From assembly GCA_028532985.1 (NCBI GenBank), contig JANCIK010000007.1, positions 2,170,001 through 2,234,000 of the forward strand: a DNA stretch of 64,000 nt, written 5' to 3'. The DNA comes from Stropharia rugosoannulata. Taxonomy: Eukaryota; Basidiomycota; Agaricomycetes; Agaricales; Strophariaceae. Positions 1 to 64,000 of this stretch are shown here, one piece after another; the stretch's first letter is position 1, and every line of letters starts with the position of its first letter. The notes beneath the pieces are model-generated. The model was not told the DNA's origin. It did no database searches and worked only from the letters and a program-made list of their open reading frames with translations. Both the position numbers and the translations under genes were made by a program.

Positions 1-420
1 ATCATGCGGATTGGCATCTGGTTGAATATTCTGTTGTTAACTTCTTCAACTAACTCGCTTGGAAATGCTATAGAGATTTTTAATTAGGTGAAAACATGCA
101 AGTGAAACGACACACCATATTCAATTGGATACGGATACAAATCTACCAGATTGGATAAAAGCAAAAATTCCTCCTCGGAGTTCGGAATTGACTCTTTTGG
201 TAGCGTCTGATTTACTGGAGATATTTATGTCAGCAGCGGGCATCGTCCAGATAATAAACATACTACCTTCTTGCGCATCAGCTGTACCCTTCCCTTCGGA
301 ATCGACGACTAATTTTATGAAGTTGCTCAGCGTCTTCAACAGGTGTTGCCCCTCGGAAGACGCACACAAGCGGGTAATATCTGCGTCTGAATGCCATCAT
401 TTTGTCAACCTCTACTAAGA
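1..420 (-). CDS. HET-type gene, copy A, 5' portion (runs off the left edge)
   Basis: The reverse strand encodes a stretch closely matching the N-terminal part of the HET-type gene at 36996-38958. Shared words include FIKLVVDSE/FINLVVDSE, FIIWTMPAAD and NISSK. At the very left edge the reverse strand reads into the same Met-Pro-Ile-Arg-Met segment that opens the HET region of the other copy (37381), so the HET domain itself should lie outside the window. Copy A stays open past NISSK (AAA TCA), where copy B has AAA TGA, so that codon is either intronic or a lesion in copy B. The N-terminal segment matches no domain I know. The start codon is not resolved. The exon border before the HET part is also unresolved. 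Confidence 0.5.
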
Positions 421-1385
421 ATGTGCCAGCCACATTGTCCTCACTTGGTGCAGTAGGTCTGATGACCCCAATCAGACTTGCCAAAAGAGCTAACTCGCGT
501 GTATTGATGTCTATTCGTTGCTCTTAGCTTTATAGGTATATTGCGATCTTCCATCAATGCATGTCATTTTACCTGCTGATTCCAGGTGCGAGGAACCCGG
601 TGATTCTATTCACCGTGGAGGTTAAGATCTGCCCGTGGAGGTGTTGTAACGCAGTCTACTCACCTTGACCTGGAGTTAGGGACTGCATACTAGAAGTCAT
701 TGAGTTACACTGCAGCGATTTCAAAGTATCTGAGAATGGGGATGCAACATGTGACCATCATGGACGGGGTTCCTTTATACACATTTCAGAATGCTCTATT
801 CATGGTACATCAGAGTCAGACAAATTTGGATACATCGAGGTTTTGATCACACATGCGGCGCCGGTGCTGTGCTTCTCTCAACAGTTAAACAGACATTTTT
901 ACTCAAATACAAGAACTGCTTTTCTTTTCTGTAGGAATAACAGAGAATGCAACGACATGAGTCAGTACCAAGTTACTATACGGAACCTGATACAGAAAAT
1001 ACTAAGTAGTCTATGCCAGGGATATCACGTCAAGTGGGCCGGCGTACCCAAATAGCACAGTACTGCGTGGGCTTCGGCTTGGGCATAGGGTATGCTGTGT
1101 TTATCAATACCGGCCAGCCACTGGCTATTATGAGAGGTAGGCGGCTGTGATTGGCTGGGACACTTGAGACAGCGGTACATGCAGGAAGTCAGGCTGGTGC
1201 ATATAGACATTATCTCACTATAGCGGGCTCGGCCTCATTATTAATATTCAATGCTACTTCTCCCAAAACCGTCCGGGAATCTGGAGTGTGTGCGCCTTCG
1301 TAGAACTACTGATTGAAAACTTGAATAGAATCAAGTTTTTTCGACATTCTGACTAATACAGAATATTTATTATTGGTTGTGATTA
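1..1385 (-). repeat. Inverted duplication arm A of the HET locus (partner 35470-37400)
   Basis: The reverse complement of this stretch aligns through the 5' flank, leader and first coding part of the HET gene at 35470-37400. Landmarks are the CACAGCACCGGCGCCGCATG block (rc near 850-875; plus near 36535-36555) and the TTCTACG..GCGCACACACTC..AGATTCCCGGACG block (rc near 1270-1305; plus near 35563-35597). Partner B carries about 550 extra bases (about 35640-36190) absent here, which hold another dispersed repeat. The two arms are diverged by scattered substitutions, so the duplication is not recent. The arms face each other across about 34 kb. Confidence 0.85.
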
Positions 1386-2131
1386 GGGCTGAGGCTCGGG
1401 AGACGGGGGCGGAAGGCGGGACGAGGAACGAGAATGCTTGGCAAGGCTCAGTGCTCACAGTGCTGTGGGGCAACTGCAAAGCAACTGTGGGGTATGCGAC
1501 GTGCGGCGATGCCTGCTGGCAGGGGAGGTAGGCGGCAGCTAGGGAAGGTAGTGGTAACTAAGGGAGTTGGAAGGTGGCAGTGGACTGGGACTGGCAGTTG
1601 GCTGGGGCACGTCAGATGGCGGTGTATGTAGATATAGCCAGTCAGTCTGGCATATGTGGCAGACATCTTCCTGGAGCGCTTTTGCTTGGGCCCATTGGTA
1701 TTAATGTGATCTGTACCCAAGCTGGACAACGGGTAATGCAAACGAGCGCGGAGCGCAGAGCACATGGCGAAGGGCGCCGGTGCCTGTGCTGGTGTTAAGG
1801 CCCTATGGTACTGCTGGGGAGCGAGTGGTGATGACTGTCCTAACTATGACTGCCGTGCACTTTTAGCAGATGTCCATATGAAGGGAAAGAAAGGGAAGAC
1901 AGGTACAAGGAGCCCCAGAGGAGTACTTGTTTAGTCTGCAGAAGACGGGTGCTCACTGCTGTGATATTAGCGCTGGAAGCAGACGGGGGATGGTTGCTGG
2001 CTCAAGCGGCATTGATGTTGTGATGTACAGGTACGGATGCCCGCAACCTGACCCCATGTATTGCTTTGACTTGAATACCTCTTCACATTGTAGTCTGACC
2101 GGCGATCTCATTCGACATGCGATGCAGAATA
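1386..2131. other. Gene-poor sequence with a dispersed repeat
   Basis: No convincing coding exon. Short open frames here lack any family signature and their codon use drifts. The useful content is the repeat at 1827-2000, listed separately. Confidence 0.5.
1827..2000 (+). repeat. Dispersed direct repeat, partner 32436-32605
   Basis: Shares long matching blocks with 32436-32605 in the same orientation: GCACTTTTAGC, TGAAGGGAAAG, AGACGACGGGTGCTCACT-like and GGAAGC.GACGGGGGAT. In the right-hand copy the match continues into a CGGCTCGAGCG block. In the left part of the window that block occurs only at 4257 onward, so the left copy has been interrupted by about 2.2 kb that includes the 2132-3174 element. 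Confidence 0.75.
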
Positions 2132-3174
2132 CTGTACCATTTCGAATGGTTCGTCCAGGGGGGGGGACATGGGACACCGTGGACTATGGTGAGTTATTTG
2201 CACCATATTCTCACGCGCCCCCCCGGACTGATCTGAGTGCCCGCCCCCCAACTCAGAGGGCCTTAACTTATGGGTCGGCAGATAATTGCTTCAAATGGTT
2301 CCTATTGTGTAAGCATTGGATAATATCGACTCTAAATGTATTTTGTAGCATTTTTTTACTGTCTAATTTCGAATTATTGATGTAAGGCAGTCACAACATA
2401 TAATCCGATTTCTGCCTAGATTCTGGAGTACTTTTAAGTATATTATATATAAATAATAGATATAATACATATACTGTTGGAATCAAGTGAGGAAGACACT
2501 ATATTCCCTGTAAATTCTGTATAAACTTGCTTGTTGTTGCAGCATCAGGAAATTGTCCTGGTCATTCTGCTTATTATCATTGATTTGTTTCAAGTAAAAC
2601 ACACATAACTAGGTTATCCCTTATCTATATACACTTATATGACATTGAAACCACATATTCAAATTTGTTGCTCTGAGTCGGGGCAGGCAAACTTGAATGT
2701 CGGGGGGGAAATCAGGCGTGGGAAATCATCAGCCTCGGAATGATGGCAGTGAAAATCGAGTGAATATTGAGCGAATACATATAATGTCATTGAGAATTTC
2801 ACGAAGGGGGTTAGAAATATAAGCATGCTTGTGTACTTAAGTGATCCTTGCAAAGTATGGCGCGATGGAAAGTGGTCTGGCTTGCCAAGTTGGGGGGCGG
2901 GGGCGCGTGAGAATATGGTGCAAATAACTCACCATAGTGGACGAAATTTTTGCCCCGCCACTTTTGGAAGGACCCGGGACAACCCAAAAATTTCGTCCAA
3001 AAAATTTCGTCCAGCAAGTTTTTTGTAGGGTTAAGCCAGTTTTTGGAGTATGGTCTCAGCCAATTTCAAAAAATTCTTCGTGCACTGGGCTTGGGACACG
3101 GGACAAAGCACCGATTTCGTCCACGTACATGGCCCTTGGGACATGGGACGGACGAACCATTTAAAATGGTACAG
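2132..3174. mobile_element. Tc1/mariner-like non-autonomous element, 1043 bp
   Basis: The ends are near-perfect inverted repeats. The left end at 2132 reads CTGTACCATTTCGAATGGTT and continues CGTCC; the right end (rc of 3174) reads CTGTACCATTTTAAATGGTT and continues CGTCC. Both are flanked by TA (2130-2131 and 3175-3176), the target duplication expected of the Tc1/mariner superfamily. A second inner inverted pair lies at about 2186-2235 and 2888-2940 (TGAGTTATTTGCACCATATT). It sits nearer the left end than the right, so the left arm has lost, or the right gained, about 180 bp. No transposase frame is present. The interior is AT-rich. Confidence 0.85.
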
Positions 3175-3176
3175 TA

Positions 3177-4984
3177 GGTTTAAGGCGGGATGCAGATGGA
3201 CAGGGTATACAAAGTAAGTCAAAGGTCAATACCAAATGAAATAAATCTCACTTGACACATCTCCCTGGCACGGCACTACAACCGGGCGCATAAACAATCT
3301 GGTGGACGTGCAGACCGGCTTACAGTAACACAAAGGATAAATATTAAATAAATACTAACATGCCTGTATCCATGTCCTTGTGAACTGTGAGTAGGCTTAT
3401 CACACCTTTGGTAATGGTGAGTATGAATGCATGATCAAGCATGCAAAGCTCACCCACCTGTGCATCTCGTTCACGGGCATGTACGTCGTCCTTGCAGACC
3501 AAGAGCACCGCTGACAATGTCGCATGACTTACTCCCGTGTTGTGCGGCGCAGTGAGTCCGAGCAGACATGAGTGGTTCTCAGCGCTGGGAGGCCCTAAAT
3601 GCCTAACGAGTAAGTGAGTTGACCAGAAAACTACACGGTCCATGGAACAAAAACTGACTCGATGCAGTCCTTCCTGTGTACGGCACCCAGCGGATCTGTG
3701 TTGCCTGGGGGTGTCATGTACGGGGGGCCAGACATACATTCTCGTGCCTCGACCTATGCAGTGCAGACCGCGACGGCGGGCTGGCCAATGCAACCGTCAA
3801 CTTACAAGTAAGTAGTCATTCTTGTTTTAAGATGCAGTGAATTATTGCACGGCTCCGCATCTGCATAGTGCATCGTGCGCCGTGAGCGAGAGGGCCGTAG
3901 AGTAGCAATGACTCGGCAACTGTAGCGGCAACTTGCTGCATCCGGCCCGGCCCACACCCTCCCACATGGACCAGCTCTGTTGGCCTCGTCTTTTGCTGCT
4001 GTCCCTCTTCCTTCTCCGCTGCCTTCCCCTACGCCCGGGCCTCGATCTTTGCTTCCCCCCAGCCTGACGTTCACCCCGGACTCTGCGCAGACATACAGCT
4101 TCCAGCATTGTATCTCCGCGCTGGCACGTAGGGTCAAGGTGGAGAGCGGGGGGTCGACGTGGAGGATCACGGGGAGGCCCGAGATGGAGGGTGCGCGGGG
4201 ACAACGGCATGTGGACTGGGACGACGGCGAGTGCTGCGGAGCGTGGGGACGGCGGGTGTTCGTCTCGCGGCTCGATCGCGGTCCGAGGAAGTCAGGACTC
4301 AGCGGCAGGGCAGCCTCTGAAGATCTGGATTCTGAAGGCGCAGAAGGTGCTGGGATAAGTCTAGGGTCGTGGTTCTGCTGATTCGTGAACGAGTAGGGGA
4401 ACGAGTACTGTTTCTGTGCATTCCCGCAGCCCTCGGAGCCCGTCCCATTGGCTTGACTGGGGCAAGTACCAAGTATGGCCCTCTCCCTTCCCATGCACGC
4501 AGTCCATCCACACCGCACGTTTCCTCTACATCTGTGCGTCCATGCGCTGACTCAGCGGCTGCAGCGGCTGCCGATTGTGATGCGGCCCGGCACGGTCTCT
4601 TGAAGATCAATACTGAAGCCATCACCTCAGGCAACACCCGCACCTGCCCTTTAGGTACGGTTGAATGACCGGATCATGACCACCGAAATGACATCTCATC
4701 GCGCGCCCTCCCTACTGAACCATCGTATACGGATGCTCCCTCCCCAAAATATTCTCGTAGGATTTCCACTTTTTGTATTGCCCTTCCCATTTCTCTATGT
4801 TATATATGTATGAAGGTCCTTGTCTGCGTTATTTTAGCATGGAAAATATTGTATTCCAAAACTGGTGCTTAGTCATGTTTTTCTAGAAAAGTATTACTTA
4901 AACAACCCGGGACCGGTCTCCCGGCGCCCAGGCCTTGGCGCTCGGGCCTTTCTATTTTTGCTTGCCAGCTGTTTACGACTACAT
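3177..4984. other. Gene-poor repeats upstream of the KDZ gene
   Basis: No exon could be supported. A stretch at about 4257-4560 (CGGCTCGATCG..GGTCCGAGGAAG, then CTCGGAGCCCGTCCCATTGG) is a direct repeat of 32605-32840 and 33480-33700. The 240 bp before 4985 are AT-rich with a TTATATATGTATGA stretch near 4800 that could serve as a promoter for the KDZ gene, but it is not close enough to a mapped start to call. Confidence 0.45.
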
Positions 4985-5975
4985 ATGTTTCGGCAGCAAA
5001 ACTACTCCCGACATCGCTCTTCCCAGCGTGCTGCCAACACCGGCCTAGGTGTTCATGTTGTCAGTCCCCAGAAACGTCCGCCTAAGAGAAAAACAGCACA
5101 GCCGGCCATCAATTTCCTTGACTCGCAGACGAAACGACGTAAACTTGAAGACGACCTCGATAATCTTCTGTCCTCCAATACCCCTTCGACTACTCTGGGC
5201 AACCCATTATGCGTCGAAAGTACTGCCCCCCTGGTTGACGACAGTGCGAACGCGGCGTCTAGCATAACCGACTCTGAAAGCAACTGGGTAGATGTGGTTG
5301 AGGATGAGGCTGTTCCACCACAACCACCAAACGTTCCATTTACAAGACGTACCACACCCAACGAAGCCGCGCTGAAACTATATTCAAAGTGGAATGCCTT
5401 GCTTCCAACTCTTATTGAACCGCTATTGAACTATGTCACCCAATCAATCGCTAAACCAATTAGACCCGTCGGCGACAACCTACGAGGAGTCTGCGCAGGC
5501 TGTACTGGTTATATCTTTGAGAAGAAGAGGATTCTATGTCTATATTTTGACCGTACGTTTGCCCTTGTATCTAGCTCATGCTCCTTTTCACTAGTCATAG
5601 ATTTCAAGTCCGTAAATATCGAATATTGCTCTTGTAAACATATTGGCGATACACTCGTACGCAACGGCTGATTCCCGACGGCACCCAGCCAGGTCCGCAT
5701 GGCCATTTCCATCGATTTTCTTGACTTCTATGGGGCTATTTTTGAACGCTCTTGTGATGCTGTAAACGCAATGGCAGCTGCCCTCAACACATTTTATATT
5801 CGACGAGGTTTTTATCTTTTGAATGCGAAGGTAAGACCGCAAACCCTCTCCAAGTAACTTATTTGCTTATAATCGTGACTGCAGAATGAACGTTATAGGG
5901 AACCCTTCCGTCGTGGCCTCGGCTATGCGGCTCAGTGGCTTGATAACTTGAAAGTCTTAGTAGAAATGCGCACGG
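4985..5975 (+). pseudogene. CxC1-type KDZ transposase, N-terminal half (rest at 59145-55594, minus)
   Basis: Starts at ATG 4985 (MFRQQNYSRHRSSQ) with a basic, low-complexity N-terminus (RPPKRKTAQ, TKRRKL). A CxC1 cysteine cluster follows: VCAGCTGY, then IEYCSC, FPTAPSQVRMAISIDFLDFY and FERSCDAVNAMAAAL, the block typical of CxC1 clusters attached to KDZ (Kyakuja-Dileera-Zisupton) transposases. Likely introns are about 5550-5603 and 5831-5884. An in-frame TGA at 5669-5671 interrupts the cluster (RNG-stop-FPTAP). The gene is then cut at 5975 by the LTR. Its last codons (LKVLVEMRT) continue in frame at 59145 on the other strand (ESLLEQADDYL). KDZ proteins are DDE-type cut-and-paste transposases. 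Confidence 0.85.
5972..5975 (+). repeat. Target-site duplication ACGG, left copy
   Basis: ACGG lies directly before the LTR start TGACAGGG. The reverse strand at 59145-59142 also reads ACGG directly after the end of the other LTR copy. The match, with KDZ frame continuity across it, marks the two LTR copies as the two ends of one insertion. Confidence 0.85.
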
Positions 5976-7192
5976 TGACAGGGCTGCTTTTTGGCTACGG
6001 GTGTAAACAGTCAGAAGGCCCGTTAGTGGGATAGCTGCGCGCGGGAAACACAGAGAGACTAGAGTTGAGCCTGCCTCGTAGTCTATAGCTATCAGCGCGC
6101 GAGCATCATGACTATAAGCGCCTGCGCGCTCCGTATCGCGAGAGGGATTGGTCAGCGAGCTGCACAGTCTAAAAAGTGCATAGTTTGACCATCCGTGCAA
6201 GCGATCAGGTGTGCGTAGAACGGTTAAGCACCGGCCAAGTGCAGTGTGAGTACAGCTGAGCGAGTACCAAGGGCGGTGTGAAGGGCTGTGCGTGCATCTC
6301 ATGTGCGCGCATCGCAAAGGCAGAATTTGCCTAAGTCCACACATCATGTGACCGTGGCGGCGCGCATCAAAAGACGCGCAAAAGCCCGAGGGAACGACCG
6401 ACATGCGCGCAGCGAGTGCCAAGGGATCAGGACACTCGAAGGGAAGCCCGGATGCGATGCGCGGACCTTTGGCCGCGCGTTGCTAGTATTTACTTTACCT
6501 TATTATTAGTACACATGCGCGCATTGCATATAAACCTGTATCCTTGTCTATAGTAATCCAAGCAATTGTCTACCCACTAGATCTGTGTGCTGGGTTCTGT
6601 CCCAGGCCGTCAGCGGGCTGTGTTTAGCTTTTGTTAGGGTTTTAACTGTGAAGTGTTTGTGAATCATAGGAGTTTTGGATAGCTTCTGACCACCGGGTCA
6701 TTTGGAGAGCTCAGTGAGGAGTCAGTACAACCGTGTATGGAAACTCGCACTGTAGTGTTTAGACTGTGAGACTGCACCGCCGGGTGAAAGACTTTGGAGA
6801 GTCTTGGATTATTGGACTTTGGAGAGTCTGCACATTGTACGAGGTCACCGGACCCGGAAGTGCGCGCAGCGAAGCCGTTCGCTAAAAACAACTTATTTCA
6901 TTTATCATTTTGCTTTGCGCACGCCACTAGCAACCGGGCTCTATCCGAGATTTACTAGAATTAAACCCCTCCTTACAAACGAACTTGCAGGCACTACTTG
7001 CTATTACAAAGACTAGAGGACACGAGGTGCGTGCATCGCACGCCCAGAACGGGAACCAGAGCAGAGCATAGATTATACTAGCCATTTAGTTGAGGGCGTT
7101 CGCTCGATCTAAGGGATAGGATCTCGCTCCGCTGGGTGTGTGTGTGTGTTGTGTTTCGCGATTTCGAGTCTAGCTACGCAGTAGACCTCACA
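5976..7192 (+). repeat. 5' LTR, 1217 bp
   Basis: Begins TGACAGGG and ends GACCTCACA (TG..CA). It has exactly the same length as the inverted copy at 59146-60362. I found three differences between the copies in the first 350 bp, all transitions (ACCCGTTAG/CCCATTAG, GTGCAAGCG/GTGCGAGCG, TGTGCGTGC/TGTGCATGC); the rest was compared only in blocks and matched. The LTR ends with a short GT run (about 7137-7149) before TTTCGCGATTTCGAG. Several TGCGCGCA palindromes are inside (6304, 6404, 6516, 6861). Confidence 0.92.
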
Positions 7193-7194
7193 TC

Positions 7195-7213
7195 TGGAGC
7201 CCACCGCGAGGGG
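7195..7213 (+). promoter_or_regulatory. tRNA primer-binding site of the outer element
   Basis: TGGAGCCCACCGCGAGGGG starts two bases after the LTR. TGG is the complement of the CCA end of a tRNA. The same 19 bases occur four bases after the nested element's 5' LTR at 9887. I did not identify the tRNA. Confidence 0.75.
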
Positions 7214-7271
7214 AAGGTTCAGAAATCTCACTTAGTGTTTCGGGAACTACGGCTTGCGCCTATTACAATAA

Positions 7272-9320
7272 ATTACAAAAATTTCAAATAAAACAGGGAC
7301 GAGTAATAAGCGAGGCAAATTTCCTGCGCCTTCATCGCTCGCCGAGCCAGAAGAAACCAGACCATCCTTTGGAACGGTGCCTTCACGCGAGAGAACCACG
7401 AGGAGCAAGAAAGACGCTGAGCTGGTAGAGCCGTTGGTAATTACACCGACGAGAGACAGAAAAGCAAAGAAAAGAGCGCGGGAGGAAGCGCAGTTGCAGA
7501 TTGAGACTCAGGGATTAGCGCAGCGCATTCCAGGTGCGCTCACCGAAAGCGACTCGGAATTAAGAGTAGGGACTAGTGGATTTTGGGGACCACCATCTGG
7601 CATTGAATCAGAAGGCCAATTAGTGGACGGTGATATTACCCTTGAAACCACACCATTTGGTACTTCTGATAGCCAAGCTACCCAAGACACCCCTCCTCCA
7701 TTCTCGGAAGTATTTGGGACTGCTAAGACATCCGCGCAGCGCACGGCGGAAAATAGCGAAAGTGAGGCAGAGCGCGTAGCGAGAGATATATTTGAAGGAG
7801 ACTTGTCAGATCTTTCAGAAAGCGAACCCCCACGAGAACCAGAAACTATGCCTAAGGATATGTCCATGCCAGTACGCGGTGCGCGCGGCGCGCCGAGCTT
7901 CGATCCTGCTGCAGAGCGCGATGAGCTGCCGCGGTACTTTGAGGACCTGGAGGATTGGTTTAAGCGCGCGGAGGTGACGGAGGACGATGAAAAGAGGGGA
8001 TATGTAATAAAGTATGTACCCATGCAGACGGCGGAGGAGTGGAAGAATTTACCAGGTTATGATACCAAGGGGTACGCGGAGCTCAAGAAAATGATTCTCA
8101 ACGAGTACCCGGAGGTGATCAGCATTCAGACAGGGTCCATCGCACGGCTCAAGAAGCTCTGCAAGGAGAATCAGCGCATCTCGGAGGAAGACCTCCAGGT
8201 GTTGCTGGACTTCAAGCGAGCATTCTTGGCCGAGGCAGCTAAGCTCACGAAGGCGCCTACCCTGCTCGCGAATCATACCTTGGTAACTTACTTCACCAAT
8301 AGTCTCACTGCGGGGTTCAGGGATCGATTGTTTAATAAACTGGACATTGATTATACGACGCGCGCATCGTTCGACAAGTTCTTGACTGAGCGCAATATAC
8401 AGTTCACCGCACCTACTGGGGTGACGGTAGAAGCGCGCACCGAGGACATGTACCCTCTCAAACAAGTAGCCGAGATGGCGGAACAAATGGCCCGCACCAA
8501 GAACCCAAGCACTACACTGAGCCTAGGGCGCGATAGCACTGATGGACTTATGCCGGTGCCCGCCATCAAGACTGAGGCTGCGGATGTTAGTTCGCTGCGC
8601 GGAGAGATTGAGGACCTGAAAGGGTTCGTCGCCTCCTTCAAGGATACCTTATCGTTAGTAGAGAAGACGGTGGCAAAGTCAAAGGAGTCGAGTAAGAAGG
8701 AATTAGAGGACATTATTCGCAATGTCATGGCTGCGCGCGCCGCACCGATGTCGGTGCCTGTACAACCAGTAGCCCCCATGATGCCCATGAGCGCACCAGG
8801 TTTCGGTGGACCGCCGCCTAGGCCTTTCCAATACCAACAATGCCCGGAGCCCCGTTGCTTCTACTGCAAGCAGACGGGACATGTGGTTGCTGAGTGCATC
8901 GTACGACAGCAAGACTTGTCAGCTGGAAGGATTGTCATCACAGAGGTGGGGTGCTTACAGCTACCCAATGGGTCATCAATACCTTGGGACCCTTCGCGCA
9001 CGATTAAAGAACGCGTCGATGAATGGCATAAGAAGAACGGACAGCCCGCGCAGCAAGCGTATATGGCACCCGTCCATCCCTCGTACATGGGTATACCTCC
9101 TAGCATGGTATACTTGCAGATGTACCAACCGGCCAGTTCCTTGGACGAGACCTATGAGGAGCAGATACGCGCACTTCAGCAAGAGCTGGAGAGTAAGAAG
9201 GCGTTCCTGAAGGAGCGCGCATCGGCGAAGACGCCTGAGGAAGTGATAGAGGAACAGCGCCAGTTAATAGCGACTATGAAAGCCGAACGCGACGCTGCGC
9301 TCAGTCAGGGTTTCGATTGA
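7272..9320 (+). CDS. gag: Gag of the outer LTR retrotransposon
   Basis: The frame is open from 7272 to TGA 9318-9320. The likely start is codon 7377 (GTG CCT TCA CGC, reading as M/V-P-S-R-E-R); no in-frame ATG occurs until 7849, so the original ATG may have become GTG or a non-AUG start is used. The N-terminal 150 residues are charged and low-complexity. A capsid-like block follows (YFEDLEDWFKRAE, then YVIKYVPMQTAEEW). A coiled-coil-prone segment (about residues 400-450) leads to a canonical CX2CX4HX4C zinc knuckle (CFYCKQTGHVVAEC, about residue 493) that binds the RNA genome. About 648 residues from 7377. The protease frame starts at ATG 9326, in the -1 frame relative to gag and only 5 nt after its stop. 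Confidence 0.85.
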   Translation: MTKISNKTGTSNKRGKFPAPSSLAEPEETRPSFGTVPSRERTTRSKKDAELVEPLVITPTRDRKAKKRAREEAQLQIETQGLAQRIPGALTESDSELRVGTSGFWGPPSGIESEGQLVDGDITLETTPFGTSDSQATQDTPPPFSEVFGTAKTSAQRTAENSESEAERVARDIFEGDLSDLSESEPPREPETMPKDMSMPVRGARGAPSFDPAAERDELPRYFEDLEDWFKRAEVTEDDEKRGYVIKYVPMQTAEEWKNLPGYDTKGYAELKKMILNEYPEVISIQTGSIARLKKLCKENQRISEEDLQVLLDFKRAFLAEAAKLTKAPTLLANHTLVTYFTNSLTAGFRDRLFNKLDIDYTTRASFDKFLTERNIQFTAPTGVTVEARTEDMYPLKQVAEMAEQMARTKNPSTTLSLGRDSTDGLMPVPAIKTEAADVSSLRGEIEDLKGFVASFKDTLSLVEKTVAKSKESSKKELEDIIRNVMAARAAPMSVPVQPVAPMMPMSAPGFGGPPPRPFQYQQCPEPRCFYCKQTGHVVAECIVRQQDLSAGRIVITEVGCLQLPNGSSIPWDPSRTIKERVDEWHKKNGQPAQQAYMAPVHPSYMGIPPSMVYLQMYQPASSLDETYEEQIRALQQELESKKAFLKERASAKTPEEVIEEQRQLIATMKAERDAALSQGFD

Positions 9321-9325
9321 GTCTG

Positions 9326-12300
9326 ATGAAGGGAAATGCGGGCAGAGTTATGCGTAGTGGCTCTGATAAACCCAAGAACCCGGAGGGCGCAATGATGAGC
9401 CGCGCCCATCTACGGCCACGGAATCCGTCACGCACAAGTCCGTGTTCCCACGTCGCACAGCCACCGTGCCACAATCCGACTTGCATCGCACTCGGAACAA
9501 CTATGCTCCGCCTGCGTTTCGAGCATTTTCCATTACATTACTCATTAATTCTAGGTCTTTCATTGCCCCTTTACTTACTCAGCACCTACATTCTAGGATT
9601 ACACTTATTCCGTAGGCTATGCTTTGATTTTACATATATAAAGCATGTACTTTATGTAGAAGAAAAAGAAGATTTCGTTTCCCCTCGTCTTAGCATCCTA
9701 GTTTTCGTCTCAGTTCTCGTTCTCGTCGTATACCTCGTCCAGGAGTGGTTCGAAGCTGACGCTGCAGCTTACACTCCCTCGTTCTCACGTCATTTCGTCT
9801 TGTTTGTGTTGTTTTGGGTTGGTTAGAAGCCGTGTGAAACCACCTCGCACCTGTACGCGCTCATAGAGAGCTTCAGCGTATCATTTTGGAGCCCACCGCG
9901 AGGGGTGAGTTTCCTATGCACTGGACTTCAGCTAATCCACCTTTATTCGCGCATTTTCGACATTAATTCACAATTAATTCCTCCAACACTTCGTCGTCCC
10001 TCTACACTCGTTTCTCAATATGTTCCATCCTATGCCATCCTTTGGAGACCCCAGCGCACCGACTTTCGACCCAGAGAAGCCCCGTGGGCTTAAACATTAT
10101 TTTTACGACCTTCAGTACCTATTCAGCACATCCGGCATCATTACCACCTCCAAGCAGAAGTGTTACGCCATACGCTACGTAGATAACGACACTGCTGACC
10201 TTTGGGAGTCGCTTCCTCAATTTTTGGACAATTTCTCGACCTTTGACAATTTTAAGGACGCCGTCTTCGAGCTTTACCCATCCGCTAACGACGATTATTG
10301 GTACACCCTCGCCAACCTCGAATTATTGATTGAAAATCGTTTGCACATCGGCATGAATACTCTAGAAGACCTCTCGGATTACCATACACATTTTATTACG
10401 ACTTCGCAGTTCCTTATTTCGAAACAACGACTATCAGATCTCGAGCAGAAGCGCATGTACCCTCGTGCTTTTCCCCCATCGCTTTGGACAAAAATTTCGA
10501 CTCGTTTAGCACTCAAGTTCCCAGACCATTATCCAGACGATCCCCACGCTATCCCAGACGTCTACGCCGCCGCCATTTTTATTTTGCGCGCCTCGCACTC
10601 CGTTTACTCGTACACCTCGTCGCCTATACTGTCTCAGCCGTCGCCCTCGAGTACAAACGTTAATCTCGATGATTTTCGCATTATTTTCGCAGCATTTACG
10701 AAGTCGATCATCCAGGAAATACAAAGTACATTTCAGCCGTCGTCTACATCATTAATTTGCCCCAGCAAGAAGCCTCGCGTTTTCAAGTGCAAGTTCTGCG
10801 GAGAAAATCATTTTATTCGACATTGCACCCTCGTTGATGACTACATGCATTCAGGAAAAGTTATACGCAATTCAGATAGCAAAGTAGTGCTCCCCACCGG
10901 CGCTTACATTCCAGAAGATATTCCAGGCCGATTTTTGAAGGAAAAATTCGATGAATGGTATAGAAGACATCCAGGACAGTCAAGAACACCGTATCAGTCG
11001 CCGCCAACCGTTTTACAAAGTATTTTCGCGCCCGCAGTCGCTACCTCGTCACCCAATCTATCAGACACGCAGTACATCGATGATATTGACTCCAGGATTG
11101 CAGAAATCGAACAGGAAATTGCCAGACTCCGTCACCAGGTCCCAGACGTCGCCTCAAACGTTTCAGTAATGCCCAGTGTTGCTCAGTCAAATTCAAAGAA
11201 ATATTACAGCGTCTTCGCGTCTCAATTCGTTGCTACACATTCTAGGACACCAACATATCCATCCAGCATCGACTTACCACCTCAGAAGTGCATCTCGTTC
11301 ATGTATCCTTCGCCTGCACCCTCTACTCTGTCTCCTGCACCCCAGACATCACACATAGATCGCCTTTCGTCGCCACCATCGTCTATTACGCGTAGCAGTG
11401 ACATATTAAAGTCAAACACATTTATAGTCAAGTTACAGCCCCCCAAGTCGTCGCCCCTGTTTCCTAGACCATCTTTTACACCCAGAACGTGCCGCACCTC
11501 GGATAAAGAATTATTCTCTCGTTTTTGCACATCACCACCGTCTCTAGTTGGTTTTCATGCACTCCGCCAATCTATCGCTCGTATATTTCACCCCAGTATC
11601 GCCTATAGTGATTATTTAATCTCCAGACGTCGCCGCCCTCGTCCTAGGCGCCCCGGATAATTTATCTTGCCCCCCCACACATGCCAGCTTCGTTTACATG
11701 TCCCAGGATCGCTCAACATCTCGTTTTTATGTTCAACCTTATGTTTCACCCTCAGAAGTTTATATTTAAGTAGGGAGGACCCCCTGCCCTCGCTTTATGC
11801 CGTTATGCCGCTACGTTTTTCGTTGCTCTTATGCTTTATGCTTTATTCAGATATGTTATAGATATATGCTAATTATTTCGTTTATATGGTAGATTTTATG
11901 AATCTTTCTTGGTATAAAAGTTTATGCGCCAGTATGTCGTTTATATTATGCCTTTATGCACGTTTATCTTCCGTTACATTTGCTTTGCATTGTTTTTCTT
12001 TATCTTTTATATTTGATTGTTTGTTTTGTTTTTGGTATTGTTATATTGTGTAGCTTTCGCATTTTTCTGCTTATTTGCTTCGGCTTTTTCTTGTTTTGTT
12101 TTATTTCTTTCATTTACGGCTGACTGAGGACAGTCAGTATTTCAGTAGGGAGGAGATGATGAGCCGCGCCCATCTACGGCCACGGAATCCGTCACGCACA
12201 AGTCCGTGTTCCCACGTCGCACAGCCACCGTGCCACAATCCGACTTGCATCGCACTCGGAACAACTATGCTCCGCCTGCATTTCGAGCATTTTCCATTAC

Positions 12301-13853
12301 ATTACTCATTAATTCTAGGTCTTTCATTGCCCCTTTACTTACTCAGCACCTACATTCTAGGATTACACTTATTCCGTAGGCTATGCTTTGATTTTACATA
12401 TATAAAGCATGTACTTTATGTAGAAGAAAAAGAAGATTTCGTTTCCCCTCGTCTTAGCATCCTAGTTTTCGTCTCAGTTCTCGTTCTCGTCGTATACCTC
12501 GTCCAGGAGTGGTTCGAAGCTGACGCTGCAGCTTACACTCCCTCGTTCTCACGTCATTTCGTCTTGTTTGTGTTGTTTTGGGTTGGTTAGAAGCCGTGTG
12601 AAACCACCTCGCACCTGTACGCGCTCATAGAGAGCTTCAGCGTATCAGCAAACAAGAAGTTACCAATCAAGAATATACCCAGAGCATCAGTTGAGGACGC
12701 GAGTGATGAGGAGGAAGATGAGTTGCGAGAAGTAGTGGAGGAGCAAGGTGCGCGCAGCGCACCCGTAAAGAAGAAAGTAGTGTTTGAGGTTCCTGCAAAG
12801 GCTGGGCCTAGTGTACGACCAGCAGCAGTGCCATATGTAATGGTACCTCCGCTGCGCGTACCAGAGAAAGTAAAACCTAAGGTTAGGGAAGAGCCCATAC
12901 CTGTAGTAGAGAAGAGGAAGCCGGCCTATAAGCTGCGCGCACCTATCGAAGATGAGGCGCAGGCTGACGCAGTCCTCAAGCACTTAGAAAATCAGAAAAT
13001 TGAGATCACGCAGGGCCAGTTGTTAGGCATCTCGACTGCAGGCTTTAGAAGAAAATTCGTTGAGCGCATAGTACCAAGAAAGGTACCATTGGATTTGAAT
13101 ACGATGCGCGTATTACAACTAGACTACAATGAAGAAGAGCGTGAAGTAGATGAGGCTATCGCGCGGTTAGCAGAGGAAGAAGAGGAAGAGGAGTTCATGC
13201 AGATGGATGAACTACCAGTGGCCACTTTCCTTACTTGCTCAGATGAGCGCAGCGGGCTGCAACCGGGAACCATCATCATGGAAGACCCGTACGAACAGTA
13301 CGTCTCGACTCTGCAGCCAGGCGAAAAGCCTAAGGGACTTATTGTGGCGCGCGAATCGCACCATCTGAAGGCGGTGTTTCCTCTCATCAACGGCAAGGGA
13401 CACGCAGAGACGTTGCTCGACAGTGGGTCGCAGATTGTGTCAATGGCACAGGACACCGCTGAGCGCTTAGGACTTAGTTGGGACCCGGATTTCACTATAC
13501 GGATGCAGAGCGCGAATAAGCAGGTGGAATCCACCAAGGGCTTAGCGCACAACGTACCGTTTGTGTTTAACGGGCTGACAGTGTACTTACAAGTACATGT
13601 CATTAGCGCGGCGGCTTATGAGGTACTCTTGGGCCGGCCGTTCGAGATCCTCACGGAGAGCAATGTGAAGACGCGCGGCGATGGAACGGTTGAGCTTACG
13701 CTCACCGATCCCAACACACAGCGCAAGCTGGTAGTACCCACTTATAACCGAGGGTGCGGTCCCAAGATTGTGCAGCGCGAACCTAAGTTGCAGGACCCTG
13801 GCACAACGGAAAACCCTAACGCAGATCAGGATTTTCAATCCTCGATGAATTGA
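9326..13853 (+). CDS. Protease frame of the outer element, split by a nested LTR element (9393-12651)
   Basis: Begins at ATG 9326 just after the gag stop. The nested element enters after 9392. Removing 9393-12651 (element plus one GCAA) makes the frame run through into NKKLPIKNIPRAS and on to TGA 13851-13853, so the insertion is the only break. The distal part holds an acidic linker (EEEEEEEF) and a retropepsin-like domain: AETLLDSGSQIVSMA carries the catalytic D-S-G, and YEVLLGRPF matches the flap-partner motif. A retropepsin would cleave the Gag/Pol polyproteins. The stop overlaps the next start as TGATG (13851-13855), which suggests termination-reinitiation. As it stands, 12652-13853 lacks its own natural start. 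Confidence 0.8.
9393..9883 (+). repeat. 5' LTR of the nested element, 491 bp
   Basis: Starts TGATGAGCCGCG, ends GCGTATCA. Matches 12157-12647 in full apart from one G/A difference. Contains TTACATATATAAAGCATG at about 9630, a likely TATA box for the element's own transcript. Confidence 0.92.
9887..9905 (+). promoter_or_regulatory. tRNA primer-binding site of the nested element
   Basis: TGGAGCCCACCGCGAGGGG, identical over 19 bases to the PBS of the outer element at 7195. Confidence 0.75.
10020..11660 (+). CDS. gag: Gag of the nested element, 546 aa
   Basis: ATG 10020 to TAA 11660, uninterrupted. It is homologous to the outer Gag: YFYDLQYLFSTSG and CYAIRYVDNDTADLW align with YFEDLEDWFKRAE and GYVIKYVPMQTAEEW, and the segment after the knuckle (LPTGAYIPEDIP, FDEWYRRHPGQ) aligns with LPNGSSIPWDPS, VDEWHKKNGQ. 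The zinc knuckle at about residues 257-269 is CKFCGENHFIRHC, CX2CX3HX4C, one residue shorter than canonical before the histidine. The C-terminal 180 residues are Ser/Pro-rich. The codons are distinctly unlike the outer gag (more TCG/CTC, no TGCGCGCA motif), so the two have long been separate lineages. Intact. Confidence 0.85.
   Translation: MFHPMPSFGDPSAPTFDPEKPRGLKHYFYDLQYLFSTSGIITTSKQKCYAIRYVDNDTADLWESLPQFLDNFSTFDNFKDAVFELYPSANDDYWYTLANLELLIENRLHIGMNTLEDLSDYHTHFITTSQFLISKQRLSDLEQKRMYPRAFPPSLWTKISTRLALKFPDHYPDDPHAIPDVYAAAIFILRASHSVYSYTSSPILSQPSPSSTNVNLDDFRIIFAAFTKSIIQEIQSTFQPSSTSLICPSKKPRVFKCKFCGENHFIRHCTLVDDYMHSGKVIRNSDSKVVLPTGAYIPEDIPGRFLKEKFDEWYRRHPGQSRTPYQSPPTVLQSIFAPAVATSSPNLSDTQYIDDIDSRIAEIEQEIARLRHQVPDVASNVSVMPSVAQSNSKKYYSVFASQFVATHSRTPTYPSSIDLPPQKCISFMYPSPAPSTLSPAPQTSHIDRLSSPPSSITRSSDILKSNTFIVKLQPPKSSPLFPRPSFTPRTCRTSDKELFSRFCTSPPSLVGFHALRQSIARIFHPSIAYSDYLISRRRRPRPRRPG
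11661..12120 (+). other. Non-coding tail of the nested element
   Basis: T-rich sequence on the plus strand (many TTTATG and TTTTAT words) with no open frame of note. It lies between gag and the PPT region, where pol would be in an autonomous element. Confidence 0.6.
12121..12156 (+). promoter_or_regulatory. Hairpin and polypurine tract of the nested element
   Basis: TGACTGAGGACAGTCA (12121-12136) folds as a 6-bp stem with AGGA loop. It is followed by GTAGGGAGGAGA directly before the 3' LTR TGATGAG. The same hairpin precedes the PPT of the outer element's 3' LTR (60398-60383 on minus). Confidence 0.7.
12157..12647 (+). repeat. 3' LTR of the nested element, 491 bp
   Basis: Same ends and length as 9393-9883. 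Followed by GCAA (12648-12651), the second target-site copy. Confidence 0.92.
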
Positions 13854-16130
13854 TGCGTCAAGGAGAGGTCGCGTTGATGTTTGACAGGGATGATCGCACG
13901 TGGAAAATAGAGATAGCGGGGTACACGCTACCAAAGAATAAGAAGCGGTTTGGGAGCGCTGAGCTCAGGGATGTATACATGGCTCAAGCAGTACATGAAG
14001 CTAAGATGGAGGACAATGAAAAAGAAAGAATATACAAATATTTTCAGCAGCGCGAATGGCGCAAGGAAGAAGTAGTCAAAGGGGAGCCTAGAGGGCAGTT
14101 CCGCGCATCGCACGAGGAACAGGTCCCTAGTAAGAAACAAGGAGTAACGCGTAAGCGCTTGACTGGCAAGAATGCCACAACCGTTACGGTGCTCGCAGGA
14201 AAGAAGTATAAGCCAGTGGCTGAGAAAGTCAGGCCCGTTTATCAAGATTTACCAGAGAAGTTTAGAATAGTGAGGGAGATAAAAGGAGACCCACTGAAGG
14301 ACATGCCGCAATTGTCACCACATCCGCCAGACTTCGTACCTACAGGTCGGTACACCGCTGAGCGCATGGAAGGGATTGACAAGGCGCATGAAGGGGATTT
14401 CCTGTGGTCTGAGGAGCGCAAGTTGGTGCATCAAGTTTTCATGCAGCAGAACGAGGCGTTCGCGTGGGATGACACAGAGAAGGGTAGATTCCGTACGGAC
14501 TTCTTCCCTCCAGTAGACATTCCCACTGTGGAGCACACGCCTTGGGTATTAAAGAACATTCCGATACCACCTGGGATGTATGAGCGCGTATGTGAATTCA
14601 TCGCCACCAAGATTCGCGCAGGCACGTATGAGCCCTCGAGCTCGTCGTACCGGTCGCGCTGGTTTACAGTGACTAAGAAAGACGGGGTCTCGTTCAGGAT
14701 TGTGCACAGTCTTGAGCCGTTAAATGCGGTAACCATTGCACATTCAGGACTACCTCCAGCAGCGGAGAGTCTAGCGGAACACTTTGCGGGGCGCGCATGT
14801 GGCGGCATCCTGGACTTGTATGTTGGGTACGATGAGCGGCTGTTAGCTGAGTCCTCTAGAGACCTGACTACATTCCAAACGCCGTTCGGTGCGCTGCGCT
14901 TAGTAACCCTACCTATGGAATGGACAAACTCCGTGCCCATCTTTCATGAGGATGTCGCATATATATTACGCGATGAAATACCTGAAGTTACCGAGCCCTA
15001 TATAGACGATGTACCTATTAGGGGACCTAAAACGCGCTACGAGTTAGAAGGAGGAGGATATGAGACGATACCAGAGAATAAGGGAATAAGGAGATTCGTA
15101 TGGGAACACATGTTGAATGTCAACAGAATTGTGCAGCGCATGAAGTACTCGGGAGGAACATTTAGTGGAAAGAAGTCCATACTGTGCGCGGCTGAGATAG
15201 TAGTGGTGGGGCACTTGTGCACATACGAAGGACGAAAGCCAGCACCTGATAAAGTGCATGCGATCCTCAATTGGGGCCCATGCAAGAACATCAGTGATGT
15301 GCGTGCATTCATGGGTACAATGGGTCTGCTACGTATTTACATCTCAGACTATGCGAAGCGCGCAGAACACATACAGCGGCTATTGCGTGGGAAAGAGCCC
15401 TTTGAGTGGGGGCCCGCTCAGCAAGCTAGCATGGACTCGCTGAAAGACGGTGCGCGCAACGCACATTGCGTGAAACCACTGGACTACACATTGCCAGGGC
15501 CGATTACTTTGGCTGTAGACACATCATGGCGAGCAGTAGGATTCTATATTTACCAGCAGGACCCACAAGATTCGAAGAAGAGGGTATATGCGCGCTTCGG
15601 ATCAATACTGTTAACGGAATGCGAGCAGCGCTTCTCACAGCCCAAACGGGAGTTGTATGGACTCTTACGTGCGCTACAAGCCTGTTATTACTGGCTCATC
15701 GGTGCGCGCAAGCTGGTGGTGGAAACGGATGCCAAATACTTGAAGGGCATGTTGGATAACCCGGGCATGGGCCCTAATGCGACTATTAATCGCTGGATAG
15801 ATAAAATACTTATGTATCACTTCCAGTTGAAACATGTTGCGGGCAAAACCTTTGGTGCGGATGGTTTATCGCGTAGGGAAGGGCAACCTGGAGATGAGGC
15901 ATACGCGCACTCCGAAGAAGATGATGATCAGGAAGTGGGACCGCTCGAATATGAGAAAGTCTATGAAGATGACCCAGATCCCCTGGACTTTGAGGAATTC
16001 AAGGAACAGATCGATGATCGCAGAGGATATCTGTATACAGGACTCCTCAACGAGTTGTTTGAAGGTCCCACGGCGCAAGTTACCAGAAGCGCGCTCTATA
16101 GGCTGTTTCCAGCAGGAGCTCGAGCGCGCA
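13853..16130 (+). CDS. pol: Reverse transcriptase and RNase H of the outer element
   Basis: The start ATG 13853 overlaps the protease stop (TGATG). Reverse transcriptase: TVTKKDGVSFRIVHS (about residue 270), LDLYVGYDE with the first catalytic Asp, FQTPFGALRLVTLPMEW, and the active-site YIDDV box (about residue 382). The connection region DVRAFMGTMGLLRIYI follows. RNase H: LAVDTSWRAVG (Asp), QPKRELYGLLRAL (Glu) and VVETDAKYLKGML (Asp), then LKHVAGKTFGADGLSR. The frame stays open to 16273, but integrase lies in another frame and homology-like sequence leaves this frame at about 16080-16130. All catalytic residues I looked for are present. Confidence 0.85.
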
Positions 16131-17786
16131 CGGAAAGAGACGGAAGCGGAAAAGCGGGCCGTGCGGGACTTCATACAGAAAGAGAGTGTGCCGCTCGCGC
16201 AGCGCAAGTACTTAGAGAAATTCATACTAGCGCACGCAATACCCGACTCCAGAATAGAGGATCTGGAGGATGAGGAGTATGATGAGCGCAACAGGACGTC
16301 TGCAGGAAAAGATATGGATCAGAAATTGCCGATGATATGCTACTGGTTGCAGAATCCAACCACTAGGCCTAAAGGCATGACGGAGCGAGAATATCAGAAC
16401 TTTACGAGGAATGCTCGTAACTTCTTCTTAGACAAGGATGGGCAGATGTACCGGAGATCCATAGATGACGCGCATAAGTTGGTGATAGATCAGGCGCAGC
16501 GGACACGCATGCTGCGCTCAGCGCATGACAGCTTGGGGCACAGGGGAGCGTACGCTACGCGCAAACTGCTAGCCGAGCGCTTCTGGTGGCCTGAGTTGGA
16601 AAGGGATGTCTACTGGTATGTGAAAACATGTCATGTCTGTCAGTTAAGGCAGAAGACGATCATCCAGATCCCGCGCACCGAGACACACACGCCGTCTATC
16701 TTTCAGCAACTACACGCGGACACTATGCACATGTCCCCGGCCTCCAATGGGTACAATTACATAGTGCACGGAAGATGTGCGCTGAGCTCATGGGCAGAAG
16801 GGCGGCCATTAAAGAAGGAGAATGTCCGTGCAATAGCGCAGTGGATATTCGAGGACATTATCTGCCGTTGGGGCTGTCTGCAAGAAATCATCACAGATAA
16901 CGGTGGACCGTTCCGCGCAGCGCTTAAGTACTTAGAAAAGAAGTATGGGATTACAGGGATTACTATCTCCGCGTACAACTCGCAAGCGAATGGAAAAATA
17001 GAGCGTCCCCATTGGGACATAAGACAGATGTTGTGGAAAGCGTGTGGAGGGACAGAGGGCGCGCACAAGCGTTGGAGTAGATTCTTCTACCATGTGTTGT
17101 GGGCGGATCGCATCACTGTGCGACGAGGATTTGGGTGTTCCCCATTCTTCATGGTGACGGGCGCGCACCCCATACTACCGTTCGACATAGCAGAAGCGAC
17201 TTGGCTGGTGAAACTACCAGATCGAGTACTGACTACGGAGGAGTTAGTGGGGTATCGCGCGCGAGCAATAGCCAAACATCGCGACACAGTAGAGGAGATG
17301 CGCGCACGAGTATCAAAGACGAAAAGAGATGCGATCAGGGCATTTGAAAAGAAGCATTCGGCTAAAATCCGTGACTATGTGTTTAAGCCAGGAGATGTAG
17401 TGCTAATGAGGAACTCGGGCATAGAATCCAGTCTGAACCGTAAGATGCTCGCACAATGGAATGGGCCTTACATCGTTATCGCACGAAAAGACGGTGGAGC
17501 ATACTTAGTGGCAGAGATGGACGGCTCTGTGTTGAAGGATAAGGTGGCGGCATTCCGCCTCATTCCCTACTTTGCACGAAGGCAGCTGCGCTTACCGGAA
17601 GGCTTGGATGATATAATTGATCAGACCAAGGAGAACCTCGCTAAAATGTTAGAGGCGCCGGATTACGAACCAGCGATTCCCAAAGATTATATCTTTGATG
17701 AGCCCGGTGTACCCTCGGGTAGCGGTGCGCTTACAGTGGAAGAAGATGAAGAAGACGAGGATGACTGGGGCGAAGAAGACACTTAG
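16095..17786 (+). CDS. Integrase of the outer element
   Basis: Lies in the +1 frame relative to RT/RNase H. The frame is open from 15834, but coherent sequence begins near FQQELERARKETE (about 16105). Zinc-binding N-domain: HDSLGH, then CHVCQ (HHCC). Catalytic core: LHADTMHM (Asp), ITDNGGPF (Asp) and NSQANGKIERPH (Glu), the D,D-35-E pattern. C-terminal GPY/F module: AQWNGPYIVIARKDGG, VAAFRLIPYF. It ends in an acidic tail (EEDEEDEDDWGEED) at TAG 17786. Integrase joins the cDNA ends to host DNA, here with 4-bp target duplications. The frame change is either programmed or a 1-nt indel in this copy. Confidence 0.85.
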   Translation, partial: SIGCFQQELERARKETEAEKRAVRDFIQKESVPLAQRKYLEKFILAHAIPDSRIEDLEDEEYDERNRTSAGKDMDQKLPMICYWLQNPTTRPKGMTEREYQNFTRNARNFFLDKDGQMYRRSIDDAHKLVIDQAQRTRMLRSAHDSLGHRGAYATRKLLAERFWWPELERDVYWYVKTCHVCQLRQKTIIQIPRTETHTPSIFQQLHADTMHMSPASNGYNYIVHGRCALSSWAEGRPLKKENVRAIAQWIFEDIICRWGCLQEIITDNGGPFRAALKYLEKKYGITGITISAYNSQANGKIERPHWDIRQMLWKACGGTEGAHKRWSRFFYHVLWADRITVRRGFGCSPFFMVTGAHPILPFDIAEATWLVKLPDRVLTTEELVGYRARAIAKHRDTVEEMRARVSKTKRDAIRAFEKKHSAKIRDYVFKPGDVVLMRNSGIESSLNRKMLAQWNGPYIVIARKDGGAYLVAEMDGSVLKDKVAAFRLIPYFARRQLRLPEGLDDIIDQTKENLAKMLEAPDYEPAIPKDYIFDEPGVPSGSGALTVEEDEEDEDDWGEEDT

Positions 17787-17913
17787 ATGTGCGAGCACCG
17801 TAGGAAGAAAAGTGACCACAATATAATATATTGGGTAAAGAAGATGGGGAATACAAAGAGAGCTAGCTACAGACGCCCCTTTAAGGCGCGCAGCACACAT
17901 TGAGCCAGGCTAT

Positions 17914-19227
17914 CTACTGGGCCAGTTTGTCCTCGGTGGCGGCAACACCAGTAACGTCGAGGCTGCGCTGCAAGATGACAAGCTGCTCGACGAGGAGCGC
18001 GCGGCGCTTGAGGATGAAGTCAACCTTGTGGAGATCACAAATGATCTCTGCTTGTAAATCACCAATGAGGCGGCGCGTCACCAACTCGGAAGGGTTACCC
18101 GTATTAAGGGGCTCCTTAAGGAGGTTAGCGGCGGCATCAAGACAAGCATTGACCTTGTCATTGTCCAAAACGAGAGAAGTGCCTGAGGAAGAAGGGTTAG
18201 GAAAGATTAGTAAGAGAGTGGTGCGGTGCGTGCACCTTGCATAATAAAAGGAGAGTCGGGGAACGTAGGAACACCCTCTGAGCCCAGCCTGGCTTTCTTA
18301 GGAGAGGCTTCACCTGCGGCGGCGTCACGGAATGAGCGACGAAGCTCGGTCTGACGATAAGTCATGCCTCGACCAAGGGGACGAGAGCGGTAACCAGGCG
18401 TGTCTCGCGCTCGCTGGTATTTCAATAAGAATCTAAGTGCGTGCAGCGGAGACGGGTCAAACACACACCTGTTTAGGAGTATCAGGAGGCGCGGCGCGCT
18501 TCTTGTTAGGGCTCGGCTCGGGTGTATGCTGCCTGCTGGGAGGACCTCCCTCCGTCGCGGCTTCAACTTTATCGTCAAGGGCCATCTTTTTGAGAAGCAT
18601 GTAAAGTTGCATGTTAGTGATGTCTGGTAAAGAAACCAAGGTTAGCCACACCTTGTCATCGTCAGAGTCAGGAGATGTAGTACCTCCAGGCGCGGAGGTG
18701 GTCTCAAGGTCCGCAGTTGCGGAACGCGTAAGAACGCGAACGTTGCGCTGCGTGCACCAAAAGGGATTAAGTGTAGAAAAGGTTAGGAAAGGAAAGATGA
18801 GCGCACCGGTCCAGTAGGGGTATGGGTGCGCTGACGAGAAGCGGCAGCCTTGGCCTTGAGGACTTGTTCATGCAAGTTGATAAATGCGTTGGCGGCAGGG
18901 GAGAAAGAGCGAATGTGGTGGTCAGCCTCGAGCGACGTATATATGGCGCGAGTCTCATTAAGGATCTCGATAGCTTCATTGTTGTTTATAACGCGAGTGA
19001 TACCGCTGTGTGCGTCGCGCCAGCGGTTCTGCAATCATGCCAGACGAAGTCAGTAACATACAACAAGGGAAACCGCGCAATGCGCGCACCAAATCGACAG
19101 CGAGTAGCTCCAGGCTGCCGGTGTAATTCGCAGGAGTGGCAGAGGCCAACCCACGAATGTCCTGGATCAGTGAGAGCTGATGCTTGACATTGGTGAAGTT
19201 GAAAAGAGGAGCATGAGTAGTAGCCAT
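17914..19227 (-). CDS. Antisense gene C of the retroelement (unknown function, multi-exon)
   Basis: Minus-strand gene whose stop lies 127 bp past the integrase stop, convergent with pol. ATG 19227-19225 (MATTHAPLFNFTNVK) lies 61 bp downstream of a TATATAA box. Coding blocks in order: to about 19080; about 19036-18787 (HSGITRVINNNEAIEILNE, AANAFINLHEQVLKAK); about 18710-18470 (VWLTLVSLPDITNMQLYMLL, then EPSPNKKRAAPPDTPK); about 18420-18245 (DTPGYRSRPLGRG, ASPKKARLGSEG); 18185-17914 (LDNDKVNACLDAAANLL ... VEQLVILQRSL, stop). KKRA and KKAR clusters suggest nuclear import. I recognise no family. Exon borders are not fully resolved: the first junction does not close cleanly, so decay is possible. 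Confidence 0.5.
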
Positions 19228-19287
19228 AGTGGTGGTTGAGAAAGTAGGAATAAGATGCGATGCGCTCATACAGAGACGGCGAGCGCT

Positions 19288-19294
19288 TATATAG
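19288..19294 (-). promoter_or_regulatory. TATA box of antisense gene C
   Basis: The reverse strand reads GCTATATAAGCG, with ATG of gene C 61 bp downstream. A pyrimidine-rich leader (TTATTCCTACTTTCTCAACC) lies between. Confidence 0.55.
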
Positions 19295-19750
19295 CATTCA
19301 CTGAGATGATCAGCGCTGCGCGCAGCTGGTGACTGAGCAGCAGGCCCAAGGAGTTAAGAAAAGAGGGACTCAACAAAAGGTCCAGATGGGTCATAGCACA
19401 AGGCTACACCTGTCTGACATTACATTCACGGAGATTGAGTGGGATGGAGGGGACCTGAATACAAGAGCCCATATAGTGACAAGAGGTGGGAGGATCGTGC
19501 GCGCATTGCAGCAAAAGGGTGCGCGCATCAAAGGAGATGCAGGTCTTTCCCCGTTTGGCAAAATGATGTCCGTTTTGGGAATTGATGCCGAAAATGCATA
19601 ACAATGTTACCCGACAGTCTTATTTCAAATACAGGGTCATGACACATGTACCAAGGAATAGATGCTAGCTATGACTATAGATAGTTATCAATGGAAAGAC
19701 AGCAAAATGTCAGTTCGGGAATTAAACATCCTAAGAAGTGATTGTCAGGG

Positions 19751-20269
19751 TCAGCGCAGCGCATGAGGAGAAAGACCCACAGGAAAGAATTCCTCCTGAT
19801 AAAAGACCTGGGCGGCATAATGAAGTTGTTGGAAGTGTTCAGAGTGAGGGAGGGTGCCGTAGCGCTCAGCATCGGTAGTGCTGCACAAGCGCAGGACAAG
19901 CTCGCTATAGTGAAGCTGAGCGCACAAGTGCGAGATGCGGGGCGAGTGGCAGGTAGCTTCGGTCAGCGCCAAAGCCCGCTGCAAAGGATGTCAGAACGGT
20001 GCATGAGAACGGTAGCGAAGGGGACATGCGCGCACCGCATGGTCTTGAACATGACGCATCATGTCTAGGCAGATGGTCATGGGAAGCAGCGGTTCAGTCG
20101 CAGACTCGAGAACAAAGTGAAGGGCGCCTATGTAGATGCGGCAGACACGCTCATGGTCATCGAGCGGAATATCAGCTAGCGCCCGCTTGGGTAGAGCAGC
20201 TAAGCGTAGAAAGGCAGGATTAGACCTCGCGCGCTGAAGGAGATTACTTTCGGTATTAAGGGAGGGCAT
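19751..20269 (-). CDS. Antisense gene B of the retroelement (unknown function)
   Basis: ATG 20269-20267 opens MPSLNTESNLLQRARS, followed by LRLAALPKRALADIP, VCRIYIGALHFVLES and ICLDMMRHVQDHAVR to about 20030. A second block in another frame (19984-19751: RALALTEATCHS, AQLHYSELVLRLC, QQLHYAAQVFYQEEFF) ends at a stop at 19751. The two are probably exons joined by an intron near 19985-20030, but I could not fix the splice sites. A TATATATA box sits about 32 bp upstream of the ATG. I know no family. The sequence contains TGCGCGCA (20027), like the rest of the element. Confidence 0.45.
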
Positions 20270-20299
20270 GATGATGAAAGACAGGGTCATGGCTGGACC

Positions 20300-20307
20300 A
20301 TATATAT
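20300..20307 (-). promoter_or_regulatory. TATA box of antisense gene B
   Basis: ATATATAT (rc TATA-type) about 32 bp upstream of ATG 20269, at the spacing expected of a basidiomycete core promoter. Confidence 0.45.
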
Positions 20308-20340
20308 TACAAGACCATCCATCAGAAATGGTGCGCGGAC

Positions 20341-20814
20341 TCAATCGTAGCTGATATCATCTACTACAAGAGCGGCGTCAGGATCTACGTCTAGAACGGT
20401 GGTGCCTGTTGGTTCAGAAGGTGGGAGGTTGTGAAAAGGCATGCCAAGATGGCTGTACCGATCGAGAAGGTGAAGAGCGGCGTTACTGAGCATGCGTGCA
20501 TCGAAATGATCATCGCTAAATCTGCGCTGAGCGCGGCCTTCGTAAAACACGATCGTCATGACTAAAGGCAGGAATTGGCGGTTGAAGTCGATAAAACGCA
20601 AAGGCAGTGTAATCCGATCCTGGAGGAAAACGTCAGCAGAAAGAGCGCTTGCAGGAAATTGAGAAGTTACAAATGCGCGCACGAGGGACTGAGCAGATTG
20701 TAGAGGAAAGTGAAAGGGGCCGTTGTTGCAGTCCTCTGCGAGCTCCGCATGAACGGCGAGTTGTCTCAATATAGCAGTAAATTGGCGAGCCACGGCGGTG
20801 CGCTGATATCGCAC
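20341..20814 (-). CDS. Antisense gene A of the retroelement, 5' end missing or unresolved
   Basis: A 157-residue open stretch ends at TAG 20341 (VVDDISYD). Its first codon in this frame is GTG 20814, directly preceded by a stop codon, so there is no normal start. Either an upstream exon joins at the AG just before it, or the gene was cut by the rearrangement that ends the element here. Visible words: RQFTAILRQLAVHAELAED, LQSAQSLVRAFVTSQF, FIDFNRQFLPLVMTIVFYE, SNAALHLLDRYSHLGM. Leu-rich, probably helical. No family recognised. Confidence 0.45.
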   Translation of the reverse strand: MRYQRTAVARQFTAILRQLAVHAELAEDCNNGPFHFPLQSAQSLVRAFVTSQFPASALSADVFLQDRITLPLRFIDFNRQFLPLVMTIVFYEGRAQRRFSDDHFDARMLSNAALHLLDRYSHLGMPFHNLPPSEPTGTTVLDVDPDAALVVDDISYD

Positions 20815-20819
20815 CTAAT

Positions 20820-21305
20820 GCAACCACTTCCGTGCACATACCCTGCTAAGCAGCACAAAACCTGTGTGCAAGAATGCTTCTTGTTAGCAGGTGCTAGTGT
20901 GCACAGATCCTGCTACCATAGCCCACTGCTTCCGGGCGCAACTGTGCTTGTCGGCACGTCCGGCCTACTTAATACCTGCTGCCTCGCTCTATGGCTGTTC
21001 ACGGCATGGGCGGCAGCACCCCCCGCTTATCCAATTGCTATGAGACATGAGGATCAGCTTCGGCTGCGTACTCGAAGTATGCGCAAAGTACGCGCACACG
21101 CTTATAAACATTACTGGTACTGGGGTCTCTGAATTGGTACACGTACACATACTAGCTGTGTACATGTCTGTCAATTAGCCAGCAGAATATGGAAAGAATA
21201 TCACATTTGCGCTATGTAGTCAAAGGACAGTGCTTGTGTTGTCTTTGATTCCCAAGTAAATACTTGAACTAATCTATGTACATGTAATAACCATAAGTAG
21301 TTAAG
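20820..21305. other. Presumed rearrangement junction zone
   Basis: No exon. Mixed sequence between the last antisense retroelement gene and the 3' end of the CxC2 KDZ gene. The junction between retroelement interior and inverted flank should lie here if the inversion model holds. An exception would be if the KDZ element is itself inserted in the retroelement, in which case the junction lies further right. Confidence 0.4.
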
Positions 21306-24300
21306 CTAATCCTCACTGTCGCTAGTGGTGTGCCATGCACTTTCCAAAATATCTGGGATGCTGTCGGTTGTCCCTCCTTGTCTTACAAATTGGTCGACGC
21401 GTACCCAGAGGCTTTCGCAGTATGCAAGCATTGCATCATACTGACATTTCTGCTCCATGGCATAAGCTCGGCGGCCCTCGTCAAATACTGGATCATAGGG
21501 AACATCTGGGAGTGACCACGTGGCAAGATCTTCGCTGCATTCATGCCACTGCTGCGAGTGGTATTCAAATGTGGCTTTCAAGCGACGCATTTCTTCTTGT
21601 AGTAATTGCACTTCCTCCGCCCATCGGTCCTGTCGTGCCTTGCTCTTACACCATTCAATACGTAGAGCTAGTCGACCGTTGACATTATGTGAATAAAAAC
21701 TCTGGAAATTCAATGAGTCACTTACTGTCATGAAGGGCGGAGTCATTCTGTATCTGATCACCAATGCTGACATGGGTCCAAATCCATGACAGTCTATTAT
21801 GACCCTCCGATGCAAGTGTTTCACCTTGCCGGCCAGGAACACGACACTTTTTTTTCCTTGCTCTAACAGAGTCATCCTCTCCTGCTGGTAGTCCACGGAT
21901 ATCTGTCTCTTTCAGATCAGGAAATGATGCATCCACATCAATGGTACCTGTTGTCGATGGGTGCAATGCTAACTTCAGGATAGCACTGCGCGCGCTCTAT
22001 ATCGGTTAGCTATAGATGAGACTTTGAGATGTGCTTGAGTTATGCGCTCATTTGCTCTGGTATGAGCAATTTGTCCCCGTTTTGAAAGCTGTTTATCGAT
22101 TAGTATGTGAGACCGTAAACGTAGCCCTTCACGAAGATCATCCAGTGTGTCCCATGCTTGTGCACAGCGGAGCCTCCATTCGATGATAACTAACCGAGTC
22201 GCAGGAGATTTGAGGAAATGGATGATGGAAGCATCAATGAGATACAGTAAGGTGGTATCTCAGCTATAACATTTCCTAAATTGCTTTCTTGGTTTCTAAT
22301 TAGCGTAAGAAACGGCATATAAAGCTGCTGGATATTGATCCATGTGGTAATTCTGCGACATAGAATACTTGAACGAATCTTTAACTGAGTCTTTTGGCGC
22401 TCTGTTGAATGGGGCCCAATTGTTAAGAGGGATGAAGCCAGCTGTCGCCTATCACATTGTTAAATGAGTACCAGTAAAATCATAGGATGCAGCACGTACT
22501 GATTTTCCTCCAAATCTATACCCATTGAGATGAGATGACTAGCCGAGACTTCTTCGTGCATCAGAAAGGCAGTAGGTCCCTGAAGGCGTTCTTCATCAGC
22601 TAGTTTGCCTCGCACTGCCTGCTGCGATAATTCTAGTGTTCCTCATTAGATGCACGACATGGATGGTTAATTAAACTTACTCTTTGTGCGAGTTTCAAAA
22701 GGATTTGCGAGGGTGGTATCTTTTTCCCAAGCTTCCAGTTCCTTTGTCCATTTGTCAACATCACTTGGGCTCATACTATTTGTAAGAGCGTCATGACGAC
22801 CTTTGTGATCTGCTGCCTCTGGAACAGCAACTGTGAGACGCTTTAAGAGTAATATAGCTGGTGTTCAATGGTCATATTACGTTAGACATGGTTTTATTTA
22901 CCAAATAGAAAGTGCGTACCAATAGAACAGATTTTACGCCAGTTGTAGTCGCCAAAATGATCATCTAAAGTGTCCTGTCTGGCACCAGGTCCCATTTCAC
23001 GCGTGCTTGATGCAATAGGATTTATAAATGCCCATCCTCGTTCAATAGCCTCACCATCAGTACGCCCAACCTTCGAGTTGAAGTTAAATGAAAACCTGGT
23101 CTGACATTTTTGGATATGTGCAGGCAAATGAAATTTTGGTACAAGAAACCGGTACGATGCCAGGCCATCATGATTGACATGCATCCTTGAGGATACATAC
23201 TTAGGCGTTTCCATAAGTTGATTCCCCACTGACATGCAATATCATACGAGATCACGAGTTCGACAACAGTCTCACTTGAGACACTTGAGCAGAACAGGTA
23301 ATCCATATTGATATATCTAGCGATAATGTCAGCTTGTTTATTTTTAGTTTACGGAGAGCCGTGCTTACCTTTCGCCTTTTTGCAGATCACCAACTGACAT
23401 CGGCCGTTTCATGTCATGTCTAGCACAATCAATAGCACCAACACCCGATGCTGATAAGCCATCTTTCCCCTTTTCACGATTAACAGCATTGTGGTTTGAG
23501 CATGTGCTCGCCTATACATGCGAGATACTTAGTTATATTTATTTAGAAGAAACTGTGTAAACACACCTCTTGTATAATGAGCTTGCCAAATTGATCAAGA
23601 AAGTGTTCATAGTCCGTTGACTCAACAAAATAAGCCAAGCCATTGCCTAATGCAGGATCTGAGCTCCTACTACTGATAAGCTTCCGCTTCAGACGGAAGT
23701 TGGCATCAATGCAAAGAAACAATGTGTATAGATATCTATTTGGGTATTAGTTTCCATATGTAACCATACAAAAATTGGGGTGACCGTTTATTTTGGGGAG
23801 CACTGTGCCAATCATCTGGAAGATTCACACCTGGACGTGGGCACGCTGGACAAAGCACACCACATTGGCCAGATAAAGTTCCATGTGCACCAGACGGAGA
23901 ATTTCCCCGTTTGGAGCGCTTTAACATTTTGAGATGTCGGTATTGGCGCACCATACGCATAAATGACCTGTATCGATCCTGATAATTTTAACCATGATAT
24001 TGTACTATAACTGTAAAATTAAAGTATAGCTTACAGGTGGTGGTTGTGTTCCTGTATTGTCAGAAAGGCGAGACAATGTTTGGTAAAACTCAAATGCTGA
24101 CGACTTTGACTCAAAAGAAAGTAATTGAAACATCTTGAGTACACGGAGTGTAGCACCAGACCGGGAAAGCCGACTGTTGATGGATACCATCCAAACCGAA
24201 GGAGTTGAACAAAATGCGGCAGAGGTACTGTACCACATCCACAGTAGTCAAGTGCAACCTTGTGTACACCATTTACGTCAATGACAGTGAATGATTGATG

Positions 24301-25079
24301 AGAAGATGGGATAGGAATAAAGCATGTTTCTCCGTGCTGATGGCCTAACTGGAAGCGAAACCCAAGGGAGTGCAATGATGATTTTGCCCAATACCCATTG
24401 TCTTTCCAAACCTAAAAATGGCGACATTAACACCTTAAGTACTCATACAAAAGTACAGCGGCTTACTTCAATATTGTGCAATCCATTATGAGCATGTCCC
24501 TTCAAAAGACATGATGCGCAGTGTGGAATGTTTCCAATGCAATCAATACACCGGTATACAGATTCTGTCTCGGCTTTGCATATCTGACAGAATCTGCTAT
24601 TCGAACCTAGTGCTTCCATACGAAGGAACTCGGCTAGGAAGTGTTCACGTTGCTGTCGCCACTGATGCATGGCATAGTCCTTTTTCTATTAGTTACTTAT
24701 TCATACTGAGATTCTCTGTACTTACCCCATTATATATCTTGCGTGGGGCCCTGACATATTTCTTGTCAAGGAATTCAAGGTAGCTTGGATCAATTGCGTC
24801 TTCGTTATCATTGTCAAGAATTGGAGCAATATTAACGTCGACAGGCTCGCTTGTGTCATACCCATGGAGATACATATCTTGGGCCGCTTCTTCCGAATGT
24901 TGAACGGTAACCCTCCCTGAGTGGTACTGCATATTTCCATCAGCATTAATATTAAAGTCTGTTGACAGAAAAGGTGTTTCAAATGTCCCAGAGGAGGAGG
25001 AGTCAACAGAACTCATCACCGGGATCATCATTCCATTAAAAGAATGGCGCCTCCTCTGGCGTTTGCGATTTGTATGCAT
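21306..25079 (-). pseudogene. CxC2-type KDZ transposase, frameshifted
   Basis: Minus-strand multi-exon gene from ATG 25079 (MHTNRKRQRRRHSFNG). Exon 1 ends at KIYNG/GTAAGT near 24727. Then RFCQICKAETESVYRCIDC and HCASCLLKGHAHNGLHNIE; the CxC2 core FTVIDVNGVHKVALDYCGCG and QLLRFGWYPST; LRVLKMFQLLSFESKSSAFE; VLCPACPRPGVNLPDDW; CIDANFRLKRKLISS; ISYDIACQWG; and FLVPKFHLPAHIQKCQ with GRTDGEAIERGWAFINP. It ends in a C-terminal helix (KSKARQDRWAEEVQLLQEEM) and stops at 21306. Two 1-nt frame breaks are visible: near 24190, between WYPST and RSGATLRVLKMF, and near 23187, between KRLSMYP and RMHVNHDG. The element is therefore probably dead. It is related to, but distinct from, the CxC1 gene elsewhere in the window. 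Confidence 0.85.
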
Positions 25080-25204
25080 GGCTAAGAAGTTGGTTGGCGT
25101 TGGTTGGAAGAACTGCTTTATAGAACAAGTATGTGCTTGTTAGACTTATAAATTGTTCTTTGAGCATGATTACCTAGACAACATTCCAGTTAGTGTTTCA
25201 TAAA

Positions 25205-25640
25205 AAATATCAGGATGTGTACGGATATTGTTTGCACATGTCCCAAGTTTCAGATGAGCTGCATGCTTGATCTGCATATACTGGATGCACATGTATGAGT
25301 TGCATATCATCACATACACTGACCGTTGCAAAGGGCTGCGCACATATAGATTGTGCGTGTTTCAGGTCAGATACCCGTTCCATATGGATTGCAAATGTAG
25401 GGGCTGCACGTGCATACTGTGTGTCGCAAATAAGTCGCACACATATGGAGCATGTACAAGGCTATGCGCGTGGGCCGTACGCGCATGTGTCGCAAACAGA
25501 TCGCACACATATAGAAGTTGGTGCATAGAGCATATGCATTGGGCATGTATGTCAGATGTGTGCCTATGAGCATATGAGTAGGGGGCATGTGTCGCAGACA
25601 GGTCGCACATGTATGGGCGTAGCACATTTCAGATGTGTTC
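25205..25640. repeat. Short repeated motif array between divergent genes
   Basis: A core close to GTGTCGCAAACAGATCGCAC followed by ACATAT recurs at about 25425-25447, 25488-25511 and 25589-25614. TGCACATGTATG and GCATATG words lie between the copies. The array lies between the KDZ start (25079, minus) and the gene at 25767 (plus), where subterminal transposase-binding repeats or a shared promoter could sit. Confidence 0.6.
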
Positions 25641-25766
25641 CAGACATATAATTGTTAATGTACCAAGTTGTAGACGGATACATGAACTTCTGCATATCAG
25701 ACAGTCGGATTTTGTATAAAAGACAGGCTATTTGTTGAACTTGCACCGTGATACTTATCTTCTGTT

Positions 25767-26442
25767 ATGTCTGCCAAGTCTTCATCGAAAATTGGCAGCG
25801 ATGGTCTCACTAAAGATCAACGATACTATCAGAAGTAAGTTTATAGTTACTTTTCTTACATCCATAATATATATCTAAACTAGGTATTCAGACACCGAAA
25901 AATTGTAAGTGAGAAGAATGCAATATGAAATAAGCTGAAGCGCCAGCAGAAAGGGCAAGTATGATTACAGGCTTACATGCATACACATCGATTAACTGCT
26001 CTAAGACAGACTTGAAAGCACTAAGGACCATCATGATACATTGACAAATACTGAAAGCACATCACCGGTGAAGCAAATACTTGCCTGCCCTTGTACTGGA
26101 ACGTCTACACCATCCAGTGACGTCTGCGAGCTGGAATCACAAGTTAATCAATGGCTAAGTCAGTGGCACAAAAGCGACACACACTCAAAAGGCAGAGTTG
26201 GGATGTTCAAGGCGGGAATTAATACCAATACCTGGAGAATGCTCGAAGAGAATGGAGAAGACCTAGAGATTTTCTTGTCAAGTGCAATCAGTGATGCAAG
26301 TGGCGACGATTATCACAGACTCTCAACCTTAAGAGAGATACTTTCACGTGCGCTTGGAGTTATAGGCTTTATTACTGAGAATAACATTGTCAACGAGGAT
26401 CTAGTTTATACTCTGCATCGCGGGCATTCCAAGGCAAGGTAG
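25767..26442 (+). CDS. Hypothetical protein, 179 aa, four exons
   Basis: Exons 25767-25834, 25884-25904, 25941-25958 and 26010-26442 join to 540 nt that close in frame, with GT..AG at each border. Start MSAKSSSKIGSDG; then VKQILACPCTGTSTPSSDVC; then a helical block ELESQVNQWLSQWHK, NTNTWRMLEENGEDLEIFL and LREILSRALGVIGFI. No signal peptide or membrane segment. The family is unknown to me. It is divergent from the KDZ gene and could be a companion gene of that element. Confidence 0.6.
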
Positions 26443-26478
26443 AGTAGTAATAGCAGCAAATAGATATATAGAGTACAG

Positions 26479-27236
26479 CTAGTTCATGAACTCGTTCTCA
26501 TTCATAACCCTTTCTGTTCCGTTAGTGATAAGAAGAACCTTCCCAGATTTCAATGCATTGGTGAATGCCTGAACTGCGGATTTCTTTGACTTGTAGCATA
26601 TGATGCTGACTTTCGACCCTAAACGGTTCGGTACATTCTTCCTGTGTAAAGAGATTATTGACAAAATCTCAAGTGCAAAGAAATATACATACAGGCCCTG
26701 ATAGTATCCGGGTTGAGGCCCTGCAAACTGGACGTACCAGCGCTCACTTGGTGAAACGAAATCACGAGTCCCAGAGTGGCCATCGAGCAAAGCATCAAGG
26801 TCCCCTAAGCCGAGCGCTGCCTGACAGTCAGTACTCGATGTTACTCGGCAGTTCGACACATACCGAATGCCATTTGACACACAGCTTAATGTAGTGTTGT
26901 TTTAGTTAAACAGCACCGGTCAAACACAAGTATATGACATACCTTTGTGGGTTCCCTCCATTGTATGGACAATCTCGCACATAGCAGTCACTGCGCCTTC
27001 CATATCATAGGGAGGACCAGGAATGGACGACATGTTTTGGGGATGTATATTTGGAGCCCTGATTCGTGGGGGGACACAGGAATATATACTCCGATTTCTT
27101 CCTCTGGTTCCGCATTTGTCTTGCATTTGCCACATCCATATTGATACCGTGAAACTTCCGAGATTTTATGAATGAGTTGCCATGCAGATACATGTGCATG
27201 CATAACTATTGGGGATAGTGTGCACAACGCTAGCAC
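26479..27236 (-). CDS. Hypothetical protein with possible RNase H1 N-terminal (viroplasmin-like) domain
   Basis: The last exons are clear. One reads SNGIRYVSNCRVTSSTD ... SERWYVQFAGPQPGYYQG. After an intron with a GTATAT donor near 26690, the next reads RKNVPNRLGSKVSIICY, KKSAVQAFTNALKSGKV and stops at 26479. The pattern W-Y-V-x-F-x-G-x-x-P-G-x-Y, then a later A-x-x-x-F-x-x-A-x-x-x-G-x-V, resembles the small RNA/DNA-hybrid-binding domain at the N-terminus of RNase H1, but the match is short. Upstream coding (AEPEEEIGVYIPVSPHESG, PPYDMEGAVTAMCEIVH) lies in other frames, so at least one more intron exists. The start is unresolved. Confidence 0.35.
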
Positions 27237-27292
27237 TGTGCATAATGTTTAAGTACGCACTTGTGGTAAATTTCAGCAACACATTTCACATC

Positions 27293-29508
27293 ATGGGACG
27301 CTCGTGGACAGACACTACGCAGAAAGCCTGGCTCGAGCAAAAACTTCCTGACTACTTGTCTGCTTTACGTGGCGAAGAGACTGGTCGACGCTTCCTACTT
27401 AGCATTTTTGATGAGTGGTTCACGCAATTTCCTGAGTCGCCTTTGGACACCGAGCTTGTCGATGCTGAGAGCATGCAGCAAAAGGCTGAGGCTATTAACC
27501 AGCGCAAAATGGTATGTTCTTTATCCACTCTTTATGTTTTGTTTACTTAGATCATCTAGCAAATTCAACACTGGTTTGAGTGGCATTCACGTCCACATCG
27601 CCCTACCAAAAGTGATGGCCTCGCGGATGCCATTTTGAAGAGTTTTATTACGCCCACAACTGAATCAGGTCTACGTATCACCGAAAAGGGCACCCGCGCA
27701 CCTCACAAAATAGATATATACCAGCGCTTGTACCCCTCCAAGACTTCTGATGCCATCATGAAAGCTATCAATCAGTTCAAGCGCGTGAATCCAGAGCACC
27801 AGTTTGTACCTGCAGATCGCTTTCGCATTAGACGTCAGACTCTCTCGCTTATGCTATCAGAGGAGCCTCCTGAGACAATGAACCTCATTGCGGAAAAGCT
27901 GCGTATCTGGAAGACAACACGGGAAGCTAGGGTCAGAGCGAGAGCAGATAACTCATTAAACTCCCGTGTAGAGTCAAAGACACCTGAGGAGTTCAACTAG
28001 TGAGTGACTAATCCTTCTATGTTTGACCTGATCTAACCTTGACTTCAATAGCTGGATTCGACGTCTTCCTGCTATTATGCAGGAATTCGGCGATTTTGTG
28101 TCAAAGAAAACATGATGGACTTTCCATCTACTCACTGGTGGTCCGAATCCGTCGTCCAAAGGTGACATATATATGCAAAAGTGTGTTATTATCCTTTTCA
28201 CGCTCTGTGAAGTGTATTTACCTCTATCAAGCTATTACTTTGGCCCGAAATCAATTGCCGGAAACACATTCAAAGACTCGTATCCCGCATTTCAGCCCGG
28301 TGTTGCTGCTCCGTTTACGAAGCACTTAATGGACTGTTATCGTATGTCATACTAGCCTACTGCATGGTTTATGGGCTGATATATATATTATAGCTGCACA
28401 TATCAGCCAATTAAGAAGATTACCAGATGGACCTTTGCATATGTGCTCAGATTCTGAAGACGGCTCTGAGAGCTCTGATCTGGATGAACCAGAGACGAAC
28501 CAGGAACTCACCGAGGCTCTGCCGCACTCAACAGAGAACAGCCAAGGTTCGGTTAATGAGAACAGTAGCCATTGTGACTCTAGTGATGAATCTTCCGAGG
28601 ACTCCGATGTACAGACTCGCAATGAGCCGCATAAGAATTTGGAGCATGTCATTATTAGTCGGTCAGGAACTTTGGACAGTGACAAGTCATCGACTGCAAC
28701 ATCTGCTAGTCACCAGATCACGGTAAGTTTCTCATAACATGTGCATGGTTATCACTGATACCATTGATATAATTCAGAGTGATACCCCAGTGTACATTCC
28801 TCGAGACTTTCCCACACCAGCTGACAAGCCTTCAACAGAGTCTGAGCGAAGTAGGGCAAGCACTATTGCTGACTGTGAAATTGATCCTCACCTTCTCAAC
28901 ATGTCGTATGAAGCCAATCATCACCCGTCTTCCTCTGCTGGTGCTGCACCTGGCAATGCTACTGGTAGTGTCGACAACGCCGATGTCGACAGTCTTGCTG
29001 CTCCAACTCCACATGCATCTCCAGTGGCTATGGAAGAAGACACCATCAGTGATATCTCTGCACCACGGACTACATTGCCCTTTGGCAATAGCTCTTCCGG
29101 ATCGGCTATGCTTTCCCGAGATGTTCAGCTGCAACCCGCCGTTACCCGTGTCCCTTCTGCGCCTCAGCCCAGTCAATTCACAAAGACAACCGCCCTTCTT
29201 GCATCATTAATATCCGACTATACCCTGCAGCCTAGCCCAAGCAATGCTCCCCCGTCTGGCCCATCAAACACAGTGGTAGAACCTGCCGAGGCGACGGGCC
29301 GGGTGTGGTTGAACATGAGTTAACAATTGCTGAAAAGCGCAAGCAGACACGGGAACTTAACCTCACCAAGAAGCGTGGGAGGGGATGGGAGTACATCGAA
29401 GTCAATGACTCTGATAATGATGATGGTCCGATAAAGGCGCAGAGACCTTTAGCTAACATTGATATTACTGCTGGCCGCACTCTCCGTTCTCGGGCCAAGC
29501 GCAGCTAG
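27293..29508 (+). pseudogene. Lineage-specific multi-exon gene, broken by a stop and a frameshift
   Basis: ATG 27293 (MGRSWTDTTQKAWLEQKLP). Exon 1 is 27293-27511, exon 2 27560-27999, exon 3 from 28052, all in phase. Block LLSIFDEWFTQFPESP, then HWFEWHSRPHRPTK, and NYWIRRLPAIMQEFGDFVS. An in-frame TGA at 28113-28115 interrupts what reads on as WTFHLLTGGPNPSSKGD. Later exons give YYFGPKSIAGNTFKDSYPAF, an Asp/Ser-rich region (28430-28730) and a Pro/Ser-rich region. Near 29310 the frame must change to reach VEHELTIAEKRKQTRELNLT and the basic C-terminus (TLRSRAKRS, stop 29508). It resembles a widespread mushroom family of unknown function; the gene fragment at 54108-54310 (FIERLFDSWFVRWP) is similar in its first block. 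Confidence 0.6.
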
Positions 29509-29519
29509 CTTAGAGAAAT

Positions 29520-30525
29520 CAGATACCCAGTGTCTTAATGGTAGATCATCTTAACATAGTACGCGTTTCAAACGGCATTCAACATGCTATTGCTCTTCCC
29601 GTGCCTCGTGGCATATTTACGTATCTTTTCTTAGTTAGAACCCATTCAACTGCGTCATTTCTCCTTGCGTTCCTACTATTATATGTGTAGTTCAACATTA
29701 CGCTATTGCATCTAATTCAATATCTATCCCTGCTTGATTGTGACAATGGTTATGTAGCAGATTACATCTTGACGACGTACCATAGTGAGTATCCAAGCAC
29801 ATCGTGAGAAGTTACAACTGACAACTGCACATTTCAGGAACGTGACTGTGTGCACTCTACACTTATGACTTGCGGACGAAGTGTTTGACTAAAGCACGAC
29901 CGCTTCCGAGAGCGGCAAGCCAAAGGGTTGTGCATGGGACGAAGTGTTACACATCTGATACGTGCGGAAGACACTGGATAGTGTACAGTAAAGCCATCAA
30001 TATGCGCTGGTGTTCTGTGCCTCCATACAGGCCAGTGAAATTAAAATTGCAAGCCCTTTGTAGAAGTCAGATCCTACGAAGACGTGTAAGCATAAGAATC
30101 TTGACTGTCTGCGTAGACGTCAAATACTGGCCTATAACAGTGTGTTTAATATGATTTGGCAGACTTGAACGGAGTCAGACAATACTAAGCTGATGAACGG
30201 TATAATTATATCATTGGTGCGTGTTTATGTATAGAGTCAATAATAATGTTTACAAGACCAAAAACGCTACATGATGCTTTTGGGAATCACGCACAACATA
30301 TTGCACAGCATTATCATTCATTGCCAGATTTATGCCGCAGCCCAGCCGCAACTGAGCCGTATCTGTCCTTTAACTGAATGATGCCGCCTCTGCCGGGACA
30401 TCCCAAACCCACGGAAAGTGCTTAGCAGACAATGTGCACATTACCACGTTCTAATAAGCACAAGGCGTGCACACGTACTTTGTGCTAGTTACCACTACTG
30501 TGTGCACAAAAATAGTAGTACTGGC
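29520..30525. other. Intergenic, no feature seen
   Basis: AT-moderate sequence without a supportable exon or a repeat I could pair. Confidence 0.4.
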
Positions 30526-30529
30526 TCCT

Positions 30530-31340
30530 AGCTGGCCGGCATTGCCTCGCGGCGCATCCTCCACAACTTGCAATGAGCCTGACTGGGTGTGCGCGAACTA
30601 CCCCATGCACCCCAGCTTGACTTGTTGCATGCGCCTCAGCCCACCACAGCGCACTACTCCCCCCACGTCCACGCCCGCCCAAAGCACCTCCTGACCGCGC
30701 ACGCCCGCCCACACCAGGCTCCCGCGCATTGATGTGCTTATGCCACCCGCATGGGCACACACATGCTCACTGGTCCCCATTGCACCCGGGACCCCACTCC
30801 CCGCCTTCAAGCATGCCCATCCATACTCGTTCGCGCATCCCGCGCTCGGGCTCCTCGGAGTCCAGCCGCCCCGTGTCCGGAACCCACACCCACGGTGAGC
30901 GAGACAAGACCCCGCGCTCCCAGAACACCGCACCCCGCACGCACCCCGCGCACTGCTCACCCTCTCACCCCGCACCCTCTACCCTTACCCCTCTCAGAAC
31001 CGAACCATGCCCACGCTCCGTCCCACTGCCACTGGGTTGGCGGTCTTGTCTTGGGTTCAAGGCCCTCCTTCTCAGGCCTCATCCCTCATCCCTCTGCTCT
31101 TCCTCATCCCACTGCCCCTTCTCCTCCCGCATCACTGTACCCCTTCCGAGCCATCCCAAGACCGAGCCCGAACGCATCTGCCTAGACCTCGCCAAGCTCG
31201 ACGCAGTCTCTACCCATTCCATTAAGCAGATTCGCGCTCGGGCTGGGGGTAGAGTGGAGGACCGCCTGGTGCGTGGTGCGCGGACCGATGGGGACTGCAG
31301 GGCATTAGACTAAAATGATCAGATCACGCACAGTGAGCTT
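30530..31340 (+). repeat. Dispersed repeat R1, copy 1
   Basis: C-rich sequence that shares blocks with three other places: 33960-34370 (GCTGGC.GGTATTGCCTCGCG, CCCTGT/CCCGTATCCGG), 40030-40870 (the segment GGCGGTCT..TTGG.TTCAAG to CCTCATCC.. and CGAGCCCGA) and, inverted, 35800-36180 (GGGACTGCAGGGCAT, CTCTACCC.TTCCA). Open frames across it are Pro/Ser/His-rich and owe their length to base composition. It could be an old retroelement remnant, but I see no LTR or pol. Confidence 0.65.
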
Positions 31341-32435
31341 GCGGAGCATGGGTCGTAATTCAGGCGCACGCACGGCACGCCGTAATTCTTTACAGCGATG
31401 TTGCGCAGCCTAGCGACTACATACAAGGCTTATGTAGCCGCCGTGGCTGGCTACTGGCTACGTTCCCGCGCGGCGCTGTTGGCTCAGTCGCGATGACTTG
31501 GCTCGTTTACTTTACTTCGCAGGTGATCATCGGTATCGCGCTGCGGTCTGCGCACGAGATCAGGCGCACCACAAAGAACGAGCGCTGTGCGTTTTCGTGC
31601 ACTTGCAGCCATCTACGAGACCACTTCCGGGGCTCCGCTGCATTGCGCGTGCCGAATCCGGAATATAGGTGAGCAATTGTTACGGTATAACAGGATCTGA
31701 CCTACCTCGTCTGCAGGTATTCGGTTAACCCCGTGCTGGACCAGGCCCAGGGGCAAGTCAACTGAACAGTGATTATTGGTGTTGGACATTCAATAAGTCT
31801 ACTATGTAATCTGAGCCGGGTTAGTAACACTCAGTGTCTAACTTGTGTAGCAGTCGTGTCCGCACTGCGGCATAAACACTTGGTGGATGAGTGCAGTGGT
31901 TCACTTGACATGTAAAAGGGATTTACTATACTCACCAATGTCTTGTCAACGTTCTCTGTGGTGGAGTGAGGCTTCTGAAATTCATGGTAAGCATATTGAA
32001 TTCGTTGGAAACGTCGGGGGATGAGCACCAGTGGCTGAGTGCGGCAGGTCTCTTCTCAATCAAGTAAATACATTTTGATCAGGTACAATTTACATACTCA
32101 CTTATCTGGTCTCTTTGAGTGCATACCTTTCGCTAGTGCCCAGGGACGGGCACCATGAGAAGTCCGTGGTACGTCTGTGGTATGTCCGTCGTGCAACATC
32201 CGTGCGAGCAGCTGTACTCTAAATCTGTGCCAAGTCCGTGTAAATTAGCTGTACGTCCGTGCAACATTATAACGAATCCGTGACGCGTCCATGCAGCTAT
32301 TCAACACTGTAGATTAATTCACAGCTACTCTTGTGACATATACTCGCAGTGGCTTTAGCTACAAGCACACTCCGTGACTAGGTATTTTACAGGAATATAT
32401 ATATGTTTTTCATCTTTTTGGATGTGATTTCGGAC
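31341..32435. other. Gene-poor stretch with a TCCGTG-rich patch
   Basis: No supportable exon. At about 32160-32300 the word TCCGTG (with variants) recurs about ten times at irregular 10-30 bp spacing (GTCCGTGGTACGTCTGTGG, CATCCGTGCGAGC, AAGTCCGTGTAAATT), a degenerate short-period repeat. Confidence 0.5.
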
Positions 32436-33010
32436 CGGTGGTGACTGTGACGACCGCGCACTTTTAGCGGAAGTCCGTGTGAAGGGAAAGGAAGGGCCCA
32501 AGGCGGGTACAATGGTCCCAGACTAGGTCTTGTGCAGTGTGCAGACGACGGGTGCTCACTGGTCTGAGATTGCAACTGGAAGCGGACGGGGGATAATTGC
32601 TGTGTTCGTCTTGCGGCTCGAGCGTGGGCCGAGGAAGCTGAAGGGCAATGGTGCTGGGATCAGTCTACACGTCGCATTATTCGACCTGCACGTTCTTGGG
32701 CTGCTTGAGCCTCGCTGTTCACGAGTACGGCCGCCGCGCCTGCTTCTACCAGGGATCCCCGCGACCCTCGGAGCCCGTCCTATTGGTTTGCCTTGGGCAA
32801 GTACTAGGCATGCGGCAGGTAACTCGACCCATCCTCTATATCTATATCCGTTCGTACGTGCACTGGCTCCTACAGTAGCTGCCCACCGTGATCCCAGCCC
32901 GCAGGGTCCCTCCCCTGCAGGCTGCTCGTGCATCGTAAATAAATACCTTGCGTCACGTGTATACGCTGTTCTCCGGCTTGACTCATTCGCACGCTCAGCC
33001 CCGCGCCATC
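32436..33010 (+). repeat. Dispersed repeat R2, most complete copy
   Basis: The left part repeats 1827-2000. The middle (CGGCTCGAGCGTGGGCCGAG and CTCGGAGCCCGTCCTATTGG) repeats 4257-4560 and 33480-33700. This copy seems to show the undisturbed order of blocks that are about 2.2 kb apart at the left end of the window. Confidence 0.65.
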
Positions 33011-33459
33011 CGCCGTACGCTCCCGCGAGTCGATCTCTGCCTCTCCCCCTTTCTCACTCTCAATCTCTCACCCACTCCCGCTCTGACCTCCTCCAGAAAT
33101 GGCCGACCAAGTGTCTTTCAGGCATAGCTTGAATTCACGTACTCTAAGACTCAAGTCTGTGTTGGTGGTAGATGGCTTCTGGGTGAGGTCGAGAAAGGCA
33201 GGGACATGTGGCACCAAATTGAGTATTAATACACCGAAAGTCCGGGGCGCTCCAACCCCACCTCCGCCCTAGCAGAGGGCTCGAACAAGTCAAAGCGTGC
33301 TCGTACTGCCTGACCACCTCCTGCCATGCATGACTCTTGCATGTCAACCCTTTGGAAGCCCTAGTGAACAAAGGTGAGCCCTAAATATTCCCCAAGCCAA
33401 CATTCCCTAAGCTACTAAGCCATAACAGCTAGACTATGCTGAGATGCCGGCAGTTGTCC

Positions 33460-33720
33460 CGGAGGAAGCAGCATGCAGTCAGGACTCAACCTCAACGGCG
33501 GGGCAGCCTCTGAAAATCTGAAGGGTGGAGCCGCAGACGGTGTTGGGAATCCACAATCGCGTTATTCGTCCTGCATCTTGTTGGGCTTCTCAAGCCTCGA
33601 GGCTCTGCTGATTCATGAATGAGTTGGTGGCGATGCCCGGAAGGAGTACGCCCCGCCGTGCCGGAGCCCGTCCCATTGGCTTGCCTGGGGCAAGTACAAA
33701 CTTGCCATACATGCCGTCTC
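33460..33720 (+). repeat. Dispersed repeat R2, third copy
   Basis: Contains GTCAGGACTCAACCTCAACG then GCGGGGCAGCCTCTGAAAAT and GGAGCCCGTCCCATTGGCTT, matching 4291-4460 in order and orientation. Confidence 0.65.
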
Positions 33721-33959
33721 CTCTACGTACATGCATGTGACGCTGCCCCATACGGCCCCTCCTGCTGGTTCATTTGCTGTCAATATTGAAGTCATAGCTA
33801 GCAGTCTCATCAGTCCCGTCTTTACCTGCCCCTCTGCCTCTCCTCCCGACGATGTCCCTCTCACTCTCACTCACTCTCACATCCACTCACCCCATGCATG
33901 ACTTGCTGTATGTACCGCCGTCTGACGTCGTGTCCGCAGTCTACTAGACCATAGCTGCC

Positions 33960-34370
33960 CACCTCCCCTAGCTGGCTGGTATTGCCTCGCGCCGCATCCT
34001 TCATAGCATGAGCTTTCCGCGGACGCGTGTCCGCGAACTACTCATACCTTCCGTGTATGTGCGAACTATTCGTACCTCCCGTACCATCGCCCACAACGGG
34101 CTCCCGATCATCAGTGTGCCTGTACACGCCTGCGCGTGTACATGAACCCAGCCATGGTCACTAGTTCCCTCCGCACCCCGCACCCCGCCTTCAGCCCTCA
34201 GCAGCACACTTCCACCTCCGTTCGCTCATACCGCTTATCCGCTCCTCTCCCCGTATCCGGCGGTCCCGGGTCTGCAAGTCCCTCTCAGTCGGCTCGTTCC
34301 CTCGTCCCTCTCGCTTTTCCCGCTCGCTCCTAACTCAATCCTCTTTCTCGCGCGTTACTTTCGCTTGGCC
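33960..34370 (+). repeat. Dispersed repeat R1, copy 2
   Basis: Opens TAGCTGGCTGGTATTGCCTC, matching 30530-30550 (AGCTGGCCGGCATTGCCTCG). Further on CCCCGCCTTCAG and CCCGTATCCGGCGGTCC match 40262-40345. Confidence 0.6.
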
Positions 34371-34419
34371 CTCGACGCGCTAGATGCGGGAGATGGGAGA
34401 AATTTGAGGATGGCAGGGT

Positions 34420-35075
34420 AGGACATGGCAACGCAGGGCAGGGACGGGCGGGCTGTATGTACTTTCTTTCTTAATGCATACTGCGGATGGACAAGGTGAG
34501 TCCTGAGCAGTGAGGCCGTCGTGAGCGCAGTGCGCAGTGAGGAACTTGAAGCGGTACGAGTACTTGAGTCCCACGAGATAAATAATTGAACACTTGAGCT
34601 TGAGTCGGTCGGGATGCTAATCAACAATCCCTGTCGTGCTCCCCTGGCCTCGATAAAGCCCCGGTCCGTGCATGGCCTTGACGAGGAGGCGCAGATCCAA
34701 GTCGATGCAGGCCTCACTGTAAGCAGCCAGCCAGCCAGGAGATGAGGCGGGGAGGGCAGGGTAGGGACAGGCGGGCGGTGCATACTTTTTGTCTTAATGC
34801 GCATTGCGGGCGGACAATGCAATGCAATGTAATCAATACCGACTCACTAAGGGGTACCGGTGAGTCGTGCAGGTGAGCCTTTAGCCTGAGCGGTGAGGCC
34901 ATCATTCGCGCCGTGCACACTAAGTAATTGACTGCCACGAGATAAGTACTTCCCATGCACTATAATTGAGTGAGCGTCAGGATGCTAATCAACGATTTAC
35001 GTCGTGCTCCCGTGGCCCCAACGACGCCGAACAAGCAGCCAGTCAGCCAGCCAAACCGATGTGCCAGCAGCCATA
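34420..35075. repeat. Imperfect tandem duplication, about 330-bp unit
   Basis: Unit 1 (about 34420-34735) and unit 2 (about 34736-35060) share, in order: GGGCAGG..GGGACGGGCGGGC, CTTAATGC..A.TGCGG..GGAC, GAGCAGTGAGGCC.TC, CCACGAGATAA, GATGCTAATCAAC and GTCGTGCTCCC.TGGCC. A third partial start follows at about 35080 (GGTGGTGCATACAGGGGGAG). No coding capacity. Confidence 0.7.
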
Positions 35076-35469
35076 ATAACTCCGGAGGGTGGTGCATACA
35101 GGGGGAGGGCGGGCAGAATACAGAATTTCAGGTTGCTCACTCTCAACCATTTGATACTTCCGGATGAAACAGAGGATGGGAATCGGAACTGTATCGCCTC
35201 GCAGTGAAAGTAGTCTCCATTTTTGATTCATTATCTTCCAAACGGTATTGACAACATTGTTTTTTTCTCAGTTTCGGGACCATTCAGCCCGTAAGTTCTA
35301 ATTTGTATGGTCCGTATTTCCTTTTCCCCCCCGCCATTTATAGATGAGAATTCATGCGCATGCATCACTGAGCGCTGAGCAACGCTAGGAACATATTTAT
35401 TGCACTTGGTGGTTTAATATCTACGGCCACTGGAACCACTGGAAACTACTCAATTGATTCGCAATCATG

Positions 35470-37400
35470 CTTGACAGATATTCCGTATTAGTCAAAGAAT
35501 GTTAAAACAAGTACTTTCACGCGTGTATCCGGGTATGATTCTATTCAAGTTTGAACTTTAGTTCTACGGAAGCGCACACACTCTAGATTCCCGGACGTTT
35601 TTGGGGCAGTAGCCGTCGTTGAATAAACACTTACTCAATACCCTCATGTCCCGCACAGTGCGGCGTTGTTTTATTCAGAACAACCGGGCTCTGGACAAGC
35701 TGATTAATATTTCTGCCCCCATTCCAAGTTGTTTGATACCAGGAGTGGAAGTATATGCATGCTACTCCACCCTATCATGTTAAGTTATTTTGTGGTGAGA
35801 GCTTCGCTCTAGCACGATATAAATATACCACCTTGTCCTCCGTTTTCTCTTGCTTTTTTCGATCATTCTACCCATGCTCTGCACGCTCACGCGCACGCTG
35901 TGCGTGGTCTGATCTTGGTCTGATGCCCTGCAGTCCACATTGGTTCGCGCACCGCGCACCAATTGGCAATCGGTGCATTTCTTTGCCCAGGGCGAGCACC
36001 AATGAGCTTGGTGGAAAGGGTAGAGACCGCGTTGAGCCTGGCGGGGCAGAAGCGCAAGCAGCTGCACGCAGAACTATACTTGGCCAGTGCGCGCAGCTTG
36101 TGAGGCCAGTGTTGGGTCAGTGCTATGTGGATTCGAGGGCGCAGTGTAGAGGCTAGACCGTCTTCACCCAAGGAAAGAAGCGCTACCCTTCCCCAGCCAC
36201 GACGTGCTCGGCCGCCACCTGCATGCACCGCCGTCTCACGTGGCCCAGGCCACTGCAGCCGCCGCCCACCTCCCATAATCAACCCAAAATAGCTGGCTGG
36301 ACGGTATTGATGAACACTGCATACCCTACGCCCAAGCACAAGCCCACGTGTGCTGCTCTATTTGGGTACGCCGGCCCCCTTGACGTGCTATCCCCGGAAT
36401 ATACTACTTGGTATTTCCTGTATCAGTACACGCAGTAGTTGTCTACTAGCTCATTATTTGGTTTGTTTATTTCTACTAAAAGAAAAGCAGCTCTTGCATT
36501 TAAATAAAATTTTCTATTTAACTGTTGAGATAAGCACAGCACCGGCGCCGCATGTGTGATCAAAACCTTGAGGTATCCAAATTTGTCTGACACTGATGTA
36601 CTATGAATAGAGCATTCTGAAATGTGTATAAAGGCATCCCGTCCATAACAGTCACACGTTGCATCCCCATTCTCAGATACTTTGAAATCGCTGCAGTGTA
36701 ACTCAATGACTTCTAGTATGCACTCCCTAACTCCAGGTCAGGGTGAGTAGACTGCGTTACAACACCTCTATGGTCAGATCTCAACCTCCACGGTGAATAG
36801 AATCACCGGGTCCCTCGCACTTGGAATCAGCAGGTAAAATGACACGCATTTGATGGAAGATCGCGATATACCTTGAAAGCTAAGAGCGGCGAGTAGACGT
36901 CAACGCACGTGGGTCAGCTCTTTTGGCGAGTCTGATTGGGTTCTTCAGACCTACGACACCGAGTGAGTACAATGTGGCTGGCGCATTCTTAGAGGTTGAC
37001 AAAACAATGGCATTCAGACGCAGATATTACCCGCTTGTGCGAGTCCGCCGAGGGGCAACAGCTCTTGCAGACGCTGGGCAGTTTCATAAACTTAGTGGTT
37101 GATTCCGAAGAGAAGGGTACAGCTGATGAGCAAGAAGGTAGTATATTTATTATCTGGACGATGCCCGCTGCTGACATGAATATCTCCAGTAAATGAGACG
37201 TTCCCAAAAGAAACAATCTCAAACTCTGCAGAGGAATTTTCCCTTTTATCCAATTTAGTAGATGTGTATCCGAATGAATATGGTGTGTTGTTTCACTTGC
37301 ATGTTTTAACCTAATTAAATGTTTCTTCAGCATTACCCAATGTAATAGTTGAAGCAGTTAACGAGAGAGTATTCAACACGATGCCGATCCGCATGATAAG
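35470..37400 (+). repeat. Inverted duplication arm B of the HET locus
   Basis: Partner of 1-1385. It holds the 5' flank and leader of the HET gene, with an extra insert at about 35640-36190 that contains an inverted R1 copy (35800-36180). Confidence 0.8.
35800..36180 (-). repeat. Dispersed repeat R1, inverted copy
   Basis: The reverse complement shares GGTCTCTACCCTTTCCACCA, GTGCGCGGTGCGCGAACC and GTGGACTGCAGGGCATCAGA with 31205-31330. It is absent from arm A, so it arrived after the duplication or was lost from arm A. Confidence 0.65.
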
Positions 37401-38958
37401 CTTTGACTCAAGAGGGGGCAGTTGTACTCTAGTCGACCGCAGCACACTGGTTGACATCATTCTCACCCACATACGCGCGGCCTATCCAGGAAAACATGAA
37501 CTCAGACGAAAAATAACGGATAGCGATGATCTGTTTGATTATGAAACTGAATTCTGCAAGTACGCGATCCTTTCGCACACTTGGATGCGTGGCACTCCCG
37601 GAGATGTCCTCTTCCCTGACTGGTCCAACCGCGGGCTCCCACAAAATACCCGCGGCAATGCCAAGATTGACAATTTCTGCACGGTCGCCGCATGCGATCA
37701 CGGCGTGCAACTTGGCTGGATGGATACAGTGTGTATAAACAAGGAGAGCAGTGCCGAGCTGGACGAGTCCATTCGCTCAATGTACAAATGGTATCAAGGG
37801 GCGCAAGTCTGCATTGCATACCTTGCCGACACACTAGAATTTGCGGATATCCCAAACGATGTGTGGTTCACACGGGGCTGGACACTGCAAGAGTTGGTGG
37901 CAAACAACAACATTCATTTCTACAACCACGACTGGATGCAGCTTCAAGTCCCAGCTGATTTTGACGCACACCTGAACGACCCTGAATTTAATTCTAAGGA
38001 GTATTACATACGAAACCCGATGGCAATGGAAGTGCAGTACCAAAGTTTCAAAGCAACCTCAATTACACCAAAAGAGTGCTCCTACCTCAACCGGTGTCCC
38101 ATTGTAGTCCCAATCTGCAGGATCATGGAGCTTGCAGCAAAGCGCAAGGTCATGCGTACAGAAGATCAAGTCTACTCCTTAATGGGTCTTCTTGACGCTA
38201 GCATCCCGATTGCATATGGTGAGGGGTCCTCGAATGCACTACGATGAATGATTCAGCAGATAATGATCTCCAGGCGTGACTTTCGGGATCTCTTCAATCA
38301 CACTAATGAATATTCCATCCTGCCTAAAACAATTGCTGACTACATTGGACATACAAAGATGGTCAGAGAACCCCAACTCATTGTGAATCTGCAGGAGCCA
38401 ATACTACTGTCACATTTGGGAGTCCATGCAACATTCTTGGTGATTCCCCTGTTCAACAATAATACATACAAAGATGACTTCCCACCCAATATATCTATGA
38501 GCAGTATACTCTGGTCAAAGTATTATGATGATAGCAATATCCGAACATATACTGCACTGGATGATAGCGCAGGCACATCGGAGTGGATTTCAAACCTAAA
38601 CATTACCCTTCCCCCAGACCGGCCCAAATTATATGAAGCCCCTCCTTTCATTTTTCTTGCTATTTTCACAGCAGAAATTGATCAAGATCATGACAAGGTT
38701 TACATACCTGTTGGCAACAATCTTGGTGTAGCTGTGCTTCCAGACCTGTCAAATCCTAGTCATGACCCTCTTACAACACGGTTCACAGACATAAACCTCC
38801 TCAATTCATCTTCATATTCCCAATATTGGGACCTTCTTGGTCCACACAAGATACATCTCCGATATAGCGGACTTGATGTATCAGAGGAATTATATACCCT
38901 TACTGGAGCAGATGTAAAGCGGCTGGGCTTTAGAGTAATTTCGGCAAATTTCCGTTAG
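36996..38958 (+). pseudogene. HET-domain (heterokaryon incompatibility-type) gene with one in-frame stop
   Basis: The first coding block, at about 36996-37190, reads ITRLCESAEGQQLLQTLGS, FINLVVDSEEKGTA and FIIWTMPAADMNISS. The HET part runs from 37381 (MPIRMISFDSRGG), with the family's three motifs: YAILSHTWMRG; LGWMDTVCINKESSAELDE..MYKWYQGAQVCIAYLAD; and VWFTRGWTLQELVA. VYSLMGLLDASIPIAYGEG follows. TGA at 38245-38247 then stops the frame, which reopens at once in the same frame and runs 236 more codons to 38958. The stop follows CTA CGA; CGA-to-TGA at a CpG fits loss of an arginine codon. HET proteins trigger nonself-recognition cell death. A short product ending at the stop would keep the whole HET domain and lose the C-terminal region. 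Confidence 0.85.
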
Positions 38959-40029
38959 CAGTGTATCGTCAATTCTAGTGTGGATACTTGTAATTGTAAT
39001 ATATAACTTCCATACATGTACAGTGGCTCCTAAGTACTGGAGGTTGCGAGTGGGCGGGGACCAGATGTGGTGTCAAGAAGGGGCCGGGGCAGCATACCCC
39101 TCAATCCGTCTTAGCTCTCCGCTCTCCTGTTCTCCTGGTAGGTCGAGCTATGAGTCTTGCCTCTGGTGCCCATGTCTGCATTACCATGCGCGACACGTTG
39201 CTCGTCACGAAGCGCCCCAGAAATGCGGGAATTATATATCAGTGGGGATTCGATAGAAGGGACTGCTGGAATGTATTTACAAGATTCGCGGATACATTGC
39301 ATGACTTTGGTAAGTTCAAGCAGCCCGAGCTGTAGAATATGGACCTAGACGTGCCATAGAGTCGCACATTGACAAACATGTGTACTTGAGATTCAGTTTA
39401 CTGTTGCTGAGCCGTTGCTGGTCAGAATCGGGCAGAACAATGGTTGTTTGAAGAGGTGGAGTCCGAGGTGGTGTGAATATGTGTGCATATATTGAAGATA
39501 GTGTAACATGTGCAGTATGAGTTCAAGGTGGGTTACGAGCTCGAGAAAATGAAACTTGAGAGAGTCACCGCTTGTTTACGATCCGACGCGTGATGCCAGT
39601 GGTCAGTATTAACGGACGGACGGAAGGACGGATCTGAAATAGATTTTTTTATAACATTCTTGAACCTTTGAGCAGGTCAGTGGCGCATCAAAGTTGTATG
39701 ATAGCTATGCTAGGACTCAAGTGGCAGGCGGGGCTTAGTACTTACTTTTGTCACTTGGTGCATGATGCAACGACGGAGGGTCCCGATGATCTGCACAAGC
39801 CAGGCGCAAGTAGGTAGCCGGCAAGATGTGATGAGTTGTTCAGGCGGCTTCCCTCCAAGCACACAACTGATCCTAGTAGCATATGCGTCTTTCACGCATC
39901 ACCCGGTTCCCGCCCTCATGCTGTTCCATTGTCTAGGCTACGCTGGCTACGGCGCTGACTTCCTCAGCTCAGCAACCATCGTCCACAGCACGTACAGGCA
40001 GCCCCAGTGCGTACCCGTGATAGTCTGGA

Positions 40030-40870
40030 CTTCATGCGATAGCTTGACTTACTGCTCACCTAGCTGGCTGATGCGCACCACATATTGGACTGCGTATGCG
40101 CGGACTACATGGGGTACCTACAAACTATCCTGCAGCTCGGTCATCTTACCTCCCCCACACCTACAGATCCCGAGCACAGGCTCCTGCACATCAACTTGTG
40201 TAATAATATCACCTGCCTATGCGTGTAAAAGAACCCGGCCATGGTCAATGATCCGCAGTGCATTCGGCTCCCCGCCTTCAGTATACAACAGTTCATGTCT
40301 GCTCCTCGTACTTACAGCCATCCCGTATCCGGCGGTCCACGGTCCGCCCCCGGCCTATCCACGTCCCGGGTCCCCAATCCCAATGTACAGGCTGATGCGC
40401 ACGCGCCCAGTCCCACTTTCAAGCCCTACGCTTAGGATCAACACCACGCGCATTACATTCAAGCACCACGCATTAATGTATTATGCATTATGTTCGATGG
40501 CCCCCACGCCCCACGCCTGTTGCGTCGTAGTAACCCGTTTTGGACACTGACGCCTATCCCCCAAGCGGAGCAGTACCCGCGCTGGTTCCTGAGACATCAC
40601 ACGAGTGAACCTGATGCACACATTTGCACTCCCAGCACACCGCACGCCGCACGCCGCTCACCCACTCACCCGCTTACCCCGCACTGGCACCCTCTACCGC
40701 TTGCGCGTCTGCCCAAACCACACCGCGCACACCTCGTTGGCGGTCTGATTTTGGCTTCAAGCTCCTCCCTCCCTCATCCCGCATCCCTCTGCCCCTCCTC
40801 GTCCCGCATACGTTTACTTCTTCCGAGTGATACCGAGCCCGATCCCAAGCTCGCACCCTCCTGAGTGCTG
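40030..40870 (+). repeat. Dispersed repeat R1, copy 3
   Basis: Aligns in order with 30530-31200 and 33960-34330: CCGCCTTCAG, CCCGTATCCGGCGGTCC, CACACCGCACGC, CCGCACTGGCACCCTCTACC, GGCGGTCTGATTTTGGCTTC and CCGAGCCCGATCCC. Confidence 0.65.
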
Positions 40871-42109
40871 CGCCTGCTCATGCATATCACCCGCCATGCG
40901 CCGCATCCCCCATATCGCAATGTCGCCTATGTCCAGCACGTGCAAGGTAATCCTAGCAGGGAAATTGCTGAGCAGACCAGCAACCATAACAGGGGAGACT
41001 CGAGTACTCCACGAGGTGGAGTAGCACCGTAGCAGGGGGCTATGAGGCGGAGGGGCACAGTAGCGCAGGGCAGGGTAGCGGAGAGGCGGTATGGAAGTGC
41101 ATGCGTGCGGTCATGAGTCCCGCTCGCGTGAGTCGCGTCCACGGTTCAGGGACAACATTGAGCGATGCAGGAGCACTGGGTTATGACTGGGTGAATTAAA
41201 GCTGCCACAATGGCGCGTGAACTTGGCATACATACAATATCCGTGACTTGCTTGCCAGGGCATCCTTGCATACCCACGCGTTCTTCCTGCTCCGAGCACT
41301 TCCGCATTGCAGATCGTCTGAACAGTCAGAGGTTGTCGCGGTTCTGAAGGTAGTAGGGGTATTTAGCTCTTACCAGTAACCTCCAGTACTGGAGTACTAA
41401 AGGCTTAGTAGTAGCCCATGTATTTATTATGCATTAATCATGCATTTGCGTCAACCTCTGGCATCTGCGTTATCCAATCAATATCTATGTTATCAGACAC
41501 CCGCATTTCTGAGATTATCTGCGTGTATGTAGTCTAAGATGTGCATGTTTTTGAACGTCCAGACTCGGTGGCATATCCACCATGGTCCAGGTGACAGCAG
41601 GAAAGGGGCAGGGGCAGGGGCAGAGTCTGCCTTGGGCTGTTGCTGTTCAGAATAAGGGCACGGTTAGGAATATATTTCAGGTATAGCTAGTATACACATA
41701 TCTCAGGTACAGGTATGAACGTAACTCTGGCATACATATGACCAGTCTGGTACAACATGTAGTTAGACCAGCACTGACATGGGTCGACTGACACCGCCTC
41801 GGGTTCTGCTATCTACGCGCCAGGTCACTGGTCAGCAATGGTTGTAAGCGCGTCCTGCTGTGCGAGGGAGTGTACTGCAGTAAGTCAGGTTTCAGGGCAA
41901 CTAAATACCAGGCTCACGGAATAGCTCTCAGGAGTACGCTGTTCCCGCATTATTTTGCAGTGGACTTTGCAGGTTGAATATTGAAAGGTCGAGTGCTCAC
42001 CCACGGTTCGCGTGTTCCAGGCGACTGGACATTCATTTCATGGTAAGTACTAGCCAAAAATCTTTGTAAGACTCCTCACTAACGGTTGACCTAAGCCGAA
42101 GCGCCCGGA

Positions 42110-42545
42110 TCTTCTGCTTAGGTCCACGGATGAAGCTCTGACGTTGCGCTATCTCCGCAGTCGAGGCGGGCGAGCTGGGAGGCTGCTATGCGCCATCGAG
42201 CAATGGTGGAGCGCATACCAGCCCACTAAAAACAGGGCTGATTAGTGTAAGTACATCAGACCCTGTCTTGCTCACTCTGCAGGTCGTTATTGAGGCGCTT
42301 CGACTCTTCGTAAGTTCAGGCTTAAGCTAGGCCACAGGTGCGTCTGCCCCCGAACTTCGCGCTGGCTCGACAGTCCATGTCGACTTCCGAGCTGAGGGTA
42401 CTGCTACGCACTGTGCGGACTCGTTCTCTGGAAACGGAATCAGTCAATAATGAAAGTATAGTAAAATTATGTATTTACTTGGTTTACTCACCTTGCAGGC
42501 CGTTATTTCGACTCCTCGTAAGCTCAGGCTCACGAGTTCTGTTCT
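42110..42545 (+). repeat. Imperfect direct duplication, about 215-bp unit
   Basis: CTCACTCTGCAGGTCGTTATTGAGGCGCTTCGACTCTTCGTAAG (unit end near 42325) recurs as CTCACCTTGCAGGCCGTTAT then TCGACTCCTCGTAAGCTCAG (near 42530). Upstream parts of both units match more weakly. Confidence 0.55.
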
Positions 42546-43443
42546 GCAGTAAGCCACTCGCGGCTCGTGCTTGCGAACGCACTAACGTTCCCGCCCTATA
42601 ACATGCACGACATTAGCATGATCTTTCTCATGCTGCAGCAGCAGGCCTCGTCTTGCAGTTACCGTGGTTTGGGTGTGGTTTCACCTAGTACGTCGTGTAG
42701 TCTGTTATAGCAACGTCGCGCTGTCCTGATATTCTTGCAAGTACATGCCCGTAGGCGGCAGACGGTGAGTGGGGAGCTTATGAGGCAAGACTTGTGGTTT
42801 GTATAAGGAGCAAGTGCGAGTGTAAGCCCGATCCGTGTGTCATGAATATGATGAGTGATGGGCTGACGAGCTGATGAGTGCAGGATGCGGAGCGGGGCCG
42901 GCAAAGCTAGAACGGGGCAGGAGAAGATGAAGCAGGCCGGGGGAAGATGGGGCAGAGCGGACGAGGAATCAGGCGCATCAGCAGAGGCGGGTGAGGATCT
43001 GATTCTCGGAGGGGCACGCGCAGACCAGGGCGGACTGCGAGAGTGAGAAGGGGCGAGGACAAGGACGCAGTAGGGAGGAGAGGCAGGCGAACAGGCCTGG
43101 CATGATGAGACTGCTGGTGCACGAGGTGCGCAATAGATCAGATGGCGGACAGCGCGGGGATGAGTGTGCGAAAGAAGTCTGGGCTGGGGGCATGATGGGA
43201 TAATATGACACACGAGGCCGCCGTGTAGCAAGGGTGTGCGCATGGCTTCCACCACTGGCAGCAGTTTTGACCGCCTCTAGATAGACTTCTATGTCACTAC
43301 GGGCCCACCTAAGAAGCCTGAAATTGACGTTCAATCGGATCCCGTATTGATTATGGGCAATCTGCTCGAGATGGATGGAGGGTCGGTTGCAACCCTCGTC
43401 TTTGAATGATTACGTCAAGATGATATGGAGGTGATTGTGTGAT

Positions 43444-43735
43444 TTCACCTCTGCCTTGGATTGTGATGATATCGTCTTTCTCCTGAGATTACGTGATGTC
43501 CCTCCTTAGATTTCTATGCAACATAGAAATCTATGTTCCTGCTGTGATTCTCATGAGCTCCCAATCAAACGGACGGTAGGCGATGGTGATGATACTTTCT
43601 GTCTCCTGAGATTGCGTGATGTTACTTCTCCCTTAGTATCATATTTTCTATGTCGCAATCCATATATTGCCGCTATGACTTACAGCGTGAATGACTCATG
43701 AGCTCCCAAGCAAACGGATGGTAGGCGGTAAAGAT
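43444..43735 (+). repeat. Tandem duplication, about 147-bp unit
   Basis: Two units share GATGATA.C.TTCT.TCTCCTGAGATT.CGTGATGT, a TTTCTATG block and CTCATGAGCTCCCAA.CAAACGGA.GGTAGGCG. Between them the first unit has a local palindrome (AGATTTCTATG..CATAGAAATCT). Confidence 0.75.
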
Positions 43736-43829
43736 CAACAATTATTAAATTTTCAAGGAGCGTAGCATAGATACAAGAAAGGAATATGATATGACAAGAT
43801 ACTGGTATACGCAGTCGATCGCCGGCAAG

Positions 43830-44035
43830 ACAAGTTACAATCTACCCAAAAATTGACTAACCCGACGGCTCAGTGTCCATTCCATCGTGCTGAGGAGGCG
43901 GCATATGCTGGGGATGGGACGGACGGCGATCAACAAGTTACAATCTAGCCAAAATTTGACTAACCCGACGGCTCAGCGTCTATTCCATTGTGCTTCGGAG
44001 GAGGAGGCATATGCTGGGGATGGGGCGGATAGTGA
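43830..44035 (-). repeat. Tandem duplication of a gene's 3' end
   Basis: 43830-43930 repeats as 43931-44030: CAAGTTACAATCTA.CCAAAA, TTGACTAACCCGACGGCTCA, CATATGCTGGGGATGG. The inner copy carries the last codons of the gene ending at 43960 (HNGIDAEPSG); the outer copy duplicates them downstream of its stop. Confidence 0.8.
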
Positions 44036-45127
44036 CCGAATGGAGGATACATCATCGGAGGGCCTTGATTCGGCCAGAAGTTCCCGTTCGGGTGACCAGG
44101 ATAAGTAGGGCCGGTAGCGCCAGGCAAGGTCGAAGCGGAGCTCGACGAAGGAGGGGGGTACCAAATTTGGGAATGAGCATGGGGCCCATATGGCGTAGCA
44201 TGTGGAAACTGAGAGGCGTAGTTGGATGGAGCAGGCTGATAATAGCCTTCAGGGTAGCCGGGGATGGCAGCATGCGCTGACTGGCGCATCAGGTGGCTCG
44301 GCTGTTGCTCCATCGTTAAATGCTGGAGCGGCGGCATCGCGTGGTGAGCCTGAAGTGGCAGTGACATTGCGGCGTGGTGCGGGTGGTGCAATGGTGGAGG
44401 CATCGCGTCCTGAGGTGGGCGCGGCGATGGCGCAGATGCCGGTTGGAGCACTGTCGCCCCAGTGCCTTCCCGATGATGCAGTACTTCAGCGTTGGCGCTT
44501 TGGGGAGCCGGTTTTGAGTCCTGAGCGGTCGTCGCGATCTGGTCAAGGGGACCTCCAAACAACATTTCGGCAACGACGTTGGCGGCATTCGCCTCCTTGT
44601 CGACGGCTGAAGAACGGGGTGCTTCGATAACGACCGAGGTAGATGACGTTGCCAGCGACTCTTCAAGGACTTCTTTCTTCTCGGAGAGCCCGATAACCGG
44701 ACAGTCGCCTTGAGCCCTCGTCTGGCGACGGTTTGGCTGCTTTGTTGCGGCTTGAAGTATTTGATTAGCTATGTTACTTGGTTCACAAATTACAGCAGTA
44801 CGCTTACCTGGTATCTTTTTACCAAGCTTCTGCACAGACGCCTTACTTCTCAGATTGAGGGGGGAACGAGGGATTGAAATGATCTCCCTGTCAGAGCCGG
44901 AATACTGAGGAGATCCCTCGAGTGACTTGGAATAAGGAGAGTCCTGGGGTTCGTTTTTGAAGTGAACTTTGGGAGGATGCTTCGCTGTCTTCTTCGGGGC
45001 CTTGGGCGTCTCTACTTCTTCGCTGGCGTCACTCACAACGAGAGGCCTGTCTTCATCTGACGAGCTTTCCGCCTCCTCAGCTTGCTGTAAAGCTCTCTTC
45101 TGGGCCGTGCGGGAGGGTGCCTTGGAA

Positions 45128-46180
45128 CATCAGGAAAATCACTTTTTGGAAAAGAGACTTTTTGAGACATCTATGTGTCTCTTGGGAAATTTAGTGTCTT
45201 TTTGAGACATCAATATGTCTTTTGGTGAATTTTTTGTCTTTTTTATACTTTTAAAGGTCTCCTAGAGACTTTAGGGAAATATGTAATTCTTCCAATGTCT
45301 TTTTAGGTCTTTTTATGTCTTTTAAAGTCTTTCAATTTTTCTAAGCATTTAAATGTATTGGTGTAATTGTGTAAATCTTTTTATGTCTCTGAAAGATATT
45401 AAAAATGTCTTATAAAGTGTATTAAAAAGCTACAAAAAGACTCAAAAAGACATTTAAAGACATTAAAACCTGGGAAAAAATTGACTTATAAATAGCTATT
45501 GTTAACCATTACTTATAATCTACATTGTAGGTCTTATATAAAATACATCTGAACATGACTAAATTCAATGACTTGTGGTGTAACAAATTAATGTAGTCTA
45601 GAGCATTACCATCATATTTGACCTGCAGTGAGTCTATATACACAGGCACATGGTGTAGGGGAAAGTATGCTGGTTTTAAGTCATGCATGAAGCTGTTGGT
45701 TCAATTCCTGGCAAATGCAAATTATTTCCACAACATAAGTTCCTCTTCCCATTGTACCCAAGTTGATGTGATGGTTTATTTACCATTGTATGGCTATGTA
45801 ATGTGCTGACTAATATAGTTACTTCATAACAAATCTTAAGTACAATTTAAATATATCTAATTACCTACTTACAAACACTTACAAATACAATCTAATCTAT
45901 GTAGTAGTGATTTGGCTAAGATGAGGTCATGTTTTTAATGTTTTTATAAAGCAAAATTGTGACATTAAAAGACATTTAGAGACATCTAGAGACATTATGA
46001 ACACATAAAAAGACATTAAAGAGACTCCCAGAGACATAAAAAAGTCTTTAAAAGTTTGATACCTGGAGACTTTGCTTTTTAAGTCTCCTAGAGACCCAGG
46101 TCTCCTGGGGTCTTTTTAAGTCTTTTTAAGTCTTTTTAAAAATTTAAAAGACTTTTTTCAAAAAAGTCTTTTTCCTGATG
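45128..46180. mobile_element. AT-rich MITE-like element, 1053 bp, inserted in an exon
   Basis: Ends are CATCAGGAAAATCAC (left) and, on the reverse strand, CATCAGGAAAAAGAC (right). AA lies outside each end (45126-45127, 46181-46182). The interior is strongly AT-rich with dozens of AGACAT/AGTCTTTT words on one side and their complements on the other, so each strand can fold back. It contains a tRNA-like patch at 45643-45716. Removing it with one AA restores the reading frame of the host gene (HTHRAS-KAPSRTAQK). Confidence 0.75.
45643..45716 (+). other. tRNA-like sequence (possible SINE/Pol III relic)
   Basis: TGGTGTAGGGG resembles a Pol III A box, and GGTTCAATTCC, about 45 bp downstream, fits the B-box consensus GGTTCRANNCC. 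A T arm can pair only with wobbles, the acceptor arm has two mismatches, and the anticodon arm is unclear. A functional tRNA is unlikely. Confidence 0.3.
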
Positions 46181-48959
46181 AAGCACGATGGGTATGCGAT
46201 GACGAAGGGGGTTTGCAGCGCGGGGGTCCCTTGCGATCTTCGTTCTGGTTGCTGTCGAGGAACTTGCGACGGCCGAAAGCATGAGGTGACGTGGAGTCCG
46301 GAGGAACGCCGAAAATCACAGGATGGCTTTTCGGAACCGCTAACACAGAGCATTAGTGTTATGACGTTTATGCGACTCAGTAAATTCTTACCTGAAGAGT
46401 ACCTCTTCTCGATATGAAGAGGGTAGACAGGATGGTCAAATGCAGCCAGAAGCTGCATACGAGCGGGGATCTTCAAAATCGCAATGCCTTTAGACGTACT
46501 TTTCCTGCTGCCATCATCGCAGGGAAACGATACATCTTCCGGCCAGTTGACGAGGACACAACCGGCCTCAGCGACTATTTGTGGGAGACCCTTCCAGTGA
46601 AGAGAGGAACCCTTAGTTAAAACTATATCATGTTTTGCTGTATGGTGGTGTCAGACAAAGGTTGAGTAGATAGATCATCACTGTTACATACCGGCTAATG
46701 CAATAAATCTTTCCTTCAACTCCGCAAGAACATTTGAGTCTCCTCCAGCACCAGTGGACGTTGATGAATCCTTGGATTTGATGATTGACGCATTAGGAAT
46801 GGTATTAGAACTACCTGCAATCGCGCTGCTGGCCTGCATGTCCTCAGGCGGGAAATATTCCTCCGTTATACGCTTTGACAAACGATCACTGTTATGAGGC
46901 AGATCGTTAGTCAATCTTCTCCGTTGAGTTTAAGACAGTAAACTTACTATACGTGCGTTTTCATTTGACCAAGTGTTATGTGGTCCGTTGAGCGAAAGCA
47001 ATCAAGGAAAAACTACAAGTTAAGATATCAGAGACAAACACTAATGGAGGTTCCGATTCCAACTTACATCTGTTGCCGCATTGCTTGCCACAATTTGGGC
47101 GAGATTCTGGTCTTGGTTGACGACGCCGCCAACAGTGATGCAAATGGTTTCAAATCCATATAGATTAGACGCATGTCGAATCTGTCGAGTGATGAATTTA
47201 GCCCACGGCAAGATGGTATCGACTCTAGTGCATCTGCGTACGTACCAAATTATCAAACTTGTCTACGTGCTTCTTGAACTCACGCGCTCGCTTCGAAACA
47301 GACATCTCTCCGTCAGACAGGAGGCGAAGACGATGCCATGTGCGTAGAATCTCATCGAACGAATCCGGTTTGGCGGCCTTGAAGCTCTCGTAGCATGCAG
47401 ATATGATGGATTTGTCAGGTACTGCACCCGCTGCGATCATTTCTATTTTTAGTCTCTATTTATGCCTCTGAAAGTTATGTTTACTTACAGACGGTCCGGT
47501 CCTCTGGAGGCAGACGTCCAAGCTCGCTCTCTCGTCGTGCCTCGAAGAATCCTTGATATATGTTCCATGAGCTAGTAGCTCGAGTTTTCTTGACGTCCCA
47601 ACGCTCAATGATCTGTACCGGAGTCAACCCAGTCCTCTCACTAATGCTCTTGAGAACCGCATCCAGCTCGTCAAATCCATTGTGCAAAGCATCACGCGAA
47701 GAATTCGACAAACGGCCAACAGTTGGCGACTGATCCAGGAAACTGTCTGGTGGATTGCGGGCCGGTTCATCGGAGACGGTACTAGCGCCCCGCCCTTTTA
47801 ACCCCGCAGCATCCGATTCCGTGCTCCCCTGGTCTTTCGATGTACTGTTACTTTTGGTTGCCTTCGCTCCGGCATTGGGTCCCTGAGTATCCTGGAGTGT
47901 ATCAGGTGCTTTCTGCAACGAAGGCACTAGGCTAGATGCGGTATGCGGAATGGCGTCCGGCAGGAATGGGGTGCGAGCAGCGGTAGCATTGGAGGACCAA
48001 GATATGGGTGCTTCGGATTGGACAACTGACTTGGACGACTCCGTGAATTGGACTGCACCCCCCGGTGCCTCTGGTGGTGGGGCTGGTGGGGCATACTGCG
48101 CAGAAAAGACATTACTCAACGGATTCGGGCCTTCCGTGGGCATGATTGAACCATTATTGTGCTGCATGGGATGATTATGATAGAGAAAGCCTTGCGCTGG
48201 GACGTATGGCATTTGGTAGGGCTGAAAGGAGTATGGTTGATACGCAATGGGCCCCGACTGTCCGTTGTAATTGACTGCGCTGGTGGGATTATACATCGCT
48301 CCGGATGACATTCGAAGGGGATTCACAGGCCCCAGAGACTCTGAGCGACTGCCAGAGTCACTAACAGATCCCTGCAATTCCGCGCGATCAGCTGTCGAAT
48401 GAATACGGGACCAAATTAGTTACCAACTCAAGAACGTTCAGTATGAGCACGTACCTTTCGCGTCAGATGAAGTAAGATTGTCAGGTTTCCGAATAGGTCA
48501 TTTTGCGACCGCAGGCTCTGCTAGTAGCATATGTATTGAGGGTGAATTCGACCGTATAGAAATAGTTACTCACTACAATCGGATTCTCCTGCAGGAGGGG
48601 CCGCGGCACTTGCGTTGCTGCGAGGACTTGTAGACAAAGGAGCCACATTTGAGTTGTGTCCTGCATCCAAAGCGCGTTTTGCGAGAGAACGAAGCTTGTA
48701 TGGACTAGTGTGCGGAGTGCGGTCGGAAGAGGGTACACGCTTGCGTTTTTTCCGAGACGGAGAGGTAGTGGGCGTATTTGGCGCTGAACCAGGAGCTGAG
48801 GTAGGCGATGACTGCGCGACATGGTGCTTTTCTTCGATGCGTGAAAGAGCTTCTTCTTCTTCTTGGGTTAACACGAAGGTATCCTCCATATCGTACGCGC
48901 TTTGAGCCAGTGAATCGCTTTGCCCAACCTGTTTACCATTCATCTGTAGCGAGAGCATT

Positions 48960-49720
48960 ACTCGATGTTCTCAGACACAGACACAGGATAACGGCTTACC
49001 AGAATTTTACTGAGGATTTGTACAGGGCACGATCAAGGCGCGATGACGTTGCTTAAGAAAGAATCCTCAACAGAGAGTTCTGCGGTCGTGCTTGAACTCA
49101 TAGTGCAACAATTGACAGCAGTCTGGATTCAAATTTGATGTTCGGTCATCTGTAGTAAATCAATTACTGCAGCTCAAATTCACCATCTGACAGGGCTGGC
49201 ACGATAGAATTCTCACTATATATCGGAAGATGTTAGTCGTTGCTAAGAAGACCATGGTACAAGACCTACATGCCTGCTGAGTAATCTTCTTGATTTACAC
49301 GCCATGCATTATATCCTCTGTTTCACTAGAATCTTTGTCCTGAGCACTGAGCAGAACAAATCAGGCTCAAAAAGGTCCACTGACTGAAAGTAAAAGTAAG
49401 TTTTATTTGAGCTTGATGATGGACCCATATTGTACAATGTGCATTGGGTACTATGCAGCGCAGCTACATCCCTTACTGATCCACAGAACACCGTTGCGTC
49501 TGACGGAAATCACCCTACACGTCTGTATCCGACATCGTGAAGTGTCTCAATGGCGAGCCGCGATAGCGATTCGCAGAAAGACCTAGGTCTCTGATAGGAT
49601 CCCGCATATCATTGGCAACTGTACGTGCTTCGGACTTCCCGTGAACATGCCGCTAATTCTAATTCTTCTAACTTAACTACGTTCTTTGGATGTCTACTCT
49701 CAATCACCCCATTTACCCCG
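48960..49720. other. Intergenic between divergent genes
   Basis: Separates the minus-strand gene starting at 48958 from the MYND gene starting at 49724. No exon or repeat seen. CCATTTACCCCGGCG precedes the MYND start. Confidence 0.4.
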
Positions 49721-49723
49721 GCG

Positions 49724-50487
49724 ATGGCATCCTCGTCTGATGCTTCACTCACTGCTCTCAGCAAATTTTGCGGAAATCCTCAATGCCATTCGCTCTTGGA
49801 AAAAATCCGTGTTTGTGCGGTATGTCGCTCTCGCTCTTACTGTGTAAGTCATAACTTCATACAATTTCGGCGACAACTTGCTTACTCCGTCGCAAATTTT
49901 AGTCTAAATTGTGTCAGGCAGCGGACTGGATTGTCCACCGCGAGTTTTGCTCTCCAGTTGACGGCCTGAGTTCTAGTGCCACTCTCATCAGAGCCTACGC
50001 GAGGAAACATCAGAATATGTTCATCACTTTAGCGCTTGAACATATGCAGTTCGCGTCCAAATTCTCCCCACTTCGAGGGGACGACCGCCTCGCCTTTCTT
50101 CCCCTTTCTCAGGCACAATATTTACACATCAAGCTGCACCGTCGCACGGACATTACTGGACGCGTGCGTGTACCGCGTTACAATAGGATTGCATTTGCAT
50201 CTGCTGAGCTCCGAAATGCAAGCCTTCTTCCGACTCATGCAGCAATTCGCCGCCGTCTTGTAGAGAGATTCCCTGCTGTCATCCTCGGATACAGCATTGT
50301 CGATCGATCCCTTTCTCTCGATTCGCCGCAGATGATCACTACCTACACTCATCCATTTCGTTGGCCTGAGACCTCTATTTTCGAGGGGCGCATAGGACTC
50401 GGCATCCCCAAAATTGTTAGCATCATCTCTTTAATGGAATGGTACTTTATGCACGAGACCGGTAATTTACAGGATCAAATACAATAA
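49724..50487 (+). CDS. MYND-type zinc finger protein
   Basis: Exons 49724-49843 and 49903-50487 join in frame (705 nt, 234 aa); the 59-nt intron has GTAAGT and TTTTAG. The N-terminus carries a complete MYND finger: FCGNPQC, VCAVC, SYC/SKLC (spanning the splice), then HREFC, giving the family's Cys7-His spacing with the final HX3C. MYND fingers bind proline-rich peptides in partner proteins. The rest (LIRAYARKHQNMFITLALE ... WPETSIFEGRIGLGIPKIV) matches no domain I know. The next in-frame upstream codons have no ATG, so 49724 is the start. It appears intact, one of the few such genes here. Confidence 0.85.
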
Positions 50488-50659
50488 ATGTTGTCATAAT
50501 TACATTTGTATGTTCAAGGTACATAGCTCGCATATGTAGGATGAATCATGATTGTTTCTGTATCATAATTCATCTACCAGAGATCATTGAAATATTTAAC
50601 TTGACATAACTTCCCGTAATCTTGTACTGTAAGTCTGTACACCACAACTGCTGCTATAA

Positions 50660-52061
50660 AATTGCATGTGAGCTCGGACCGACAACTGCGGCATTGGAAA
50701 CTGCCGTCACTTTACCGCTCCCCGTCAGTACGTCAGAGTTGCCAGGGGCTCGCGAATGTCTTTACTGCCCCACAGTCGGTGCCACCGCCCTTGCGAATCT
50801 TTGTAGGATTTACAAAGGGAAGGCATTTGAACTGCAGTTTCAAAGCCGTCGTTATTACATAAATGGTATTTCAAAGGGTGAGTGCGTTCTACCTCTTTTA
50901 CATATCGCTAACAGGATGAGCTCGAGCCCGGCTGCCCAGTGCACTTGCCACTTGACCGCTGGAGATGTTATCGTCTATTTTTGTCACTATGGTAAGCGAT
51001 ATATCATTGAACATTGCTTTATGTCGACGTTGATTAGTAATTGATGATCTTGCTTACTTGGTAGGATGCCACCTTTCCACCTCAAACAATGGGTCCGACG
51101 AAGTGATTTCTGTTGCTAGCAAGTCGCATTATCCTTCTCCAGTGTGTATACTGTGCTAACCTTGCTTTACCAGGACCTGGTTGTCTCACTCATGACGTCC
51201 ATGGCCCCGGAGCACGAGGCTGCGTCCTCCACCATCAAGCCCCCAGCCCATCCGACACCATTGTCAGCAGCATGGGTTCGACGCTGCGCAACATCAATGG
51301 ACAATCGAGTCCGCCTCGACCTCGTAATCCGCCTTCCAGGGCGCGGACCCGTGTTAAAAAGAGAATCAGAGTGGTCATTGAAGTCTCCGACTTGTCAGAA
51401 TCAGGTAAGCTTCCATCACTCTTTGCAATAGCAAGAACTGGTACTACGCCGCCACCCAGGTCAATCCTCAGGCCAAAAAAGTCCTTTACCTCCCACTACT
51501 GCACCAACGTTGCAATCCGCAGGCTCCGTCTCAAACCCCATCTCGTCCACTACTGTGCCGACGGAGCTGCGATCGCAAGGGCCCGTCCCCAGCCCCATCC
51601 CGTCCCCTCGTGCCCCACTGTTGCCGAGCTCGCGTTCACTCGAAGGGACAGCAGAGTGGACCATCCCAGGTATCGTTGAGCCACCTTCAACACCAGTCCC
51701 AACAGTCATTGGAATACCTATCGATCTGGAGGATGTTGATGACTGGGTAAACGAACCTGAGATCCCCGAGGATATTGATTATGAACAGGACGCTGCCACA
51801 GAAGTTGATCTCGAAGCCTTCACTGCGCGCAATGCGGCTGACAACCTCTCCTTCGAGGGCGCTAACGACGTGGATGACGCGGACGACAACTATAGCACAA
51901 CGGCCGAGCGTGCGGACGATTCGGATATTGATGATCTGGTGCCGCCGCAATTCGACTACTCACTGAGCTACCAGCCCATCGAAGACCACGAGTATTGGTC
52001 TCTGGACATGCAGAGAAATGCCTTAGGTGGGGAGACCGAAGAAGAATACAACGAACACTGA
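50660..52061 (+). CDS. Hypothetical multi-exon gene with acidic C-terminus
   Basis: An early block, TSELPGARECLYCP ... LCRIYKGKAFELQFQSRRYY, ends INGISK at a GTGAGT donor near 50878. It continues in phase as DELEPGCPVHLPLDRWRCYR after an acceptor near 50916, then FLSL at a GTAAGC donor near 50992. The following exon reaches a TAG at 51115-51117 unless another junction is used. Later blocks are RTRVKKRIRVVIEVSDLSES (51345-51405) and a Pro/Ser then Asp/Glu-rich tail (IDLEDVDDWVNEPEIPEDID, TEEEYNEH, stop 52061). Whether these are one intact gene or two broken ones is unclear. Not recognised. Confidence 0.4.
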
Positions 52062-52065
52062 TCAT

Positions 52066-53100
52066 TCACCGATTTCTCCAAAGATGTTGTCCGGGGTCAT
52101 TTATTCCTGTACGGTAGCTAGCAGTAGCTTTTCTTTTGAAAAATTTCTTGAATAATGTCTTCATATGATTGACTTGACTTGTGAGCGACCCAAATCCGAC
52201 AAACGTCTCGTTATATACCTGAAGTATCTTGCACATTGAAGATCTCCAACACGAGATTGACCCAACCCCCCGACCCCTACCTCTGACGAGAGCCTCATGC
52301 GTTTGTTGAGCATGTCGCGATTGCGAAAATACGTTAGGGAGATTCAAATATTTACGACTCGAACATTTACGCGTCATGTTTTTCTGACGGCCATCACCAA
52401 GGCTACGGAAATTTCTACCTGATTCAAATTACAATTGTCCACATTGCCTTTTGAACAATTTGGTGTGTCTAAGAGTTGTTTGGTTTCAAAACAGTCCCTG
52501 GCTAAGAAACGACCACTGTTTAATGAGTGAGAATGAAGTCTCCATGAGTAAATCTCAATGTTTTGATAGTAATTTGGTCGGTACAATCATTTTGGTCCAT
52601 GTCTAGTATTTGAATGTAGTTTTTGTACATATACTTTACTTTATTTAATGAAGATTAGACATATCAGAAGCATGAGGGTAAGTATATATACACTTATATA
52701 TGTTTTATAGTCTATGAGAATTAAAGGTAACACCAAACCAATTACAACAGTATGCAAAGGTGTAGCTCTATCGTGAATCATACGCAAACACCTACCGTTC
52801 TGTAGTTTTTGTCTTACTTTTACTCAAAATTTATCAGACCACTGAGAAACCTATATTGTTCGAAAGATACAGCCCTCTGTTATTTTATTACGTAGCTATT
52901 ACTCTACAAAGTTATGTGGATGAGTTATAATGTAATTTTGAGTGTTCTGCATAATCTATTATTTGCATAGGTGCCTGATTCCTAATAAGGAATGATGGTT
53001 GATCGCGATCTTCTGTCGCTATGCACGATCACGCTATGTCGTCGTTGTGTCCAATTTGTGTCATCTCTATGTTCAAGCTATGGCCATTCGACTATAACAT
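52066..53100. other. AT-rich intergenic, no feature seen
   Basis: No supportable exon; many TATATA words near 52685-52710. I could not pair terminal repeats. Confidence 0.4.
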
Positions 53101-53103
53101 TGA

Positions 53104-53779
53104 TCAAGACTGATACATGAACTGTTTCTGTGAGTACATTTCTTTTACTTCCTTGAAATCTACCATAGCATAACAAAATATCTCTTCAACCCATTTTGCC
53201 AACGTAGACACTTCCTGAACAACCTGAGCCGCCCGGGCTTCTTCCTTCGCCATTCCTACCAGTGAGTATATTTCATTATGATAGCGATGGATTGATTTCT
53301 GAAGCTTCCCAATCCTCACGACCTGCTCATGAATAGGATCTTTGTCCCGACTCTCCAGGAAGGCGATACATATTTTCTCCGCATAAACGAAGCGCGATGG
53401 ACCGATCATCCGCTGTAGACGGCGGTACACTCGTTCGACACTGTCCATCCATGTCTGGAGTGGGGGAGGCGCGGAAGGTGCGCTATTCTCCCCTTCCCGT
53501 GATTTCTGCTGCCTACATTGCTGAATATTAGTACAGCGACTACATATGCTAAAAGCGTGGCATACTTATGATCTTGGTGCGCCTTTCTATATTCCTTTCG
53601 GCACTTCTTGTTTATTATCTTCTTATTCCTGTGCAAACAGAACAAAGTAAGGCATGTACAGCTCAATCATATGTCACTGTATTTGAATACTGAACATACA
53701 TCTCATAATGCTTTTTGCTTTTCAGTCTGTTAGCTTGTTTCTTCTTCTCATCGGTAAGATACATGCGAGGGCGTCCCAT
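53104..53779 (-). CDS. Small basic protein with MGRPR start, 183 aa
   Basis: Exons 53779-53700, 53638-53576 and 53512-53104 join to 552 nt in frame, with GT..AG borders. Start MGRPRMYLTDEKKKQANRLK, then HYEMNKKIINKKCRKEYRKA: a highly basic helix with bZIP-basic-region flavour (N-R-x-x-S/K-K) but no clear leucine zipper. Then a helical C-terminal half (VERVYRRLQRMIGPSRFVYA, AKWVEEIFCYAMVDFKEVKE). Likely nuclear and nucleic-acid binding by composition; this is inference. MGRPR-type basic proteins are common in mushrooms, function unknown. Intact. Confidence 0.65.
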
Positions 53780-54078
53780 CCTGATGGTAGTTCGGAAGAG
53801 AACAGAAGAGCGGCTCTGTCCCTCTGTCAGGCATCAAAAGTCGGATTCGCCTTTAGCAACACTACCTTTCTGTCAATTCGTAGTGAATCACGAACCATTT
53901 TAGGTTATATTGGTTGGATGGGTACGGTATTAATCCCCCTTCAAATCGCTTATGAATTCCCCAGCATCCATCCATCGCGATTCGCCTGCATCTCTGCTTG
54001 TTATACTCGCAAATATTCTAATGGCCTACTCGGTGCATACTTTATTCGTTTGTTGTTTTATGCGCTAATTCTTTCAGT

Positions 54079-54610
54079 AGGATACTCCAGAACACCTTGC
54101 TGAACAGTTGTCTTACATTGAAAACCTCGCACCTTACTATCGCTTGGCACGCGAAGAGAACGAGGAGAGCACCTTCATCGAGCGACTCTTTGATTCATGG
54201 TTTGTCCGCTGGCCCTTCAAGCTTCGACAATATAAAAAAATCAAGTACTTGAATGCGGCATTGAGAGATAAGCGAGAGGTATGCCTTATCTTTGTGACGG
54301 AGTGTTGACGAGCTCATCAGCTCTTCATATCTCTCAGTGGATTATGCATGAACTACAATTGAAGGCATCGAGCGCTCCCTATGGTCCTATGATGTGGACT
54401 TGGCCCACATACATGACCATTTGCGAGCGTCGACAAGGATTTCAGGCAAAGGTGCGCCGCATTTGAATTCTGTGATCATTGTTGCTGATTCTGTTGAAGA
54501 GAAAGTTTTGGACCGAGGTCGACTTTCGTAATGGACCGCGTCCACGTCCTCGCCCTCGAACTCTTTTCCAATGGGTCAACATCCAAGATACCCAGTCCAC
54601 ATCCCCGTGA
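54079..54610 (+). CDS. Hypothetical gene fragment
   Basis: Blocks: TPEHLAEQLSYIENLAPYYR, EESTFIERLFDSWFVRWPFK (like LSIFDEWFTQFP of the 27293 gene), ALRDKRE to a donor near 54280; then SQWIMHELQLKASSAPYGPM to a donor near 54451; then KFWTEVDFRNGPRPRPRPRT and LFQWVNIQDTQSTSP, stop 54608-54610. The start is not found; coding may begin upstream at 53890-54080. Much shorter than the 27293 relative and lacks its middle, so probably truncated. Confidence 0.4.
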
Positions 54611-54764
54611 CCTCACTAGATAACTCTGTAGTATCCTTAATTGTTCTTGCAAACTCGTAGCTACATAAATGTATCTGTTCTAATATCGATTCTATGTTGC
54701 TGCGCCGCCTTCTCAACATCGAGTGACTTGCATTGAGGCATAATCATGTATGATATATATATTG

Positions 54765-55457
54765 CTAAACATCTACATGGCGGTAGCGTATTTTGCGTAC
54801 ACGACGCCTAAGTGCAGGGTCAGATGGTATGAGCTCTGCCTCGGGGAACATATATTCGAATGGGACCGATATTTGCATACCCTCTTCTACAAGCGCCAAC
54901 TCCTGCGGCTCCATCAAAAAAGAGATCAGTTCACCGTTGTCATCATCGACACGTGTATTCTCATTGGGTTCGTCATTTTGCTCATCGCGTTTCTGCGCAT
55001 CCTCGATGATTGTTTTGATATCTAGCATGCGGCGGCAGTCAAAGCCTGGGGCCAATTTCTGTCCAGATAATTAGGGACAGTTAAACGAGAGTGGACATGG
55101 GTCTTACTCTATACGCTCGATCGTATTCAATCTGGAGAAACCGATCCCATTGTGCAATCCCTATTAAAGGGCTTGCCACGGCACCAATCGCAGCAGCCAT
55201 GACATCAGCTCGAATCTGTTTTGGTCTATTGAGTGCTGCCCTGGCCCTGCTCAGCCTAGCCCTCAAAGAAAGGGACTCACCTTCGCACTTGCATTATCGT
55301 CGTTGGGCCAACGGTCTTCATACAGCTTGACAACGAGGAGGAAGAACTCCTCTAGGCGATCTTCCAGGTTGGCCTGCTGAAAAAAACCAGCAAGATATGT
55401 TGCAAATTTCCACCGTTGGTACTCATTTCCGAGTGGTTTGACATCACACTGAGACAT
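54765..55457 (-). CDS. Hypothetical protein, 192 aa, next to the KDZ-ULP1 gene
   Basis: Exons 55457-55281, 55215-55108 and 55058-54765 total 579 nt and close in frame. ATG 55457 opens MSQCDVKPLGNEYQRWKFAT, then LEEFFLLVVKLYEDRWPNDD; exon 2 IGAVASPLIGIAQWDRFLQI; exon 3 LAPGFDCRRMLDIKTIIEDA, an acidic stretch, then a basic end (ALRRRVRKIRYRHVDV). It lies 137 bp downstream of the KDZ-ULP1 stop on the same strand, so it may be a companion gene of that element. Intact; family unknown. Confidence 0.6.
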
Positions 55458-55593
55458 GGCTTATGGTGTGGGATTGCGTAGAAGGAGTGGGAAGAGTGGA
55501 AAGAGTGGAGCGACCTTGAATTTCAATTGTGAAGTGCGAATCCCACGAGGCGGAAGAAAGCTGAAACTGAACGTATTGGATATGAAGACGTAA

Positions 55594-58500
55594 TTACATG
55601 GAAGTCGAAACCATGTACATTAGGTTCCCCAACGCGAGTCTCCAAGAAGGCATGTAAGTCTCGTCTATTGTTTCCCCAATAGTAGCATGCCCTCGAAGGA
55701 CAGCCGCGATCCATGCAAGGACCCATAAACCGCAATCGTAACCATTTGTCTGAAGTGGTTTGATCTGATTAAAAAATGTTCTATAAATAAACATGACACG
55801 ATAGCTGTAGGCAAGACATACAGATGCTGGTTTTGCGGCCCAACCAGTGGTTACTGTTGTCATCACATGGCCTGATCGATTTGCGAGTTCGACTAGCCGC
55901 TGGAGAAAGATGGATATGTTCTAGAGTAACTTAGCCACATACAATCATAAAAGACCTAATAGTTCATACCTTCACGTCTTGATTCCATGCTGACCGCCGC
56001 ATACCAAGGCTATCATACAGGAGTACCAACCTCTGCTCAAGGTAAAGAACAGCCAGAACCCAGTGCCGTTCGGACTGCCTATGAATCGGGATTATCCAGA
56101 TTTTCTTCCGCCAGTACTCTCGGCGGTATGTACTCCTCCAAAGTTCTGCGTCAGGTGCCTTGTAGTTGATGCGAACGAGGTCGTATGTCGAGAAGATAAC
56201 ACATTGGCTGGCGGTCTCTAGGTGCTGCGGGTCTTGGCCAATGATTGCTTGCAGGAGGGCAGACAAACCGTTTATACAGATGTCTGTAAGGAGGGCATCT
56301 CGAACAATGACCGTCTGCAGCTCCTTGTCGCTTAGATCAAACGTTCGAATGGGTGAGGATAGATGACTGGGTGTGCGATCAGGAAAAAGAGCGGTGCATC
56401 GCATGATAAATTGAATTATCTTGTCGTCTTTCGATAGGTGATTAACCTAAACAACTTAAGCAGGAAAAGATATAAATTTGAATAAAAACTCACATCTTCT
56501 GCCCATCGGATGCTAATTGCATCATCACTATGCTCCCAAGCCGAGGTATCAGAATTCTCATCCTTGCCGATATTCTCCATCTGAGAAAGTTCAGATAAAA
56601 TTATGGCTTCAGCGGCCTCCTCGCTTGTTGGCAGGTCATGTAGATCAGAATCCACCACGCTGACTTGGATGGCCGCCTTGTCTTCGTCCGAATCCGCATC
56701 GTCCGAATCGTAGCCGTCTTGGTCATCATTTTGGATAGAACGTAACATATGACATGGGTTTAAATGTCCAGTTAACTGTGATACCGTTAGCAGAGCCTCG
56801 GTTGCATGGGTTTTAAAATGACTAGTCAATACGGAATGACTGCTCCATCTTGACTGGAGATGGAGGAGCTGATCGCGATACTGTTGAAGTTGAATGGTGT
56901 ACATATTACCTGTTCATATCAATTTTAAGGTGGTACAATAGCGATGAAGACGAGATCACTTACACGAAGGTACTCTGAGAACCAACTCAACTGCGCCCAA
57001 CTCTCGCCGGAACCAAGCACTGAGATTTGCGGCCTCTGATTCCAGCCGGCTCTCCTCTTCTGCACAGCGATCCAACTTGATGATAGCCCGGATACCCGAA
57101 CGAACATTAGGGTCAACTAGCCATGGCTGGGGAGCAGTGTTAGACGCAGAGATCCACACATCCTCCATGAGATCGGAATGGTCACTGAGTTCGGCTAGCT
57201 TGGTGGGTAGAGGAAGTGGTAGCGGTATATTCCAAGTAGGATCATTCAGGCTGTGAAGTTTGGCACAATAGGAATTGAACTTTCTAACGGCTGTAACAAG
57301 CGCTGGTGCCCGACGAGAGATTGCTTTCCGTGTTTGCTGGTGTAGTTTGGTTCCTAGTGATATGTGAGAAATTGCACGTACATAAATGTATAGTTAACTT
57401 ACCTAGACTTAGACTTCGACCACCGACGGCTTGATCAAGTCTGTCCCACTCAAAAAAACTTTCAATGGCTCGCCTTCGAATGTTGATCTTGAGATCACGA
57501 GCCATGAGAAGGGTACGAACGAAATCTAAACTCGCTCCCTTCAGGTCCGGGTAGGTATCGCACATGTTGAGAGACACATAAAGGGATTCGACTTTGGTCG
57601 CAAACATCTGGTGCATGTCGTATAGCTTAGAGAGAATTTCTGCGGATTCCTTGGGGGCCGCCGACATCGCTAGCATGGATTTTGCAGTGTCAATGGCCTT
57701 TTCAACGTTTTCAAGATCGGCCTGGAGACTTAGAATGGTATCCAGTTCCTTTTTTAGTCTGGCCGGTGCATCTAGCATAGAAAATGAGCATTTCTAACTC
57801 CCCCTTGCATAAAAACAAGTGTACTTACGCGCTCGGATGGACAATTGTGCCGCCTTTTGAAGCTCCCATTGAGCCCGTAGGACGCTTTCATCGACATCAC
57901 ATTGTTCAAGGACTTCTCTGGCTTTCTTACTCTGGTCCTTGATACCCAACTTCTGGCGACGTTTGAGCCAATCACCGAGGTCAGCCCTAAGGTCAATGGC
58001 TATTGCAGACAGCTGCCGATCCGTAAGCCAGATCCGACGGGCGCGCTAAGTTTTAAGGAGTATTCGATCAAACAAAGAATTGGAGAGCTGACAAGTCTAC
58101 ACACCGATGATGTTCTCACAATAGGGATAAGTTTTCGCAGTCGGGACCATGTTTGTTCAACACCCTCCCCGTCAGTCAACCCTAAGCCTTTACAGAGCCG
58201 AGGATTATATATCAACTGGCATGACCATTGATGTCCGTATGCATGCATAGCTGTTGTTACGAACTGGACGCGAGAATGTATGCGAGATGGTAGTATATCG
58301 TACTTGATTTGAATAGTTCATATTAGATAACCTTTGCATGTAGAATAAATGACTTACCATCTGAATACTACGGTCCAAAACACACCCAATATCATACAAT
58401 ACAGTCGCTGTAGCATGCGATGGGATTGATTCGAAAAACCACAAAATAAGAGCGATTGCGTATTTCTGCTGCTCTCCGGGGGTATCAATGTTCGCGAAGA

Positions 58501-59145
58501 ACAGAGGTATGTCATGACGGCAGACAAGAGACATCCAACCCATATCATCGTATCGGCCCTGACTGGATAAGGTCTTCTTTTTATCTCCATCGGCGGCATC
58601 ATGAGAACGTTCACATTCATCGACTGCTGAATCGGGAACCTTGGGAGCGCGTTTCTTCGAAGGCGACTTTCTTGCATTTACTATTATGTCACCAACAGCA
58701 TCGACAAATTCTTTGGGAATTACATGTTTCGGATCATGGAATGCGATACTTTCACCTCCTGACGTAAGGTGACGGTGGTGAAAGTTTCCATCGGTGGCGA
58801 TTTGAAAATCTCCACCACTAATAATCAATATAAATTCGTCAATATTGTATCTGTTGTATAAAAATTAACAAAATCATACTCTTCCAAAGGCCGGCCGTAG
58901 GTCGCACCGCCAAAGCAAGCAGGACAAAGTTGTCGGAGAGATCTTGCGCATTCAGCGCGCAAATCAGGTTCTTTATCTGGACTCATAGTTTCGTTGAGAA
59001 TTGCTACAGGGGATGGCTTTGGCATAGCTGGGGTAGCAGGAGACAGAATTGGGTCAAATGGGATTGGAGGGCCTGCAGCAGTAGTAGCATCAGTTGCGCG
59101 GTGGGTCTGCAGATAATCATCAGCCTGCTCCAACAACGATTCCGT
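55594..59145 (-). pseudogene. KDZ transposase catalytic part fused to a ULP1-like protease (C-terminal half of the gene at 4985)
   Basis: Begins mid-codon after the LTR (ESLLEQADDYLQTHRATD). Cys motif LCPACFGGATYG; DDE-type core QIATDGNFHHRHLT, RHDIPLFFANIDTPGEQQKY and VLYDIGCVLDRSIQ; then HAYGHQWSCQLIYNPR, GLTDGEGVEQTWSRLRKL; a long helical region (57950-56930); an acidic linker (YDSDDADSDEDKAA); and a C48/ULP1-like peptidase: His in RHWVLAVL, Asp in LLYDSLGM, Gln and Cys in LQTNGYDCGLWVLAWI. Stop at 55594. Introns are many and short (for example near 58860-58810 and 55822-55766). ULP1-type proteases cut SUMO-like tags; fusion to a transposase suggests it modifies SUMOylated host or transposase proteins, which is inference. 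Cut off from its promoter and CxC1 half. Confidence 0.85.
59142..59145 (-). repeat. Target-site duplication ACGG, right copy (inverted)
   Basis: CCGT on plus, ACGG on minus, directly after the LTR end CCTCACA. Same four bases as 5972-5975. Confidence 0.85.
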
Positions 59146-60362
59146 TGTGAGGTCTACTGCGTAGCTAGACTCGAAATCGCGAAACACAACACACACACAC
59201 ACCCAGCGGAGCGAGATCCTATCCCTTAGATCGAGCGAACGCCCTCAACTAAATGGCTAGTATAATCTATGCTCTGCTCTGGTTCCCGTTCTGGGCGTGC
59301 GATGCACGCACCTCGTGTCCTCTAGTCTTTGTAATAGCAAGTAGTGCCTGCAAGTTCGTTTGTAAGGAGGGGTTTAATTCTAGTAAATCTCGGATAGAGC
59401 CCGGTTGCTAGTGGCGTGCGCAAAGCAAAATGATAAATGAAATAAGTTGTTTTTAGCGAACGGCTTCGCTGCGCGCACTTCCGGGTCCGGTGACCTCGTA
59501 CAATGTGCAGACTCTCCAAAGTCCAATAATCCAAGACTCTCCAAAGTCTTTCACCCGGCGGTGCAGTCTCACAGTCTAAACACTACAGTGCGAGTTTCCA
59601 TACACGGTTGTACTGACTCCTCACTGAGCTCTCCAAATGACCCGGTGGTCAGAAGCTATCCAAAACTCCTATGATTCACAAACACTTCACAGTTAAAACC
59701 CTAACAAAAGCTAAACACAGCCCGCTGACGGCCTGGGACAGAACCCAGCACACAGATCTAGTGGGTAGACAATTGCTTGGATTACTATAGACAAGGATAC
59801 AGGTTTATATGCAATGCGCGCATGTGTACTAATAATAAGGTAAAGTAAATACTAGCAACGCGCGGCCAAAGGTCCGCGCATCGCATCCGGGCTTCCCTTC
59901 GAGTGTCCTGATCCCTTGGCACTCGCTGCGCGCATGTCGGTCGTTCCCTCGGGCTTTTGCGCGTCTTTTGATGCGCGCCGCCACGGTCACATGATGTGTG
60001 GACTTAGGCAAATTCTGCCTTTGCGATGCGCGCACATGAGATGCATGCACAGCCCTTCACACCGCCCTTGGTACTCGCTCAGCTGTACTCACACTGCACT
60101 TGGCCGGTGCTTAACCGTTCTACGCACACCTGATCGCTCGCACGGATGGTCAAACTATGCACTTTTTAGACTGTGCAGCTCGCTGACCAATCCCTCTCGC
60201 GATACGGAGCGCGCAGGCGCTTATAGTCATGATGCTCGCGCGCTGATAGCTATAGACTATGAGGCAGGCTCAACTCTAGTCTCTCTGTGTTTCCCGCGCG
60301 CAGCTATCCCACTAATGGGCCTTCTGACTGTTTACACCCGTAGCCAAAAAGCAGCCCTGTCA
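59146..60362 (-). repeat. 3' LTR of the outer element, inverted, 1217 bp
   Basis: On the minus strand it runs TGACAGGG (60362) to GACCTCACA (59146), the same length as 5976-7192. A PPT lies directly upstream in its own orientation (60363 onward), which identifies it as a 3' LTR and not a 5' or solo LTR. Confidence 0.92.
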
Positions 60363-60398
60363 TCTCCCCCCCACTAAAATCTTGACTGTCCTCAGTCA
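60363..60398 (-). promoter_or_regulatory. Polypurine tract and hairpin before the inverted 3' LTR
   Basis: The minus strand reads TGACTGAGGACAGTCA (60398-60383), then AGATTTTAGTGGGGGGGAGA and the LTR. The hairpin is identical to that of the nested element at 12121-12136. Confidence 0.75.
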
Positions 60399-60428
60399 AC
60401 TTCAGATGCGCGCATCGCTTCTATAGTA

Positions 60429-61250
60429 CAGTCATTCACCGGTCAATGGGGCACCCAAATTTAGTTCCGCCATTGCACCCCATTTCTGGATGCTTATATT
60501 TGGGAAATGTGCTAGTCTCATGTATTAACATGTAAACAATACTAATACATAGTAATTATACTTCAAAGATGCTGAGGAAGGCATATCGAGGCCTACTTGT
60601 CGAAAGTTCCTTTATCAGTGCTATCCCGGTCAATGGTTCAATGTCACACCTGCCTTATATGGCTGCTTAGTCACTATCATGGGCTGCCTCACACAGAATG
60701 ATTATCATCATTGATAAATGCCTCTCCGTCATCTTTAACCTCAACTTCTCGTACTTTGAGCACTGTCATTCTGAGATGCAGCAATTTTTTGTCACCCTGT
60801 TGCCCTGTGGTGAAGTTATAGAGGCCCTAGATAAAGTGCATTTCCAAATATGGCAGCTGTGACATTTTGTGACACGGGTAACTTTCCTCCTATCCATCGC
60901 AGATAATACTACTATTTTGTACATTTAGAAGGCACCCTTATACCAGATTCTACAAGGATTATCTATATAGACTACTACTGGCCTATGAACCTGTCTGGGG
61001 TATGAAATTATGCAGCTTTAGTAAATAGAAAGTCACAGTGAATATTTTAAAATTCAAAATAAATGGATTATCCCATCAATTCATGCATATCATTGTATCA
61101 GCTGGATAGAAATATATAAAACTCCTAGAGTATGTGAATAAACTACAGCCGAGTATATGTTGTTAATTTCTTGATGAAAGAAAAACAAATGAGCTTGAAA
61201 TTCCGCTATGACCCATTGACCGGGACAACCCAGTGACCGGTGAATGACTG
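60429..61250. mobile_element. TA-flanked MITE, 822 bp
   Basis: Perfect 17-bp terminal repeats CAGTCATTCACCGGTCA at 60429 and, inverted, ending at 61250; TA on both sides (60427-60428, 61251-61252). The interior is AT-rich with no transposase, fitting a Tc1/mariner-type MITE. The TIR differs from that of the 2132-3174 element. It sits in the retroelement interior about 66 bp from the 3' LTR. Confidence 0.88.
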
Positions 61251-61252
61251 TA

Positions 61253-61602
61253 GCAGTCCACTATTTTCCCCATCCTACTGTGTCCTGGCTTAGTTACTGC
61301 CGTCTGTGGCTTACCCAGTGCCCCCCCCTTCTTCCTACATCCTATCTCTATTCGGCGCCCTGATTTCCCCCCCTCGGACACTCCTTACTGGGCCTCTACC
61401 GAACTAGACTTGTTTTAGACCAACCCTTCGTCCGCGCGCACCGCGCCTATCGCTTGTTTTCTAATCTCTTACTCCTAATGGTCCCATTATTACTATTTCG
61501 GGCCAGCCTACATCCCTTCTCGAGTCACCTTCTTGATCAAGCCTTGCCCTTTCCTTTTCTGGGCCCTGCTAGTTCTTCCTTTTTACTGCACGCTATTCTA
61601 GT
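61253..61602 (+). other. Promoter-like region of the 61603 gene
   Basis: Pyrimidine-rich plus strand (CCCCCCCTTCTTCC, CCTTTCCTTTTC) leading to ATG 61603. CT-rich leaders are common upstream of fungal genes. No clear TATA box. Contains GTCCGCGCGCACCGCGCC, similar to the element's recurrent motif. Confidence 0.4.
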
Positions 61603-63928
61603 ATGTCGCCGGTAAGTTTATTCGACATGCGCTCATCGCCGTTCAGCTTCTCTCATGCTCCAGAATTTTCCTTCACTATTCTTTCCTGGGTATATAACAA
61701 GGTCCTCTGCCCCTCCCGTTCTTTCTTTCTCTCGCTTCCCTCTCTAAATCCCTACCGCTTTCCTCTTTTACTTCTCCAAACTGGACCACAAGACGTTCAT
61801 GGGCTTCAGAAAGGCTTTCTCTTTTATCGCGCAGCGCACCGAGGATCGCGAACGCGATGGCATCGACCGTTTCCACCGCCTGCGCCCAGCCCTTACCAAT
61901 TTCGCCGCGCTCGAAGACTTAGGCGACCTTGACACTCTTGACGCTGCCCAAGCGTCGCTTTTCAACAGCTATCGGGACGCACTGGGCGCGGGTCTCACAG
62001 CGCATGTCCTAGCTTTTCCTCAGGACCTGTCCCATCATGCTGGCATTCGAGAACTTGCCCTTATTCTTTCTATTCTGAGTCTGAACGATAGCAACGCCTC
62101 CTTTGGTTGGGACTCCCAGGACCCCCCTAGGCGGGCAGTGTGGTACTCAGAGCCTACCCACGAACCGGTGCGCCCTTTTCTTTCTTCATTTTTCTTCTTC
62201 ACTCCACTTACATTCGATGCGCGCTTTTCATTCCCTAGCTTCTCTCGTACCAGGGGGCTTTCGCCACCGCCTTCCTTCCGCTCTGGGTTCCTGGAGACAA
62301 GCCTGAGCCTCGTCTTCAATGCGTGCCCTTAGCGTCGACGGGACCCGACGTAGCGATGGGAGAGTCCTCTGGAAGCGGGACAGTTATGGAGGCCGCCCCT
62401 GCACCTCCCATTGAAGAGAGGCGCGCCTCGCCTTCGTCAACTCCGCCCCCTCCTTCTCCAGACCCCGCGCCCACCGAGCCCACTCCCGCCGTGCCTGCAA
62501 AGCGCAAGCGCGCCTCGCCTTCACCGACTCCACCTCCGCCGTCCCCGGACCCTGTCCCCCTCCCAAGTCCAATCCCCGCGCCCCCTCCTAGTCGAGCACA
62601 GGCACTTGTCGCTCCCACTGGCTCTAAGCCTTCTAAACGCAAGCGCGCCACGCCCGTCCCCATTTCTTCCCTACCCGTGCCCCCCATTCCTATGGCTAAG
62701 CGTGCGCGCTCCGCAGCCGCTGACCCTGGTAATGTTCTTTTGATTACGGGACTCCTCCTTCTTCTTGACGCTTTTACAGTGATTCAAGAGGCCGTTGCTG
62801 GTCCTTCGCGTACGCGCCCATCCGCCCCTCCTCCCAAGAAACGCGCGTCGCGCACTAAAGTGGTGCCTTTGGAGATGGTCCCCAGTGGTCTCCCCGAGCT
62901 TCCTCGCCTGGTCGGCGTGGACAGCTCAAAAGTTGCCTACCAGTCAACTTATCCCATCTTTAACCTTCTCCCCGGCGTCTATTCAGCTTCGCTCGCTCTG
63001 GCTGGCAGGCCTTTACCTGACGCCATCCAGATGCGCCAGTTGCCTTCACAAGAGCAGCTGAGTGCTGCCGTGATCGTACGTTTTGTGTTTCCTTTCAAAA
63101 TTTTGTGTTATCTAACTCTTTCAACACTAGCCCGGGTTTTCTTGTTCTCTTTGCGGGCGCCCTCAAGACGAATCTTCTGACACCACTTCTCACAAGTCAT
63201 TTTGTCTCCTGCGCGGTCCTGGCAGGAAATGCGCCAGCTGTCGCTTGAGCAATCAGGGCCCTTGCCTCCATACGATGACTAGTGTCGAACTCGACAGTGC
63301 CCTTGAGGGGACTTCTGGTTGGCATCGGACTTCTCCTCGTGGTATGCACGCATCTTTTATCTTTTCTTTCTATTTCACTGACTTCCTCTTCTTTTCAGAG
63401 CTTCAAGCTTCCTTCGCCCGTCTCGAGGCCTATGGTCAGCAGGCGCGCGCCGTGGAAGAGTCCCGCCGAGGCCTTCAGCGCCTTTACTTCGCAGAGCTGA
63501 TCCAGCTCGTCCAGCTCGCGCAGGCTATGGCTGCGACCCTCCCCACAAACGTCGTGATTGGTGCGCGCTTCTCCGATTGTGAGACTTTCGATGCGTTGCG
63601 TCATATGGATCTCTCAGCTCTCTGCGCGTCCTACGATGCTCTATGCCAGCCTCTGGACCCCGACCATCCGGTCGACTTCATTCCCTCCTCCTCCTTTTAC
63701 GATCCCGCGCACCCTCGTCAAGACCCTTCGTCCTTCATCCCCGCCCCCCAACCTTCTAAAGCTTCCAAGGTCCGCGCATCGGTTCCCAAAAGCAAGGGCA
63801 AGGGCAAAGGCAAAGGCAAGGCGCCTATTCGGTCCTACAAGTCTTCTCCCATCGTTGTTGACGACTCGAGCCCCGAGGCCTCCGCTGACGAAGAAGTTGT
63901 CAACGAGGGCGACAATATGGAGACCTGA
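61603..63928 (+). CDS. Gene antisense to the retroelement, Pro-rich with nuclear-type basic clusters
   Basis: Exons 61603-61611, 61793-62167, 62254-62728, 62780-63075 and 63226-63282 join to 1212 nt (403 aa) with GT..AG borders and closed phase. MSP/TFMGFRKAFSFIAQR; helical RFHRLRPALTNFAALEDLGD; two Pro/Ser-rich repeats with AKRKRASPSPTPPPP and PSKRKRATPVPI; AKRARSAAA; then GLPELPRLVGVDSSKVAYQS and QLSLEQSGPLPPYDD, stop TAG 63280-63282. Just beyond, one frame away, coding resumes: TSVELDSALEGTSGWHRTSP, intron, LQASFARLEAYGQQARAVEE, FAELIQLVQLAQAMA, a GKGKGKGK tract and an acidic end at 63928. I suspect a 1-nt lesion near 63278 in a longer protein. Four KR clusters suggest a nuclear protein; function unknown. 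It lies antisense to the LTR at 59146. Confidence 0.6.
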
Positions 63929-64000
63929 GTCTTGCTGCGGGACGCGCGTTTTGACCTTTAATTTTCTTTATGTATTTTCTTCTTGTACCCTCCCTTACTA

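Follow-up and report, generated by a model that had tools for sequence, protein, structure and literature searches.

The closest described relatives of the elements considered here differ in their TSDs and termini. As described in PMC12730594, Zisupton elements have 8-bp TSDs, Kyakuja elements combine 7-bp TSDs and CA..TG ends with an absence of TIRs, and PlavakaB elements have CATCA..TGATG ends and TSDs of 2-3 bp. The elements KDZ1-3 of Cryptococcus neoformans are given as 9-11 kb in length with TSDs of 4-8 bp (PMC12810828), and at the Cryptococcus mating-type locus, where KDZ insertions are also reported, inversions have been attributed to identical copies of pheromone genes (PMC12510652). 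By title and the start of the abstract, none of the literature retrieved on inversion by non-allelic recombination with TSDs in fungi concerns KDZ elements, which is not a claim of absence.

The window analysed here, a stretch of 64,000 nucleotides from Stropharia rugosoannulata (contig JANCIK010000007.1, positions 2,170,001 to 2,234,000), contains a transposon, KDZ-1, interrupted by a Ty3-type LTR retroelement, which in turn contains a second KDZ-type transposon, X (Table 1). KDZ-1 resembles Cryptococcus neoformans KDZ1-KDZ3, as described, in having a KDZ domain, a CxC1-type cluster (weak here), a length of ~10 kb or more and an 8-bp TSD; both KDZ-1 and X share with them the presence of more than one near-identical copy per element. 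KDZ-1 differs from them in an Ulp1-type protease domain and in ~11 kb of further sequence (PMC12810828). The termini of KDZ-1, CACCTCAGGC...GCCAGTGGTG, mirror each other in 8 of their last 10 bases, a comparison confined to these ends, and those of X show no clear mirroring, whereas the Cryptococcus elements are described with TIRs of 139-241 bp (PMC12810828). The segment between X and its inverted copy X' is comparable to the Anopheles inversion 2Rj, which is tied to segmental duplications at its breakpoints (PMC1952172); unlike there, the arms are copies of one DNA transposon of recent age whose TSDs have been exchanged, and one of these arms sits within a retroelement that is itself inside another transposon. 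The kinds of element and rearrangement are already known, and it is the layered TSD record that is unusually clean: each of four insertions, nested or adjacent, is marked by a TSD, from which the earlier order can be recovered base by base.

Table 1. Coordinates of features in and immediately beyond the window
Feature	Position	Strand	Remarks
KDZ-1 left 8-bp TSD	4615..4622	+	GAAGCCAT, identical to reverse complement of 43242-43249
KDZ-1 left part	4623..5975	+	terminus CACCTCAGGC; 5972-5975 = ACGG, TSD of LTR element
5' LTR	5976..7192	+	1217 bp, TG...CA
LTR element, internal part 1	7193..20811	+	ends in GATATCG (20805-20811), left TSD copy of X
Small nested LTR element	9393..12647		LTRs ~491 bp, 99.8% alike; TSD GCAA read by eye
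X	20812..30527		KDZ-type transposon, 9.7 kb; left arm of inverted repeat; termini CACCTAATG...GGCTC
Flipped segment	30528..64000, on to 64351 (351 bp beyond window)		33,824 bp in total
HET-domain open frame (stop to stop)	37315..38244	+	PF06985, E 1.6e-11; within flipped segment
KDZ-1 right 8-bp TSD	43242..43249	-	GAAGCCAT read on minus strand
KDZ-1 right part	43250..59145	-	terminus GCCAGTGGTG; 59142-59145 = ACGG
AT-rich insert in KDZ-1	45128..46180		1053 bp, CATCAGG...CCTGATG ends
3' LTR	59146..60362	-	1217 bp
LTR element, internal part 2	60363..64000 in window	-	ends outside window at 64351 with GATATCG, right TSD copy of X
X'	64352-74070, just past window end		inverted copy of X

KDZ-1 and the retroelement within it

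A second copy of KDZ-1 (G000:C4:690229-706419, minus strand) is uninterrupted at the site of the LTR element, and both window halves match it at ~99%. In the 20 kb of C4 compared, it is collinear with window positions 43250-45127, 46180-59145 and 5975-4622, amounting to ~16 kb in three pieces (12,977 bp at 98.7%, 1,878 at 99.1% and 1,354 at 99.5%), and the collinearity stops at identical transposon bases in both loci, CACCTCAGGC and GCCAGTGGTG. The C4 copy is bounded on both sides by an 8-bp TSD of its own, TAGAATCT, as against GAAGCCAT on both sides of the window copy. Given that the two window halves have GAAGCCAT in common at their outer ends, and that the C4 copy is flanked by a different octamer, the 16.2-kb unit is a transposon inserted twice, with both window halves stemming from one of these insertions. 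The agreement (8 + 4 TSD bases in addition to the ~16 kb of collinearity with C4) exceeds what chance would produce. The C4 copy is the uninterrupted homologue that the first-pass annotation had advised searching for, and it bears out the proposal of one KDZ-ULP1 gene split by an LTR insertion; the coordinates given there take in the gene alone, the whole transposon being larger and comprising 4623-5975 (+) and 59145 down to 43250 (-). Further relatives of KDZ-1, on C5 and at C7:3.24 Mb, are only 67-74% alike.

The KDZ domain (PF18758) has a Pfam match in frame 58208-58864 of the right part (E 9.9e-21), and the C4 copy has two frames that match it (E 9.9e-21 and 2.5e-19). A C4 frame also matches Ulp1 (Peptidase_C48, PF02902), at a place corresponding to window ~56.0-56.4 kb when the position is converted from C4, and the C4 frame corresponding to the left part of KDZ-1 has a weak match to CxC1, below the cut-off; these matches support the name KDZ-ULP1. 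In its 8-bp length, the TSD of KDZ-1 conforms to the Zisupton/Dileera type as described in PMC12730594. Past the transposase gene (window 43250-54000) lie the ~11 kb of further sequence, in which open frames of 389 and 312 aa travel with the transposon; neither of these has a Pfam match. The AT-rich insert is missing from the C4 copy, which has a single AA at its place, and is accompanied in the window by a 2-bp AA duplication (or a 3-bp GAA, depending on end placement). Its termini and duplication fit those given for PlavakaB (PMC12730594), so that it may be PlavakaB-like; on account of its 1-kb size it is taken as probably non-autonomous.

The two LTRs of the retroelement, described in the first-pass annotation as of equal length and with ACGG at the outer edge of each, differ at 4 of 1217 bases; ACGG stands before the left LTR (5972-5975, +) and after the right LTR on the minus strand (59142-59145). 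Between the counterparts of the two window halves the C4 copy has a single ACGG, the halves being contiguous with a 4-base overlap. The 400 + 400 bp flanking the LTR element match this copy in one ungapped 800-bp alignment at 99.0%, and the C4 copy's own frame across the site reads ...VEMRTESLLEQADD..., in line with the uninterrupted frame that had been predicted from joining the flanks with a single ACGG.

Ty3-type LTR retrotransposons are recognized by the order of their protease, RT/RNase H and integrase domains, LTRs of the form TG..CA and a short TSD. The element in question, with ends TGACAGG...CTCACA and TSD ACGG, agrees with this type in domain order, in TG..CA and in ACGG: Pfam matches in internal part 1 follow the order PF13975 (protease), PF17917/PF17919 (RT RNase H-like) and PF17921 (integrase zinc-binding). 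The RT domain itself has no Pfam match in the window frame. Internal part 1 is collinear with a related element on C1 at ~95%, and matches one on C8 at 98.7% over its initial 1500 bp and at 98.9% across the X site; the first 500 bp of internal part 2 continue part 1 gaplessly in the C8 element.

The notion of a chimeric retroelement was considered because similarity to the C1 element is ~95% in part 1 but just 70-87% in the pieces of part 2. It was dropped, since the C8 element runs without a gap through the X site at 98.9% and, in the sampled stretches, is 98-99% like both parts. Within part 2, the C8 element has ~6 kb of extra sequence, and in the final 1.5 kb preceding its 3' LTR the best piece is 93.2% alike over 615 bp. 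A probe of part 2 (60363-64351) returned matches of 68-99%, and 10 loci are 94.9-98.7% alike over the initial 1.5 kb of part 1; the 3' internal part of the element seems to be more variable than the start of part 1. The small LTR element nested in the retroelement is missing from the C1 element at the corresponding place, and its 560-aa open frame has no Pfam match. An Rfam scan of the window gave no match. Across the assembly, DUF6534 has 64 matches and Fve has 4, as would fit an Agaricomycete.

The inverted pair X and X' and their exchanged TSDs

Self-comparison, with 20 kb beyond the window end added (84 kb examined in all), identified a 9.7-kb inverted repeat (20811-30527 against 74071-64352) that is 99.77% identical. 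The 20.8-kb junction is the left end of its first arm, X, inserted in the retroelement. A further copy, on C12, has ACGCAGT on both sides and calibrates both the ends of X and its 7-bp TSD. The Pfam scan of X covered two of its frames; KDZ-matching frames lie at 22897-23348 on the minus strand (E 1e-28). X has no strong TIR, the only such signal being a weak 62-bp subterminal match (E 0.046). It is like the Laccaria Kyakuja elements, as described, in its KDZ domain, 7-bp TSD, CA start and lack of TIRs, but ends in GGCTC where these end in TG (PMC12730594); because its termini, CACC...GGCTC, depart from 5'-CA..TG-3', X is filed as KDZ-type only.

Over their 9.7 kb, X and X' are separated by 9 substitutions and 9 indel events; four of the latter are, in our reading, one-base changes in homopolymer runs, so that part of the difference may be sequencing error. 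A 4-kb probe from X (21000-25000) gave eight listed matches, namely X, X', the C12 copy, a C8 copy in two pieces, two 70% relatives and one short match; among these, only X, X', the C12 copy and the split C8 copy are 99-100% alike. The C8 copy (G000:C8:773627-813561) is split by an insert of ~40 kb, which has CATCG...CTGATG ends and a 2-bp AA duplication, the ends alone having been read. This insert resembles a putative giant element of the Plavaka type, or one with further nested elements.

As assembled, the two loci read GATATCG-X-CTAGCTG and CTAGCTG-X'-GATATCG, and neither copy has a TSD. The intervening segment starts with CTAGCTG (30528-30534), whose partner lies at 74071-74077, on the outer side of X'. 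Turning the spacer round gives X a GATATCG on either side and X' a CTAGCTG on either side, a 7/7 TSD in each case; the chance of two such 7-base matches, assuming equal base frequencies, is ~4e-9 (4^-14). Un-flipping the 33,824 bp restores four TSD pairs, those of KDZ-1, the LTR element, X and X'.

Related sequences lacking the insertions favor the same order. The un-flipped join at X aligns with the C8 retroelement in one ungapped 1000-bp alignment at 98.9%, as against only 501 bp for the as-assembled join. The C1 element has the same single GATATCG, with greater divergence past it; the un-flipped join matches this element across the junction (bases 1-611 of 1000 at 89.9%, and 635-999 at 77.7%), versus 502 columns for the as-assembled one. 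At X', the un-flipped join aligns with a paralogous stretch at C7:2.4585 Mb (86.8% over 1034 columns, in a gapped alignment with a 37-bp gap near the site), and the as-assembled join does so over 484 columns. The sequence shows the un-flipped order to be ancestral. The paralogues around the segment are mixed in orientation, with un-flipping making one pair direct and others inverted, and were not used as evidence.

Origin of the present order

The insertions and TSDs behind the present order can be read from the letters themselves, and the following succession would account for them. The 16-kb KDZ-1 would have inserted first, generating GAAGCCAT, followed by the Ty3-type retroelement in the KDZ-1 transposase gene (TSD ACGG), and then by X, of 9.7 kb, in the retroelement (TSD GATATCG). 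X' would have inserted ~34 kb away in the opposite orientation (TSD CTAGCTG), the place of this step among the others not being fixed. Homologous recombination between X and X' would finally have flipped the 33.8 kb between them, swapping the right-hand flanks and carrying off the right half of KDZ-1 together with the retroelement's 3' end and 3' LTR. We infer that this flip is a cellular event, not a product of assembly, and that it was brought about by homologous recombination. Near-identical inverted repeats lie at both ends and the TSDs are exchanged; a swap of flanks that leaves the element ends whole is what ectopic recombination would be expected to produce. A real and recent inversion of this kind appears to be the probable explanation. 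If real, it would be younger than an already young insertion, given that X sits in a retroelement whose LTRs have so few differences.

The history proposed in the first-pass annotation stands as regards a single KDZ copy, a single LTR insertion and a single later change of orientation. The placement of a breakpoint in the retroelement itself does not survive, as the 20.8-kb zone is the edge of X; nor does an inversion of more than 38 kb, the flipped unit being 33,824 bp plus some part of the 9.7-kb arms. A plain breakpoint inside the retroelement was rejected because the junction is an X end and the retroelement resumes beyond the spacer, with 7 bp duplicated and none lost.

The main competitor of a real inversion is an assembly artefact, in which the chromosome retains the ancestral order and the spacer was joined the wrong way between the arms; a misjoin of this sort, named as a potential refutation in the first-pass annotation, gains plausibility from the inverted repeat and is possible, though we consider it unlikely. 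It draws on the same TSD and empty-site evidence, which favors the un-flipped order under both explanations, and a 9.7-kb, 99.8% inverted repeat is a classic spot for an orientation mistake by an assembler. The homopolymer indels are such as long-read errors would give, and there is no N gap within the 84 kb examined. Against it, the assembly comprises 20 contigs for 48 Mb and passes through other long near-identical repeats, such as the two 16-kb copies of KDZ-1 (98.7-99.5%), the reads probably being longer than 9.7 kb to judge from these resolved repeats; inverted repeats of such a kind also recombine in living genomes. The resolution of the other repeats leads us to lean towards a real inversion, without constituting proof. 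Relative to the C12 copy, X has 4 private substitutions at 21080-21401 and X' has 5 at 27735-28259, in opposite parts of the element, a layout that fits a possible exchange between ~25.3 and 27.5 kb; these private substitutions fall in about four clusters, two of the nine indels are opposed to the exchange pattern, and a misjoin would yield the same pattern. The case offers an exact distinction by PCR between an assembly flip and an inversion made by recombination. It also suggests that looking for swapped TSDs at pairs of inverted transposons could be a simple check for flips in fungal assemblies.

A special case of the real inversion, overlapping it in probability, is that both orientations coexist in different nuclei, strains or cells and that the assembly shows one of them. 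Near-identical arms would permit such recurrent exchange, as well as gene conversion. By the probes used, the assembly shows no second copy of the junctions and no second contig in the other orientation: a 3-kb probe from the spacer edge (30528-33527) has itself as its one full-length match, and the 99-100% matches of the X probe are confined to X, X', the C12 copy and the split C8 copy, an appearance that a monokaryon or a collapsed assembly would equally give. We regard this coexistence as doubtful. HET genes are self/non-self recognition genes, and a polymorphism of orientation between nuclei or strains that acts as a living switch, with a 33.8-kb HET-bearing segment flipping via KDZ arms, is a slender prospect.

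Alternative (reversed-ends) transposition using the ends of X and X' is highly improbable. A suitable substrate is present, since two copies of a single DNA transposon lie close together in inverted orientation, and in maize, inversions attributed to alternative transposition likewise have DNA transposons at their ends; unlike these, the footprint here is a pure exchange of flanks with no new transposition event (PMC8225341). Both copies of X keep both ends, the exchange of the 7-bp flanks is exact and has left neither a new TSD nor a footprint, and homologous exchange accounts for this without remainder. Two independent LTR insertions in separate KDZ copies, each lacking its other half, have a negligible probability and were rejected: the second intact KDZ locus that the first-pass annotation had named as a potential refutation is indeed present on C4, but its TSDs are TAGAATCT rather than the GAAGCCAT common to the outer ends of the window halves, and the TSDs of the LTR element match.

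Most of the 57 matches of the spacer-edge probe lie on C7 at ~2.06-2.62 Mb, and the spacer edge looks like part of a possible local cluster of duplicated sequence, not far from the HET frame.
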